Assembly (NCBI GenBank): GCA_015956445.1
Contig: WIUZ02000003.1
Location: 868,001-932,000, forward strand
DNA length: 64,000 bases
Origin: Thelephora terrestris
Lineage: Eukaryota; Basidiomycota; Agaricomycetes; Thelephorales; Thelephoraceae
Reading direction: 5' to 3'
Positions 1 to 64,000 of the stretch are shown one piece after another. The position numbers and the translations under genes were made by a program. The notes under the pieces are model-generated. The model was not told the DNA's origin. It ran no database searches and worked only from the letters and a program-made list of their open reading frames with translations. Position 1 is the first letter of the stretch. Every line of letters begins with the position of its first letter.

Positions 1-1028
1 CCAAAGGGGCAGGTCAGATATCAGAACATCGACGAACGTTCAAAGACATACCCCCTTCAAATCACCATGTATCATCGCCTGACTGTGCATATATATCAAA
101 CCCTTAGCGACGTCTTTGAGCTGCGAGAAAATAGTCATGAGGGATGGTATCGTCGACGACAGAGGTAAAGTCCCACAAGCTCGAAACGATTCGCATCTTG
201 ATGGGCTCTGATGAACTCAATTATGTTCCCATTCTTCATCCATTCCGACGTCATTGCAAAGAGGGAAAGGTTATTATCCATCGTTACCCCCAACAATGGT
301 AGCACGTTCGGATGGTGAAGGATCTTCCAAGTTACAACCTCCTTGCAGAACCTCTGGAATGAGTAGGGTCAGCTATCTGGTACGTGCTTTTGATAGGCTT
401 TGGGAACTCACGCTAGTTATCTTCTCAAAGTCGCTCGTGGAGTACACCCTCAAGACTTTGACCGCGACCTGGAGGCCTCGATATTCCCCCTTCCAGACGT
501 CAGCATACCCGCCGTGATACAAAGCGGTGCCCTGACGATCATAGCAAAGTGGGATCTTCAATGATCTTGGGAGTAAAGCGTGGCGGCCGCAGATCTTGCA
601 TAGAGCGCTCAAACATTTCCTCCGAAGCCGTGGCGGGAGATCAGTGCGATCCAAGGCCTATTCGATAAACGGAGACCGGTAAAGGTATCAAAAAGGAGAC
701 GAGGGTGATAATGAGAACTTGGACGAGGAATGAGCGAGTCCAGAGTCGTACCTCGTCCATAATGTCGATAAAGGTCTGAGCATCGTCTCCAAGCAGGTAA
801 CCGATCATCTTGACTTCGTCTTGACTAGTAAAGATTTCCCCAATTAGAGAAACGACTTCGCTCTGTATAAAGGCACGGGTGATTAAGCGTTTGCAAGCCG
901 ACCCGTCGAAGTCGAGATGAAGGGATGATTGAGGTGTCGGGAAGACTCTGCGATCGATGACTGTGATGGTGTCCAGAGAGTATTTTCGCATAAGATTAGC
1001 AATAGAAAGGGGTGGTAAGTATTCCAAA
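1..1028 (-). CDS. type-A TKL-like protein kinase, partial (3' part outside window)
   Basis: Predicted Ser/Thr/Tyr (TKL-like) kinase of the fungal type-A subfamily, transcribed leftwards. Readable exons in transcript order are 1028-752, 657-412, 353-177 and 120-52, separated by GT-AG introns, all in phase. The first exon ends in the linker motif GDDAQTFIDIMDE that precedes every type-A kinase here. The next carries the glycine-loop region GGYADVWKGEYRG and the beta-3 lysine in VAVKVL. Then come the alphaC/hinge exon (FCKEVVTW, TSEWMKNGN) and the catalytic-loop exon ending HGDLKG. The following intron starts at 51 and runs off the window, so the DFG and APE lobes are not seen. The 5' end is unresolved: 1028 follows an AG acceptor and no ATG-bearing upstream exon could be joined in phase, although MNLSPNG near 1103 is a candidate. 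Catalytic residues seen are intact apart from the family-wide HRD to HGD change. Confidence 0.85.
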
Positions 1029-3140
1029 CTACAGTAATAGAAGAGTGGGACAAAGAAAGGACGGACCGCCCTCTTCCTGAGACCCGTTGGGAGACAAATT
1101 CATTGTGGCGACTTGGAAAGGATGCGGGGGCGGCGATCTAGAATTCGAGAGGACGTCTGTTGAAGTAAGGTATTTCAACCCAGGGGTCTCGTCGCAGGCG
1201 GAATGCCTTGTGTGGAAACTGGGGGGTGGAAAAAGCGGGGCAGGGTTAAGGACGACCGCCACACGCGCCAACGTGGTAGAGCGCGGTAGGCGCCAGCGGT
1301 AGCTTTAGGTGTCGTAAGCTGTCACCACGAGTGTCCGACATCTGAGTTGAAAGTATCTGTATTGGTAGGACGTCTCGAATCAGGATTTGGGAGCTTGAGG
1401 CCTTGAGGGTGTAAGTGAGACTTCCAGCTCAAGAAGCTTCAGGGGTCAGTTCAAGCGACTTATAATATCGGACGCATCCGGCTCCGACTCTCTTGTCCAG
1501 TTCCACCACCGTCGCTCTTCCTTGCAATTTTTTGCAACACCAGGCGCTGAGAGATTCAATTCCCCACACTTCACTGCATTCCTCCGAACATCCCCCAGGC
1601 GATCCTCGATGAGATCGTTGATGAAACTGTGTGGAACACATAGTGCGTCTTCATCTCCCCTGACCACCCTCCTGGGTTGTACTTTGGCTGCGAAGGCATG
1701 GGCCTGCACAAGTCAAACTCATCTGTTCACCGACGTTTTTCTCAACCACTAGTCAAAGATTAATGTTCGAAACCTGGATTCGTTGAGTCATTGTGTCTGA
1801 TCTTGGAGATGATACAGAACGACGAACCTAGCTCAAAGTTGACTAGGCACCATGGAACACTGGGGAGTTTGACCTATCACATAGGGCAAACCCTGCCATT
1901 TCCCTCTCTCACGAACGTTCGCCTATCATCCAACCCGTCGCTACGATCCTCATTTACTCAATCCCGAACGGAAGTGTCCCATTGAAGCTCGTCGCCCTTT
2001 TCCTTCATCGATAGCAGCTTTGTCGGGATACTGAATGCAATTGCTAGCCTTCATCTCCAGTTCCAAACACTGGGCATCTGATACCGTCGCCGACGATCGT
2101 AGCCAAATAGCGCGACTTACCTTCTTCCCCCGTCACTCTCGATTCCAGGGGGCTCGAGCCTACGTACCTACGCGATAATGGGGGCATCCCTGGAATCGCC
2201 TCGTCTCTTCTACCAGAACTTGATACGGCTATCCTCCGTTCTGAATTGCTCTTTGGAGATTTGGTGTTGCTAGATACCCTCAGAGGGAACTCCTTGGTTT
2301 CTTGGACCCGATGGTCTGCCCGAAAACTTGCCATGTCCCTTCGCTTACAATGTCTGTGCTATACTCGAAGTCAACTTACCACTTCGCTACCAGAGATCGT
2401 TCAAAAGTCGGTGGGTTCCTTGCCAAGGACGAACTCCAGGTTCAGAGTCACACTTCAACTACTTTAACCCTTCAATCAACGTACTCTAGCCTGTTCTCAG
2501 AAAGGTCAGTGATATCGCAGTTGTATTTACCTATGAGAGGACGCCACCATTTCAGTGAAGTCCCGCTCCCAACATCGGTGCGTTATAAATTCTCCCACCC
2601 CAATTCCACTTGCTGTCACATACCATCGAGGCTCCCTAAGGTACGTGTTTTTGATAAGCAGAAATAGTACGACGATGCCCTCGATCAACCCGGATGCCGA
2701 CAACGCTCTACAAAACCAAAGCCAATAATCCGTGACCGCGATCTGAGGCCACATCCCCGTGATACCCTGGGTTGAGGGTTCACAGGGGGCTCGATAGCTG
2801 ATCCTTTTTGCATGCTAGGACGTTGGGCGAGGTACACGGGCTCACGAACACTAACTTTCAAATATGCTTACGATCATTATGTTCTACTAGTGCTTGGCGC
2901 TGGATTTATTTGGCTCTAGTCCAACCTCTGGCGGAGACTTTTGGTTTGTTGTGGACCTGATCTCTCTCCGTTTCTCTACGATGATTTTTCAGGGCCTTCT
3001 GACGGACGTACTGGTGTGGATTGGTAGGTATCAATGGGCCCGGTTGCAGGAAGATGCTCGCAGCTTTCCTATCAGATCGCATGGTGACCGAGATGCGGTA
3101 CTCGCAGTCAGATACATCCGGTGCCACGACTTTCAGGTAG

Positions 3141-3278
3141 GCTACAACAGGCAAAGCGCGGGAGATAGCCGCCGCCGACGAAGATCAGATCAAGGAGTAC
3201 CAGGCTCAGCTCGAAAAGACACAGCAATGGCCCAGTACCTATCCCAGCCCAGAAACGGAAACCTGGCGGAACGGATGA
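3141..3278 (+). other. possible terminal exon, charged helix
   Basis: A 45-codon frame directly after an AG acceptor (in-frame TAG just upstream, so it must be a downstream exon if real) reads AREIAAADEDQIKEYQAQLE, then ends at TGA. It is Glu/Gln/Ala-rich and helical-looking, unlike the surrounding noise. No partner exon or family was recognised; it could equally be a relic. Confidence 0.25.
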
Positions 3279-4120
3279 CATCGACTATTGGATTATAATC
3301 TCACTTGAAGTCACGTTGAGTTATCCCCAACGAGCAACCCGAGACTCAGTACACCTCCTGGTCAGCTGGAGGATCAGCGAGCTGGGTTTTTTTGGAGCGT
3401 CGGAGCGAATGCATCCCATTCCGAATCTTTTTTGAACGCTTTGGAGCAGATGTCAAACTCATCGGTCAAGATTTCGTTCGGACGTATGCGCGTGAATATC
3501 ACGAGGACTTGGCTCCGTGGTGAACTGTTCTACGAACACCGGTTGAGAGTTGCTGCTGGTGAATGGTAAGTGATTGAGGCGTTACTTACATTATCAGCCC
3601 CGACCCGCCGGTGAGCCTCGCGGAACTGATGGACCCGGCGTTCCCGCTCCTCCTCGCATTAATGATCAGGCTGCTCAGGTACATAATCGGCTTTCTCTGT
3701 ATGCTTAACCGGCGTTCGTCTCACTTCAAACACGAAAGTGTGAAAGCTCCAAACCACTCTCTTGGCTTTCCGTGCGGTGTGGTCGTCTCAGGAACGGTCA
3801 CCTGGGTGTTTTACTCTGACTGTGACACTCATCCGGATCCCAGTTTATGATGATGCAATTCTGTCACATACGCATATTCGGTTGGATTTTCTCAAGATCT
3901 TCGCATGACCCTGGTTGGGAATGTTCCAGTTTTCTGCTCAACGAAGTGTGATGCGTTTATGTTCACCGGCCATTGAAACCACGAGTGGGGCTGTCCTGGG
4001 ATGCCGTGGCCGAAATATGGAAGAGATGTAACCCATACGAGACTTGTGTGTTCTTTTGCAGTATACGGTATATGTACCTATGAGCAAGTGCTCACGAATC
4101 GAAAGCAAAGTCAGAGGCGC

Positions 4121-4150
4121 GGATTGACGGAGGTTGACGGCTGTTGACGG
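4121..4150. repeat. three tandem 10-bp units ending TTGACGG
   Basis: Three consecutive 10-bp blocks each end in TTGACGG (4121-4130, 4131-4140, 4141-4150). Function unknown; possibly a small transcription-factor site cluster upstream of the membrane-protein gene. Confidence 0.5.
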
Positions 4151-4697
4151 TGGCGGCCGATTCCGAACGGCGCCAACGAACGGTCCTCGGGTTGTTCCGA
4201 CTTTCCCCCGCCTCAATACACTCACGAATTTTTTGAAGACACCCGCACGGCAACAAGATGAGCGTCGGGAGAACTCGTTTTCTGGTATCTGCAGGGAACT
4301 ACTGTGACTTCAGGAAGTTTGAGTCCGTGGGTGAGTGCGAGGAATCTTAGAGGCTCTTCAAGCGGCACGTCGCTGACTGTTAGGTTCGTCGGATGCGCAG
4401 ACGGAGGTCAGGGCTACACACTCGTGCACATCCACTAAAATCGCCCACACCCCGAAGACGCCTCCCCCGAAGTTGTGTCATCTTCAATCCCAAATCACAG
4501 TGTGTCCATCACACCGAGCCTGGTATTTCAACGTGACAACACACTCGAGACGAATCGCGAAGTCCGGTTGACGGTTGAACCGAAGTCGAAGTCGAAGTCG
4601 TACCTTGCCTTCGCCCAATTGAGACGACCCATCCCCGTGGTCGAGTCTCGATACCGAGGTCGTTGGATCTAGTTGGATCAAGTTCAACCAATGGCTA

Positions 4698-5294
4698 ATG
4701 TGTGCGTATGTACCCACTATCATCACGGTGTTTTGTTCGGACGCCTCTCAAAAATCTTTCTCCGTCTCTATTCCTTATTCCACTTCCTCCCCCATTAAAC
4801 TGCTCTCACGAGATTGGAGTATTGACACTCTCCCTAGTCAACGACGAGCGAGCACGCGCGCAAACATTGGCGCATTTTCCGGAGCCGTCGGTATCGTCGG
4901 GTTGCTCTTTCTCTTGTCTCTCGGATTGGCGATCGTCCTGTATCGTAAGCAGCGGGTCGCAAGGACCAGACTTACGTTACCTTCGCGGGACGATGCCTCA
5001 TTGTTCACTGAAAGCATCGATGATCACCCGCGTGGAGAAGCTCCATCGTCTTTCATCCCCCGTTATTTCTCAGATGCTGCATACCCGCCACCTCCATACA
5101 AGCAAGAAGGTCGAAGATTTCACCATAGTTGGGACAGCGACTCGAGCACGGCATACGCCGAACGGCCTCCACCGACACAACCACCACCGATTCGAGAGGA
5201 GAAAGGACTAGACCCAAATCTCCACAAAATAGATGTTCCTAATATGCCCCTCCCTGTGTATATACCAGGATATGCGATTCATCCTTTGGTTTGA
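4698..5294 (+). CDS. single-pass membrane protein with proline-rich cytoplasmic tail (approximate 5' end)
   Basis: The frame contains one clear transmembrane helix (GAFSGAVGIVGLLFLLSLGL, about residues 58-77 of this frame). It is followed at once by a positive stop-transfer segment (YRKQRVARTR) and a ~120-residue tail with PPPPYKQEG and other proline-rich runs, ending in TGA at 5292-5294. This is the layout of the many basidiomycete one-pass proteins with an extracellular domain, a helix and a PPPY-like tail. The extracellular exons upstream could not be reconstructed and the first ~50 residues shown may be partly intronic, so the true start is unknown. A partial, broken copy of the tail lies at 6510-6636. 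Function unknown; a surface or sensor role is only an inference from topology. Confidence 0.45.
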   Translation: MCAYVPTIITVFCSDASQKSFSVSIPYSTSSPIKLLSRDWSIDTLPSQRRASTRANIGAFSGAVGIVGLLFLLSLGLAIVLYRKQRVARTRLTLPSRDDASLFTESIDDHPRGEAPSSFIPRYFSDAAYPPPPYKQEGRRFHHSWDSDSSTAYAERPPPTQPPPIREEKGLDPNLHKIDVPNMPLPVYIPGYAIHPLV

Positions 5295-5589
5295 TCCAGA
5301 CCTCGTCCACGTCCTCCAATAGGGCTCACCGCTAGACTATCCGACGCGGCAGCACCTAAAACGCTCTTTCTCACTCTCAACAACACCATCCCCGAGTCTA
5401 CCTTCAAGTCATCCTCAACAGATTTTGTTCACGGTCTGATTGAAAAGCCCGCAGGATTGCCTTCAGTGTTAACTTGCTCCTGTGACGAAGGAGGCGTGGA
5501 GGGCGGCCTGTGGGGTTTTGTGTGCTTAAGTCGACTTTGGAGGGTGGTATGGGCGGGCTCCGGACCTGGCGGCATAATGGTGCCGTTCG

Positions 5590-5860
5590 TCCAATACTCA
5601 CAATCTGGGGACGGTTTCGCCTTTGTCATCCCCGCAACGGACAAGGAAAAGACCTCATGATCAAGGCACGGCCGTACGGTCGATGGCCTGTCGTTTTTCC
5701 CTCGTTCTCAGCGTACTAAATGGGCTCAGCGGACACGATCACATCGCAGGAACAATGGGATTTTTTGTGCAGGGTCGAATGATCTCCTGAATCCACTCGG
5801 CAGTTACCGAGGCACGGAGCAGGTCCGATTAAACCTGTTACAAGAACGTGCAGAGCATCT
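5590..5860. repeat. left copy of degraded tandem repeat
   Basis: It shares ordered blocks with 7010-7530: the segment around the GTACGGTCGATGG core, the GCAGGAACAATGG block and the GGCAGTTACCGAGGCACGGAG block. Divergence and small indels show that it is old. Confidence 0.6.
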
Positions 5861-6509
5861 TCAAGATAGATACGCGTAGGCTGGAGTCCAGCCTCAAAGT
5901 CAGAGCGGGGGGGTGGCTCGGGACACGCGCTTTGGATGGCAGTCACGACGTCAGCGTGACCCGATGACGTTTTGTCGCCGCATTTCCACTCGCTTTCTCC
6001 TCAGGTCATTACCTCAGACCAAATACGTGCTTTAAAGTCAAAGGTACGCCCCGCTTCGCTTTCTGGCGCCTCGAGGACAAACCAAGGCATCTGGCGGCCC
6101 GCTCTGACTTGCAATCCTCCACAAGCTACGGTGTTCATTCCGGATGCCCTCGCCCGTCAACCTGCGATTCCAATCCCTCACAACGACTCCGTGACATTGG
6201 CAGAATTTTGCCACACTTTTTCCGATCAGTTTCGTAACTCCCCCCGCGAGGGTGAAATTCGGGATGAAAGAATCTAGTGCCCACTCTACCGTTCGTTGGT
6301 CAGTGTGGGCCTTCAGCGCTTCGACCTTCAGGATATCTATGTTGGTAAAGCCGGCATCCCGTCCCATTCCGGAGCCCCGACGGAAAGGATGACCCTGATC
6401 ACTGGGCTTCGACCTCTTATCAATGTTACCTTCCAGGATGACGCTTCATCGTTCACTTGGACTACCGGTGATTGCTCCTGTGTAGCAGGCCTAATGTATC
6501 GTCTTTCAT

Positions 6510-6636
6510 TCCTCGCGACTTCCTAGATCCGGCCCACCTACCACCTCCGTATACGCAAGAAGGTCAGAACTTTCGCCATAGCCGTAACAGCGGCTCTAGC
6601 ACGGGACCCGCCAACACAACTGTCGAACCTCCCTAA
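6510..6636 (+). pseudogene. relic of the membrane-protein cytoplasmic tail
   Basis: The frame reads LPPPYTQEGQNFRHSRNSGS..., closely matching the tail of the gene at 4698-5294 (YPPPPYKQEGRRFHHSWDSD). It stops early at TAA 6634-6636. No transmembrane helix is found upstream, so this is a truncated duplicate. Confidence 0.6.
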
Positions 6637-7009
6637 AGTAGCTCTTCCAAATCCTGTCTCATCGCGACCAACTCGGCAGCGCCTTCGCTCTCCAGCCAGC
6701 CAGAGACGCTCAATCAACCCAGTTGTGGCGATGACACGCCAGATTGGTTGGAATGGGACAGTAAACCTCTCCACGTGTAGTTATCATGCTCTTCGGTTCA
6801 TCCCTCGGTCTGAGTTAGGTCTTGTCCACGCCCTGCGCCAAGATTGTTGGGCCTACTACCAGACTATTCAGCCCGCCGGTGGCACTAAAAAACAAGTCTC
6901 GGACGAAACTCCCTCAGATGAATCGATTCTTGTGTGGTGGCAGGGGTTAGGTTCCGATCAGCGTGGTGGTATATTGTGTCGTTCTTTCAAGCGCACCTCT
7001 CAAACTCTG

Positions 7010-7530
7010 GGACGTTTTGCCTTTATCATCCTCGCAACGGGCAACGAAAGACATCATAATCAAGGCACGCCGTACGGTCGATGGGTGATAACGCGATGAT
7101 GCACGGACACTCTGTCATTTTCCCCTTGTTTTTTATCGTACGTAACATGAAATGAGTTCAGCGGGCACGATCGCGTAGCGGGAACAATGGTATCTCTTTC
7201 TATGGACATTTTTATTGCGAGCTCGTGCCCGAAACCAATGAACTGGACCCTCCCGAGATCGTTTGAAGTCGCCACTATTCCATTGTCAGGCCGTCGGTCG
7301 TGGATTTGACAGGTTGATGGACGGCCCATTCAGGAGGAATGGTTGTGGCGATTTGTGGTACCGGTTTGCGTTGATGCTCTATACCATTGAAATGACCAAG
7401 AACCACCACCCTGTTTGCGAAACCCGCCCAAAAGGCTCAAACTGAGCAGAGCAAGTGATCTTCCAACCTGAGCCCACCCGGCAGTTACCGAGGCACGGAG
7501 TACGTCCGATCAAACCTGTGGGAACGTGCA
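7010..7530. repeat. right copy of degraded tandem repeat
   Basis: Counterpart of 5590-5860, ~1.4 kb downstream, with the same blocks in the same order and extra sequence between them. Confidence 0.6.
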
Positions 7531-7774
7531 GGGCGTCTTTGCAAGAGGGAGCGCGCATCGATGTACCCCTCTTTGTTTTCCCCCCCATACTACGAGGACG
7601 CGTTGAACAATAGGGAAGATGGCGCCTCCGCGCGACATCCCACCGACGGATGGTTGGCCTCTTGGACCGGTTGAATGAAAGACGGACGTGGAACCAATTC
7701 CGCTCGGTATAAAAATCGTTTCCTGACTGCCTGCCCTCCAGCACCTGACCCTTCCATATCTACTTTGCAGCGTT

Positions 7775-9870
7775 ATGGATTTATCCGCAGCTCTCTTTAC
7801 AAATGGCTCGGTCCACATCGCGCGCAAAGGCCAACACTCGGACCGTTCCTTCCTACCGAACAAGCTTTATACGGTCAATGTGGGGAAGACATTCGTACGT
7901 GATCGTCACCCAAACGCTGCAGTTGTTCTGAACGACTCTAGTGGAGCCAATTGAAAGGAATCGACACATGCATTCCACCAGCCAACAGTGCCTACCGACG
8001 CTTCATGGAATGCCAAAGCTTCCCCATTCGAATCTTTCGTCAAGTCTCGGGTGGAATCATCAACGCGGTCCCGAGAAAGGGCCGCCTCGTTGGGTCCCTC
8101 AGAAACCGGGTGACTGATTTTCTCAACGACCGACACTCGATCGCCCCCGCCTACTTCAAGGAGTTGATCGACAATTATGAATGTTTGATTGACCCTCTGG
8201 ACATCCTACGTGGCGAAGCGACGCTCACTATCCCACTCATTTTTTATGAGGTGAAGATAGGCTGTTCGTACGTGGCCGGCGCCGCTGTTGGCTACCAAGA
8301 GACCGAAGCTCAGGAAGTCGTAGACATCGTATATGAGGCACGTTCTCTCGTCCTCCAACTTGGGGGATTAGTTGATTTATTGGACCAAAATCGCTCTCCT
8401 TAGACGACGGATGCCTTCTCCACCTTTCCGCATGTCCAGAACTTTTGCATTGTGCAATTACGCAGTATTTGTGGTCTGCACAATTTGCCCCCTAGAGCGT
8501 TGCAGATGGAACTCCCCGACTTCTCACCTGTGTTTCCGACGTGTCGGGGTGGCTCTGCCGATGTGTTCAAGTACATGGACCAAAGTCTGGTATTAGCGGT
8601 CAAGGTATTGGTGACTACTACTGGTGATGCGCGAAAGAAGATTCATGTGAGTGACCTTCGAGATGATACTAATTCCATCCTACGCGTTGGCGCTGATTGC
8701 AGCTTATAGGATTTTTACAAGGAGGCACTCACATGGCAGTTCCTCCGGCATTCGAATATCTTGCCGATGCGTGGAGTGCTGAAGCTGCAGGGCCGGCCTC
8801 ACTTCGCCATGGTCTCTGAGTGGATGAAGAATGGGAACATTAGGAGCTTCGTGGTGGCGCACCGAAATGCGGATCGGTATAAACTCGTACGTTTACCCGC
8901 ACAGCTAGCCGTGCTCATCTCAAATGACCTTGTATCCACAGTTGACAGACGTCGCTAGGGGTTTGGTTTATATGCACAGTCGTGGCTTTATCCATGGCGA
9001 CCTAAAGGGGGTATGTGTTCGAAAATCAGACTAGCGGCTCCTCCCGCTGACGATCCTCGTCTGTCAGGTCAACATTCTAGTCGATAGCAAACCCAATGCC
9101 TACATCGCCGATTTCGGTCTACTCGACGACTCGACGACCGCGAGCTCATCCGGACGGGGTGGCACTCCCCGTTGGATGAGCCCGGAGCTCATCGACCCAG
9201 AACTTTTTGGCATTGTGAACGGTCGTCGTGCGGAGCCCTCAGATTGCTACGCCCTTGGGATGGTGATGTACGAGGTTCTGAGCGGATGTGTACCGTTCGA
9301 CCCCCAACTCAAGGACTATCATATACGTATAAAGATCTTACGTGGTGAACGCCCCGAGAGGCCACAAGGAGCGGCAGGACGCTGGTTTACGGATGAGATC
9401 TGGGACCTCTTGGAGCTTTGCTGGAAACACGAGCCCAGCGACCGCCCGAGCGCTCGCAACATTCGCAAAAGTTTGCGTGTGGCTTCGAAGTCGTGGACAC
9501 CATCATCCTCGCCTTTTACAACGAGTCAGCAAGTCGCAGGCCTGCCTGGGGGTAATTCTTTTGACCTGAGTGTGGTCAGCGTGGCGGAGGTTCAGATTCA
9601 CCCTAGGATATCTCCGCAGAGTTTGTAGGAGTCACAACACCGGGAATGGACACATTGGAAGCTGCCCGAGTCAGCAAACGCTCAGGTCAGAACGGCGATG
9701 GGTTGTGGGCGATGCACGCCCGTGCCGCGTACTCCCGCGTATTCAATTTCATGTACGGCTCGATGGAAATAAATTCTGCATGCGCACGCGCGGTCAGAGG
9801 GATGTCGGTCCTCAAAAGAATCGGAGATATGATGACTGCAGGGCGAGGGACTGGGACTTCAGTCAGATGA
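7775..9870 (+). CDS. type-A TKL-like protein kinase
   Basis: Model: exons 7775-7894, 7942-8337, 8404-8646, 8710-8886, 8942-9010, 9068-9551 and 9620-9870 (579 codons, all phases consistent). Start is the ATG of MDLSAALFTN. The kinase domain starts in exon 3: glycine-loop region RGGSADVF, lysine in LAVKVL, hinge VSEWMKNGN, catalytic loop HGDLKG, NILVD, DFG (IADFG), RWMSPE and the C-lobe DRPSA. All key residues are present except HRD to HGD. The intron at 8338-8403 has a GC donor (GAG|GCACGT). The first two exons (about 170 residues) have no recognised domain and could be split differently; exon 2 ends in EAQEVVDIVYE, the linker motif of this subfamily. The last exon is optional: reading through the 9552-9619 intron would stop at 9628. 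I prefer the spliced form because it opens 83 more codons in phase. Likely active kinase, substrate unknown. Confidence 0.8.
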
Positions 9871-9921
9871 TGTCCAACGCTTGAAGCAGCTGGTTCTGTG
9901 ATCCACTAGCCTGATGGCAGA

Positions 9922-10885
9922 CTAGCTTTGGGGGGCACGTGAGAGAAATTTTTGACACAACTGCACTTGGCCCTCGTCCATTCGGGGGGGGGGGGGGGGG
10001 GGGGGGTCATAGTGATCCAGAGAATTCCTTTCCAGCGACTGACATCTCACAGGTTTTGAGAGTGGGCGCTCATACCGTACCTCGGCATGCTCCGCTGTTT
10101 CCATGCTCGGCGGCTCGACAGGAATCGGCGGACCTCGTCTCTTGGGATCCCACAAGGCTTCTTTTTCATCTCTCTTCTGCTTCGCGGTTGCGCGCTTGTT
10201 CAAATGGATTTGCATCCTGACGAAAGGTCCCGCACACATCAGGTGCAGTTAATTGGATTGTCTATGGGAAGCTGGAAGAATGGGGTAAGACTCGGGAGCA
10301 AAGACGTTAGCGATATACGGTGGCGTGTGTCCAGAAACCATGCGCCGTCTGGTGAAGTGATTCTGGGGTCCACTATTCGACACACGTTCTCACAGCCCAA
10401 GAACACGATGCGGATATGTTCGAGAACTTTCGCCAGTCGTGCGAACGAATGGGCCCATTCCCGGCCTTCTGCATTGTTCCCGATCATTTCCTCCAAACCT
10501 ACTTTCTGGATCACAATACAACCCTGATACAACTAAACGGCAGGATTAAAAACAGGGTCGGGGGTCAAAATTTCACCCCCGGCGCCACAGCGACCGAGTT
10601 AACCGATGAAGCTTCTGCGAATTCTTCTAGACCGAATGGGAGAGGTTCAGCGTGTTGGCGTGCAGAAAGCCGCAGAGGGTAGGGAAAAGGCATGCCCATC
10701 TGGCCTGCAAATGGGTCAGTCACGCACTCGCTGGCTGCGGTGGTGGCAGAGGTAACATCCCTTTCCGCGCTCACAATCCGGCTATTCGACCCGCGCGGTG
10801 ACGAGCAGGTAATTCCACTGATCACGCGGAACATGCGACAAGACGAGCTATTCCACTCGTGTCTTATCCACAGAATGTGCAACAA
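9922..10885 (-). pseudogene. family-P gene or relic (unrecognised protein)
   Basis: Minus-strand frames, interrupted between pieces, recur upstream of most type-B kinases. Conserved pieces in transcript order: PFGLEEFAEASSVNSVAVAPG (about 10.57-10.68 kb), EEMIGNNAEGREWAHSF and EHIRIVFLGCENVCRIVDPR (10.35-10.5 kb), then a basic helical segment (QIHLNKRATAKQKRDEKEAL, ~10.2 kb) running into a proline run encoded by the G23 tract. This is the longest copy in the window and may be the least damaged, but a continuous spliced reading could not be completed. No family recognised. Confidence 0.4.
9984..10006. repeat. G23 homopolymer
   Basis: Twenty-three consecutive G on the + strand. On the minus strand it encodes a proline run inside a family-P frame, so slippage would shift that frame. 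Confidence 0.95.
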
Positions 10886-11550
10886 ATGGCCAGATATATT
10901 TGAGGTCCTGAGGAAACTCGATGCAGGGTCTGGATACGGTACGTTCTAGTTTCGCATTCAGATTTTGCGCTTGCTCAAAAGGTGTACAGGAAGGAACCGG
11001 CATTAATCAGATAGGATCCGTTACGGAAGCATACCGCTCGCGTCGTATCTCCAGTCTTGTGTCAGAATCTCCTGTTCTGGACACTGCCATATTAAGTCCA
11101 TTTGATCATTCATTATGTGACGATATGAACAAGTCACACCAATATGCAGGGACCCTGGGCCTGTGCAAAGCGCTATCAGTGGCGGCCCGTCCCATGACTG
11201 ATCAACGCCGGGTCGCTCCGCTTCCGTCTGATTATCTCCTCTGTGACTGCCAATCACAATTGCAAGCAGACTGCAGTGAATGATGAGTTAGTAGGCTTGT
11301 GCGTCAATCTAACCTGCGGACGACACGATAACGGCCCATGTATCTCGTCGTAGAGGCCCTGACTCTAATTCCTGACCAACGATGCGACGCCATCGTATCT
11401 TTCACGCCATCAATGGACGAACGAGCGACGTTACCAATTATCATCGCAACGTGATTCTTGTGCATGTGGTGAACCCGTGGTAAACACAAGGCTTCGACAC
11501 TAACCACGCTTGACCAGGGGTTGGCCACGTGCAGTGACCATCATGCTACC

Positions 11551-11562
11551 CACATATAAGTC
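11551..11562 (+). promoter_or_regulatory. TATA-type core promoter of type-B kinase
   Basis: CACATATAAG lies ~55 bp before the ATG at 11614 and is followed by CCTGTAGTCTCCGGATGATCA. The same TATA plus start-region block precedes the type-B genes at 15519 and 29989, with weaker versions at 54679 and 50173. Confidence 0.65.
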
Positions 11563-11613
11563 CTGTAGTCTCCGGATGATCACCCCCGCCCCCCAGGTAG
11601 AACGTCGGACGAA

Positions 11614-13154
11614 ATGTCCTCACTCCCAGCGACGGAGCCCTCTCAAACAATCCCCACCCCGACCTGGTTGAATGATATCGTCCGGTGGGATGGTAACCCT
11701 GCAGTCATTGACAAGAGATTGAATGCCGCATTCGTAGCGGAGGACTATCTGGAAAGCATCCAAAATCTCGGGAAGCGAGGCATTGAGCCACAGTCGTACA
11801 TCAACAAATTGGATAAGGTCTGTGCACGCTAAATTTCAATGCACCAGATCCAGTCTTTGACAGTTTCGAGATAGGTCTTTGGCAGCCTCCCGGCTGGTTC
11901 GGACATACAACGAAGATGCTTACGAGCGCTGAGGAAAACATGTGGAATATATGGAATCCTCCCTGATTCATACGCAATCACGTTCTCGCTCTGTAGACTT
12001 GGCGAACGAGCATTCGCGAGTGGGGGATACGCTGATGTCTATAGAGTCGCCAGTGAACAAAATGCCGAGGAACTTTTTGCGGTCAAAAAGCTCCGTCTCA
12101 CTGAGCAACACGATATCGAAAAGTTCACAAAAGTTTGGAATCTCATTCAAATGTGACTAGATTGAGGAACTGACTTGTGACCCGCGATGTAGAAATATTG
12201 CAAGGAAGTAGTTATCTTCAAGCGGGTAAATCATCCAAATGTTTTGTCCATTGAAGGAATAGCTCCTCAGCTATCTCAACACTGCATGGTTTCTCGGTGG
12301 ATGGAACATGGTCATATTCTGGGATATTTGGGAAAACATCCAGAGGCCAATCGTCTGGACTTGGTGCGCCCTCTCGACGGCCTGATTCTGGGCTGACCAG
12401 AGTGCACATAGTTAATTGGGGTCGCCCGCGGCCTCGACTATCTACACCAAAACGATGTTGTCCATGGGGATCTCAGAAGTGTGCGCAGATGTTTTGCTCT
12501 TTCTTCTTCTTCAGCTGCCTTACCATATTCTCCAGCGGAACATCTTGATTGATAAGGAATGCCATCCCCGGATTTGCGACTACGGCTTCAGCTCGATTAC
12601 AAGAAACATACATTCAGCGAATGCCACAACCCCAAACAAGCGCGGCGGAGACCGATATATTGCCCCGGAGCTCATTGCCGAGGACAAGGCCGGAGGCGTT
12701 GAAAAGATAAGATTTACGAAGGAGTCAGACATATATTCCTTGTCAATGGTCATCGTTGAGGTACATTTGCCCTCTGAGAAGATTTTCTAGCCGCTGATTG
12801 GCTTCTTTTCAGCTGGTGACGGGGAAGATCCCCTTCCCGAATGTCCAACGAGAGGACACTGTTACCCACAGGGTCTCAAAGGGCGAACGACCATCCAAGC
12901 CGAAGGACTTTCCTGTCCCTGGGGCTTCCGAAGAGGTCTGGGGGGTTGCAGAGAAGTGCTGGCACAAGAAAGCGGACAAGCGACTAGAGATTGCACAAGT
13001 TTACAAGCATCTCAATGACATTAAATCCGGTGGTGAGTCAACGCATAGGCTCATATTTACGATCCAGAAAGTTGACCGAATTGTAGTTAAAGTTGGTGAC
13101 CTGAGGCTGTCCCTGTTCAAGCGAATGTCACAGTGGAGCTCCTCGTCCAAGTGA
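11614..13154 (+). CDS. type-B TKL-like kinase with altered catalytic motifs
   Basis: Seven exons: 11614-11817, 11875-12132, 12193-12363, 12412-12480, 12536-12760, 12813-13032 and 13087-13154 (404 aa). Exon 1 is the type-B N-terminal domain (TWLNDIVRWDG, AAFVAEDYLESIQNL, YINKLDK). Exon 2 has KTCGIYGILPDSY, glycine-loop GGYADVYR and lysine in FAVKKL. Exon 3 holds alphaC and hinge (KYCKEVV, VSRWMEHGH). Exon 4 holds the catalytic loop. Exon 5 holds the activation segment to APE, and exons 6-7 the C-lobe. The catalytic loop reads HGDLRS (Lys to Arg) and the magnesium motif DYG instead of DFG, so activity may be reduced. The ATG follows the conserved TATA by ~55 bp. It is the first stand-alone member of the array. 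Confidence 0.9.
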
Positions 13155-13254
13155 ATGCCATTACACTTTGGAGACTAGGATTCCCGCCTCTGATCCCAAA
13201 GACCTTGGTGTGTCGTAACCTCTGTAGAATAATTGTACTGCCCTACCCTATCGA

Positions 13255-13400
13255 AATATGTAGCTGTCATTGCTGGAATGAAGGCCATGTATGGTTTGCA
13301 GGTTCCACTTCAGGCAGGCACGCCCTACGACGACGGTGGTCACGAGTGATGGAAATGGAAAACATGCGCAATTGCAAAAAAAATTGGTTCGCATCCTGAG
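13255..13400 (+). repeat. type-B 3' tail repeat, copy 1
   Basis: Block after the type-B stop codon with the shared features 'GAATGAAGGyCATG...GGTTTCGCTTCA...GGCATGCCCGACG...TCACGAGTGATGGAAA'. Diverged copies follow every other type-B gene (for example 31640, 38915, 47100, 51835 and 56340). Confidence 0.55.
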
Positions 13401-13950
13401 CTACCATGGAGATGATAATACACCGGCTCTGTATGCGTAGGGAGCGACGAGCAGTGGGTGGCATCTTCTTGCACATGAAAGGTGACGAATTCCAGTGAGC
13501 AGGGGTAAGGGTTGAGCGTTTGAACAGCAACGGTCGACAACGCGTCGATGTCGAAAGCATCGTCACCGCCTGCCCCATATGCGTCCAAGCCTAGGTCCTT
13601 GATTTGCGGAAGAGCACAAATCAGGTTGTGATCTATGGGTTCGAGAGGGTGCCGGAATTTACGAAAAGAGATTTCACGCAGGCTGAGAATCCGTGAGATG
13701 ACACGAGGGAGATGTCGGTCCGCACCTCCAGCCAGGAACGCAAAAAAAAAACGCCCGAACCCATCCACCATTCCTGTGATGACTTTCGGCCAGGCGGTTG
13801 GTTGAGGGTAAAACAGGGAGGAGAACTGGAGTGGTCAGGAAGCAAACGTTTCCGCGACAGTGACTCATGCTCAAGATTGGCTACGGAATCGAACTCGATG
13901 CTGGCAAGAAGCTCTTTCAGGTGAGGGAGCTCCATAAGACAACATGACAC
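13340..13950 (-). pseudogene. family-F (LRR-like) fragment, copy 1
   Basis: Minus-strand frames read ELPHLKELLASIEFDS (about 13.9 kb), then LPRVISRILSLREISFRKF and PQIKDLGLDAYGAGGDDAFD (13.55-13.7 kb). The spacing and leucine pattern look like leucine-rich repeats of fungal F-box/LRR proteins, but no F-box is visible, so that assignment is a guess. Related pieces occur at 41.3-42.5, 47.5-48.6 and 52.3-53.3 kb. The pieces fall in different frames without convincing introns, so this is called a relic. Confidence 0.45.
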
Positions 13951-14279
13951 CGCTCGAGAGCCTTGCCGTTTCCATGCAGGCTTCTGTCATCGGATGTCCC
14001 AGACATCTCTGGCGTAAAGTGGGATCGACGAGCCGGGTTCCCCGATCAGGAGATTCTGCCCAACTTGGTGACAGTCACGGTGGTTGTGATGAGTCACCGC
14101 CTCTTTTCTGCTTGCTGAGTGTTGTCGGTTGCGTCCCGGCGGTTTCTAGCTGAGTCCGCGTGGCTGCTTTCAAATGCGAAGGGTTGCACCTTTGGTTTGG
14201 CATTGCGATAACATCTGCCCCGGACGTAGCCCACCCTTCCCAAGTTGTTTCTGTTCCCTCCCTCTCCATAGTTCATTTT

Positions 14280-14975
14280 CAATCACTGCGTGGGGATGCG
14301 CGCTGAAGACACATGACGGTGCTCGGATTTAAGACAAAGGCGATGGAAATACTTGGCAAGGTGCGTCCAGAAAACATGCCCCGTTTGCTCGAGTAATTGA
14401 GGGCCACTGTCCGACGCGTGTTCCTACAGACCGGGAACGCAACGATGCGAACCTTCCGAATCAATTCCGCCAGTTGTGCGAACGAACGGATTTGCTCCCG
14501 GCCTTCTCCATAAGTTTATACCGTGCCCAAACTAGTCGATCCAACGAATCCTGAATCACGGAGCCTGCACAGCAACACCGACCACGATCATGATCCCTCC
14601 ATTATCCAGCACCCTCGCACTCCGGCATCTCAGAAGATCCTTACAGTGATACAACTCACAGCAGGATCAAAAATCTCACCCTTAGTGCCATAGCGTTTCG
14701 TTTTGCCGATACACCTTTCTGCCGATGCTTCTAGATCAAATGGGACAGGCTCGCCATGCTGGCATAAAACAAACGGCAAGAAAAACTCACGTCTGTTAGG
14801 CCACAAATAAGTTAAAGACGTATTCATCGACTGTTGTGATTCTAAGGCAACGCCCCTCCTCTTCCCTGTGATCCGACCGTCTGACCTCACAGCAACTTCA
14901 GATTTTCGTTGAGAGGCCTCCAGAATCAGAATGTGGTCCCTTACTAAAGGTGCTGGAGGAAGGAACCCGATCAAC
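14280..14975 (-). pseudogene. family-P relic, copy 2
   Basis: Minus-strand frame with GEPVPFDLEASAERCIGKTK (about 14.7 kb), aligned to the family-P pieces at 10.6 and 29.1 kb, and a second piece VRIVAFPVCRNTRRTVAL (~14.4 kb). Frames do not join, so it is degraded. Confidence 0.45.
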
Positions 14976-15470
14976 GACCTGACATACCGGATGTCCTGAA
15001 GGTATTCGAGGGTGGGTCTGGACGCGGTACGTTCTCATTTTCATTCAGATCCTTTGCTTGTTCAAAAGGCGTGCAGGAACGAATCGGATGGATCACTTGC
15101 GGATGCACTGAATCCATTCGAATTACCTTCTAATCCGGACATGTACCTGGGTTTGTGTGAGGCGCTGTCAGTCCCATGATCGATTAACGCTGGTTCCTTC
15201 TGTTTCCGTCTGATTATCTCCCGTGTAATTGCGATCCGAGGTGATGTTTCAATTACAAGCAGACTGCAACGGAAGATGAGTTAGTAGGCTTTTTTTGTGC
15301 GTCCGTGTGACCTGCAGGTGACACGATAACGGCCCATACCTCTCATCGGCCCGAACTCCAATTCCCTGACCAAGGACACGATTCTTGTGCATGCAGTGGA
15401 CCGATGGTAAACGCAGCCTTCGGCGCTTCGCATTTTAGGTCAGGGATCGGCCGCGTGCAGCATCACGCTA

Positions 15471-15482
15471 TCCACATATAAG
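15471..15482 (+). promoter_or_regulatory. TATA-type core promoter of type-B kinase
   Basis: TCCACATATAAG is followed by CCCCGTAATCTCGAAAGATCA, and the ATG lies ~40 bp downstream at 15519. It is identical in layout to the element at 29941. Confidence 0.7.
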
Positions 15483-15518
15483 CCCCGTAATCTCGAAAGA
15501 TCACCTCTCCCAGATAGG

Positions 15519-17064
15519 ATGCCAGGTGAAACGCCCTTAACCCCAGTGACGACGCCCTCTCAGACAGTCCCCGCCCCGCTTTGGCTGAATGACATTCTCA
15601 GCTGGGATGGGAAATCTCCAGACACTGATCAGAGGTTGACCACGGCATTTGAAGCCGGCGACTATCTGACCTGCATCAAAAATCTCGAGGGGCGAGGTGT
15701 CAAACCGCTATCGTACATTGACAGCTTGGATAGGGTCTGTGCACATTTGGTTCCGACGCGCCGGGCCCAGATTTCTGACAACCTTGATACAGATGGTCGA
15801 CAGCCTTCCACTTGATTCAGACCCACGGCGACGATGCATACGAGCGCTGAGAAAGACGTGCGGATTATATGGAGTCCTCCCTGATTCATACACAATCACC
15901 TACTCACTCAGCAAGTCTCCCAATCAACGACCATTCGCGAATGGAGGATTCTGTGATGTCTGGAGAATTGCCGACGAAACAGATAAAAAAACTTACGCGG
16001 TTAAGTCGCTTCGCGTATATGAGGAAGATCCTGTCGACAAGATTAATAAGGTGCAAAGCTCCCTCCAAATGCGATTAAGAGGAATTGACCGGCGATCTCT
16101 CGATGCAGAAATATTGCAAGGAAGTAATCGTCTGCAAGCGAGTGAGACATCGAAATATTCTGTCCATCGAAGGCGTGGCTCCCAGACTGTTCGAATTCTG
16201 CATGGTGTCTCAATGGATGGAACATGGTCATATTCTAGATTATGTGAACAGATACCAAGAAGTCAACCGACTGGAATTGGTGCGTCCGATTTATAGGCGA
16301 TCTGGTCATGGGCTGACACAGTACACGTAGTTGATCGGGGTCACCTGCGGTCTCAATTATCTACACTGCAACGAAGTTGTCCATGGGGATCTCAAGAGTG
16401 TGCGTTGTGTTTGTGTTCTTTTTACATCGACTGACTTACCATCTTTCCAGCCAAATATTCTCGTCGATGGGGAAGGCACTCCCCGCCTTTCCGACTTCGG
16501 CCTCTGTTCAATCACTAAGAATATCGATACGGTCAACGCCTCGACCCCAAACCACGGCTCCACGGTCCGTTACTGTGCCCCGGAGCTCCTTGACCATGAG
16601 GAGACTCCGAGGGTTGAGAAAAAAAAAGCTACGAACAAGTCGGACGTATATTCCTACTCAATGGTTATCGTCGAAGTACGTCTATCCTCTGGAGAAAGAT
16701 AATGCAGTCCCTGATTGGCCCTGTTTTCAGCTGGTTACCGGACAGGTGCCCTTCGCAGACTCCACCGAATACAATGTCGTCTCGATGGTCTCAAAGGGCA
16801 AACGACCACCAAAGCCTCGTCGCTTCGATGCCCCGGGGACTTCCAAAGCGGTCTGGGAGGTCGCAGAAAAGTGCTGGCATAGTAAGCCGGACAAACGACC
16901 GGAGGTCAAGGAAGCCCTCCAGTATCTCAATGGAATTAATGCCGGTGGTGAGTGCACATACGTGGAATGCTCATATTTGGGATGGGAAAATTGATCGATT
17001 TGCAGTCGACGGCGATGGCGGACGGCCCACGTGGAGCAAAAGGTTCCGCGAGATATTCGAGTGA
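15519..17064 (+). CDS. type-B TKL-like kinase, canonical residues
   Basis: Seven exons: 15519-15734, 15793-16050, 16109-16279, 16331-16399, 16451-16675, 16731-16947 and 17006-17064 (404 aa). N-terminal type-B domain in residues ~1-72 (LWLNDILSWDG, FEAGDYLTCIKNLEGRG). Glycine loop GGFCDVWR ~123-130, beta-3 Lys 143 (YAVKSL), catalytic HGDLK ~233-237, Asp 253 of DFG, APE ~281-283, C-lobe Trp and Arg (CWHSKPDKRPEV). Ends in the tail GGRPTWSKRFREIFE found in most type-B copies. All catalytic residues are in place apart from HRD to HGD, so likely active. Almost identical to the gene at 29989-31543. The four-kinase gene starts 265 bp downstream on the same strand but has its own ATG. Confidence 0.93.
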
Positions 17065-17328
17065 ACGCTGTCCCGTTCGCGGATTGCGCGGAATGATTGT
17101 ACCACCTACTCTTTTGCAATATGTAGCTGAACACACTGAGTGGGAGGAATCATTTGTGGCTGAAAGTAAAGCTCATGAGGCACGCCCACCTCCGATTCCC
17201 CGCAAATGATATCTGGCGCTTCATGTTTGCGCGCCTCGAGGATGGAAAATAAGCCACCTGACCCACCTATTCTCACGGCCACCTGCAAACGACCCAATCG
17301 CCAAGTTATCGCCCAAACCAATCACTCC

Positions 17329-20300
17329 ATGATCCCGCACGATCCCTTCCATCAGCTACGGGCTCTCGATAGAACTTCGCCGCAGTTTCGCGACCAGCTT
17401 AGCAATTTCTTCCACGGAAATGCGTATCAGAGTCTTGTTCCGGATCTAGAAAGCGAGGATCTGGCGTGGCTCGTCGAGTACTTGGACAGTGTGAGTTGCC
17501 ACCGGAGCGTTCGCTTATTTGCCTCGCTTAGAACCTTCGTAGGTTCTCGCCGGTATTTTGAACCATGCAACCCCGGCATTCCAGGAATCCTTGCACGAAC
17601 TTGGGAAGTTATGCGGCACCAAGGAAGTGCTACCGAAATCATCGATACTTTCAGAGTCGCTTCTGGGATGTGTTTACGAGGGTACTTTCAATGGCTCGAA
17701 GGTGCGCATCAGACGTGTCAGGATATACCCTGGGCAAGACCCACGGAAGGTCAAAGAGGTGGGGACTCGATTCCGCGTTACCTTGTCCTCAGGTACTCAC
17801 ATATATCATAGGTCTTCCATCAGGCAGCCGCAATATCGAAACACCTGGCGCATCCGAACATTATACCCCTTCTGGGTGTAACCGTCGATCCACTTGAACT
17901 CATTTCGGATTGGATGCCGGGCGGAGATCTGATGATGTATATTAGAAACAATGCAAAGGTGAACAGATCCTCTCTCGTGAGTTTCTCTCCTTCCGCGCTG
18001 TGTGACGTGTTGACCTCCCCGTCAGCTAGCCGACGTTGCCGAAGGCCTCCATTACCTCCACTCCCAGGATGTGATCCATGGAGATCTTAAGTGTGTACGT
18101 GATCGTCTGGACCTCGTTTTATCGCCGTGTTCACTCTCAGTTAGTCAAACATCTTTGTCGACGCGGCCGGCCGTGCACGGATCACGGACTTCGGGCTCGC
18201 TGCAGTCATGCGAGATCACGATTCGATGTGGAATGCTTCAACTGAGCACGGTCAAAGTGTGCGATGGATCGCACCTGAAATCTTAGGCAATCGAGTGGCG
18301 CATAGCAAGGAAGCAGACATTTTCTCATTTGCAGGGGTCGCAATCGAGGTCCGTCGCAGATGAATAGTACTTGAGGCCGATAAATGACAACCATTGTTGT
18401 CTGAACGAAGGCTTTCACCGGTGCCGCTCCATTTAGTGACAAGCCGCCTCACGAAGCTAGATTGGCGGTCACCGGTGGTGAGCGTCCGTCACGACCGGCC
18501 CGCCCGGCTTTGACGAACGGGCAATGGTCACTGATACAAAGATGCTGGGACCATGAACCTCACTTTCGCCCACGCGCATTGCGAATTTCATCTTGCTTGT
18601 GCGTTACAACTCCGGAATCACGCAGATGTCAACCTGACCTGTTTCTCACACAAAGCGGCGTCGCAGCGTGGAAGCACATGGTTGAACTTCCTCTCGCCTC
18701 GGACGCCCAGATCTACTTAATCACAGACATCTTCTCCGATTCCGACGAAATCGAGGTGGTCAAGGGTCTTAGTGGAGCCGATGCACAGTTATTTGTCGAC
18801 GTGGTAGATAAGGCACACCCCTTCCCTCTTATCGAAAATAGGCCCGCTGAATCGTACTTGGACTTTGTTATGGTGCTGAGCAGATGTCTGACAGCTTAGA
18901 ACCGCGGCTGCGGCAGACGTGTCTGAGTGTATTGTGCAAGATATGCAGTCGCCAAACTCTGCTCCCAAGATCACTACAAATACTCCCCCGCTATGACCGA
19001 TCAGAATATCCACTGTGCAGCGGCGGGTTCTCCGACGTGTGGATGGGCGAACATCAAGGCACCAAGGTTGCGGTTAAGGTGTTGAGAGTAACGATAAAAA
19101 AACTGAATATGGTTCAACGCGTATGTAACCCTCCGAAACCTTCCAAAAGTGTGCGGAGGTGCTTATTATGATTGCGTAGAGATTCTGCAAGGAAGTCATC
19201 ATGTGGAAAAGTCTCTGCCACCCAAAGGTGCTCCCATTGTTGGGAGTAATGATGGAGAAGCAGCGCTTTGCGATGATATCAGAGTGGATGGATAATGGGA
19301 ACATTAACGAGTTTATCGAGGAGCATAGGAACATAAATCGGTTCGAACTCGTAGGGACTCCATCCTAATGCCGACTGCGCTCGCCATTGTTAACACATTG
19401 ATAGCTCAAGGACGTCACCAGAGGGTTGCTATACCTGCATGATCAGGCAATGATCCATGCTGACCTGAAGGGGGTATGGTTTTTATTGTTGGTGGCAAAC
19501 CTATCGCTTAACCTGCTTCTACCCAGGCAAATATCCTGATTGACCGAAGCTGGCACGCACGCTTGGCAGATTTCGGGCTTCTCACATTCGTCTCAGACCC
19601 CACGAACCCCACAGGCTCAATTTCAACTGCTAATTTTGGTGGCACCACACGGTGGATGGGTCCGGAGCTCCTCGATCCAACGCGGTTTGGCTTTGAAGAC
19701 AGTCGACCAACGAAAGAATCGGATTGTTATGCATTGGGAATGGTGATACTTGAAGTGCTCAGTGGTCAGGATCCTTTCGCGCATGATAGCGCGATCATCG
19801 TCATGGGGAAGGTTCTCAACGGTGAACGCCCAGAGAGGCCCAAAGAGGCGTGGTTCACGAACGATATATGGGGAACTCTAGGACAGTGTTGGTCATCCCA
19901 GCCGGAAACACGCCCTACCATTGGAGCCGTACTTCAATGTTTGGAAAGAGTCTCACTGGCCACCACTATGAGCTCCCGTCAACGCTTAATCAGCCGTTCA
20001 TTTTCTCATGGTGAACTCCCCTTCCTTCTTGAGACAGCCCTTTGGACCAGGGAGCCGGCGCGCATCGTTCAATCACTTCAAGGGTGTAACACCCAGGACT
20101 CTATCGACGTTTTACACGAGGCACGTCATCATCCTCCTAATTCTCCATGAGTGATTTGATTTACTGCTTTCTCAACCTTCCACATTCGATTGATTAGGTA
20201 TTAGGAAAACTCAGTCTACCACCAGGGATCCGGAAGGAGTGCTTGCAATCGTTACGCGAGTTGTGTGGTTGTCACGCTCTATTTCCCACATCGCTGAAGA

Positions 20301-23288
20301 TTAGACTCGACAACATTCAAGCTGATGGTGTGCTATACCGGGGGGGATCTGCGGATGTGTTAAAACACAACCACCAAGGCCAGGAGGTTGCGGTCAAGAC
20401 ATTGAGGATCTCCAGTGATGCTGACTTGGAAGTGATTACCCATGTGGGTTGTTAACACTTTTCTCCTCACATAACCACCGGCACACTAACCTTGACTGTA
20501 TAGAAATTCTGCAAGGAGTTCGTGTTATGGAACGCTCTTCGGCATCCAAAGATGTTGCCACTCATTGGAGTGATAATGACTGGGACCCAGTTCACGATGG
20601 TGTCGGAGTGGATGCCGAATGGGAACATCAACCAGTTTGTGAAGGAGCATCAAGGTGTGAATCGGTTCGAACTTGTTAGTTCCCATTAACGCCCCTGAAG
20701 TCTTTATCACTTGTTGACAATTGTGTGGCTCCTACAGTTGAAGGACGTCGCAGAGGGCTTGATCTACATGCACGGTCAAGGGGTGATCCATGGTGATCTC
20801 AAGGGGGTACATCTTGTAAAGCTGGACTTAGATTTTTCTCATTGACATCATTCATCTCTCAGGGTAATATCCTGGTTGATCAAGGTTGCCATGCCCGCAT
20901 CGCAGACTTTGGACTCACAATTCTCTCTGACTCAACAATCTTGAACTTATGCACACAACGTGGCACCACCCGATGGATGAGTCCAGAACTCTTTGGCTTG
21001 GAACTCCAAGACTGCAATCCAACAAAGTTTTCGGATTGTTATGCTCTCGGAATGGTAATATATGAGGTCCTCAACCTGCGTATACCATTCTATGAATATA
21101 GGACCTTGGCCATTCCCGGGAAGGTCGTTCGAGGTGATCGTCCTGAGAGACCCAAGGGGGTGGATGGGATATGGTTCACTGAAAATGTGTGGGGGGTGTT
21201 GGAGTGTTGTTGGGTGCCCAAACCACAGGGCCGCCCGAGTATTGAGGTTGTGCTCCGTTGTTTGGAGGAAAGTTCAACATTTTGGGTGCCACCTACCCGT
21301 TAGTTGTCTGCTATTTATTCATCAAGCGGTTCACTCACAAGTTTTCAGCCCAACACACTACTGAAAGCGCTGATACATGTGGGGTAACTTCCCCCTCTCG
21401 CTCAGCCTCGTCTCAGTCTACAGAGAAATTCAACCGAGAGGACTTTGCAGGAACCACAGAAAAGGTGCGTCGGTAAGAGTTGTTATGAGTTCTGGTATCA
21501 ACTTGGTGCATTCGTTTCTTGCTGTTGGCCTTCAGCGAGATCTGCCCCTTGATGTAAGTGATGTACCTCCCTCCTCTCGGTTAGTCGCGTCACAATCTAC
21601 GGGGAAACTTGGAAAAGGGGACTTTGCCAGAATCACTAACAATGTGTGTCTGGAAAGTCTTCTCTTCGAATTGTGATATCAGCCTGATGCATCAGGCTCC
21701 TCTTGATTCCCTTCAGCAAGACCCGCCTCCCCGTGCAAGCAACCCATTGCCTACACATGACCTTGCAAGAGAGGCTATCTGGCCCAGAACTAGCGCAGAT
21801 TCAGCATTTCCCCTTCCAACCTGGCTGACTGATATGCTCAGCTGGGATGGGAAGTCAGACATTAGTCAGGTGTTGACCGTCGCATTTGGAGCTGCGGACT
21901 ATCTGGACTTTATCAAAAATCTCAAGGAGCGAGGTATTAAGCCGCTATCATACATCAACAATTTAGACAACGTCTGTGTACCCTTGAGCTCAACACGACA
22001 GGCCGAGTTTTTGACAATTTTGAAATAGATCATCGACAGTCTCCCAGCTGACTCAGCTCTGCAACGGCAATGCGTACGAGCGCTGAGAAAGACATGTGGA
22101 CTGCATGGAATCCTCCCCACTTCATACGAAGTCACCTGCCCACTTAGCAAGCCTGGTCCTCGAGCGTTTGCAGCTGGGCTGTTCTCTGATGTCTGGAAAC
22201 TCACCGACACAAGGGATGACAGTGAGGTCTTCGCGGTCAAGACACTCCGTGTGTATGAGCAAGATCCAGCTGATATGATTAATAAGGTATGAAGGTCCTT
22301 TCAAATGTAACCATATTGAGGATTTGACTTGCAAACTTTGATGTAGAAATATTGCAAGGAAGTGGTTGTGAGCAAGCGGGCAAAACATCCAAATATTTTG
22401 TCCATTGAAGGTGTGGCCCCAAAATCATTCAAATTCTGCATCGTATCTCGGTGGATGGAGCATGGAGATATTATGGCATATGTAAAGAGAAATCCAGGGG
22501 TCGACCGCCTGGAATTGGTGCGTCCGATGCATCAGCCATCCGGTTCTGAGCTGACGAGAGTGAACTTAGTTGATTGGGGTCACCCGCGGTCTCGACTATT
22601 TACACAACAGCGAAGTTGTCCATGGGGATCTCAAGAGTGTGAGTAGAGGCCGCGCTTTCTTTTCATCAACTAACTTGCCACCTTTCCAGCCGAACATCCT
22701 CATTGATAAGGGAGGCATTCCCCGCCTTTCCGACTTCAGCCACTGTTCAATCACGAGAGATATCGATACAGTTAATGCCTCGACCCCAAACCACGGCTAC
22801 ACGGTCCGTTACTGTGCACCAGAGCTTCTTGACGCCGCGAGGATTGAGGACAGGAAACCCACGAGCAAGTCGGACGTATATTCCTTGTCAATGGTCGTCG
22901 TCGAGGTACGTCTGCAGTCCGAAAGCAGGCCATCAGTCCCTGATCGGCTCCTCAGCTGGTGATCGGAGAGATGCCCTTCCGTGGTATCTCGGATATAACC
23001 GTCTCCGTCATGGTCTCAAGAGGCGAGCTACCGCCAAAGCCTCAGCAATTTGATGCGCCGGGAATTTCCCCAGCAGTCTGGAAGGTCGCAAAGACGTGCT
23101 GGCACAAGAGAGCGGGGGAGCGACCGGAGGCCAAGGAAGTCCTCCGGGATCTTGAGAAGATCGCTAACCTTGGTAGGTGCACACTCATGCTCCCATTTAT
23201 GGTGGTAAAGGCTGATCGGTTTACGGCTGAAGAAGGCAGCGAGCAGCAGGCACAGTGGAAACAAAGGTTGCGCGACATTTTCGACTGA
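17329..23288 (+). CDS. four-kinase-domain protein (C-A-A'-B), copy 1
   Basis: Modelled as one gene of 23 exons, ~1,559 aa: 17329-17490, 17543-17758, 17812-17976, 18026-18094, 18145-18348, 18411-18598, 18656-18812, 18884-19120, 19180-19350, 19405-19473, 19527-20120, 20198-20443, 20504-20674, 20738-20806, 20863-21298, 21349-21464, 21536-21643, 21717-21971, 22029-22286, 22347-22517, 22570-22638, 22690-22905, 22956-23288. Domains: C ~55-335 (beta-3 Lys replaced, KVRIRRV; HGDLK and DFG kept; probable pseudokinase); A ~388-744 (VAVKVL, HADLKG, DFG); A' ~745-1051 (VAVKTL, HGDLKG, DFG); Ser/Thr-rich linker ~1052-1126; B ~1127-1559 (FAVKTL, HGDLKS, but DFS for DFG). The A' and B segments open without an ATG and no in-frame stop separates domains, which argues against separate genes. 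Introns at 18813 and 20121 have GC donors. Substrate unknown; allosteric control of active by degenerate domains is inference. Confidence 0.8.
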
Positions 23289-23479
23289 GTGCTATTACGC
23301 TTCAGAGGCCATAATTTTATTTCACCCCCGATCTCAAGTGCTCAATGTGTGATGAATTCCGCGGAATGATTGCACAACCCTGCTATTTCGTGATACGTAG
23401 TTGAACAAACGAGAGGTAAAAATATATTGATTGACATAACCCCATCAAGGATATGCAGTGTTTGCCGGTTTCGCTTCAA
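23289..23479. other. short spacer, 3' region of four-kinase gene
   Basis: Downstream sequence of the four-kinase gene, resembling the 3' regions of other type-B kinases. No coding signal. Confidence 0.4.
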
Positions 23480-24420
23480 TTAACAAGGGCGAAAAGAATT
23501 TCTCGGCCGAAGAAATATAACTAATGGGGGTGCGTTCAGCGATCAACGGCCTTTCGAAAGGATAAAAAATACCATGGAGCACGAGACGGGAGACAGCCGA
23601 CATTAGGAAATGATGGGGTGGGGGTCAATGAGCGGAGGGCACTTTCTGGGGTGGGAGGAAAAATATGCAGTTGCGTTGCGATTGTACAAAGGCGCTGGGA
23701 TAACCGTAAAGCCTGATCACGACAAAGTCCAGGGAAACACCTTCCATACGCCGAGCGGACCCCCGCGGAGACAGTTTGGGGTGAGGGTGAACGAGGGCGG
23801 TCGCAGGGAGGGGGAAAGTGTTCACAGACGTGGCTAGAATATAGAGATTTCATCGAGTACACTTGATGACCATCAGTCGAGCTACAATCGTGTGGATAGG
23901 TTCCATTCGTGTAATTTGCTGGAGATTCGCTTCGATACATACCGACGAAAGAAACCCCGGTAGTCGTCGAGGATTCCCCGTTATACTCACCGTCCGTGGA
24001 TTCCAGACGCAGCATCTCGTTAATTTGTTCTAATAGATGATTTTTTCTAAGAGATGGGATGACCCAGGTCGAGAGGTCGAGCTCGAACGGGACGTTGTAA
24101 TTCCCCGGTCTCGGGTGAGCCGAACCAGAATGGGAGACGCGTGGGGCCGGTTCCCGGGTACACGTTGGTAAGTCATGGGAGCGGAGTATGGAGGACAGAT
24201 ACTCCGTAACGATCTAAGGAGGGTGTTAAGCTGCGGTGCGATGAATCGAACCCGGACCAGCGAAAAGGGGAACTGGGCGAATCAAGAACCGCTTCGTGGG
24301 AAAGCGTGGCAGATATGGAGGGCATTCATTGCTTCCACGTGAGGATAGCGGGCAGATGGAGATCTTTGTAAGGGTGAAATAAGCTAAAGTTCTTCGTCAC
24401 CGGTCGTCCGGAGCCACGAA
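23480..24420 (-). pseudogene. STE12 relic 1, 3' part
   Basis: Aligns in order with the 3' flank and C-terminal coding region of the intact STE12 at 57.4-59.0 kb. The non-coding stretch GAAGAAATATAA is shared, followed by the minus-strand frame MLRLESTDGEYNGESSTTTG (intact: MLRLDSMDGGYPGESSTTTG) and HQVYSM. It reaches the zinc-finger region near 24.35 kb (DLHLPAILTWKQ frame). The frame is broken. The match resumes at 27.05 kb, so this copy is split by an insertion. Confidence 0.8.
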
Positions 24421-24449
24421 TTCGTTGAACTGGGTTCCGCCTCCCGCTG

Positions 24450-24659
24450 TTGGCCAAGGTCACGGATGTATTTGCCCTCCACGATGTCGAGCCGGTTCGA
24501 GTAAATAGCAACATGCAGCTAGTCTATACATACAGGTGCTCAGAGATCAAGAGCTATCGATACGGGCTGGACGACTGGGCGACCGAAAAACAGCTGGACC
24601 TGCTGTGTAGACGTGCGGCAGGGGTGTTCATCTATGCAACGGCGAAGGTGCTGGTGTGA
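24450..24659 (+). pseudogene. NACHT/NLR-type NTPase fragment
   Basis: Frame with FALHDVEPVRV, SEIKSYRYGLDDW and EKQLDLLCRRAAGVFIYATA. This series matches the winged-helix/ARC-side segment conserved in agaricomycete NACHT NLR proteins (sensor-type STAND NTPases). There is no ATG (the frame opens at TTG), no P-loop, and a stop at 24657-24659, so only ~70 codons of a protein normally many hundreds long remain. Confidence 0.75.
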
Positions 24660-25118
24660 TGATTTCGCCGTTTACCCCCTTTCATTTTCTTTATTTAACG
24701 CCTCATCACCACTAAGTCAGTTGGTGCCCTGCCCTAAACACGGCGGTAAACTGTTTATTATGCAGTATGCCCTATGCTTAACGACTCAAAGTCCAATACG
24801 TGGAACGTGCTACTAGTCAAGATACCCCAGAAGACCCGAGGTATAATACGTGAACATGTACCGGCGGACCTTCATACGAAGATCCCCCCTACCTGGCCCT
24901 CCGTTGCCCCTGGACGACTAGTAGATATTCAGGCTACCGACAACAAGGGATGTATTAATAAGCGTCGCGCGCTGACCTCTCGCAGAAGTCAACCGGCTTA
25001 TTAATCTGACCCTTGGATTGGACTTATGAAAACCATTATGCTTTACAACTCATGGATCACACGCAATAGACAAAATAGAAAGAAGATTCATTGGAAGCCA
25101 ACAGTACAAAAGAGTTAT
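24660..25118. other. AT-richer spacer, no gene
   Basis: Nothing recognisable. Probably the 3' untranslated region of the coiled-coil gene plus decayed sequence. Confidence 0.4.
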
Positions 25119-26381
25119 CTAATCAATATCTCTTCGGATCCTTTGTACTACTTCCAATGCCGATCTCACCAACTCCTCATTCAGCCAATTCTGCTCTCGG
25201 ATCTCGTTCGGGTCTACGTCCGACAGGTCGTCGTAATCTGGAAGCTCTGTGTCAGAGTTCGGTTCGCTATCAGGAACGAACTCGGCATACGGATCGTACT
25301 CCAGAGCAGGCCATTGACGGCGACTACCCCAAGGAGTAGATACGAATCCAGAACGAGGGGTGTCCCGACGAACGACTCCCAAGTTCTGATAGAACTCGTC
25401 GCTCCCAATCTCGATAACCTCATCATCAACAGGAACCAACCTGTTCTCGTGACGAACCAACAAACGAGCGGGTGGCGACTCAGCCCGATTGGGAATTATC
25501 GGCGACCCGGCCCGATGCAGAACTTCCTCTCCCTCCTCTTCTTCGACTCGGACCTCCGGCTCGTTACACCTCCTCTGGAGATCCCGGACTTCTCCGGTCA
25601 ACTCGGAGACACGACGAGTAAGGCGAACCTAAAGGAATAGGGTTAGAAGAGACCAATTGTCTTCAACCCCTACCCCTTACCTTATCGTCCTCCAATTCTC
25701 CGGTTTTGGTAACCAGAGCCCGGACCAAGTCCTTCAAGGTAGTCACCTCTCCCTAAAGGAAATGTTGGGTTAGAAAAGTCAAATATCTCCCGACCCCACA
25801 TTTACCTTTAGCAAATCAATATCGGCCCCCTGCCGAACAACGGTATCTTCCTGTCCATGGATAACCCCCTGCATATCCTCCTTCCAGTTCTCCAAGGCCT
25901 CTATCTCCTCACGACGACCATCGATGCGCTCGTTGACATGAGCCACTTCGTCCATCAACATGGACCCAACGTTCCCCGTATGGAGAACGCTGGCCTCCAA
26001 CACGGAGTTAAAGGTCTCGTTGGATTCGGTCATGAATTCGACACCCCTATTAAGGAGTTCGCTCGCATATGGGTTGGTCTCAATACGCGCCAACTTGCGC
26101 CGAGACACCCTGCGAGCGGCCTGGAGAAAGTCCCTGAAACCTAAAAGGAGTTAGCTTGGTTTCCTAAATCGGAATGCGCAAGCAGGGCCCCCACCTAAAT
26201 CAGAGAACCCCTCATTAGGGTCGGCGGTGGCGGTCCGGTCCATAACTGCTCCCAAGGTGGGATAAGGACGGGACGGATCCCGACGGGCATGGGAGAAGCG
26301 GTCGATGTTATAGTTGTTCTCCTGAACAGGAGAGTAGGAGGAGGAACGACGAGTGGGATTACGAGTAGAGGCACGAGGCAT
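25119..26381 (-). CDS. coiled-coil protein with acidic C-terminal tail, function unknown
   Basis: Four exons in transcript order: 26381-26195, 26140-25806, 25752-25681 and 25628-25119 (367 aa), all phases consistent, and all three introns end in the same TTTAG acceptor. Start MPRASTRNPTRRSSSYSPVQ, with an Arg/Ser-rich basic N-terminus. The middle (about residues 120-215) is heptad-like coiled coil (AHVNERIDGRREEIEALENW, LVRALVTKTGELEDDK, VSELTGEVRDLQRRC). The C-terminal half is acidic (VRVEEEEGEEV; DPYAEFVPDSEPNSDTELPD) and ends in a short helix. No enzyme motif. The intact reading frame inside a decayed region suggests recent arrival or selection. Mobile-element gag-like or host structural roles are both possible. 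Confidence 0.8.
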
Positions 26382-26571
26382 GTTGTGAGTGTGTAACAAA
26401 GGTGGGTTTGTTGGAAGACCAGTCATCCAACCCCCTTTGGTTATATACCAAATGCCACGCCCCTTCCACGACTCAGGAGTTGAGTCATCATTTCTATTGT
26501 TTACTGCGCATGACCCACATGACATCATATGCCCCTATTTCTTAGTCATATGCTCCCTTTTTGCCATTGGC

Positions 26572-26987
26572 TGTTAGTCAGTCATACCCACATTCCTTCC
26601 GAACATTCCCAGGCTACGTCATGCTTTGTAATTGCTCTGTAATGCTCTCAAATTGCTATTGGCCGCCACACTTTCGTTTATCAGCTGATAATTTGTAGCA
26701 TTAGTCACCACGTAACGCACAGACCATGCAGTGCTGTGCACGGACCATGTTTGTCTGTGTTTGTATCCATAGTGTAGTTACATGTGACGGTCACATCACA
26801 AATCTAAGTAGTATATATACTCGGAGTAGTTTAGCCTGTACTCCTTAGATTTGTTATCATCAGACTCTCCGTGACCTCTACTGCTGTGTGCTTAGAGCAA
26901 GAGTGCCTGAAGACCCTTGTCTCCTTCTTTCTCCTCTTCTCCTATCTAGTCTGTGAAGAGACTTCCGATATCCCTGGGTTTGCAACA
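26572..26987 (+). repeat. possible solo LTR / strong promoter segment
   Basis: 416 bp beginning TGTTAG and ending CAACA (TGTT...AACA termini), with an internal TATA-like palindrome AGTATATATACT (26810-26821). The run GGGTTATAAC after the end is where a primer-binding site would sit. No second LTR, polymerase or matching 5-bp target duplication is seen, so it may instead be the divergent promoter of the coiled-coil gene. Confidence 0.35.
26782..26796. promoter_or_regulatory. 15-bp inverted repeat ATGTGAC-G-GTCACAT
   Basis: Perfect 7-bp arms around one base, with a TGACGGTCA core similar to bZIP (CRE-like) sites. It lies ~14 bp before the TATA-like palindrome, a typical promoter position. Confidence 0.45.
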
Positions 26988-27049
26988 GGGTTATAACTGT
27001 GTGTTTGACCCCTGAGTGTGATAGGTTTGAATAACAAGAGTGTTATTGA

Positions 27050-27650
27050 ACTGTAGAGGTCGCGTCGGCCTGACAGCTGGGACTTCTGGTAAAGAATAAC
27101 AATTCATGTACGACCATTCATTGGGAAGCGTCTCAAGGTGAACGCGGAAGGATTGAAGAGCGGCTCCTGAAAGTTCTGGGCGCAAATTGGGTGCTGGGAA
27201 CGCATCAAGAGATTCAACGCGTCCTCGTTTGGGACAAACATGCTGAAAAGATAACGATAACCTACAGATTTTGATCAGTAAGAGAGACAGTGGTGGGAAC
27301 GAATTCGACGAACCGGTCCGTGTACATGTGCGAGAATTCATCATCGGCGGCCAGTCCAGCAGCCCAACTGACGGCATCGTGGATTTGCTTCGAGCTTCGC
27401 TGCCAAGCATCCAAGGACCTCCCCGCCCCGGTGGGTCGAGGGCGGGTAGAGGTCAATATAGACGAGAACGCAGAGTTGAACAGGGTAGACTGTCGAGGTT
27501 ACCCTTGTGGCACACTGGTTGCATCGTGAATGGATGGACAGTTGTTCGCCCGCATCCCGTTGTTCGCTGATCGAAGTCGTGGAAATTTCTCGCACTCTCA
27601 GGTGTCGCTGGCTATCCAACCCCATTACACCCTTGTGGCTGATCCTGCTA
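27050..27650 (-). pseudogene. STE12 relic 1, 5' part
   Basis: Continues relic 1: CGCTGGGACTTCTGG-like start, then LPNEWSYMNCYSLPEVPA (intact: LPNEWPYVDHSSSPEVPA). Next come segments corresponding to the region downstream of the homeodomain and to the N-terminus near 27.4-27.6 kb. Large internal deletions relative to 59.0-60.6 kb; non-coding. Confidence 0.7.
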
Positions 27651-28290
27651 TCGAAGTCTCAGCGCAACCCCCTCTCCGGCCCTCCTGAATTTTCGGACGA
27701 CCGTCGACGGCGTCGTATCCATCCTGAACGGACGACCCAGTCATTGAAGGGGGACAGAAAAGTGCCTCGGCCAATCGCGCCTCTCGTTGTTCTACTCCTC
27801 TGGGATTCCCGCTCGGTTCGCCTAAGCGCCTACTACTTTTCACTAAGAAATGAAACGATCAGATTCTGACCACTGACCCCGAACCGCGTTAGGCCATGAG
27901 GTTGATGAATCGATGGTCGTAGGAAAATTTGGTGGTTGAGTTGGGTGTCATGGTTCTGAGCGCAAGGATGATCCACTCAACGCTAGACGATGTGGGTCCC
28001 GGGCAGAAGAAAACACACGCGAGCCTTGCAGCTTTCGAGAGGTCAATCTAAAACGAGCTGGCGTAATTTATAAACAGTGGTGGGTGGTAGATCAAGCAGG
28101 GGCACAGTACGAACGTACCACGGAAGGTATACAGCACTCAGGTATTCAAGCGCGTCAGAATATCGGCCCACCAAGCACTCATCCACTTGAGCTCACCCCC
28201 ACAACATCATAACCGCTCCAAGTTTACGGGTTTGAAGGCCTTTCGGTAGGCCTAGCGAGCAGCGGGGGATGGGTCACATTTGCCTAGGCG
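27650..28290 (-). pseudogene. family-F relic, copy 2
   Basis: Shares with 41.67-42.0 and 47.7-48.1 kb a minus-strand block that reads like RPLESCKARV..FFRPG and a flanking GAACCGCGTTAGGCCATGAGG sequence. Frames are broken. Confidence 0.5.
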
Positions 28291-28689
28291 CGGAAAGGGA
28301 CGGAAGGGTGGGAGTTCCGATGAGCGGGAGCAAAGGTTGAGCGGTTGGCTCGGGTTCCCCGATCAGGAGATTCTGGTGACAGCCACAGTGGCTGTGCTGA
28401 GTCACCGCCTCTCTTCTGCTACGCCCCCCTAGGTACCGTCCCCTCGCAAACCGTTCCTCCTCCGCCTCTGAATTCGAGGCTGGATTCCAGCCTACTCTTC
28501 TGCTGTCCCATCCGTCTTGAGCGTTGTTGGTTGCGTCCCGGCGGTTTCTAGATGAGTCCGCGTGGTTGCTTTCAAATGCGAAGGGCTGCACCTTTGTTTT
28601 GGCATTGCGATAACATCTGCCCCGCCCTTCGCAAGTTGTGCTTGTTCCCACTCTTCTCATAGTTTATATTCAACCACTGCTTGGGGATG

Positions 28690-29400
28690 CGCGCTGGAGA
28701 CACATGACCGGACTCGGATCTAACAGAGCAAGGACAAACGCGATGGAGATATTTGGCAAGGTACGTCCAGAAAACATGCCCCGTTTGCTCGAGTAATCGA
28801 GTGCCACTGTCCGACGCGCGTTCCTACAGCCCAGGAACGTAACGATGGGAACCTCCTGAATGAATTCCGCCAGATGTGCGAACGAACGGGTTTACTCCCG
28901 GCTTTCTACATAAGTCTACACCGTGCCCAACTAGTCGATCCAACGAATCCTGAATCACGGAGCCTGCACAGCAACACCGACCACGATCATGATCCCTCCG
29001 TTATCCAGCACCCTCGTACTCCGGCATCTCAGACGATCTTCACAGTGATAAAACTCACAGCAGGGTCAAAAACTGGGTTGGGCGTCCAAATCTCACCCTT
29101 AGTGCCACAGCGTTCCGTTTTGCCGATACACCTTTCTGCCGATGCTTCTAGATCAAATAGGACAGGCTCGCCATCCTGGCGTACAACCAACGGCAGGAAA
29201 AATTCACGTCCGTTAGCCCCACAAATAAGTCAAACACGTACTCATCGACCGTTGTGATTCTAATGCAACGCCCCTCCTCTTCCCTAGAATCCGACCGTCT
29301 GACCTCACAGCAACTTCAAATTTTCATTGAGAGGCCTCCAGAATGTGGTCCCTTACGAACAGGTGCTGGAGGAAGGAACCCAATCAACACCTGACATACC
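28690..29400 (-). pseudogene. family-P relic, copy 3
   Basis: Almost identical to copy 2; contains GEPVLFDLEASAERCIGKTE and the GRTLP-ending piece. Non-continuous frames. Confidence 0.45.
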
Positions 29401-29940
29401 GGAGGTCCCGAGGGAACTCGAGGGTGGGTCTGGTCGTGGTACGTTCTCAGTTCTCATTCACTTGTTTAAAATGAGCGCAGGAACCCATCGGATGGATCAC
29501 TTGCGGCTGCACTGAACCCAATCGAATTTCCCCTTAATCCGGACGCTACTGTGCTAAGCCGATTTGATCATTTATTCTGTGATATTGTGGGAAAGCAACA
29601 CCGATATGTAGGAATCCTGGGTTTGTGCGAGGCGCTGTCCGTCCCATGATCGATGAACGCCGGCTCCTTCTGTTTCCGTCTGATTATCTCCTGTGTAACT
29701 GCGATTCGAGTTGACGTTTCAATTACAAGCAGACTGCAGCGGATGATGAGTTAGTGGGCTTTTTTTGTGCGTCCGTGTGACCTGCAGGTGACACGATAAC
29801 GACCCATACCTCTCATCGGCCCGAACTCCAACTCCCTGAGCAAGGGCACGCTTCTTGTGCATGCAGTGGACCGACGGTAAACGCAGCCTTCGGCGCTTCG
29901 CATGTTAGGTCAGGGATCGGCTGCGTGCAGCATCACGCTA

Positions 29941-29952
29941 TCCACATATAAG
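29941..29952 (+). promoter_or_regulatory. TATA-type core promoter of type-B kinase
   Basis: TCCACATATAAG plus CCCCGTAGTCTGGAAAGATCA, ~40 bp before the ATG at 29989. Confidence 0.7.
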
Positions 29953-29988
29953 CCCCGTAGTCTGGAAAGATCACCTCTCCCAGATAGC

Positions 29989-31543
29989 ATGCCAGGTGAA
30001 ACGCCCTTACCCCCAGCGACGACGCCCTCTCAGACAGTCCCCGCCCCGCTTTGGCTGAAGAATATCCTCAGCTGGGATGGGTTATCTCCAGACACCGACC
30101 AGAGGTTGGCCATCGCATTTGAAGCCGATGACTATCTGGCCTGCATCAAAAATCTCGAGGGGCGAGGTGTCAAACCGCTATCATACATCAACAGCTTGGA
30201 TAGGGTCTGTGTAAATTTGGTTCCGACGCGCCGGGCCCAGGTTTCTGACAACCTTGAGACAGATGGTCGACAGCCTTCCAATCGATTCAGACCCACGGCG
30301 ACGATGCATACGAGCGCTGAGAAAGACATGTGGATTATACGGAATCCTCCCTGATTCATACACAATCACCTACTCACTCAGCAAATCTCCGAATCAGCGA
30401 CCGTTCGCGAGTGGAGGATCCGGTGATGTCTGGAGAATCGCCGACGAAACACACAACATAGCTTACGCGGTTAAATCGCTTCGCGTATATGAGGAAGATC
30501 CTGTTGACAAGATTCATAAGGTAAAAATCCCCCTCCAAATGCAATCAGATTAAGGAATTGACGTGCGATCTCTCGATGCAGAAATATTGCAAGGAAGTAA
30601 TCATCTGCAGGCGGGTGAGACATCCAAATATCCTGACCATCGAAGGCGTGGATCCCAGGCTGTTCGAATTCTGCATGGTGTCTCAATGGATGAAACACGG
30701 GCATATCCTCGATTATGTGAACAGATACCCAGAAGTCAACCGACTGGAATTGGTGCATCCGATGCATAGGCGATCTGGTTCTGAGCCGACAGAGTGCACG
30801 TAGTTGATTGGGGTCACCCACAGTCTCAATTACCTACACCTCAACGAAGTTGTCCACGGGGATCTCAAGAGTGTGCGTGGTGGTTAGGCTCTTTTTACGT
30901 CAACTAACTTGCCATCTTTCCAGCCGAATATCCTCGTCGATGAGGGAGGCATTCCCCGCCTTTCCGACTTCGGCCTCTGTTCAATCACGAAGAATATCAA
31001 TACGGTTAACGCCTCGACCCCAAACCACGGCTTTACGGTCCGTTACTGTGCCCCGGAGCTCCTCGATAACGAGGAGACTCCGAGGGTTGAGAAAAAAAAA
31101 GCTACGAACAAGTCGGACGTATATTCCTACTCAATGGTCATCGTCGAGGTACGTCTGTCCTCTGAAAAAAGATAAAGCAGTTCCTGATCGGCCCTGTTTT
31201 CAGCTGGTTACCGGGCAGGTGCCCTTCCCAGACCTCACACATTACAATGTCCCCTCCATGGTCACAAAGGGAAAACGACCACCAAAGCCTCGTCGCTTCG
31301 ATGCCCCCGGGACTTCCAAAGCGGTCTGGGAGGTCGCAGAAAAGTGCTGGCATAGTAAGCCGGACAAACGACCGGAGGTCAAGGAAGCCCTCCAGTATCT
31401 CAATAGCATTAATACCGGAGGTGAGTGCACATACGTGGCATGTTCATATCTGGGATTGGGGTCGGAAAATTGATCGATTTGCAGTCGACGACGATGGCGG
31501 ACGGCCCACGTGGAGCAAAAGGTTCCGCGAGATATTCAACTGA
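29989..31543 (+). CDS. type-B TKL-like kinase, recent duplicate
   Basis: Seven exons: 29989-30204, 30263-30520, 30582-30752, 30804-30872, 30924-31148, 31204-31420 and 31485-31543 (404 aa). Same length and residue numbering as the gene at 15519-17064, with few amino-acid changes. N-domain LWLKNILSWDG; glycine loop SGGSGDVWR; Lys in YAVKSL; HGDLKS; DFG; APE; CWHSKPDKRPEV; tail GGRPTWSKRFREIFN. All catalytic residues are retained apart from HRD to HGD. Changes fall mostly at synonymous or surface positions, as far as can be judged by eye, suggesting a functional paralogue or recent gene conversion. Same strand as, and 1.3 kb before, the second four-kinase gene. Confidence 0.93.
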
Positions 31544-31639
31544 ATGCTATCCCACTGGCGACTCGCGTAGAATGATTGTACCGCCCCACTCTTTTGCAAA
31601 ACTTAGCTGGACACACGAAAAACAACAAGATATTAGTTA

Positions 31640-31770
31640 ACATGCAGGGTCCACCAATTTCGCACGAGGAGGGTGATTTTGAGTGATGAAAATCATGCCT
31701 GACTACAAAGCATCGAGAGCTTTTACCTCTACCCTGAGCTACCGTGGAAATGATAACACGTTGACGCGAA
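31640..31770 (+). repeat. type-B 3' tail repeat
   Basis: Contains ACAACAAGATATTAGTTAACATGCAGG, shared almost exactly with 47100-47120, and the following TTTCGC...GATGAAAATCATGC block. Confidence 0.6.
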
Positions 31771-31879
31771 TATAGCCTCGAGCTCATACAACCGGCATTA
31801 ACGGGATCGAAACTTCTCGTGGGACTGCCAGCCGAGGCCTGCGGCTATGACGTCTGATGGGTTCTGAACGTGGCGCTGG

Positions 31880-32400
31880 GGGCTGAAGGTAGAGGTAGAG
31901 GGAGAAGAATTCATGGGGAATTGTTATTCAACGCAGACATCCTGATCGACCATCCCGTTTGGTTCCCCAACATAGGCTACCAGGTTGGCGGTGATCCGCC
32001 TTTCTTCATCACCAACTCCTCAACCTCAGCGTGCCTAATTTCGTCTTCACCCATGGCTGCTATGTAACGTGCAATTTTATCAGCCACTCTCCCAACGTCC
32101 ATCCGAACGCGGAATGCTGGCTATCCTTGTCCTGTCAGAAAAAAGTCTTGTTCCACCGGTGTCACTGGAGCGGTGACACCACCCCTTGCCATCGAGATTG
32201 CCTGTTATATGTTTCGTGCGGTCGTACACGCTTCCACTTGAGGATAGCGGGCAAATGAAGATATTTGTGGGTGGTAAAAGCTGATGCAGATGCTGGCATT
32301 TCTAGTTGAAGAATATTAATCGATGCGTAACCGTTCGGAAGAGCCACTAGCTGGTTGCGGAAGGATTGAGGAGTAACTCCGAGAATCACAGAGGCCTGAT
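31880..32400 (-). pseudogene. STE12 relic 2 (mid to zinc-finger region)
   Basis: Ordered match to the intact gene at ~58.5-59.1 kb. ATTCATGGGGAATTGTT, the GCCTAATTTCGTCTTCACCCATGG stretch (intact: TCGTCTTCACCCATGGCAGCC), and ATAGCGGGCAAATGAAGATATTTGTG in the first finger. Many substitutions and an eroded second finger. Confidence 0.75.
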
Positions 32401-32850
32401 GAGAAGACCGTCAGAACTTTGGCTCGTGGTCCTCCTCCGACTCCCTTCACATCGAGTTGTACGGAAAAGAAGGATGAAAAGGTAGACTCGGAAGACTTGC
32501 AGAGCGGAGAAGTGCCTCTGCGCTCCCGGTCCGCTGTTGGTTTCATTGCACACCGCGACGACTACCAGGATAAAAACCTGGTATGAGACGACAGTGGGTT
32601 ACGTTGCTACAGAAAAACAAAGGGAAGGGACTTCGGGAGGACTGGGAAATGTCAAAGGCATGCCCACGTGACGACAAGCAGAAATAGATGTGCCATGTGG
32701 GAATTCCAGCTTCGGTCTTGGCTACGACCGCTACCTACCGCTACCTCCAATTCCCCCCCAACCGCTAACGATATCCGGCGTTTCATATTTACCCGCTGCA
32801 GGATTGAAGATCCAGTTCACTGACTCTCACGGATACCTGCAAACGGTACA
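32401..32850. other. spacer before second four-kinase gene
   Basis: No gene seen. The last ~160 bp resemble the sequence before 17329 (GCAAACG near the start), so this probably carries the promoter. No TATA like that of the type-B genes. Confidence 0.4.
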
Positions 32851-35800
32851 ATGGCCCAAGCCGTCACCCCCATAATCCAACAAGATCCCTTCCAGCAGCT
32901 TCGCGACCTCGACAGAAATTCGCCACGGTTCCACGAGCAGCTCAGCAACTTCATCTGCGGGGATGTGTACCGAAGCGCCTTCCCAGATATAGGAAGCGAC
33001 GATTTGGTGTGGTTCGTCGAGTACTTGGATAGCGTTAGTCTCTGCTTGAAGTACCATTCTCTGTGCCTTGATCAGAACCGTTGTAGGTTCTTGCCGGTAT
33101 CTCAAATCATGCAACTCCAATATTCCAAGAATCCTTGCATGAACTCGCAAGAATCTGTAGTGCCAAGGGAGTCCTACCAAAATCATGTACATTTACGGGG
33201 TCTCTTCTCGAACGTGTAAATAAGGGTACTTTTAGCGGCTCAAAGGTGCGCATCAGACGTATCAAGGGATACCCAGGAGGAGACCTGCGAAAGCTCAAGG
33301 AGGTGGGGACTTGATTCTACACTCCGTTTTCCTCAGGCACTCACATATCACATAGGCCTTTCATCAAGCGGCCGTAATATCGAAATACCTGGTGCATCCG
33401 AACATTGTACCCCTTGTGGGTGTAACCATCGATCCCCTCGAGCTCATTTCGGACTGGATGCCGGGTGGAGACCTGATGCGGTATATCTCAAATCATTTAG
33501 AAGTGGACACGCCCTCTCTCGTGTGTTCTCCTCCTATCGCATTGTGTGACGTGCTGACCTCCCCACCAGTTATCCGACGTTGCTGAAGGCCTCCATTACC
33601 TCCATTCCCGGAATGTGATCCATGGTGATCTCAAGTGTGTATGTGATTGTTTCAAATCTCGCCTCATCTCCTTATTTACTCTCGGTCAGTCAAACGTCCT
33701 CGTCGACGCGGCCGGCCATGCACGGATCGCAGACTTTGGACTTGCTGCGGTCAATCGAGACCCGGACTCGACCTGGAGTGCTTCAACTGAGCACTGTCAA
33801 AGTGCGCGATGGATAGCACCAGAGATCTTAGACAATCGAGGGACATATAGCAAGGAAGCAGACATTTTCTCATTTGCAGGGGTCGCGATCGAGGTCCGTC
33901 GCAGATAAATACTACTTGAAGCTGAAAATGACAAACCATTTTTTGTCTGAACAAAGGCTTTCACACTCGCCGCTCCGTTCAGTGACCGGCCACCTCACGC
34001 AGCCAGGTTGGCAGTCATCAGTGGTGAACGTCCGCAGCGGCCAGCCCACCCAGCATTGACGGACGGGCTATGGGCATTGGTACAACAATGTTGGAGTCAG
34101 GAGCTTGAAACTCGCCCACGTCCACTGCGGATATCGTCTGCCTTGTGCGTTTCAATTCTGGAACTACGTACACATCGATCTGACTTATTCTCATGTGCAG
34201 CGGCGTCCCAGCGTGGAAGCGGATAGTCGAGCTTCCTCTTGCTTCGGAAGAGCAGATCTCCCTGATCACAGACGTATGCTCTGACCGTTACAAAGCCGAG
34301 GCAGTTCAACACCTCAATGAGGGCGATGCTCAATCCTTTGTCAATGTGTTAGAAAAGGTACTTCCCCACTCTTTCATCCTAGGAGGACAGACTCAGATTG
34401 GAATTTGTCATACCGAATAGACACTAGATATACTTGGGACACGGCCCCGACGCAAGTGTCTGAGTGTCCTGTGCAAAATATGCAGTCGCCAAGCTCTGGT
34501 TCCAAGTTCACTACAGATCCCGCTTTGCTATGATCCATCTGCGCATCCACGGTGCATCGGTGGGTTCGCCAATGTGTGGATGGGCGAACATGAAGGCAAC
34601 AAAGTTGCGGTCAAGGTCTTGACAGTCTATACGTCAAGTGACTTCGCCAAGATTACAAGTGTAGGTCACTCTCCAAATCATTCAACCAGGGGTGCTGATT
34701 GCGGCTGCGTAGAGTTTCATCAAGGAAGTCATCATGTGGAGGAGCCTCCGTCACCCAAACGTGCATCCAATGTTGGGAGTGACAATGAGCAGTAGGCACT
34801 TTGCAATGGTATCCGAGTGGATGATCAACGGCAACATCAATGAGTTCCTCAAGGAGCATAGAAGTGTGAACCGATTTGAACTCGTAGGGACTTCATCCGA
34901 CTGCAACTTGCATCCATCATTGATGATCTTCCCTGTTAGCTCAAAGATGTCACAAGAGGGTTGATATATATGCATGATCTGACAATGGTACATGGGGACC
35001 TGAAGGGGGTATGATTTTAGCCACTGTGATCACCATGCCGCCTAACTTGCATTTTACCAAGGGGAACATCCTGATCGACCAAGACTACCATGCACGTCTG
35101 GCAGATTTTGGGCTTCTCACCTTCGTCACAGATGCCGCAAACCCCACGGTCCACAATTCGATTGCGGGCACTGGTGGCACCACGCGTTGGATGAGCCCAG
35201 AGCTCCTCGATCCAGAGAGCTTTGGGTTCGAGGACAGTCGACCAACAAAAGAGTCGGATTATTATGCATTGGGAATGGTCATACTTGAAGTGCTCAGCGG
35301 TCAGGCTCCTTTCTTCCGCTTCAAGGAATTCCTCGTCGTGCCGAAAGTGATTGACAGTGAACACCCGGAAAGGCCGAAAGTGACGTGGTTGACAGATGAC
35401 CTATGGCGAGTTTTGGAAAAGTGCTGGTCATCCCAGCCGAAGGACCGTCCCACTGTTAGGACTGTACTTGACTGTTTGGAAAGAGTTTCGGTGGCGACCA
35501 CTGTCGACTGCCAGCAACGCTTGATCGACCGCTCTTTTTCCCAGGGTGAACTCCCCTACCTTCTTGAGACGGTCTTATGGAATTGGAAGTCGACCCATGT
35601 TGCTCAATCTCTCCAAGGAGATAACTCCCAGGCCTTTGTCGACATGTTGGATGAGGCACGTCATCACACTCCTGATTTCTGAGGAACTGTTCGATTTACC
35701 GCTCTCTCAAAGGCGTTGGGTATCGCCAACCTACCACTAGGCATCCGGAAGGGGTGTTTGCAATTATTATGCGAGACGTGTGGTCGTCTTGCGCTATTTC

Positions 35801-38778
35801 CCACCTCCCTGAAGATCAAACTGCACAGCATTCAAACCAACACTTTGCCCTATCGAGGAGGATCTGCGAATGTGTTGAAACACAACCACCAAGACCGTGA
35901 GGTTGCAATCAAGACACTGAGGATCTCTACCTCCGCTGACATGCAAGCGATTAGACATGTGAGCTGTTGATGGTCATTTGTCCTTCGCGCGATTATTGAC
36001 ACGCTGGCCACAACTGTACAGAGATTCTGCAAGGAGTTTGTATTATGGAATGCTCTTCGGCATCCAAACATACTGCCACTCATTGGAGTGATAATGACTG
36101 AAGCTGAGTTCACGATGGTGTCTGAGTGGATGCCAAATGGGAACATCAGCCATTATGCAAAGGAGCATCAGGATGCGAATCGGTTTGAACTTGTTGGGCC
36201 TCCATCAAAACTCCTGCGATTCTTATGTGCTGACGATTATGTGGCTCCCGCAGTTGAGCGACGTTGCGAAAGGCTTGATTTACATGCATGATCAAGGGAT
36301 GATCCACGGAGATCTTAAGGGGGTACGCCTTTTGACGCTGGACTCAGATCCCCCTCCTCAACACCGTTCATCTCTCAGGGTAATATTCTGGTCGATCAAA
36401 CTCAGCACGCCCGTATCGCAGACTTTGGACTCACGATTGTCTCCGGCTCGACAATTTCGAATCTATGCAGACAAGGTGGCACCACCCGATGGACGAGCCC
36501 AGAACTTTTCACCTCGGAAGCCCAAGACTACCATCCAACAAGGCACTCAGACTGTTATGCCCTTGGAATGGTGATATATGAGGTCCTTACCCTGCGTGTT
36601 CCGTTCTATCAATATCAGAACTTGGTCATTTCTGGGAAGGTAGTTCGAGGTGAACGTCCTGAGAGACTTGAGGGAGCGGATGGAGTGTGGCTCACAGATG
36701 GTGTGTGGGGAGTATTGGAACGTTGTTGGGAGCCCGAACCACAGGACCGCCCGGGCATTGAAGATGTGCTCCGTTGTTTGGAGGAAAGGTTGTCATCTTG
36801 GGTGCCGCCTTCCTGTTAGTTGTCTGTCATCCATTCAGCAGCCGGTTCATTTACAAGGGAATTTTCAGACCTCAAAACTAACGTGAGCAAAAATACTAGT
36901 GGGGTATCTTCCCCCTCTTGGACCGCCTCAGAGGCAACTGATCGGGGGGGCTCCCCAGGAATTTCTAATTGGGTTTGTCAGGAAAGTGTTCTCCCTGAGT
37001 TTCAGTACTCACCTGATGCGCAAGGGTCTCGACGATGAAATCCAGCAAGGCCTGCCTCTTGGTGCAAGCACCTCGTTATCTACGCGCGATCTCACGATGG
37101 ATGCTGTCCGTAGAGCTGGCGCAGAGCTGGTTGATCCCAGCCTACAGAATGGCGGATACTTATCTCCAGAGTCGACGGCGCACCCCGCTGGTGAAGAAGA
37201 CAGAAGTGCAGGCCAGTATCCTCTCCTATTCTGAACAGCCGTCCAGATTCTTACTCTCACCAGTTGATCGCACGATCTCGGCATCAACCTGGCTGGCTAT
37301 GGTCGCAAACTGGGATGGACAGTCTCAAGAAATTAACCAGGTGTTGACTGCCGCATTTGAAGCCGAGGACTATATGGATTGCGTCAGGAATCTCCACACA
37401 CGAGGTATTAAGCCACAATCGTACATAAACAATCTGGATAGGGTATGTAAGTTCCTGATTTCAAGGTGACACACTTGGTTTACAACGACCTGGACACAGA
37501 TCATCGATGGCCTTCCAGCTGATTCAACTCTCCGAAGGAGATGCATCCGCGCGCTGAGAAAGACGTGTGGATTATATGGAGTCCTCCCTACTTCTTACAC
37601 AATTGCCTTCACGCTACAAGGGCGTCTAATGCGACCTTTTGCCTCCGGAGGTTTTTCTGACATTTGGAAGATGGTGGATGAAGCAAACCCTGGCTGCCAT
37701 TTCGCGGTTAAATCGCTTCATGTATATGAGGGAGATCCTATCGAGAGGATCAATAAGGTATGAGACCTTCCCCAGATACAGCTGGATTAGGAGATAACCT
37801 GTGACTTTCAAAATAGAGATATTGCAAAGACGTAGTTGTTCATAAGCATGCGGTGCATCCAAACATTGTACCCTTTGAAGGTGTGGCTCCGACGCTGTTC
37901 GAAATCTCCATGGTGACTCGGTGGATGGAACTCGGAGATATCCTGAGTTACACAATGCAGCATCCGGGGGTCAATCGTCTGGAATTGGTGTGCTCTAGCA
38001 CTTTTGCGATCCGATTCTGAGCTCATTGGAATGCAGCTGATTGGTGTCGCCCGCGGCCTTGACTATCTACATGACAATGAAGTTGTTCATGGAGATTTGA
38101 CGCCTGTATGCAAAGATTATCCTGCCCTTATTCTCAACTGACGTGAGATTTTCCTCAGTCAAATATTCTCATTGACATGGAGGGAAATCCTCGCCTCTCA
38201 GACTTTGGTCGCTGTTCAATTACAAGGAATATCGACTCAGTCAATGCCTCGACCCCAAACCACTGCTCCACAGTCCGTTACTGTGCCCCAGAGCGCCTTG
38301 ACCACGAGGAGACCTGGAGGGCTGAGAAAAATAAACCCACGAAAAAGTCGGACGTATATTCCTACTCAATGGTTATCGTCGAGGCACGTCTGTCCTCTGA
38401 AAAAAAAAAAAACCAGTCCCTGATTGGCCTTCTTTTCAGCTGGTGACTGGACAGGTGCCCTTCGCAGACTCCACAGAATACAATGTTGTCTCGATTGTCT
38501 TAAAGGGGAAACGACCACCAAAGCCTCGTCGCTTCGATGCCCCGGGGACTTCCGAAGCGGTCTGGAAGGTCGCACAAAAGTGCTGGCATGGTAAGGCGCA
38601 CAAACGACCGGAGGTCAAGGAAGCCCTCCAATATCTCAATGACATTAAACACGGTGGTGAGTGAACGCACAGGCTCATATTTAGGATCGAGAAAGTTGAC
38701 CGAATTTTAGTTAAAGTTAGTGACTCGAGGCCGTCCGTGTTTAAGCTGAGGTCACAGTGGTTCTCCTCGTCCAATTGA
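32851..38778 (+). CDS. four-kinase-domain protein (C-A-A'-B), copy 2
   Basis: Modelled as 24 exons, ~1,542 aa: 32851-33033, 33087-33302, 33356-33520, 33570-33638, 33690-33893, 33957-34144, 34201-34357, 34421-34660, 34713-34883, 34940-35008, 35062-35655, 35713-35958, 36022-36192, 36254-36322, 36379-36814, 36869-36972, 37046-37205, 37264-37442, 37500-37757, 37817-37987, 38037-38105, 38159-38383, 38440-38656, 38711-38778. Same domain order as copy 1, with equal exon sizes through most of the kinase core. C: KVRIRRI (no beta-3 Lys), HGDLK, DFG. A: VAVKVL, HGDLKG, DFG. A': VAIKTL, HGDLKG, DFG. B: FAVKSL, DFG, but the catalytic loop reads HGDLTP (Lys to Thr). Introns at 35656 and 38384 have GC donors. 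One linker exon of copy 1 is missing or merged, and the frame is kept by a different splice near 36972 and 37206. The linker splices are the weakest part; without them the B domain would have no start codon. Confidence 0.75.
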
Positions 38779-38914
38779 ATGCCATTACGATTCAGATGCC
38801 ATGATTCCTACCTTTGATCCCAAAGTTCTTAACGTGTAGTAATATGACTGTACTGCCCTTTCGCAATGTGTAGCTGACAAACAAAAATGAAGAGATATTC
38901 GCTGACATCGTTAG

Positions 38915-39060
38915 AGTGAAGGTCATACATGGTTCACGGGTTTTGCTCCAGACGGGCATGCCCGACGACGAGGGTGATCGTGAGCGATGAAAACCGTGCT
39001 CAAATACAAAGCGCTGAAAAAGTTGGTTTGCACCCTGAGCCATCATGGAGATGATGATAC
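38915..39060 (+). repeat. type-B 3' tail repeat
   Basis: Tail block after the second four-kinase gene: GTGAAGGTCATACATGGTTCACGGGTTTTGCTCCAGACGG, then ATGCCCGACGACGAGGGTGATCGTGAGCGATGAAAACC. Confidence 0.6.
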
Positions 39061-39289
39061 GCTGACGTCAATACGACTCCCAAAGCATACGCCGGTAGGG
39101 TGCAAAGTGCGAGACCAGAGGGGTGGTTACTGAGCACTGAGCGGGGTCGGGGCCACAGATCCAGAACACTTGGGTAATGGGTCACGCATTCCGCTCCTCG
39201 CATGGCTGGACGGAGGCAACTCACCGAAACCGGTTGAATAACCTAAACGGGGGGGCATTGCCAGCCAATCAATCCAAGACGATTGCAAA

Positions 39290-39430
39290 AACGGGAGGGA
39301 GTCGACGGAACGGGACGTGGGATGAATGATTGAACAAGCAATATAATCAAAAATATGAACGCATGCGTGTACACTGGAGACAAAAATACACTGAAGGGAA
39401 CCTCACGAACAAAAAGATTTGGGAGCCGGA
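39290..39430 (-). pseudogene. STE12 3'-flank relic
   Basis: Matches the 3' flank of the intact gene at ~57.12-57.25 kb: GGGACGTGGGATGAATGATTGAACAAG and GTGTACACTGGAGACAAAAA (intact GTGTACACTGCATGACAAAAA). Confidence 0.6.
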
Positions 39431-39735
39431 GGTATTGGAGGATGTCTGGAAGGTGTGCGTCCGTCACGGGGTCAGCGAAGACGGACAGGCTCTTCTCCTG
39501 CACGTGCGAGATTGTGACCACCCGATGATCCTCGTAGGTATATAGGCTCGCGTGGAATGTGATGTATACCCTCCCTCGCGATGGAAGTTGTTCAAACGTC
39601 CTCAAGAGCCGGTCCATCGGCGTTGAAACATATCTTATCGCGTGTAGTACGAGTTCCCCTTTGCCGTCCTTTCTCAACGGCAAAGGGGAAGGCATAGGAA
39701 TGGTGGCGAAGAGGTGGAAACATCTACCCATCAGA
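39430..39735 (-). pseudogene. LRR-like fragment, possibly family F
   Basis: One clean minus-strand frame reads RLLRTFEQLPSRGRVYITFH and VTDAHLPDILQYLRLPNL, typical of C-terminal parts of fungal LRR-type proteins. It interrupts the STE12 3' flank. No start; a fragment. Confidence 0.4.
39654..39690. repeat. perfect 14-bp inverted repeat, 9-nt loop
   Basis: TTCCCCTTTGCCGT (39654-39667) and its exact complement ACGGCAAAGGGGAA (39677-39690) flank CCTTTCTCA. It lies within the LRR-like fragment. Confidence 0.85.
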
Positions 39736-39834
39736 ACGACGATAGGGACATGGCGAGCCTACGGAGGGTGAGAGCAATCACCAGAGGAAAGACACAGTAA
39801 ATGGTTCCTAGAGGTTAGAACTACACGGACGGGG

Positions 39835-41240
39835 AGATCGATCCTAAACGGGCAAGTAGGCAGCTGTTCATTGGCTTGTTGTAATCCAAAGGGACACTGT
39901 AAGCCCCTTGGGTGAGCCGAACCAGAGTGGGGGAGCGGAGGATGGAAGGAAGATACTTCGTAACGAGCCAAGGAGCCTCCGGTGTCACTTAATGCGGTGA
40001 ACGCATGATCGAACCCGGGCCGGTGGAAAGGGGAACTGGGCGGAGTGGATTGCGTTGCAATCAAACGCCGCTTTGTGGGAAGGCGCTGAAATGAAGGGCA
40101 TGTGTTCTCCAATCTGATTGCGGCTTCCCGACTGAGACATGCGGGCACCCGTTGGGGGGCACTTTGATTGAGCGCTGAACGCAGGGCAAGGAGCAGCTCG
40201 CAACATCCAGCTGACACCGCCGAAAGGCTCGCTGAGGGGAGAGCGAGAGGGGGGTAGCTCGTGGGGAATTGTTGGTCATAGGTAGACCTGCGTTGTAGAC
40301 ACTTTGGCCGACTGTAGGATGCATCCTGTTTGATTCCACGGGATAACTTTCTTCGCCACCCTCGACCTCAGCTTCGCAAACACCGATATTCAGCAACCCA
40401 GCATCAACACCTTCCGACTCGTTAAAACGCCCAGCATCAGCATGCACCCTTTCATCTCCCCCCGTGACAACCACGTTGTCCTGCGGATAGAACTTCTTGC
40501 CGCATTGGTGACACCGGAACGGTCGCCCCATCGTGTGAGATCGATGCCTCTTAAGATCTCCCACGCGTTTGCACATGCTTCCACGTGAGAATAGCGGGCA
40601 GACGGAGATCTTCGCATGGGCGATATAGGCTGATGCAGGCGCTGGGACGTCTGGCAACAGATAGCAAATCATGTACTGCCGTCTACTGGGAAGAGTCGCA
40701 AGGTGAACGCGGAGGGATTGAGGAGCAGGTCCTGTGAGTTCTGAGCGCGGATGGGGTGCTGGGAACGCATTGCGGGATTCCAGGCGTCCTCACCAGGGAT
40801 GATTGCTCTGCAACGAGAAATTAAAAATTTGGATCGGTATGAAGAACAGCGGTGGGAACAACCGCATCGAACGGGTCCGTGTGCAAGGATTGATCATTGG
40901 CGGCCAGTCCAGCAAGCCCAATGGAGGGCGTCACAGGTTCACTTCAAGCCTCATTAACAAGGATCCAAGGACAGCCTGATAAGTTCCTGCCCCCGGTGAG
41001 TCGCGGGCGGATAAAGGTCAATGCAGACTGTTGGTATTACCCTTTTGCATCTCGAATAGATGAGCAATCGTTCGTCCGCATTCCGCTGTTGGCGGATCGA
41101 AGTCGAGGAGGGCCGAAGAGGAGTCTTTGTTGGCAGGATTGGCCCCGAGGGAGCAATGGGGTTAGATAGCCAGCGACACCTGAGAGGGCGAGAAGCTCCA
41201 CAGGTTTCCAAGCACTGTCAACGGTGCCGTATTAATCCTG
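39835..41240 (-). pseudogene. STE12 relic 3 (most complete relic)
   Basis: It follows the intact gene in order from the C-terminal region (TTGTAATCCAAAGGGACACTGTAAG; intact TTGTAATCCAACGGAACGTTGTAAG) through the Ser/Pro-rich region to the zinc fingers near 40.48-40.63 kb. Frame VCPLFSRGSMCKRVGDLKRH keeps finger 1 only partly, losing a Cys of the CPLFSCGRMYKR motif. It then covers the region before the fingers and an N-terminal piece at 41.0-41.23 kb. Frameshifts and stops throughout. A pseudogene. Confidence 0.85.
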
Positions 41241-41279
41241 AAGGGACAAGCTAGTCATTGAAGGGGGATAAAAAATGCA

Positions 41280-42480
41280 CCAAATCGTACCCGCCTCAGA
41301 GTCTACCAAACTCGAACCAAGTTTTACCCAACCGACTATTTCTCTCTTCATAACCCCCGGCAGCAATTCTTAAATTCTGTCTGAGGCAAGTTAATGCCTA
41401 GAAGAACTGGATTCTCGCAGGACGTCGAGAAGAACCACGCGTGTAGAGGGGTGAAAACTTTAACTTATCTCCTCAAAATGACACGTGACTAATTGATCGG
41501 TGGCTACGGAACGACGGAACGAAAGTGGAATATTTTAACAGCAAGTACCTCGCGGCCGCCTAATCGTACCCTCGTTGTTTTTCTTCCTCAGTGGTCAGTG
41601 GTGGGCGCTTAGGCGAATCGAGCAGGAGTCCCCGAGGCGGATGAGAAGACGATTAGATTCTAACTACTAGTCCCGAACCGCGTTAGGCCATGAGGTTAAT
41701 GGACGGTCGTTGGAAGTTTGGGTGTGTCAGCATTATAGTTTTGAGCGCAAGGATGGTCTGTGCAACGCTCGAGGATGTGAGTCCTGGGCGGAAGAGAACA
41801 TACACGCGAGCCTTGCAGCTTTCGAGGGGTCGATCTAAGGCGGGCTGGCTGCAAACAGCGGTGAGTGATAGATCAAGCAGGGACACAATACAACGTACCA
41901 CGGAAGAGGTACAGCACTCAGGCATTCAAGCGCGTCAAAATATCGATGCACCAAGCACTCATACACTTGAGGCCACCCCCGCAACATCACAACCACTCCA
42001 GTTTACCGATGAGGACCTTTCGGTAGGCCAAGTGAGCAGCAGGGGATGGGTCACATTTTCCTGGGCAAAGAAAGGTGGGAGTTCCAATGAGCGGCAGTGA
42101 AGATTGAACGGCGTCGAGGACGCGTCGATATCGAAAGCACCATAGGCGTCCAAAGCTAGGTCATTGAGATGAGAAGAGTGGTAGTCTGGTGGAAAGCTGC
42201 GGGTTTAAGAGGGTTTTGGAAGCAACCAAGAGCGATTTCAGGCGGGGTCAGGATCGATGAAATGGTGCGAGGGAGACTCTGTAGGCTTCCTGGGTGGACC
42301 TGTCGAGAAAACGTATGGACATTGGAATGCGGGAGGAGTAAAGTGGTCAAGAAACTTCCCTCAAGCTTAGCTGAGGAGCCGAACTCGGCGCCGGCAAGTA
42401 GGTGTGTTCAGCTGGGCGAAATTCATGCCCCATGTTCGAGACACCGCTGCTCGAGTCTCTGTGATGACGCCGGGGTGGAA
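41280..42480 (-). pseudogene. family-F relic, copy 4
   Basis: Minus-strand pieces in transcript order: SLPRTISSILTPPEIALG (42.25 kb), LALDAYGAFDIDAS (42.13 kb), FFAQENVTHPL (42.06 kb), RPLESCKARVYVLFRPG (41.8 kb). Several frames; degraded. Confidence 0.5.
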
Positions 42481-42839
42481 ACAAACACACGTTCGATTCG
42501 GTGAGCCACCAATGGTGAGTCGATCTCGGACCATCCACTGCACTCGGAATCTTTTTTTTGTTTCTATCCCAGCGTTTCCATTCGGCCCATCCATACCGAA
42601 CTTCCGCACGACCGTGTGGTTAGCCCGGCGACCACCAGCGACTATTTGCACTCCTTTTGTCTTCAAGACAATGACGTCTGCCCCCCGTGGGGCCTAAGCG
42701 TGATGATGATCATTCCTGATAACGTCCTCGAGCTGGCAACTCCCGCTACCCTTCACGAGTTTCTTTTGTCCACTCCCTCCCATAGCTCATACCCAACGCC
42801 GACGTAGAAACGGGGAGGTGTGGACTGGGACATAGGGCA

Positions 42840-43190
42840 GGACTCAGATCTGACAGGGCGGGGGCATTGAAAGTCGAAGTTGTTGGCGATGTTTAATAAG
42901 GTGTGTCCAGGAAATATGCGCCGTTCGGTGAAGTGATTCTCACGGGTGGCACTCTCCAACACACGTTTTCACCGCCCCGGAACACTATGCGAACCTATTC
43001 AAGAGTTTCGCCAGTTTCGCGAGCTTGTTTACTCCCAGCCTTCCATCGTCCCCGATCAGATCCTCCAAACCTCACAGCAGGATAAAAAATAGGGTCGGGG
43101 CACAAATTTCACCCTCAGCGCCACAGCGACCGATTTTACTGATTGAACCTTCTCCTAATGCTTCTAGACCAAATGGGAGTGACTATAGTC
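42840..43190 (-). pseudogene. family-P relic, copy 4
   Basis: Shares the block with GGTGTGTCCAGGAAATATGCGCC and GCGCCACAGCGACCGATTTTACTGATTGAACC with copies 1-3 and 5. Shortest copy; frames broken. Confidence 0.4.
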
Positions 43191-43215
43191 CAGTCCCCGG
43201 GGAGACTAACGTATC

Positions 43216-46200
43216 ATGGCCCCGCACTCGTCCCGAGACTTAATGGAACAAGCCCACTATCTTGTATACCCAGTGCTAAAGCAATCAATCAATAGCGCCA
43301 GCTTTGCCCTCAACCCAGGCCACGTTCCAAGGACACCACGACATACAATTCGCATAGATAAACCAAGAAGGGTACGTGCCTTTCCCCTTCACACCCCATC
43401 AGCTATCCCACAATCGAGACCTCCTATGGCACCCAGAGACTGGAAGATATACCAAGAGTAGGCCTCTAAATCTGCTGTCCGCACGTCGTGCTCACTCCTG
43501 ATTTTGGGGGCTTTCTTTCACAGACTGATGGGATGCCATGGTTTCGGCCATGCGCTATGGTAACCATTTATTCTTGACAGTCGCAGATGATATCTGAGGA
43601 GGCCGAAACTCTAGGGAACCCGCACCCCCGAACGACCACACCGTTATCAACATAGGAGATGTGGGCTTCATCCGTGAAGGCAAATTTCATTTGATGTTCT
43701 CCGCTGGTCTCCCCTGCAGAGAACGCGAACGGGGAGTCAAAGTTCCCAGCACGTTCGAACAATTGATTGTTGGAGAAACGTGGTCTAGAAAACGAGACCC
43801 TGGCTACTTTGCGTCAAGCACTTCTCGACAGGGCGGATTGACTCTTAAATATGATACCACAGAAGTCATTGCGGAGTGCGTTCTATCTCTTATACCATCC
43901 TCCGCTATTTTCAAGCGAGTATAACACAGGCCCCTGGGGTCTGGCAGTGCAAACATCTCATTCCAGCTCACCGGGTATCGTGGCGCGACACTGGTAACAG
44001 GGCATGATACATTTAGAGAAGATGCTCTAGGCTATGGCGACTTCGACACATACACTAAACGCCATTACAAGTCTTGGGTTGAGTTCGCCCGCAACAAGGG
44101 ATACGGAAACAACGTGCGACCAGTTCTCGTATACGGCTTCGACAAGACTCTAAAGTACGACATGATGGCGTATTCTCGCAATCATACTTCTGTTGAAGCC
44201 GGCGTGACCATCTCTGTTCCAATGATTGGTTCCGCCTCTGCGTCCATTTGGGGAGAGTTCCGCTCAGAGTGCACCCCTCATTTTAAGCATGGCCCAGGCC
44301 CACTCGGGCCCCCGGATGTTCGGCCCCCACCAACCGCAAGAAGGCCTCCCACAAAATATAATCAATGTGTCTTCATCCGGTATTTCACTATGCGATGGCC
44401 TCCATTACCCATGGTAATGCGTGCCGGGGCGGGGCCACACGATCTAGGTTCAGGAGAAAACGAAGGGGACACATTTCCTGAATTAGCCGTGCAGTCTGAT
44501 GTAGATTTTGACGGTGATGAGAACCGCGAGGGAGAGTGGGACCCTGTCACAGATGATACCGGCTCTGAACTTGGCGGGGTCATCAGCAACGTACCAAATG
44601 TACGTTTGTTTGCATGTTCTTCTATCTCCACCCTGACATCTTCCTTCAGGATGAAGGATACGACAGCTGGGATGCCATCGCACACTACGTGTTCAAGGTA
44701 GCTCCTTCTTCCCGTGTCACCGCTGACCACCTAACTCCCATGATGGAAGAACTCAAATGCTAAATCCGTCTTGATGCACCACAAAGATCTGGCGGGGATT
44801 CGTGCGGTAGGCTATACAGCCTCAGTGATCTCTCGATTCTCACACTTTGGCAGATGGGAAACGAGAGTGACATCAAATATCTATTGGCTATGCACAAGCC
44901 ACGTATCACTGTGGACAAGGACGGAGGTGAACCCCTGCAAAGTGTATCATTTGAGGGATCGTGCCTAATATTCCTCAGTGGGAGGAATCATTTGTGGAGA
45001 GGATTTGCTCGCGTCCCAGGCTGCCACAATGGATCTGCCACTGAATGAGTCTCTCGATGAGAATTGTACGCCATTTTTTGTTACCTGCCTCTGTCGGTTC
45101 CTTCACAGGAAGAGTTTCAGACAACGACACTACTGGAAGTATTGATGCAAGCGATGTACCTCCTCCCTCCTTGACAGCCACGTCTCAATACACGGAGAAA
45201 ATTGGCGGAGGGGACTTCGCCGGAATCGCTGGCGAGGTGCGCTGACAAGTCTTCTCTTTGAATTCTGGTATCAACTTGACACAATAGGTCCCTCCTGATG
45301 CCCTTCGGCAAGATCCACCTCTTCATGCAAGTACCTCCTCGCCTACACGCAGCCTTGCTAGAGAGGCATTTCCGACAGAGTCGACAGCACAAACTGTTGC
45401 TGAACGCCGAAAAAACCAACGACCGAGAATACCGTCTGATACGATCACTGTCGATCGCACTATGTTAGGCGGAATACCCCTGGCGAAAAGGTCTCAGATG
45501 GTTCCCACCCCGCTCTGGCTGAGTGATGTCGTCAACTGGGATGGGAACTCTCCAGACATTGACCAGCTGTTGGCCACCGCATTCGGAGCCAAGGATTATC
45601 TGGAAAGCATCAAAGATCTCGAGGGGCGGGGTATCGAACCGCCGACGTACATCAACACTTTGGACAAGGTCTGTCCACACTTGATCCCATCGCACCAGGC
45701 CTCGCTTTTGACGACTTTGAGAAAGGCCTTTGACATTCTTCCAGTTGATTCGGATATGCAACGACGGTGCCTACGAGCGTTGAGAAAGACATGTGGATTA
45801 TACGGAATCCTCCCTGATTCGTACGAAGTCACCTACCCGCTCAGCAGGCTTCCTGACCAGCGACCTTTCGTACACGGAGAATTCTTTGATGTTTGGAGAA
45901 TGATCGACAAAACGAGCGAAAAAGCTTACGCGGTCAAATCACTTCGTGTGTACGAAGCAGATCCTATCGAGAAGATCACAAAGGTGCGAAGTCCCCCCCG
46001 AATGCAACTTGGTTGAAGAGTTGACCTGCGGCATCTTGGTGTAGGAATATTGCAAGGAAGTAATCGTCTGCAAGCGGATGAGACATGAAAACGTTTTATC
46101 CATCGAAGGCGTGGCTTCAAACATATTTGAATTCTGCATGGTGTCTCAGTGGATGAACTCTGGAAATATCCTGGACTACCTGAAAATAAATCCAGAATGC

Positions 46201-47013
46201 AATCGCCTAGAATTGGTGCGGGATTCGACGTGTCGGTGGTCTTACACTAAGCTGACCAGAGCGCACGCAGTTGATCGGAGTGGCCCGCGGCCTCGACTAT
46301 TTACACCGCAACGAAGTTGTTCATCGAAATCTCAAGAGTGTGCGTGGAGGTTGTTTTCCTCTTTTCTTTTTTAGCCTGCTCATCATCTTTCCAGGCGAAT
46401 ATCCTCATTGATGAGGGAGGCATTCCCCGCCTATCCGACTTCGGTCTCTCTTCAATCACGAAGAATATAGAAACAGTTAACACCCCGACCCCAAATAGTG
46501 GCGTCACGTACCGTTACTGTGCCCCGGAGCTCTTTGAGACAGGGGAGGCTTCGAAGGTTGAGAATAAAAAAGCTACAAACAAGTCAGACATATATTCCTA
46601 CTCAATGGTCGTTGTCGAGGTACGCCTGACCTCTGAGAGAAGAAAATACAGTCCTGATTAGCTCTCTTTTCAGTTGGTGACAGGGAGTGTGCCCTTCCCA
46701 GACTCCACAGATTACAGTGTTATCCACATGGTCACAAAGGGCAAACGTCCACCAGAGCCTCGTCTCTTCGACGCCCCCGGTGCTTCCACAGAGGTCTGGA
46801 AGATCGCAAAGAAGTGCTGGCACGGTCAAGCGGACAAACGACCGGAGGCTGTGGAAGTCCTTCAGTACCTCGGCAACATTCTCAACACTGGTTTCGGTGA
46901 GTGCACGCACGGAGCGTACTCGTATTTGGGATGGGAAATTTGATCATTTTTCAGCAGATGGCGGTAGCGGACGGCCCTCGTGGATGCAAAAGGTCCGCGA
47001 GATATTCGAGTGA
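43216..47013 (+). CDS. conserved basidiomycete domain fused to type-B kinase (kinase part catalytically altered)
   Basis: N-terminal part: exons 43216-43371 (MAPHSSRDLMEQA, NPGHVPRTPRHTIRI), one ending 43875 (GDVGFIREGKFHLMFSAG; start uncertain, ~43640), 43930-44599 (SANISFQLTG, YKSWVEFARNKG, PMIGSASASIWGEF, GPHDLG) and 44650-44697. I recognise this as a conserved agaricomycete protein of unknown function. Then a poorly resolved join (44698-44868), an exon from 44869 (GNESDIKYLLAMHKPRITVD), then a linker exon, 45121-45236, homologous to the A'-to-B linker of the four-kinase genes. Kinase exons: 45288-45668, 45726-45983, 46045-46215, 46271-46339, 46395-46619, 46674-46896, 46955-47013. The catalytic loop reads HRNLKS: the catalytic Asp is Asn, so probably a pseudokinase; Lys (YAVKSL) and DFG remain. 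Alternative: two adjacent genes, since the N-part join is not proven. Confidence 0.6.
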
Positions 47014-47099
47014 ATGCTATCCCGCTCGCGAATTGCGCGTAATTGTTGTACCACTCTACTCTTTCGCAATACGGAGCCGAACACACGAAAAACAACAGG

Positions 47100-47260
47100 A
47101 TATTAGTTAACATGCAGGCTCCACCGATTTCGCTTCAAATGGTCATGCCCGACGTCGAGAGTGATCACGAGTGATGGAAATCATGCATGACTGCAAAGCA
47201 CCAAAAACGATTCGCACCCTGAGCTACAATAAAGATGATGACACGCTGATGTCAATACGG
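47100..47260 (+). repeat. type-B 3' tail repeat
   Basis: Begins ATATTAGTTAACATGCAGGCTCCACC and continues with ATGCCCGACGTCGAGAGTGATCACGAGTGATGGAAATC. Best-preserved copy. Confidence 0.7.
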
Positions 47261-47459
47261 GTCTAAAATCATACGCCGGCAGGTTCGTCAACAGAATTGC
47301 GATGTTCTCGCCGTGGAACTCGCCTGAGGCGTGCGGCTAGACCTTACGTGATAAGGTAACGGCATGAAAACAAAGCAACAGCCGGGCGAGTATCGAATCA
47401 CAGTGATGGTCAGGGCCAGCTTGCGAGACCAAACGGAAGAGAGAACTTGTCCATCGGTC

Positions 47460-48560
47460 ACGATCGCATGACAGCGTCATACGAACCCTGAGGGGACAAC
47501 CCAGTCATTGAAGTGGGACAGAAGATGCACCGAACAGTACCCACCTCGAAGTTTGCCAGACTCAAGCCAATTTCGCCGAAACAACTATCCCGATTTTCAT
47601 AACCTCCGGCAGTAAGTACTTCGGCCAATCGTACATTTCGGTATTCTTCTTCCGCAGTGAACAAGAGTAGGCACTTACGCGAATCGAGCGATAATCCCAG
47701 AGAAGACGATCGAGTTCTAGCCACTGATCCCGAACCGCGTTGGGCCATGAGGTTAATGATATCGTTGGAAAATTTGGTGGTTGAATATCAAGGTTTTGAG
47801 CGCAAGGATGATCCGTTCGACTGTCGACGATGTGGGAACCGGACGGAAGAAAACACACACGCGAGCCTTGCAACTTTCGAGAGGTCGACCTAAGGCGGGG
47901 TGGCGAAATCTAAAAACAGTGGTGAGTGATGAATTAAGCAGAGACACAATACAGACGTACCACGGAAGGTATACAGCACTCAGGTATTCAAGCGCGTCAT
48001 AATATCGATCCACCAAGCATTCATCCACTTGAGGCCACCCCCGCAACATTATAACCGCTCCGGTTTACGGATGTGAAAGCCTTTCAGTAGGCCTAACCTC
48101 GCGTCCCCCATCGCAGCGAACAGGGCACGTGCACCAGACCATTGAAGGCGAGGGGGTGGGGTGTGGAAGGGCTGTCCCGCTATACGTGGCAATCAACGCG
48201 CTCCACTCATAAATTTCGCTAAGGTGAAAAAGAAGCGCTCAAAATGCAGAATACTGTACATCGGCCTACGTCTATCTCCCTCATTTTTATCAACCACCAT
48301 CTATCTCATCCGCTCACATCCATCAACATCATTTTGCCTCGACAAACTTGTTGGTGGGGGTCACGTTTTCCTAGGCACGGAAGGGTGGGAGTTCCGATGA
48401 GCGGGAGTGAAGGTTGAGCCCTAGCGGCAGTCGACAACGCGTCGACATCGAAAGCACTGTCATCGCCCGTGCCATAGACGTCCAAAGCTAGACCATTAAA
48501 TGAGGGAGGGTAGAAGGCCGGTCAAAGATCTGAGACCTGATCGACCATCCACGCTCGAGC
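47460..48560 (-). pseudogene. family-F relic, copy 5
   Basis: Minus-strand pieces include ALDVYGTGDDSAFDVDAL (48.45 kb), YLSAVYLPWYVCIVSLL and RPLESCKARVCVFFRPVP (47.8-48.0 kb). The region 48.1-48.36 kb carries an unrelated T-rich stretch that splits it. Confidence 0.5.
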
Positions 48561-48645
48561 TCGTTTCGTCTTAGCTTTGTTCACCTTCAATGACGCCTGT
48601 CCCCAGCGGCGCCCGCTCATTATCATTCCCGATAACGTTCCTAAG

Positions 48646-49330
48646 CTAGCACCTCCAGCTACTTTGCGCAAGTTTCTCGCTCCCCATAGCATATATTCGA
48701 GTCCGGCGACATAAAGCGGGGATGTGGTCTGGGGACATACGGCAGGACTCAGATCTGCATGGCAGGGGCAACAGCATTGTGGGCGATATCTGATAAGGTG
48801 CCACAGCAATTATGCGCCGCTTGTGAGGTGAACCCGAGTGCCACTGCTCAATACGAGGCCTTACATCCTGGGGACACGATACGAACCTATTCAAGACGTT
48901 ACGTCTGTTGTGCGGGTGGATTTTCTCCCAGCCTTCCACATTGTGCCTGATAAGTTGATCCAAACGACTTCTGAATCGCAACGCCTCTACAGCAACACCC
49001 TCCCCTTGTCCAGCACCCCAACACCCCAGATAATCATTTAGTACCACGACCTCTGAGCGGGATTGAAAATAGTGTCGGAGGTCCAGATTTCACGCTCAGC
49101 TCCACAGCGAACCGTTTTGCTGATTTCCAATGCTTCTAGACCAAGTGGGAGTGGCCTGACATATATTGGGGTGCTAGAGCTTCTCGTGCCGTCGTAGCGA
49201 AACTGCCAGGTCCGTTAGGCGCGCAAGCGATCGAGACGCGTACTCATTCGCTGTGGTGGTGACAGGGTGAGGCCCACCTTCCGCGCTCAAAATCCGGCTG
49301 TTCGCACTTACAGAAATTTCAGATGCTCAG
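48646..49330 (-). pseudogene. family-P relic, copy 5
   Basis: Minus-strand frame LRFRSRLDQLIRHNVEGWEK and the 49.1 kb block (GCTCCACAGCG...CTTCTAGACCAAGTGGGAGTGG) match copy 1. Longest single open piece of this family, but the start lacks support. Confidence 0.4.
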
Positions 49331-50172
49331 GGGGAGGCATCCGTTCGCCTCACAGTCACGAGTAGGTGATTCACTTGCCCGCGCAGGACATGCGACCAGA
49401 CAAGCCAGTCCACCCGCGATTTTCCTTAAAATGCAGTCCGTCAGGCTCTGCAAGAAGGAACACAATAAACGACCAGGCATATTGGACGCTGTGAGAAAAG
49501 TGGAGGCTGAGTCTCGACGCGGTACATTCTTGGTTCTCTTTCAATTCCCGAACAGGCCTCTGATTAGACGAAGGTCGGGTACAATTCCATAGAGTTCACT
49601 ACGGACGCATACCGATCATTTGGCCATGGGTTCAACTTTCTGTTCTGGGGGAAGCTATTGATTTGGCCTCCGTTCGCGGGGGTCACGCCGATATGCAGAA
49701 TCCTAGCTTTGAAGCCTTCTAAGTCCCATGATTGATTAATGCCATTGGTTCGTTCCGCTTCCCTTTGATTATCCCCTGTGTATCAGCGCTTCGAGGTGAC
49801 ACTTTAATTCTAGCCAAACTGTGGCGAATGATCAAGTGTCAATAAGCTAAGCTTTTGCTATGGTCTGTCGCAGGATGACGGTCCACACCTTCCGTCCCAA
49901 CGTCCGAACTCCAATCTGCTGAGCAAGGTCACGACGTTATCGCATGTCGGTTCCACACCGTCGGAGAACGAAGGATCTACATAGCGCGTCGTCGTCGGAA
50001 CACGGTTCTTAGGGATGCGGTGGCCTCATCCTGAACGCAGGGGCTTTGGCGCTCGCCATGTTAGGTCAAGGTCGGTGGCGTACGCCGTCATGCGGTCCAG
50101 AAGCCCGTAGTCTCCGGACGATTACCTGCCCCAGTTGGAACGACGGCCGAAATTTCCTCTCTTCCAGTGACA
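49331..50172. other. upstream module of type-B kinase at 50173
   Basis: It aligns with the upstream modules at 14.9-15.5, 29.4-30.0 and 54.0-54.7 kb. At the place of the TATA element it reads GGTCCAGAAGCCCGTAGTCTCC: the CCCGTAGTCT start block is kept while CATATAAG has been lost. No gene. Confidence 0.5.
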
Positions 50173-51746
50173 ATGACCTCTAGGAAAGTCCCCACCCCGC
50201 TCTGGCTTAGTGATGTCGTCAACTGGGATGGGAGTTCTCCGGATATAGACCAGCTGTTGACCACCGCATTCGCAGCCAAGGACTATTTGGAAAGCATCAA
50301 AGATCTCAAGGCGCGGGGTATCGAACCGCTGTTGTACATCAACACTTTGGACAAGGTCTGTCCACAATTGATAAAATCACACCAGGCCTCGCTTTTGACA
50401 AGTTTGAAGGCCTTTGACGTCCTTCCAGTTGATTCTGATATGCAACGACGGTGCCTACGAGCGTTGAGAAAGACATGTGGATTATACGGAATCCTCCCTG
50501 ATTCGTACACAGTCACCTACCCGCTCAGCAAGCCTAACCAACGACCGTTCACACGCGGAGGATTCTGTGATATTTGGAAACTCACCGACGAAACGAACGA
50601 AAAAGCTTATGCGGTCAAATCGCTTCGTGTGTATGAAAAAGATGATCCGATCGAGAAAATCCGTAAGGTACGAAGTCCCCTGCAAATGTGACTTGATCGA
50701 GGACTTGACCCTACGACGTCTTGGTGTAGAGATATTGCAAGGAAGTAATCGTCTGCAAGCGGGTGAAACATGAAAACGTTCTAACAATTGAAGGCGTGGC
50801 TTCAAACATATTTGAATTCTGCATGGTGTCTGAGTGGATGAAACGTGGAAACATCCTGGATCATGTGAAAGCAGATCCAACAGCCAATCGCCTAGAATTG
50901 GTGTGGGATCCGACGTGTCGGCGGTCTTATACTAAGCTGACCGGAGCGCACACAGTTGATCGGAGTGGCCCGCGGCCTCGACTATTTACACCGCAACGAA
51001 ATTGTTCATGGAGATCTCAAGAGTGTGCGTCGAGGTTGTCTTCTTTGCTTTTTTCCAACCGACTCATCATGTTTCCAGGCGAATATCCTCATTGATGAGG
51101 GAGGCAGTCCCCGCCTATCTGACTTCGGCCTCTGTTCAATCACAAAGAATATAGAAACAGTTAACGCCTCGACCCCAAACAGTGGCGTCACGTACCGTTA
51201 CTGTGCCCCGGAGCTCCTTGAGACAGGGGAGGTCGCGAAGGTTAAGAATACAAAAGCCACAAACAAGTCAGACGTATATTCCTACTCAATGGTCGTTGTC
51301 GAGGTACGCCTGACCTCTGAAAGAAGATGATACTGTCCTGATTAGCTCTGTTTCCAGTTAGTGACTGGGAGTGTGCCCTTCCCAGACTCCACAGATTACA
51401 ATATTATCCACATGGTAACAAAGGGCAAACGACCACCTAAGCCTCCTCGCTTCGATGCACCAGGGACTTCCAAGGCGGTCTGGGAAGTCGCAAAGAAGTG
51501 CTGGCATGGTACAGCGGACAAGCGACCGGAGGCCGTGCAAGTCCTCCAGTGCCTCAATGGCATTAAAAACGGTGGTGAGCGCACGCACGGGGAATGCTCA
51601 ATTTTGGGATCGGAAAAATTGACCAACTTGTAGTTGAAGGTGGCGATATGTCGTCCCTGTGGAAGCGAATGTGGCGGTCCGTGCTCAATTCAATGCCGTT
51701 CCGCTCCAAAGGCCAGGACACCTACCTCTCGTCCCGAGGTGTTTGA
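50173..51746 (+). CDS. type-B TKL-like kinase, canonical residues
   Basis: Seven exons: 50173-50355, 50410-50667, 50730-50900, 50956-51024, 51079-51303, 51358-51574 and 51634-51746 (411 aa). The ATG of MTSRKVPTPLW is chosen because an upstream in-frame GTG is not a eukaryotic start. N-domain LWLSDVVNWDG; glycine loop GGFCDIWK; YAVKSL; HGDLKS; ANILIDEGG; DFG; APE; CWHGTADKRPEA. The last exon is longer than in the 404-residue members (MWRSVLNSMPFRSKG...). Closest in the window to the kinase half of the gene at 43216-47013, which differs by the loss of the catalytic Asp. The TATA of the conserved promoter is degenerate, so expression may differ. Confidence 0.9.
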
Positions 51747-51834
51747 TGTGTAGTGAATTTGGCGGAACGATAGTGCCACTCTAACCTTTTTCGCAATAGA
51801 TAAACAGATAACAGGTAACAAGATATTAGTTAAT

Positions 51835-51930
51835 TTCACTAGAATGAAGGTCGTGCACATTATCACCCGGTTTCGCCTCAAACGGTAATGCCCGCACCGG
51901 GTGTAACCATGAGCAATGAAAGTTGTTGTT
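51835..51930 (+). repeat. type-B 3' tail repeat
   Basis: AAGATATTAGTTAATTTCACTAGAATGAAGGTCGTGCAC followed by GGTTTCGCCTCAAACGGTAATGCCCG. Confidence 0.6.
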
Positions 51931-52079
51931 TTCCGAAGATTGCCATTGGCAACTGGCAGCATCTCGGGTTAAACTTCGCCTCTGTAACCTCCTTGAGCCC
52001 CCACAAACCTGTCCGTGCAGTGGCCCCTCGACAGAAGGGCCTGGGGTATCGATGCAGAGGTGGACGCATATTTGAACGG

Positions 52080-52270
52080 GGTAGACGGGTGGCAAGCTGG
52101 TTGCATCCTGGATGGATAGAGGGCGGCGGTTCGTCCGCATTCTGCTGTTGGCTCCTAGAAGTTAAGAAAGCAAGGAAAGGAGGTTGGACTAGGCCTTCGT
52201 TGGCAGGGTTGGCTCATCAGGGGGTGATGAGTTGGAGAGCGAGCGACATTTGAGAGTGTGAGGAATTCCT
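52080..52270 (-). pseudogene. STE12 relic 4 (N-terminal region only)
   Basis: CTGGTTGCATCCTGGATGGATAGAG...GTTCGTCCGCATTCTGCTGTTGGCT...GTTGGACTAGGCCTTCGTTGGCAGGGTTG corresponds to 60446-60560 of the intact gene (TGGTTGCATCCTGGATGGATGAGCAG...GTTCGTCCGCATCTTGTTCTTGGCT...). The remainder of STE12 is absent here. Confidence 0.75.
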
Positions 52271-52289
52271 GCAAGTATCTGACACTATT

Positions 52290-53290
52290 GACGGGTGTCG
52301 TACCGCCAAACCCATTTTTTACCACTGGTAGGTGCTTGGGAGGGATCACAGTGGTGGACGAGAAGAAGGCAGATGTGTGCGAGTCTTTCCGCTTTCAAGA
52401 AGGCGATCCGAAGTGGCAGACTTGAGCTACGGAGAGTGATAAGGAGTAAATCAAACGAGGGCATGGCCGCAGAGAGACGTACCACACAAGAGATACAACA
52501 CTCAGAGATACTCAAGCACATCAGAATATCGATCCACCGAGCGTTGGTCCATTTGAGGCCTTCCCTCAAGCATCACGACCACTCCAATTCACGGAGTTTG
52601 AACGTTTGGACAGCAATTATGGAGGCGCCAAAATCAAACATCCTCGTCATTGCGCGTTCCATACGCGTTCAAAGCCAGGTCCTCGATGTGGAAGAGCGGA
52701 GATCAGGTTGAAATCTGCTGATTGAGAGGGTGCCGGAAGCCACGAAGGGAGATTCCAGGCGAGATGAAATGGTAACTTGAACAAGAAGGATGTCGGCTTC
52801 GGGCGCGAAACTCCACCCGTGTCACGAGAAAACGCTCAAATGCAAACGTCACCTCCTGCGCCCGCAACCGTGATGACTTCCAGCCAATCGACCAGCAGGG
52901 TGTCGTAGAATATTTCAGAAGTCCATTTCTGCGACTCGAGGTTAGCCGCGAGGAGGCTAAACACGATGCTGGCAAGAAGGTGCGTTCGGGTGGGTGGAGT
53001 TTGGAGATCTGAGAATTCAGAGGCGAGGAAGGCGCGATTTAGAAGGGGACGATACCTTAGGGGAACGACGCGGCGAGGTGCATCGATTTCGCCTTCAACT
53101 TGGTTCGATCGGCCACCCACACTCCGCGGCCAGTGGCGCCTACTCATTGAAATTCTCGATAAAATCTCTGAGCTATAGCGCGGAGCGGGGGGCACAGGGC
53201 TCGGACATGAACGTGGACGTTGGCAGACACTGCGTCCTTCAGCTAGTGGAATGAGGGGAGTTCGAAGGACTCCGGATGACGACGTTGACA
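52290..53290 (-). pseudogene. family-F relic, copy 6
   Basis: Pieces: LLASIVFSLLAANLES (52.95 kb; compare ELLASIEFDSVANLE at 13.9 kb), ISLRGFRHPLNQQ (52.72 kb), HIEDLALNAYGTRNDED (52.66 kb), with a possible upstream N-terminal part SSEILSRISMSRRHWP (~53.2 kb). Longest family-F copy; frames still discontinuous. Confidence 0.5.
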
Positions 53291-53479
53291 TACTAGACTA
53301 GGTATGTCTAGTATTCTCATAGCGGTGGCGTATTCGCCTCGTGGGGTGACCTTGCACTTATCGGTTGTACGCGCAACGCAGGTTGTGACCCGTGTATTCG
53401 TCGTTTTAGAATTAAACCGAGTCCACCAGTCATATCCCTCGAGCGTGATGGCGCGACAGACCACTCTTTCGGCCTTATG

Positions 53480-54600
53480 GACGAGGCACTGCAGATGCCC
53501 AACACAGGTTCTTGCGGCCCAAGAACACGATGCGAACCTTTGAAGAGGAACCGCCAGCGATGCGATAGAACAGGTTTACTCCATGCCTGCTGGGTTGTGC
53601 TCGGTAAGTTAATCCAAACAACTTCTGAACCATAACGTCGAACGATGCGATCTCACCTCGAAGTCACCAGCTGAACGGGTCGCCGTGGCGCCGAGCCTGA
53701 AATTTAGACACCCGACCCTATTTCGATCTTTCTCGCTTTTATGTCTTACAAAAACCTCAGATATTCACGGAGATGCATCCGTTTGACTCTCAAAGTGGCC
53801 AACAGGTGATAACCCTGTCCACGCAGAATATGTGACGGAACAAGCCATAACCTGCGATTTAGTCCAAAAGCAGGGAGGGAGTCAATAAACGGCTGGACAT
53901 GACGGAACTTCTGATGGAACTCGAGGCTGGGCCGGGAGGCGGTACTTCCTCGTTCTCGTTTAAATTATTTGCATTCTCAAAAGGCGTGCAGGAAGGTACG
54001 GCACTTGTGGCTCTATTGAATGCATTCTTCGAATCCCGAATAAGCCTCCAAAGCACAGCCTGCGGGAGTTCAGGCACAATCCGATAAGATCCATCACTGA
54101 CGCATACCATCTTGTCTTGTCTTCGGTCGTGTGTTCGAAATTCATTCTGTTTTGTAGGCTGCTGTGCTCGGGTTCAAGTCGGATTAATCCTCATGTGCAA
54201 GTCGTGTGATGTGGAAATCCTGTGCATGTGGGTGCTTCAAGTCTCGCGCTAACGTTGTATCGTCCGCGTTTATCCTGTGGAACCGCCATGGGAGGGACGT
54301 ACTAAAAGCAGGCTCCAGTGAGTGATGAAGGTTGGGATCTAATAGCTTTTGCTGTGCGTACATGCAACCTGCAGTTGGCACGATGACCGCCCACGCCTCT
54401 CATTGCAGAAGTCCGAACTCAAATCCCCTGAGCATGGATGAAACATCTTGATAGCTATGCTTCACGCTACTCAAGAGGGGAAGACCGACGAAACCCATTG
54501 CCATCGAAACTTGACTCTTACGCACGCAGTGAACCCATGGTGAATGCGAGACTTCGGTTCTTACCATGTCGCGTCAGAGATCAGTCGCATGCGCCGGCGC
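53480..54600. other. family-P relic, copy 6, and upstream module
   Basis: 53480-53870 holds the most degraded family-P block (CCCAAGAACACGATGCGAACC is shared with 10.4 and 48.88 kb). 53.9-54.6 kb is the upstream module (CTCGAGGCTGGGCCGGGAGGCGGTAC; compare CTCGAGGGTGGGTCTGGTCGTGGTAC at 29.4 kb). No intact gene. Confidence 0.45.
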
Positions 54601-54604
54601 CCTA

Positions 54605-54616
54605 TCCATATAAAAC
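54605..54616 (+). promoter_or_regulatory. TATA-type core promoter of type-B kinase
   Basis: TCCATATAAAAC followed by TCGTAGCGTCTGGACAATACC; same position and layout as the other type-B promoters, ~65 bp before the ATG. Confidence 0.6.
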
Positions 54617-54678
54617 TCGTAGCGTCTGGACAATACCTCCCCTGACAGAACGTCAAAACGTCCTCTCTTCCTGTGACG

Positions 54679-56226
54679 ATGACCTCTGACACAATCCGTG
54701 ACACCCCACTCTGGCTGGATACTGTCGTCAACTGGGATGGGAACTCTCCAGACATTCACCAGGCGTTGATCGCCGGATTTGAAGCCGAGGACTATCTGAC
54801 ATGCATCAAAGGTCTCGAGGAGCGAGGTATTGAACCGGTATCGTACATCAACAATTTAGATAAGGTCCGTGCACGCTCGATTTCAGCGCACTAGGTCCGG
54901 TTTCTGATAAATTTGGGACAGGTCATCAATAGCCTTCCATCTGATTCAGATTTCCGACAGCAGTGCCTGCGAGCGCTGAGAAAGACGTGTGGATTACATG
55001 GAATCCTCCCTGATTCGTACACGATAACCTACGCGCTCAACAAGACTGGAGGACGGGCGATTGCGAATGGGTCATTCGCTGATGTCTGGAAAGTCACCAA
55101 TGGGAATGACGAAGTTTTTGCGGTCAAAGTGCTCCGTGTGACCGAGCAAGAACTCGAACAGATCAAGAAGGTATGGAATTCCCTCCAAACCTAACTAGAT
55201 CGAGGAGCTGACGTGCGACCTTTTGGTGTAGACGTATTGCAAGGAAGTAGTCGTCTTCAAGCGGGTGGACCATCAGAACGTTTTGTCAATCGAAGGAGTG
55301 GCTCCTACACTATTTGAATTCTGCATGGTCTCTCGGTGGATGGAGCATGGAAACATGTCGGATTATCTGAACGAACATCCAGGAGCCAATCGCCTGGAAT
55401 TGGTGAGTCCAACGAATCGGCGGTCTTATTCTGAGATAACCCGGAGAGCGCCCACAGTTGATCGGAGTCGCCCACGGTCTCAACTACCTACATTGCAACC
55501 AAGTCGTCCACGGAGATCTCAAGAGTGTGCGCGGAGGTCACGCTCTTTTCTCTTCTTCAACTGATTTGCTATCTTTCCCAGTCAAATGTCCTCATTGATA
55601 CAGGTGGCATTCCCCGCATCTGCGACTATGGGCTCAGTTCGACTACGAGAAACGACTGTTCGGTCAATGCCTCGACCCCAAATCACGGAAGCACGTTCCG
55701 ATACCGCGCCCCGGAGCTCCTTGACACCGAGAAGGCCGCAGAGACCAAGAAAAAAAGACCGACGAGCAAGTCGGACGTATATTCCCTGTCGATGGTCATC
55801 GTAGAGGTACACCCGTCCGTCCTCTGAAAGAAGATCACCTAATCCCTGATTTGCTTCGTTTCCAGCTGGTGACCGGAAAGGTGCCTTTCGCAGGCCTCAC
55901 AGATTACAATGCCGTCCGCCTGGTTTCAAAGGGCAAACGACCAACAAAGCCTCGCCGCTTTGATTTCCCCGGGACTTCCGAAGCTGTCTGGAAGGTCGCG
56001 GAGAAGTGCTGGCACAGTAAAGCAGACAGGCGACCGGAGGTTAAGGGCGTCCTCCTGGACTTCGATAAAATTACTAACTCTGGTGAGTGCACACACGGAC
56101 CGTGCTCCTGTTTAGGATGCGAAAAGCTTACTGGTCGCAGTTGAAGGTGGTGACGGTCAGTCCACGTGGAAGCGGATGTGGCACTACGTGTCCAACAGAA
56201 TGCCATTCCGCTTCGGAGACTCTTAG
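54679..56226 (+). CDS. type-B TKL-like kinase with DYG motif
   Basis: Seven exons: 54679-54864, 54922-55170, 55232-55402, 55458-55526, 55582-55806, 55866-56082 and 56141-56226 (400 aa). N-domain LWLDTVVNWDGNS; KTCGLHGILPDSY; glycine loop NGSFADVWK; FAVKVL; hinge VSRWMEHGN; HGDLKS; SNVLIDTGG; DYG in place of DFG (as in the first array member at 11614); APE; CWHSKADRRPEV; tail WKRMWHYVSNRMPFRFGD. Lys and catalytic Asp are intact, so activity is plausible despite DYG. It is the last kinase of the array and lies 1.5 kb from the 3' end of the convergent intact STE12. Confidence 0.9.
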
Positions 56227-56339
56227 GCTTTCTACCTCTGATTCCAAAGTGCCGAATGTGTAATTTGTTCCGCGGTATGATTGTACCGTCCTGGCCATTC
56301 GTGATGTGTAGTCGAAAATATCATCTATGAGGGTATATC

Positions 56340-56480
56340 CCTCATGACAGCGCCCCTGAATGAAGGTCACCCAGGGTTCAGCGGCTTCGCTTCAAACGGA
56401 CATGCCCGACGCCGAGTGCGGCCATGGGGAACGGAAATCGTGCCCAACCACAAAGCGCCAAAAAGTTCGATCAGCACCCT
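56340..56480 (+). repeat. type-B 3' tail repeat
   Basis: TGAATGAAGGTCACCCAGGGTTCAGCGGCTTCGCTTCAAACGGACATGCCCGACGCCGAG, followed by AACGGAAATCGTGCCCAACCACAAAGCGCC; same block as after the other type-B kinases. Confidence 0.65.
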
Positions 56481-57754
56481 GGGCTGCTATGGAGATTACA
56501 ATGCCCTGACATTAACATGGTCCTGGAATCATCCCGGCAGGTCCATCAACAGGTAAGTATCATAACGTTCTCAACTCGCCTAACTAGGCCCTATGTGGCA
56601 AAGCAACGACACGGCAACAAAGATGGTTTCGTTACGGCGTGATTGAGATCAGATTGCACAGGCGGTGAGAGCGGGCAAGAGTCGGCGCAATCCAGCTGGG
56701 CAGAAAGCGCCTGTCGATCGGTCACACCGAGCGAAGGTTTTCCGTGTCATATCAAATCTGTAAATCACTTGTATCGGAGGCAGACGAAACGCCACGTATT
56801 CTCGGGAAGGGACCAGGGAGGAAGGCGAGGAAGGGAGACGGGCCAACAACGGGGGTCAGGGCAAGGAGTGAGTGAGATCGATAGAGCAAAGCGTGACACG
56901 AGAGGACTCGGGGAATGGCCGGTGGCCGAGCAAGGGCAACCGTGCACATACCGGTACCACAGCAGAAAAACACTTGAAGAACAGGTCACGCATTCCTCTC
57001 TTCACATGAGTGAAACAAATGGAGCTCACCAGAACCAGGTTAAAAGACCCAACTGAAAGGATGGACCACCGCCTGTCAACAAACCCGGGAATGATGAGAG
57101 GGGCATGGCAAGAGGGGCTCGGGAGGGGACCCAGCGGGATGGGACGTTGGATAAATAATTAAACGAATTGACTACACATAAGAACGAACAATATGGTAAG
57201 GGAGAAAAGAAATACGACCGTACTTGTGTACACTGCATGACAAAAAAAACATCGAGAGGAAAACTCAGGCGACGTGGAAGGTGCGAAGGAATATGATAGC
57301 GAACGCGGGAGGGGAACGGCCGCAACACATCTTTCCAAGCTCCCCTGCGTTATAGATAAATATTTTAGAGACCGGAATGACGATGAGGAAATAGCGGAGA
57401 GCAAGGGCGAAAAAAAAATTTCTCGACAGAAGAAATATAATTAAGAGGAGGTGCGTTCGAGAGTCAACGGTCTTTCGAGAGAATACAAAATCCCATGGGA
57501 GCATGAGACGAGAGACAGCCCATAATAGGGTATTTTGATACACAGGAAATGACGGCGTGGGGATGGATGGTGGGGGGTCGATTAGCGAAGTAAAGTTTCT
57601 GGGGTGGGGAGGAAAGATATACAGTTGTGTTGCGATTATAAAAAGGGGATAGGATAACCGTAAAGTCTGATCAGGACAAAGTACAGGGAAACACCTTCCA
57701 TACGTCGGGCGGACCTCCGCGGAGACAGTGTGGGGTGAGGTTGAACGAGAGCCG
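56481..57754. other. convergent intergenic region, STE12 3' flank
   Basis: No gene seen. 57.1-57.7 kb is the STE12 3' flank whose decayed copies at 23.48 and 39.29 kb show how far the duplicated unit extended. Hydrophobic minus-strand frames here come from T- and C-rich untranslated sequence. Confidence 0.5.
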
Positions 57755-60700
57755 TCACAGGGGAACGGTCTGAGCGTGAGGAGGATAGTACGCATCGACG
57801 TGGCTAGCGTATTGAGATTGCATCGAGTACACCTGGTGACCATCGGTCGAACCACCATCGTGCGAATAGCTTCCACTCGTGTAACTTGCCGGGGAGTCGC
57901 TTCGATACAAACCGGCGAAGGAACCCCCAGTAGTCGTGGAGGATTCTCCGGGATATCCACCGTCCATAGAATCCAGACGCAGCATCTGGTTCATCTGTTC
58001 TGGGAGATGAGATGAGCTGGGCCGGGAGGTCGAGCTCGAACGGGCAAGGTGGGACGGTAGGCTACCGGTCATCGAGGTGTTGTAATCCAACGGAACGTTG
58101 TAAGTTCCTGGACTCGACTGAGCTGAACCAGAGTGGGAGGAAACAGCATAGGGGTGATAAGACCGGTTACTATGAGTTGATTGGTCGGTCATGGCAGCGG
58201 AGTATGGGCGACGGATGCTCTCGCCGTAACGAGCCAAGGATGGTGTGACGCTACGATGACGCCTGATCGGGCCCGGCCCAGTGGAAGCGAGAACCTGGGC
58301 GGGGTAGATTGCATTGTGATCGAACGTCGCTTTGTGGGAAGGTGCGGACATAGAGGTCACGTATTCCCCGATCTGGTTGTAGCTGGCCGGCTGGGACATG
58401 TGGAGAACACGTTGATGGGGAGAGGGCATTGATTGGGTGCTGAACGCAGGGCTGGGGGCGGTTCGTGCCATCCAATTGACACCGCTAGAAGGTTCACTGA
58501 AGGTAGAGGGCTCGGGGGAAGAGCTCATGGGGAATTGTTGGTCAGAAGACGATCCTGCGTAGTAGGCATCCTGTCCAACCATGGGATGCATCCCGTTCGG
58601 TTCTGCAACGTAACCTGTGGGAATGTTGGTGGTGATTAACCCTTCTTCATCGCCCTCGACCTCGTGTACATTTCCCTCAACTTCGACTTCGCAAACGCCG
58701 ATATTCAACAACCCAGCATCAACACCCTCCAACTCGTCCAAATCCTCAACATCAGCATGGGCGCTTTCGTCTTCACCCATGGCAGCCATGTAACGCGCGG
58801 TCGTGCCAGTTACGCCCTCAGCGTCCATCCTCATATGTATGCGCTGATGCTGGTTGAAGTTGTCCTGCCGAGAGAACTTCTTGCTGCATCGGTTGCACTG
58901 GAAGGGTTGCTCCATCGTGTGAGATCGGACGTGCTTCTTGAGATGCTCCATGCGTTTGTACATTCTTCCGCATGAGAATAGCGGGCAAACGAAGACCTTT
59001 GTGCGAGTAACATCGGCAGACGCGGGCGCTGGGACTTCTGGTGAAGAAGAGTGATCCACGTATGGCCATTCATTGGGAAGAGTCGCAGATTGATTGCGGA
59101 AGAATGGAGGGGGGACTCCGGAATGTCCGTACTGAGAATGGGGCGCCGGGAACGTGTTCCTGGATTCGAGACGTCCTCGTTGGGGGTAATCCTGCTGTGA
59201 TGGACCTGGAGGAGAAGCCACAGGGCTCGCATCAGTACGAGGAAAGGCCAAGAAAGAATAGTCACGACGAACGAGGCGATTGCTCATTCCCCTGTACGTG
59301 CAAGAACTCACCACGTGCTTGCGCCATGAACATGTCTGCCGCCGACATTCTAGTCGTGTCCCGGAGCTGAGTGGAAGTGTATTCGTCGATGCTATTGGCG
59401 CGGTCAACGTCCATGCTGGTCTTGCTCTTTGCGGTCTTCTTCCGTCGTTGCTTGTACGTAGGGGAACCCTCGAATAGAGAGAACATACTGTGGAAGGTGG
59501 GGTTGCTGTGGACTACAGATAGACTCCTTTGGCCGACTCCCTCATCAGCGGAGGAGGCATTGTCCGAGCTTCCATCATCGGCAGCCAATTCATCGGCCCG
59601 ACGGACGGCAGCTTCGAGTTCCCCCTCGCCTTCGTAACCGCCCTGGGCTTTACAAAATTGCTCGTACAAGGATCTCTTGGGGTCATAGGTGAACGAGAGG
59701 GCGGGTTCTCCACTGATGACCGTTGTTGGCTCGAGTCCCATCTTCTCTCGCTTCAAGTCACGTTCCAAAGCGTCCAAAAACAACCTGTCATGTGGTACAG
59801 AGAACCTACAAGAGGGTGAGCAAACCTCGTGCTTTGTCGGATTTTGAAATTCCGGCTCACCAGTAGAAAACCTTTTGCTTCTTCTGGGTCCGAATACACT
59901 GATATTTAAATAGGAGGTCGAGGAACGGAGACTGATTACGGATCAGAGCCAGGTCAGGAGACAGTTCCAAAAGCTCACACCTTTGGCTCTTCGAGGCAAG
60001 CGTCAGTACCTGGCTTGAGATTTCTGAGATCGCTGAAAACGCCCTCCTCGAACTTCTTCATGTTGCGGACGGGGCGCCCAAACGCCTCAAAACGGAAGAC
60101 GAGTGCCCGAACGATATCCGTTCCGGTAATATGATAGAGACCGCTCCAAAGGACGCAAGAAACATACTCCTGATTCGGCAACAGGAACCGATTGAGCGCA
60201 GGGTGTGAAGAACTGGGATGGCCTACAGGAATTGACGATGGGTCGGATTCATCCTGTTCGCCCGCGTTCCATCTGGACGGAGCAGTAGCGAGGAAGAACT
60301 TTAGTCTGTCAAGGTGGGCGAGAAGCTCCTGTTCCCGGTGAGTCAGGGGACGGGTAAAGGTCAACGCAGAAGAAGGCGCTGGCTTGGCCGACTCCGTCGA
60401 TGGGCCTGGCTGCTGTAGTTGCGCTTGCGGGAGAGGAAACTGTGGTTGCATCCTGGATGGATGAGCAGTCTGTTCGTCCGCATCTTGTTCTTGGCTAACG
60501 GTCGTAGAGATCTGAAGAGAGGAGGTCGGACTGGGTCTTCGCTGCGAGGGTTGCCTTTGTGGAGCGTAATGGGTCTGAAAAGCGAGCGATGTGTGGGAGG
60601 GAGACTGATAGACCATATGGTCCATATTCATAGATGCATTTGACGACGAGGATCCCGGGCGAGAGTGATCTTGGTAATGATGAGAGACGAGTGCGTCCAT
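57755..60700 (-). CDS. STE12: STE12-type transcription factor (homeodomain + two C2H2 fingers)
   Basis: Four exons in transcript order: 60700-59981, 59931-59861, 59805-59312 and 59205-57755 (911 aa, phases consistent). STE homeodomain about residues 115-290: LTHREQELLAHLDRLKFFLA, LPNQEYVSCVLWSGLYHITG, TDIVRALVFRFEAFGRPV, and across the first two introns the hallmark RTQKKQKVFYW FSVPHDRLFLDALERDLKRE. Two C-terminal zinc fingers: C502-C507-H520-H524 (CPLFSCGRMYKRMEHLKKH) and C532-C535-H548-H552. Such fingers are typical of filamentous ascomycete and basidiomycete Ste12. The C-terminal ~350 residues are Ser/Pro/Thr-rich and probably disordered. Known role of the family: nuclear effector of the pheromone/filamentation MAP-kinase pathway, controlling mating, filamentation and invasive growth. 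The only intact copy among at least five in the window. Confidence 0.93.
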
Positions 60701-62917
60701 GTGACAGAAAGTATAACTGACCAGGGGGAAAACCGTGAGCGGTTAGCGGATGCTTGGAAGATAAACGGAAGAGATTATATCGGAAGAAGATACGCACGTT
60801 ATAACAGAACGGAAGAGGAGTTTAAGGCCAGTGTTTCAAGTCGTTGATACAGAATATTATGTGATGTGCTGGGGTTACTGATACGATTTTGGGCGGGATG
60901 ACCGACCGACGAGTAAGAGACGAAAGCAAGGACCGACGGCAACGACGGTGGCGACGGCGGACAAGGAGAGCGGCGGCGGCGACGAACAAGAAGGGGAGAG
61001 AATAAAGACAACGAGGATGCTAATAACAGGAGGAATAGGAGCAGCGCTTCGAGGCGCCCTTCCCGCAAAAAAAAACACTGTGGCTGTATCTTCCAAAAAA
61101 GGCAACTTCTTAGGTAATCATATCCTTTTTGGATATCATTCAAACCCCGGTCGTTGGCCTACCACGCCGAGGAGTTGTCCCCTCAGTTGAAGGAGACCTC
61201 CAGTCTTTCTTGGTCGCGCCTACGGCCGAGAGGGCCAACGCTATTGGTGGTGAGCTGCGGCAAATGACTGTCGACACAGGGATTGGATCGTGGTTGAGGG
61301 CAGCGGGGATTTTCCCTGAACCCTCCTCGAGCTGGGTGAGCGTCAAGGTTATCCCCATCAACTTCTATCAATCCCTGTCGAGGACGGGGATGGGCAAACG
61401 TCGCTCCTGAGCCTCACTAGTGTCACTCCGCCTTTCACCCTCATCAGTCAAGTCGCCCCGCACAGCCAGCCTGTCGCGGGCAAATGATGCCGATCAATGA
61501 ACCGAATCAACCCTGCAGCCTCCCCTCCAAAGCACCTTGCCAACGGCCTGATCCTGGTGCTGACGACGAGCAGATCCGGTGGCGCAATGTGTTTCGTCCT
61601 GCTCGAGAGGGATTTCAAATGCGGAACGGTTAGGAATCCGTGGATCAGGCCAAGCGCTCACCCTTGTTGGGCGCCGATGGTAAGGTCCAGTCCATGCCAA
61701 ACCCTTCCGAGGATTCTAAAGCCAAGTTTGTAATCAGCTCGAGCGACCAAGTCAAACTATAATCAACCGAGGATCAGAGTCGTAGAGCAGGCATATGTTC
61801 CCCACCCGGCGGGGTCAGATTGCCTATCCCGGGGGTTTCAAATAAAACATGCAGGCACAGGGAAGATTAAGCTACTGTGGGCATCCTGTCTGGAAAAATG
61901 GTCCGCCCCACACGTATCTGCACAGGTTGTATGCCTTCAATTTAACGAGCATCAGGTGGTTCACCGACCACCCGAGTGATAACGATCACCAGACCTTGTG
62001 TAAGGCACATTGCAGTCAAGAGAATAGCGTTCTTGACACCCCAACGTCAACGCTCAGTAATCTGGCAAGGCGGAAAGTGCCGGTGGCAAGATTGGTGACC
62101 CAAACAGTCCTTCCCCCGCAATTTCTTGACAAAGGAAGCGTCATTCTTCAATGATTCATTGAGACCTTGACCACATGCTGACAAGTGCATATGTGCGCTA
62201 CACCCTACTTTTGTATCGCTTAGCTTTCGGCAATCGCAAAATTGCAACCCATACGTTCGGGTGTGCAGTGCTGTAGCCTCGCCTTTTCTCACCCACCCTG
62301 ATGCGGGAGTCCACTGTGCGGGACCCCGTGTCCATGATGAATCGGGGGAAGACTAAACTTGCCGGGTAATTCATTAAATTAAGGCGACGCGGGATTCCGT
62401 CAGCTGAACCCTACATCATCGCGAAAACTACCTCGGTCAACCTTTCCGAGGTGCGACACTTTAGCTGACGTCAGACTATTCTTGAGCCCAAGGGCTTTAC
62501 GCAAAGAATACAACATTCCATGGGTCTTGGGAACGCGTCCTCCTATTATCTATACCAATCTGTCAGATCAAAATTGAACACGGAAAGCACGAAGAACATG
62601 CGGAGGTCGAGTGTGGGTATATCCGACATATTGGCTCGGCAGCGAGGATGAGCAAGGCCCTTGAGCACATAGCCACACACAGTGCACGCCCAATGCCGTT
62701 ACGAGAAACGTCCTCCCACCCTCTCGTACCCAAGTCACAAGTTGATTTGTGGTATGGCTGAGGTGGGTGAACACGACCCCACATGACGCAACGCACAGTC
62801 CCTTGACAGATTGCGGCGCAGTGAAGTAACGCTATTCGGCTCCTAGAAATTTCAGATACGGCCTGACAGGTGAAAAATGGAAGGAGTGCCAACTCGAAGC
62901 GGGAGTCTCAGGCTTGA
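60701..62917. other. STE12 promoter side, no gene
   Basis: 60880-61075 is purine-rich on + (pyrimidine-rich on the STE12 strand), a common feature of fungal promoters and 5' leaders. Beyond that, only short frames without recognisable motifs on either strand. Confidence 0.45.
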
Positions 62918-63251
62918 TCACAGACCAACAGGGATGCAGGCCGATAGAGCAGCCGCGGGGGGAGCACAACAGGCGGGAGCACAACAGGCGGGAGGCAAGA
63001 AATGAAGGACCATCTCAGAGCATTCCTGGGTAGCGGAGTCCGAGTGGCTACAAAACTGTGCATACCAGTGACGGCATCCACAGTCGACAAAGACAGGGGG
63101 AGACCATTGGGGGGCACGGTCTAGCAGGGAGTAAATGAAATCACCGACCCGGGTCAACTCAAGATAGCTTACCAAGGATCAAGAGGCGGAAGATCCACTC
63201 ATCCCATTGGCCTGGAGTCCGCATGTCTCGGTAATGACCGCGGACGACCAT
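62918..63251 (-). CDS. small Cys-rich hypothetical protein (tentative)
   Basis: Two exons in transcript order: 63251-63173 and 63120-62918 (93 aa), with donor GTAAGC and acceptor CTGCTAG, phase 1. Sequence: MVVRGHYRDMRTPGQWDEWI, then PPVFVDCGCRHWYAQFCSHS, ending in a CCAPACCAP-type repeat encoded by a 15-bp tandem duplication at ~62958-62990. The frame stays open 54 codons upstream of the chosen ATG, so the true start may be further right. No family recognised, no signal peptide. Could be a relic. Confidence 0.3.
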
Positions 63252-64000
63252 CTCCTCGTCTATCAAATCTCCAACGTTCTGAACCCTGAGGACACCCCAA
63301 AAAGCTAGCACACGGCACACCCAGCAAGCCTGCACTCGTGCACGCAAATGATTGAAAACCCCACATATGGGTGACAAAATTGGGGGCTCACCCCTTTTTG
63401 GCTTTCCTGGCAAATTTCCTGCCTACGGTTTATGAGATGTTCATAATTGTAGACAGAAACTTGGTGATCTCGACGGTGACCTCAGGTAAGCGTTCCCTTC
63501 ACGTACGTGTGTTGTTCCGTGTGTTTGTCACGGACGGACCCGAAGCCGATTTGGGGGTTCCCCGAGCGGCTGACCAAATAAGTCTTCTGCAAACCGCAGG
63601 TTGAGGGCTGTGCGAGGCCAAACCGAGAAAAATTACACCGGGTCATCAGTTTCCTCAGGCAGACCACGTATATCGGTGACGATCACCGATAAGGGACTTC
63701 CGTGGGTGAGGATGGTCCGCATGAGCGCTCTGTGGTGCTCACCCGGCGATTTTCCCATTCTCGGGCGCTGAACGAGGTCCATCTGCGAATACGAGCGCCT
63801 CATCCAAGGCTAGACCTCCGCGTCCCGGCTTACAGCATATGGACTGTAACCCGAAAAGCCACCTTTCTCCGCGACCTACACCGTCCGATGCCGTCCTGCG
63901 GAGCATGCGCGGCCCATCGCCTCCGGCACACTCTGCGCCTTACGAGGCTCGTAGGTTGCCAAAGCCATTTAACGAGGTTCCAGGGCAACCCTACCGTCCG
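63252..64000. other. no gene seen at right edge
   Basis: Short frames only. It contains the perfect palindrome at 63671-63691. Confidence 0.4.
63671..63691. repeat. 21-bp palindrome TATCGGTGA-CGA-TCACCGATA
   Basis: Perfect 9-bp arms with a 3-nt centre; a dimeric regulator site or small hairpin, no gene context. Confidence 0.7.

Follow-up and report, generated by a model that had tools for sequence, protein, structure and literature searches.

Candidate tandem-kinase genes of Thelephora terrestris in which a pseudokinase unit comes first

Can one fungal gene encode several protein kinase domains of different subtypes, or do such arrangements consist of neighbouring genes wrongly read as one? 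Two genes of Thelephora terrestris, here F1 and F2, raise this question. They lie in a window of 64,000 nucleotides (the whole stretch analysed) on contig WIUZ02000003.1, and an earlier note had read each as four tandem kinase domains in a single chain. We conclude that F1 and F2 probably represent a modular fungal tandem-kinase family in which units C, A and A' form one polypeptide with the pseudokinase C in front, and in which unit B is either fused to that chain or encoded separately.

Kinase units of F1 and F2

Both genes carry their units in the order C, A, A', B, head to tail:

17329..23288, + strand, F1: kinase units C-A-A', plus B if fused (hand model, 24 exons, 1539 aa)
17329..18598, + strand, F1 unit C: N-domain and pseudokinase (VRIR, no C-helix Glu)
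18656..19988, + strand, F1 unit A: N-domain and kinase, catalytic residues kept
19989..21298, + strand, F1 unit A': N-domain and kinase, catalytic residues kept
21783..23288, + strand, F1 unit B: N-domain and kinase; DFG reads DFS
32851..38778, + strand, F2: second copy (hand model, 24 exons, 1542 aa)
32851..34144, + strand, F2 unit C: pseudokinase
34201..35523, + strand, F2 unit A
35524..36814, + strand, F2 unit A'
37264..38778, + strand, F2 unit B: HGDLT in place of HGDLK

The repeating unit would consist of an N-terminal domain of about 70 to 90 aa and one TK/TKL-type kinase domain. Matches to the kinases were of TK/TKL type, with RIPK1, EGFR, ITK and CTR1 among the top solved structures. 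A Pfam scan of F1 yielded only kinase families, ABC1 and one sub-threshold TCAD9 match, the best family per unit scoring E = 1.2e-40 (C), 8.9e-42 (A), 3.4e-37 (A') and 2.8e-36 (B). The kinase parts of F2, compared by alignment, are 61 to 74% identical to those of F1. Four kinase units per gene were therefore borne out, in F1 by Pfam and in F2 by alignment to F1.

The splice models of F1 and F2 were made by hand from the DNA sequence, with hand exons replacing gene-finder exons that skipped kinase motifs. Our home-made gene finder (52 genes, 471 introns, median intron 55 nt) supplied splice-site and coding scores. Given that it over-merges, fusing the stand-alone B gene at 15519 and F1 into a 1877-aa product, gene boundaries were not drawn from it, and its one-gene models elsewhere count for little by themselves. 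Both hand models are open down to one terminal stop; the earlier models (~1,559 and ~1,542 aa) were right in their open frames, and the lengths now stand as listed above. Exon sizes in the two copies are mostly the same or a multiple of 3 apart, in agreement with what had been claimed for most positions (shared sizes in nt: 216, 165, 69, 204, 188, 157, 237/240, 171, 69, 594, 246, 171, 69 and 436, and later 258, 171, 69, 216/225 and 217). F1 exon 6 scores as non-coding, as does the last F2 exon, which is uncertain (coding score -5.6; the gene finder ends F2 at 38839). Between F1 and F2, dN/dS is 0.30 overall and 0.26 to 0.28 within the kinases of all four units, indicating purifying selection.

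In a tree of 23 units, built solely from units of the T. terrestris genome, support was strong for the groups C, A' and B and fair for group A (91/91), with A' and a pair from locus C7 adjoining A. Position, not gene, determined how units grouped, and the earlier description of three different subtypes is a fair one.

The probable chain from C to A' and its relatives

The units C, A and A' very probably form one chain, given the open 594-nt exon shared by A and A' and the recurrence of the same joints at other loci. The relevant features are:

19527..20120, + strand, F1 exon 11 (594 nt): single open exon that connects the A C-lobe with the A' N-domain
35062..35655, + strand, F2 exon 11 (594 nt), linking A and A'
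20121..20197, + strand, F1 intron in the A' N-domain, GC-AG (GCACGT); GC also in F2 and C6, GT in C19

A and A' lie within one open exon in F1, F2 and two other loci, C19 and C6. The exon gave one open match (query 555-753/754), stop-free in C19, C6 and F1, and its copies align once insertions of 12 and 6 nt are allowed for. The C-A joint is likewise open, its exons of 188 and 157 nt having identical sizes in F1, F2 and locus C1. Across the C-A and A-A' joints, F1-F2 dN/dS is 0.22 and 0.35, respectively. We considered the GC-AG intron next to the A-A' exon as a sign of decay and rejected it, because the GC donor is common to F1, F2 and C6.

Elsewhere in the genome, C-A-A' recurs at C19, A-A' at C6, and C-A at C1 and C23. 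Six further loci, chosen because their matches clustered, were modelled; C6, C1, C23:1.151M, C7:215k and C7:241k hold two kinases each and C19 holds three. In the two C7 genes the kinases are linked by an exon of 810/828 nt. The fungal kinase family PF17667 had 62 matches in the genome, and 29 pattern matches in viral contigs included no relatives.

Doubtful joints: A' to B, and C to A in F1

The claim that several kinase domains of different subtypes share one chain is well supported for three of them, C-A-A'. For B the chances are about even: a short unconstrained linker may attach it as a fourth domain, or it may be a gene of its own some 450 nt downstream. The features at issue are:

21299..21348, + strand, F1 putative A'-B intron (donor GTTAGT, acceptor TTTTCAG), in-frame TAG at 21301
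36815..36868, + strand, F2 putative A'-B intron (GTTAGT), in-frame TAG at 36817
21349..21464, + strand, F1 linker exon 16 (116 nt), length and bounds as in 45121-45236
21687..21689, + strand, in-frame ATG preceding F1 B, possible separate start
37016..37018, + strand, in-frame ATG preceding F2 B, possible separate start
15519..17064, + strand, stand-alone type-B gene upstream of F1, with 264 nt between its stop and the F1 ATG
29989..31543, + strand, stand-alone type-B gene upstream of F2
43694..47013, + strand, comparison gene (45k gene): type-B kinase preceded by a non-kinase N-terminal module and then by a linker that F1 also has

The earlier note's model, in which F1 and F2 each encode one four-unit chain C-A-A'-B, is evenly balanced in our judgement. 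Its statement that no stop intervenes holds only if 21299-21348 and 36815-36868 are spliced; unspliced, the A' frame runs into TAG at 21301 or 36817. Splicing there is suggested by a donor and acceptor identical in both copies (donor scores -0.2 and 0.2, acceptor scores 4.1 and 3.2) and by an F1-F2 identity of 0.82, the highest among 23 introns. GTTAGT also serves in F1 intron 13 and in F2 intron 1, and 3 of the 364 trained introns that lie outside the window use it. Such donor-acceptor pairs spaced 48 to 60 nt apart number 71 on 62 kb of + strand sequence, a count that takes in real introns. In F1, F2 and the 45k gene the linker frame stays open, with stops in the other two frames, and in comparisons among these three loci the last 60 nt ahead of the B N-domain have a pN/pS of 0.34 to 0.47. 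The counterpart of exon 16 in the 45k gene, 45121-45236, comes after a non-kinase module that precedes kinases elsewhere too.

Against the four-unit chain stand the TAG codons and the ATGs at 21687 and 37016, which are unspliced and in frame; the earlier statement that B has no ATG at its start was wrong. Exon 16 has a pN/pS of 0.63 to 1.12 versus 0.56 to 1.08 in shifted frames, indicating no codon-level constraint, and F1-F2 dN/dS for the linker is 0.72. In C19 and C6, homology to A' runs no further than the donor or its vicinity, and no B turned up behind it. Two genes would have ample room in 450 nt, given that the neighbouring intergenic gap measures only 264 nt. The F2 model also requires an additional weak donor, GTGCAG (score -1.5).

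Linker conservation was tried as proof of coding and rejected, being absent in exon 16 and present only in the last 60 nt. The in-frame TAG within the A'-B donor had gone unmentioned in the earlier note.

The same stops, ATGs, neutral linker and gene ends at C19 and C6 favour the reading of C-A-A' and B as adjacent genes, B starting at 21687/37016 (or, in F1, at an inner Met at 21834) with a leader between; we place this only just short of an even chance. However, CCTGATGC around the ATG also occurs in the 45k gene, out of frame there as judged by eye, and CTGAT, 30 nt ahead of the acceptor, could serve as a branch point, so that conservation need not signal a start codon. In addition, F2 B started at 37016 still requires a weak intron (37206-37263), and no ATATAA element is present.

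This promoter-like element precedes four of the six stand-alone B units. It was found neither before B in F1 and F2, in keeping with the four-unit chain, nor before the stand-alone B units at 45.5k and 50.2k. The earlier observation that B has no promoter block was therefore correct for F1 and F2 yet equally true of two stand-alone units, and we rejected promoter loss as proof of fusion.

Whether the 45k gene speaks for separate B leaders was weighed in both directions. Its linker matches F1 (21549-21775) and gave no match with the F2 query. Its N-terminal module occurs at about 34 places in the genome (counted in the match list). A clear kinase comes next at five of seven module loci inspected (the 45k gene, C6, L033, L034 and L035, with L034 and L035 being the same sequence in two copies); the other two (L031 and L032) show just a weak piece.

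The remaining joint in question is that between C and A in F1:

18813..18883, + strand, F1 C-A intron as first drawn (GC-AG), donor GCACAC
34358..34420, + strand, F2 C-A intron, GT-AG (GTACTT), donor recurs in C19

The first-drawn F1 donor was not borne out, since GCACAC scores -3.0, below the 1st percentile of the 364 trained donors (-2.8). With GCACAC where F2 and C19 have GTACTT, and a next exon that opens with ATG, F1 could be decaying, C ending at TAG 18897 and A-A' starting at ATG 18884, so that only F2 would encode the full chain. We consider this unlikely: the upstream exon is constrained (the C-A joint with dN/dS 0.22), and there is an in-frame GT donor at 18804 (GTG/GTAGAT, score 0.5), though its use would drop three residues. 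The GC-AG intron remains a doubt at this joint of F1.

It is very improbable that the whole arrangement is nothing more than ordinary single-kinase genes in tandem, wrongly joined by intron read-through: single B genes do stand in tandem within the window and ab initio joining over-merges, but in four copies A runs into A' inside one open exon, two C7 genes have a similar exon, and units group by position across loci.

The pseudokinase and known tandem kinases

Unit C has neither the beta-3 lysine nor the C-helix glutamate in any of the five loci, with Lys replaced by Arg, Glu by Ala or Val, and the glycine loop eroded. These losses lend strong sequence support to the earlier suggestion of an active/pseudokinase switch. 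Given that C keeps the HxD Asp in four of five loci and DFG in three of five, residual activity is possible. The pseudokinase state of C is a point that the earlier note did not contain. A and A' both retain Lys, Glu, HxD Asp and DFG in F1 and F2, so the built-in cascade also suggested there is possible; some A/A' relatives are degenerate, A' of C19 reading HGN for HGD.

We infer from these features that the protein is expressed and active, that C regulates it and that signalling occurs within the molecule. C would have lost phosphotransfer and would form the regulatory and interaction end of the chain; it might restrain or position A, while A and A' could phosphorylate each other or a shared substrate inside one molecule.

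Tandem kinases with a pseudokinase are known in plants, as disease-resistance tandem kinases, and in animals, where in Janus kinases a single chain holds a pseudokinase and, C-terminal to it, an active kinase. F1 and F2 likewise place a pseudokinase N-terminal to a kinase bearing catalytic residues; they differ in that the Pfam scan of F1 gave no FERM or SH2 match and in that two or three kinases, not one, follow. The available part of PMC6170490 names Janus kinases as a parallel to plant tandem kinases. The latter, as the accessible text on Yr15/WTK1 (PMC6170490) and Sr62 (PMC8956640) describes them, have two or three kinase domains per protein, one often a pseudokinase; the domains of one protein may differ in subfamily and arose by duplication or fusion. 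F1 and F2 resemble them in having at least two kinase domains per protein (C-A-A', by gene structure) and at least one pseudokinase (C). Whereas plant tandem kinases descend from receptor-like kinases, F1 and F2 are fungal, with a conserved N-domain before every unit and the pseudokinase first.

Among fungi, the available part of PMC3937382 describes FslK, fungi-specific kinases related to tyrosine kinases and expanded in mushroom-forming fungi, most of the 241 members having no additional domain. Three sequence features of FslK in that text recur in all eight F1/F2 units. The TK motif AARN is absent from the catalytic loop, which reads DLKCSN, DLKGAN, DLKGGN, DLKSPN or DLTPSN; the first Pro of XP(I/V)(K/R)W(T/M)APE is missing (for example, GTTRWMSPE, QSVRWIAPE and YTVRYCAPE); and Pro occupies the fourth position of GXR(L/M), with full GXRP in six of the eight (F1 B reads GELP, F2 A SEHP). 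Catalytic residues are complete in the FslK manner in units A and A' of both genes; they are incomplete in C (all five loci) and in B (DFS in F1, HGDLT in F2). The accessible portion of PMC3937382 is silent on tandem kinases and pseudokinases, whereas here we see a multi-unit chain with a degenerate C. Laccaria, a basidiomycete like T. terrestris, has a large TKL expansion according to the part of PMC2838846 available, and F1 and F2 have kinases of TK/TKL type; that part does not mention multi-kinase chains, and 'two kinase domains' and 'multiple kinase domains' each occur 0 times in the text of the paper. No tandem or multi-kinase fungal protein was among the literature matches listed, from a coverage lying mostly outside subscription journals.

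If our reading is true, a recurrent fungal family with units of different descent would be an independent case of the tandem pseudokinase-kinase design, the pseudokinase always first wherever C is present. One genome would then offer a series of one, two, three and perhaps four units from which the role of each added kinase could be learned, and per-gene counts of fungal kinases may miscount domains. A bolder version, which we hold to be rather doubtful, would make F1 and F2 true four-unit chains (pseudokinase-kinase-kinase-kinase), the largest of a freely shuffled fungal family of kinase units and non-kinase N-terminal modules that parallels the tandem-kinase sensors of plants, its sensing end being the pseudokinase. 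The best reading, by analogy, is that the family would work like plant tandem kinases or Janus kinases while belonging to neither.

Exon structure and the first two joints

At each of the paired tandem-kinase loci F1 and F2, units made of a short N-domain and one kinase domain lie in the order C-A-A'-B:

17329-23288 (+), F1
32851-38778 (+), F2

Models built by hand, with 24 exons each, gave proteins of 1539 aa (F1) and 1542 aa (F2) with a single terminal stop. The earlier note had matched the exon sizes of the two copies, and these models bear that out at most positions. All four F1 units were recognized as kinases by Pfam (best-family E values of 2.8e-36 to 8.9e-42), and the N-domains ahead of each kinase could be aligned between units. 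Between F1 and F2, dN/dS was 0.30 overall (1519 codons), similar in the kinase parts (C, 0.28; A, 0.26; A', 0.28; B, 0.27), 0.22 for the C-A joint plus A N-domain, 0.35 for the A-A' joint plus A' N-domain, and 0.72 for the A'-B linker (identity, 31%).

The A-A' junction lies inside one open exon of 594 nt in both F1 and F2, and within a single open stretch, without a stop, in the related loci on two other contigs of this genome, C19 and C6. The donor of an intron in the A' N-domain is GC in F1, F2, and C6; in C19 it is GT. The C-A intron donor reads GTACTT in F2 and C19 and GCACAC in F1, where an alternative in-frame GT donor occurs at 18804. The multi-kinase arrangement is real, and the three-kinase chain C-A-A' is well supported.

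The joint between A' and B

The earlier note had claimed four kinases in one chain; three are well supported, but the fourth is about even, so four are not established. That B belongs to the same chain has roughly an even chance. The putative A'-B intron has the same donor and acceptor in F1 and F2 and is the best conserved of the 23 introns (identity, 0.82). The linker frame is open in F1, F2, and the 45k gene (43694-47013, +; a non-kinase module, the linker, and a type-B kinase), F1 and the 45k gene agree in the length and boundaries of exon 16, and the final 60 nt of the linker show coding-like constraint (pN/pS, 0.34 to 0.47). Exon 16, however, lacks codon constraint (pN/pS, 0.63 to 1.12 versus 0.56 to 1.08 in wrong frames), in both F1 and F2 an in-frame TAG falls within the donor, ATGs in frame lie upstream of B, and the gene upstream of F1 ends just 264 nt before it. 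Moreover, C19 and C6 homology to F1 stops at the donor or close to it (F1 positions 21298 and 21289), with no B found behind A' within the locus stretches examined. That C-A-A' and B are two genes is about equally probable. The donors score -0.2 and 0.2, in the 10th to 25th percentile of 364 trained donors.

In the F1 linker (21349-21716), exons 16 and 17 form a tandemly duplicated exon-intron unit, and the F2 and 45k gene linkers lack this duplicate.

Genomic setting and related loci

The window covers 868001-932000 of contig C23 in a genome of 40.6 Mb and 60 contigs. Introns are short (median of 55 nt in the gene finder's trained set), and PF17667, a fungal kinase family, has 62 matches in the genome. 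We take the source to be a basidiomycete, probably of the Agaricomycetes. The + strand of the window holds a tandem array of eight type-B units, two of them being the B units of F1 and F2. Its neighbor encodes a C2H2 zinc-finger protein, of which the search revealed only the finger and which we take to be Ste12-like. Partial copies are scattered through the array, as if it had been duplicated along with this gene:

57265-60700 (-), zinc-finger gene
23815-24108, 27102-27395, 32031-32380, and 40000-40810 (-), four decayed partial copies

The left end of the window holds two further A/A'-like kinase units, at 1-883 (-) and 8365-9508 (+).

Finder models gave six other multi-kinase loci:

C19 (L025), C-A-A'
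C6 (L026), A-A'
C1 (L027), C-A
C23:1.151M (L028), C-A
C7:215k (L029), two-kinase gene
C7:241k (L030), two-kinase gene

Six of six is not a rate, because loci were chosen for clustered search matches; the finder over-merges, and single-exon joints are independent of it. The L027 model has a differing additional N-terminal stretch (rc 98-652).

The non-kinase module of the 45k gene (43694-45070) recurs at ~34 places and has no Pfam match. In five of seven loci examined it is followed by a clear kinase; two of these are copies of one sequence. L034 and L035 (C31:3.6-6.0k and C6:201.9-204.4k) are identical over the stretch compared, possibly an assembly duplicate.

Catalytic residues and comparison with known kinases

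A tree of 23 units, several shortened by finder errors and with B1, B5, and the L030 units left out, separated C (support, 100/100), B (100/100), A' (100/97), and A (91/91). C, the first unit, is a predicted pseudokinase. In it, the VAVK stretch of A reads VRIR (F1, F2, C19, and C23) or VYVR (C1), and at all five loci the C-helix Glu is replaced by Ala or Val and the glycine loop is eroded. C keeps the HxD Asp at four of five loci (C1 reads HGI) and DFG at three (C19 and C1 read DIG). In F1 and F2, A and A' retain the lysine, C-helix Glu, HxD, and DFG positions; B falls in between, with DFS in F1 and HGDLT in F2.

The unit order, joints, and residue losses observed here suggest a regulatory, non-catalytic first unit that would be joined to two catalytic units, A and A'. 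By analogy with JAKs and plant tandem kinases, regulation, trans-phosphorylation, and a sensing role may follow.

Membership of F1 in the JAKs was rejected because Pfam found no FERM or SH2 match. The motifs are consistent with FslK, fungi-specific kinases related to tyrosine kinases: three features given in the accessible text of PMC3937382 occur in 8/8 F1 and F2 units, although C fails catalytic completeness, and the likeness is one of motifs. A literature search gave, among the matches listed, no fungal protein with at least three kinase domains, a weak negative. Plant tandem kinases, with two or three kinase domains in the accessible portions of PMC6170490 and PMC8956640, resemble F1 and F2 in architecture.
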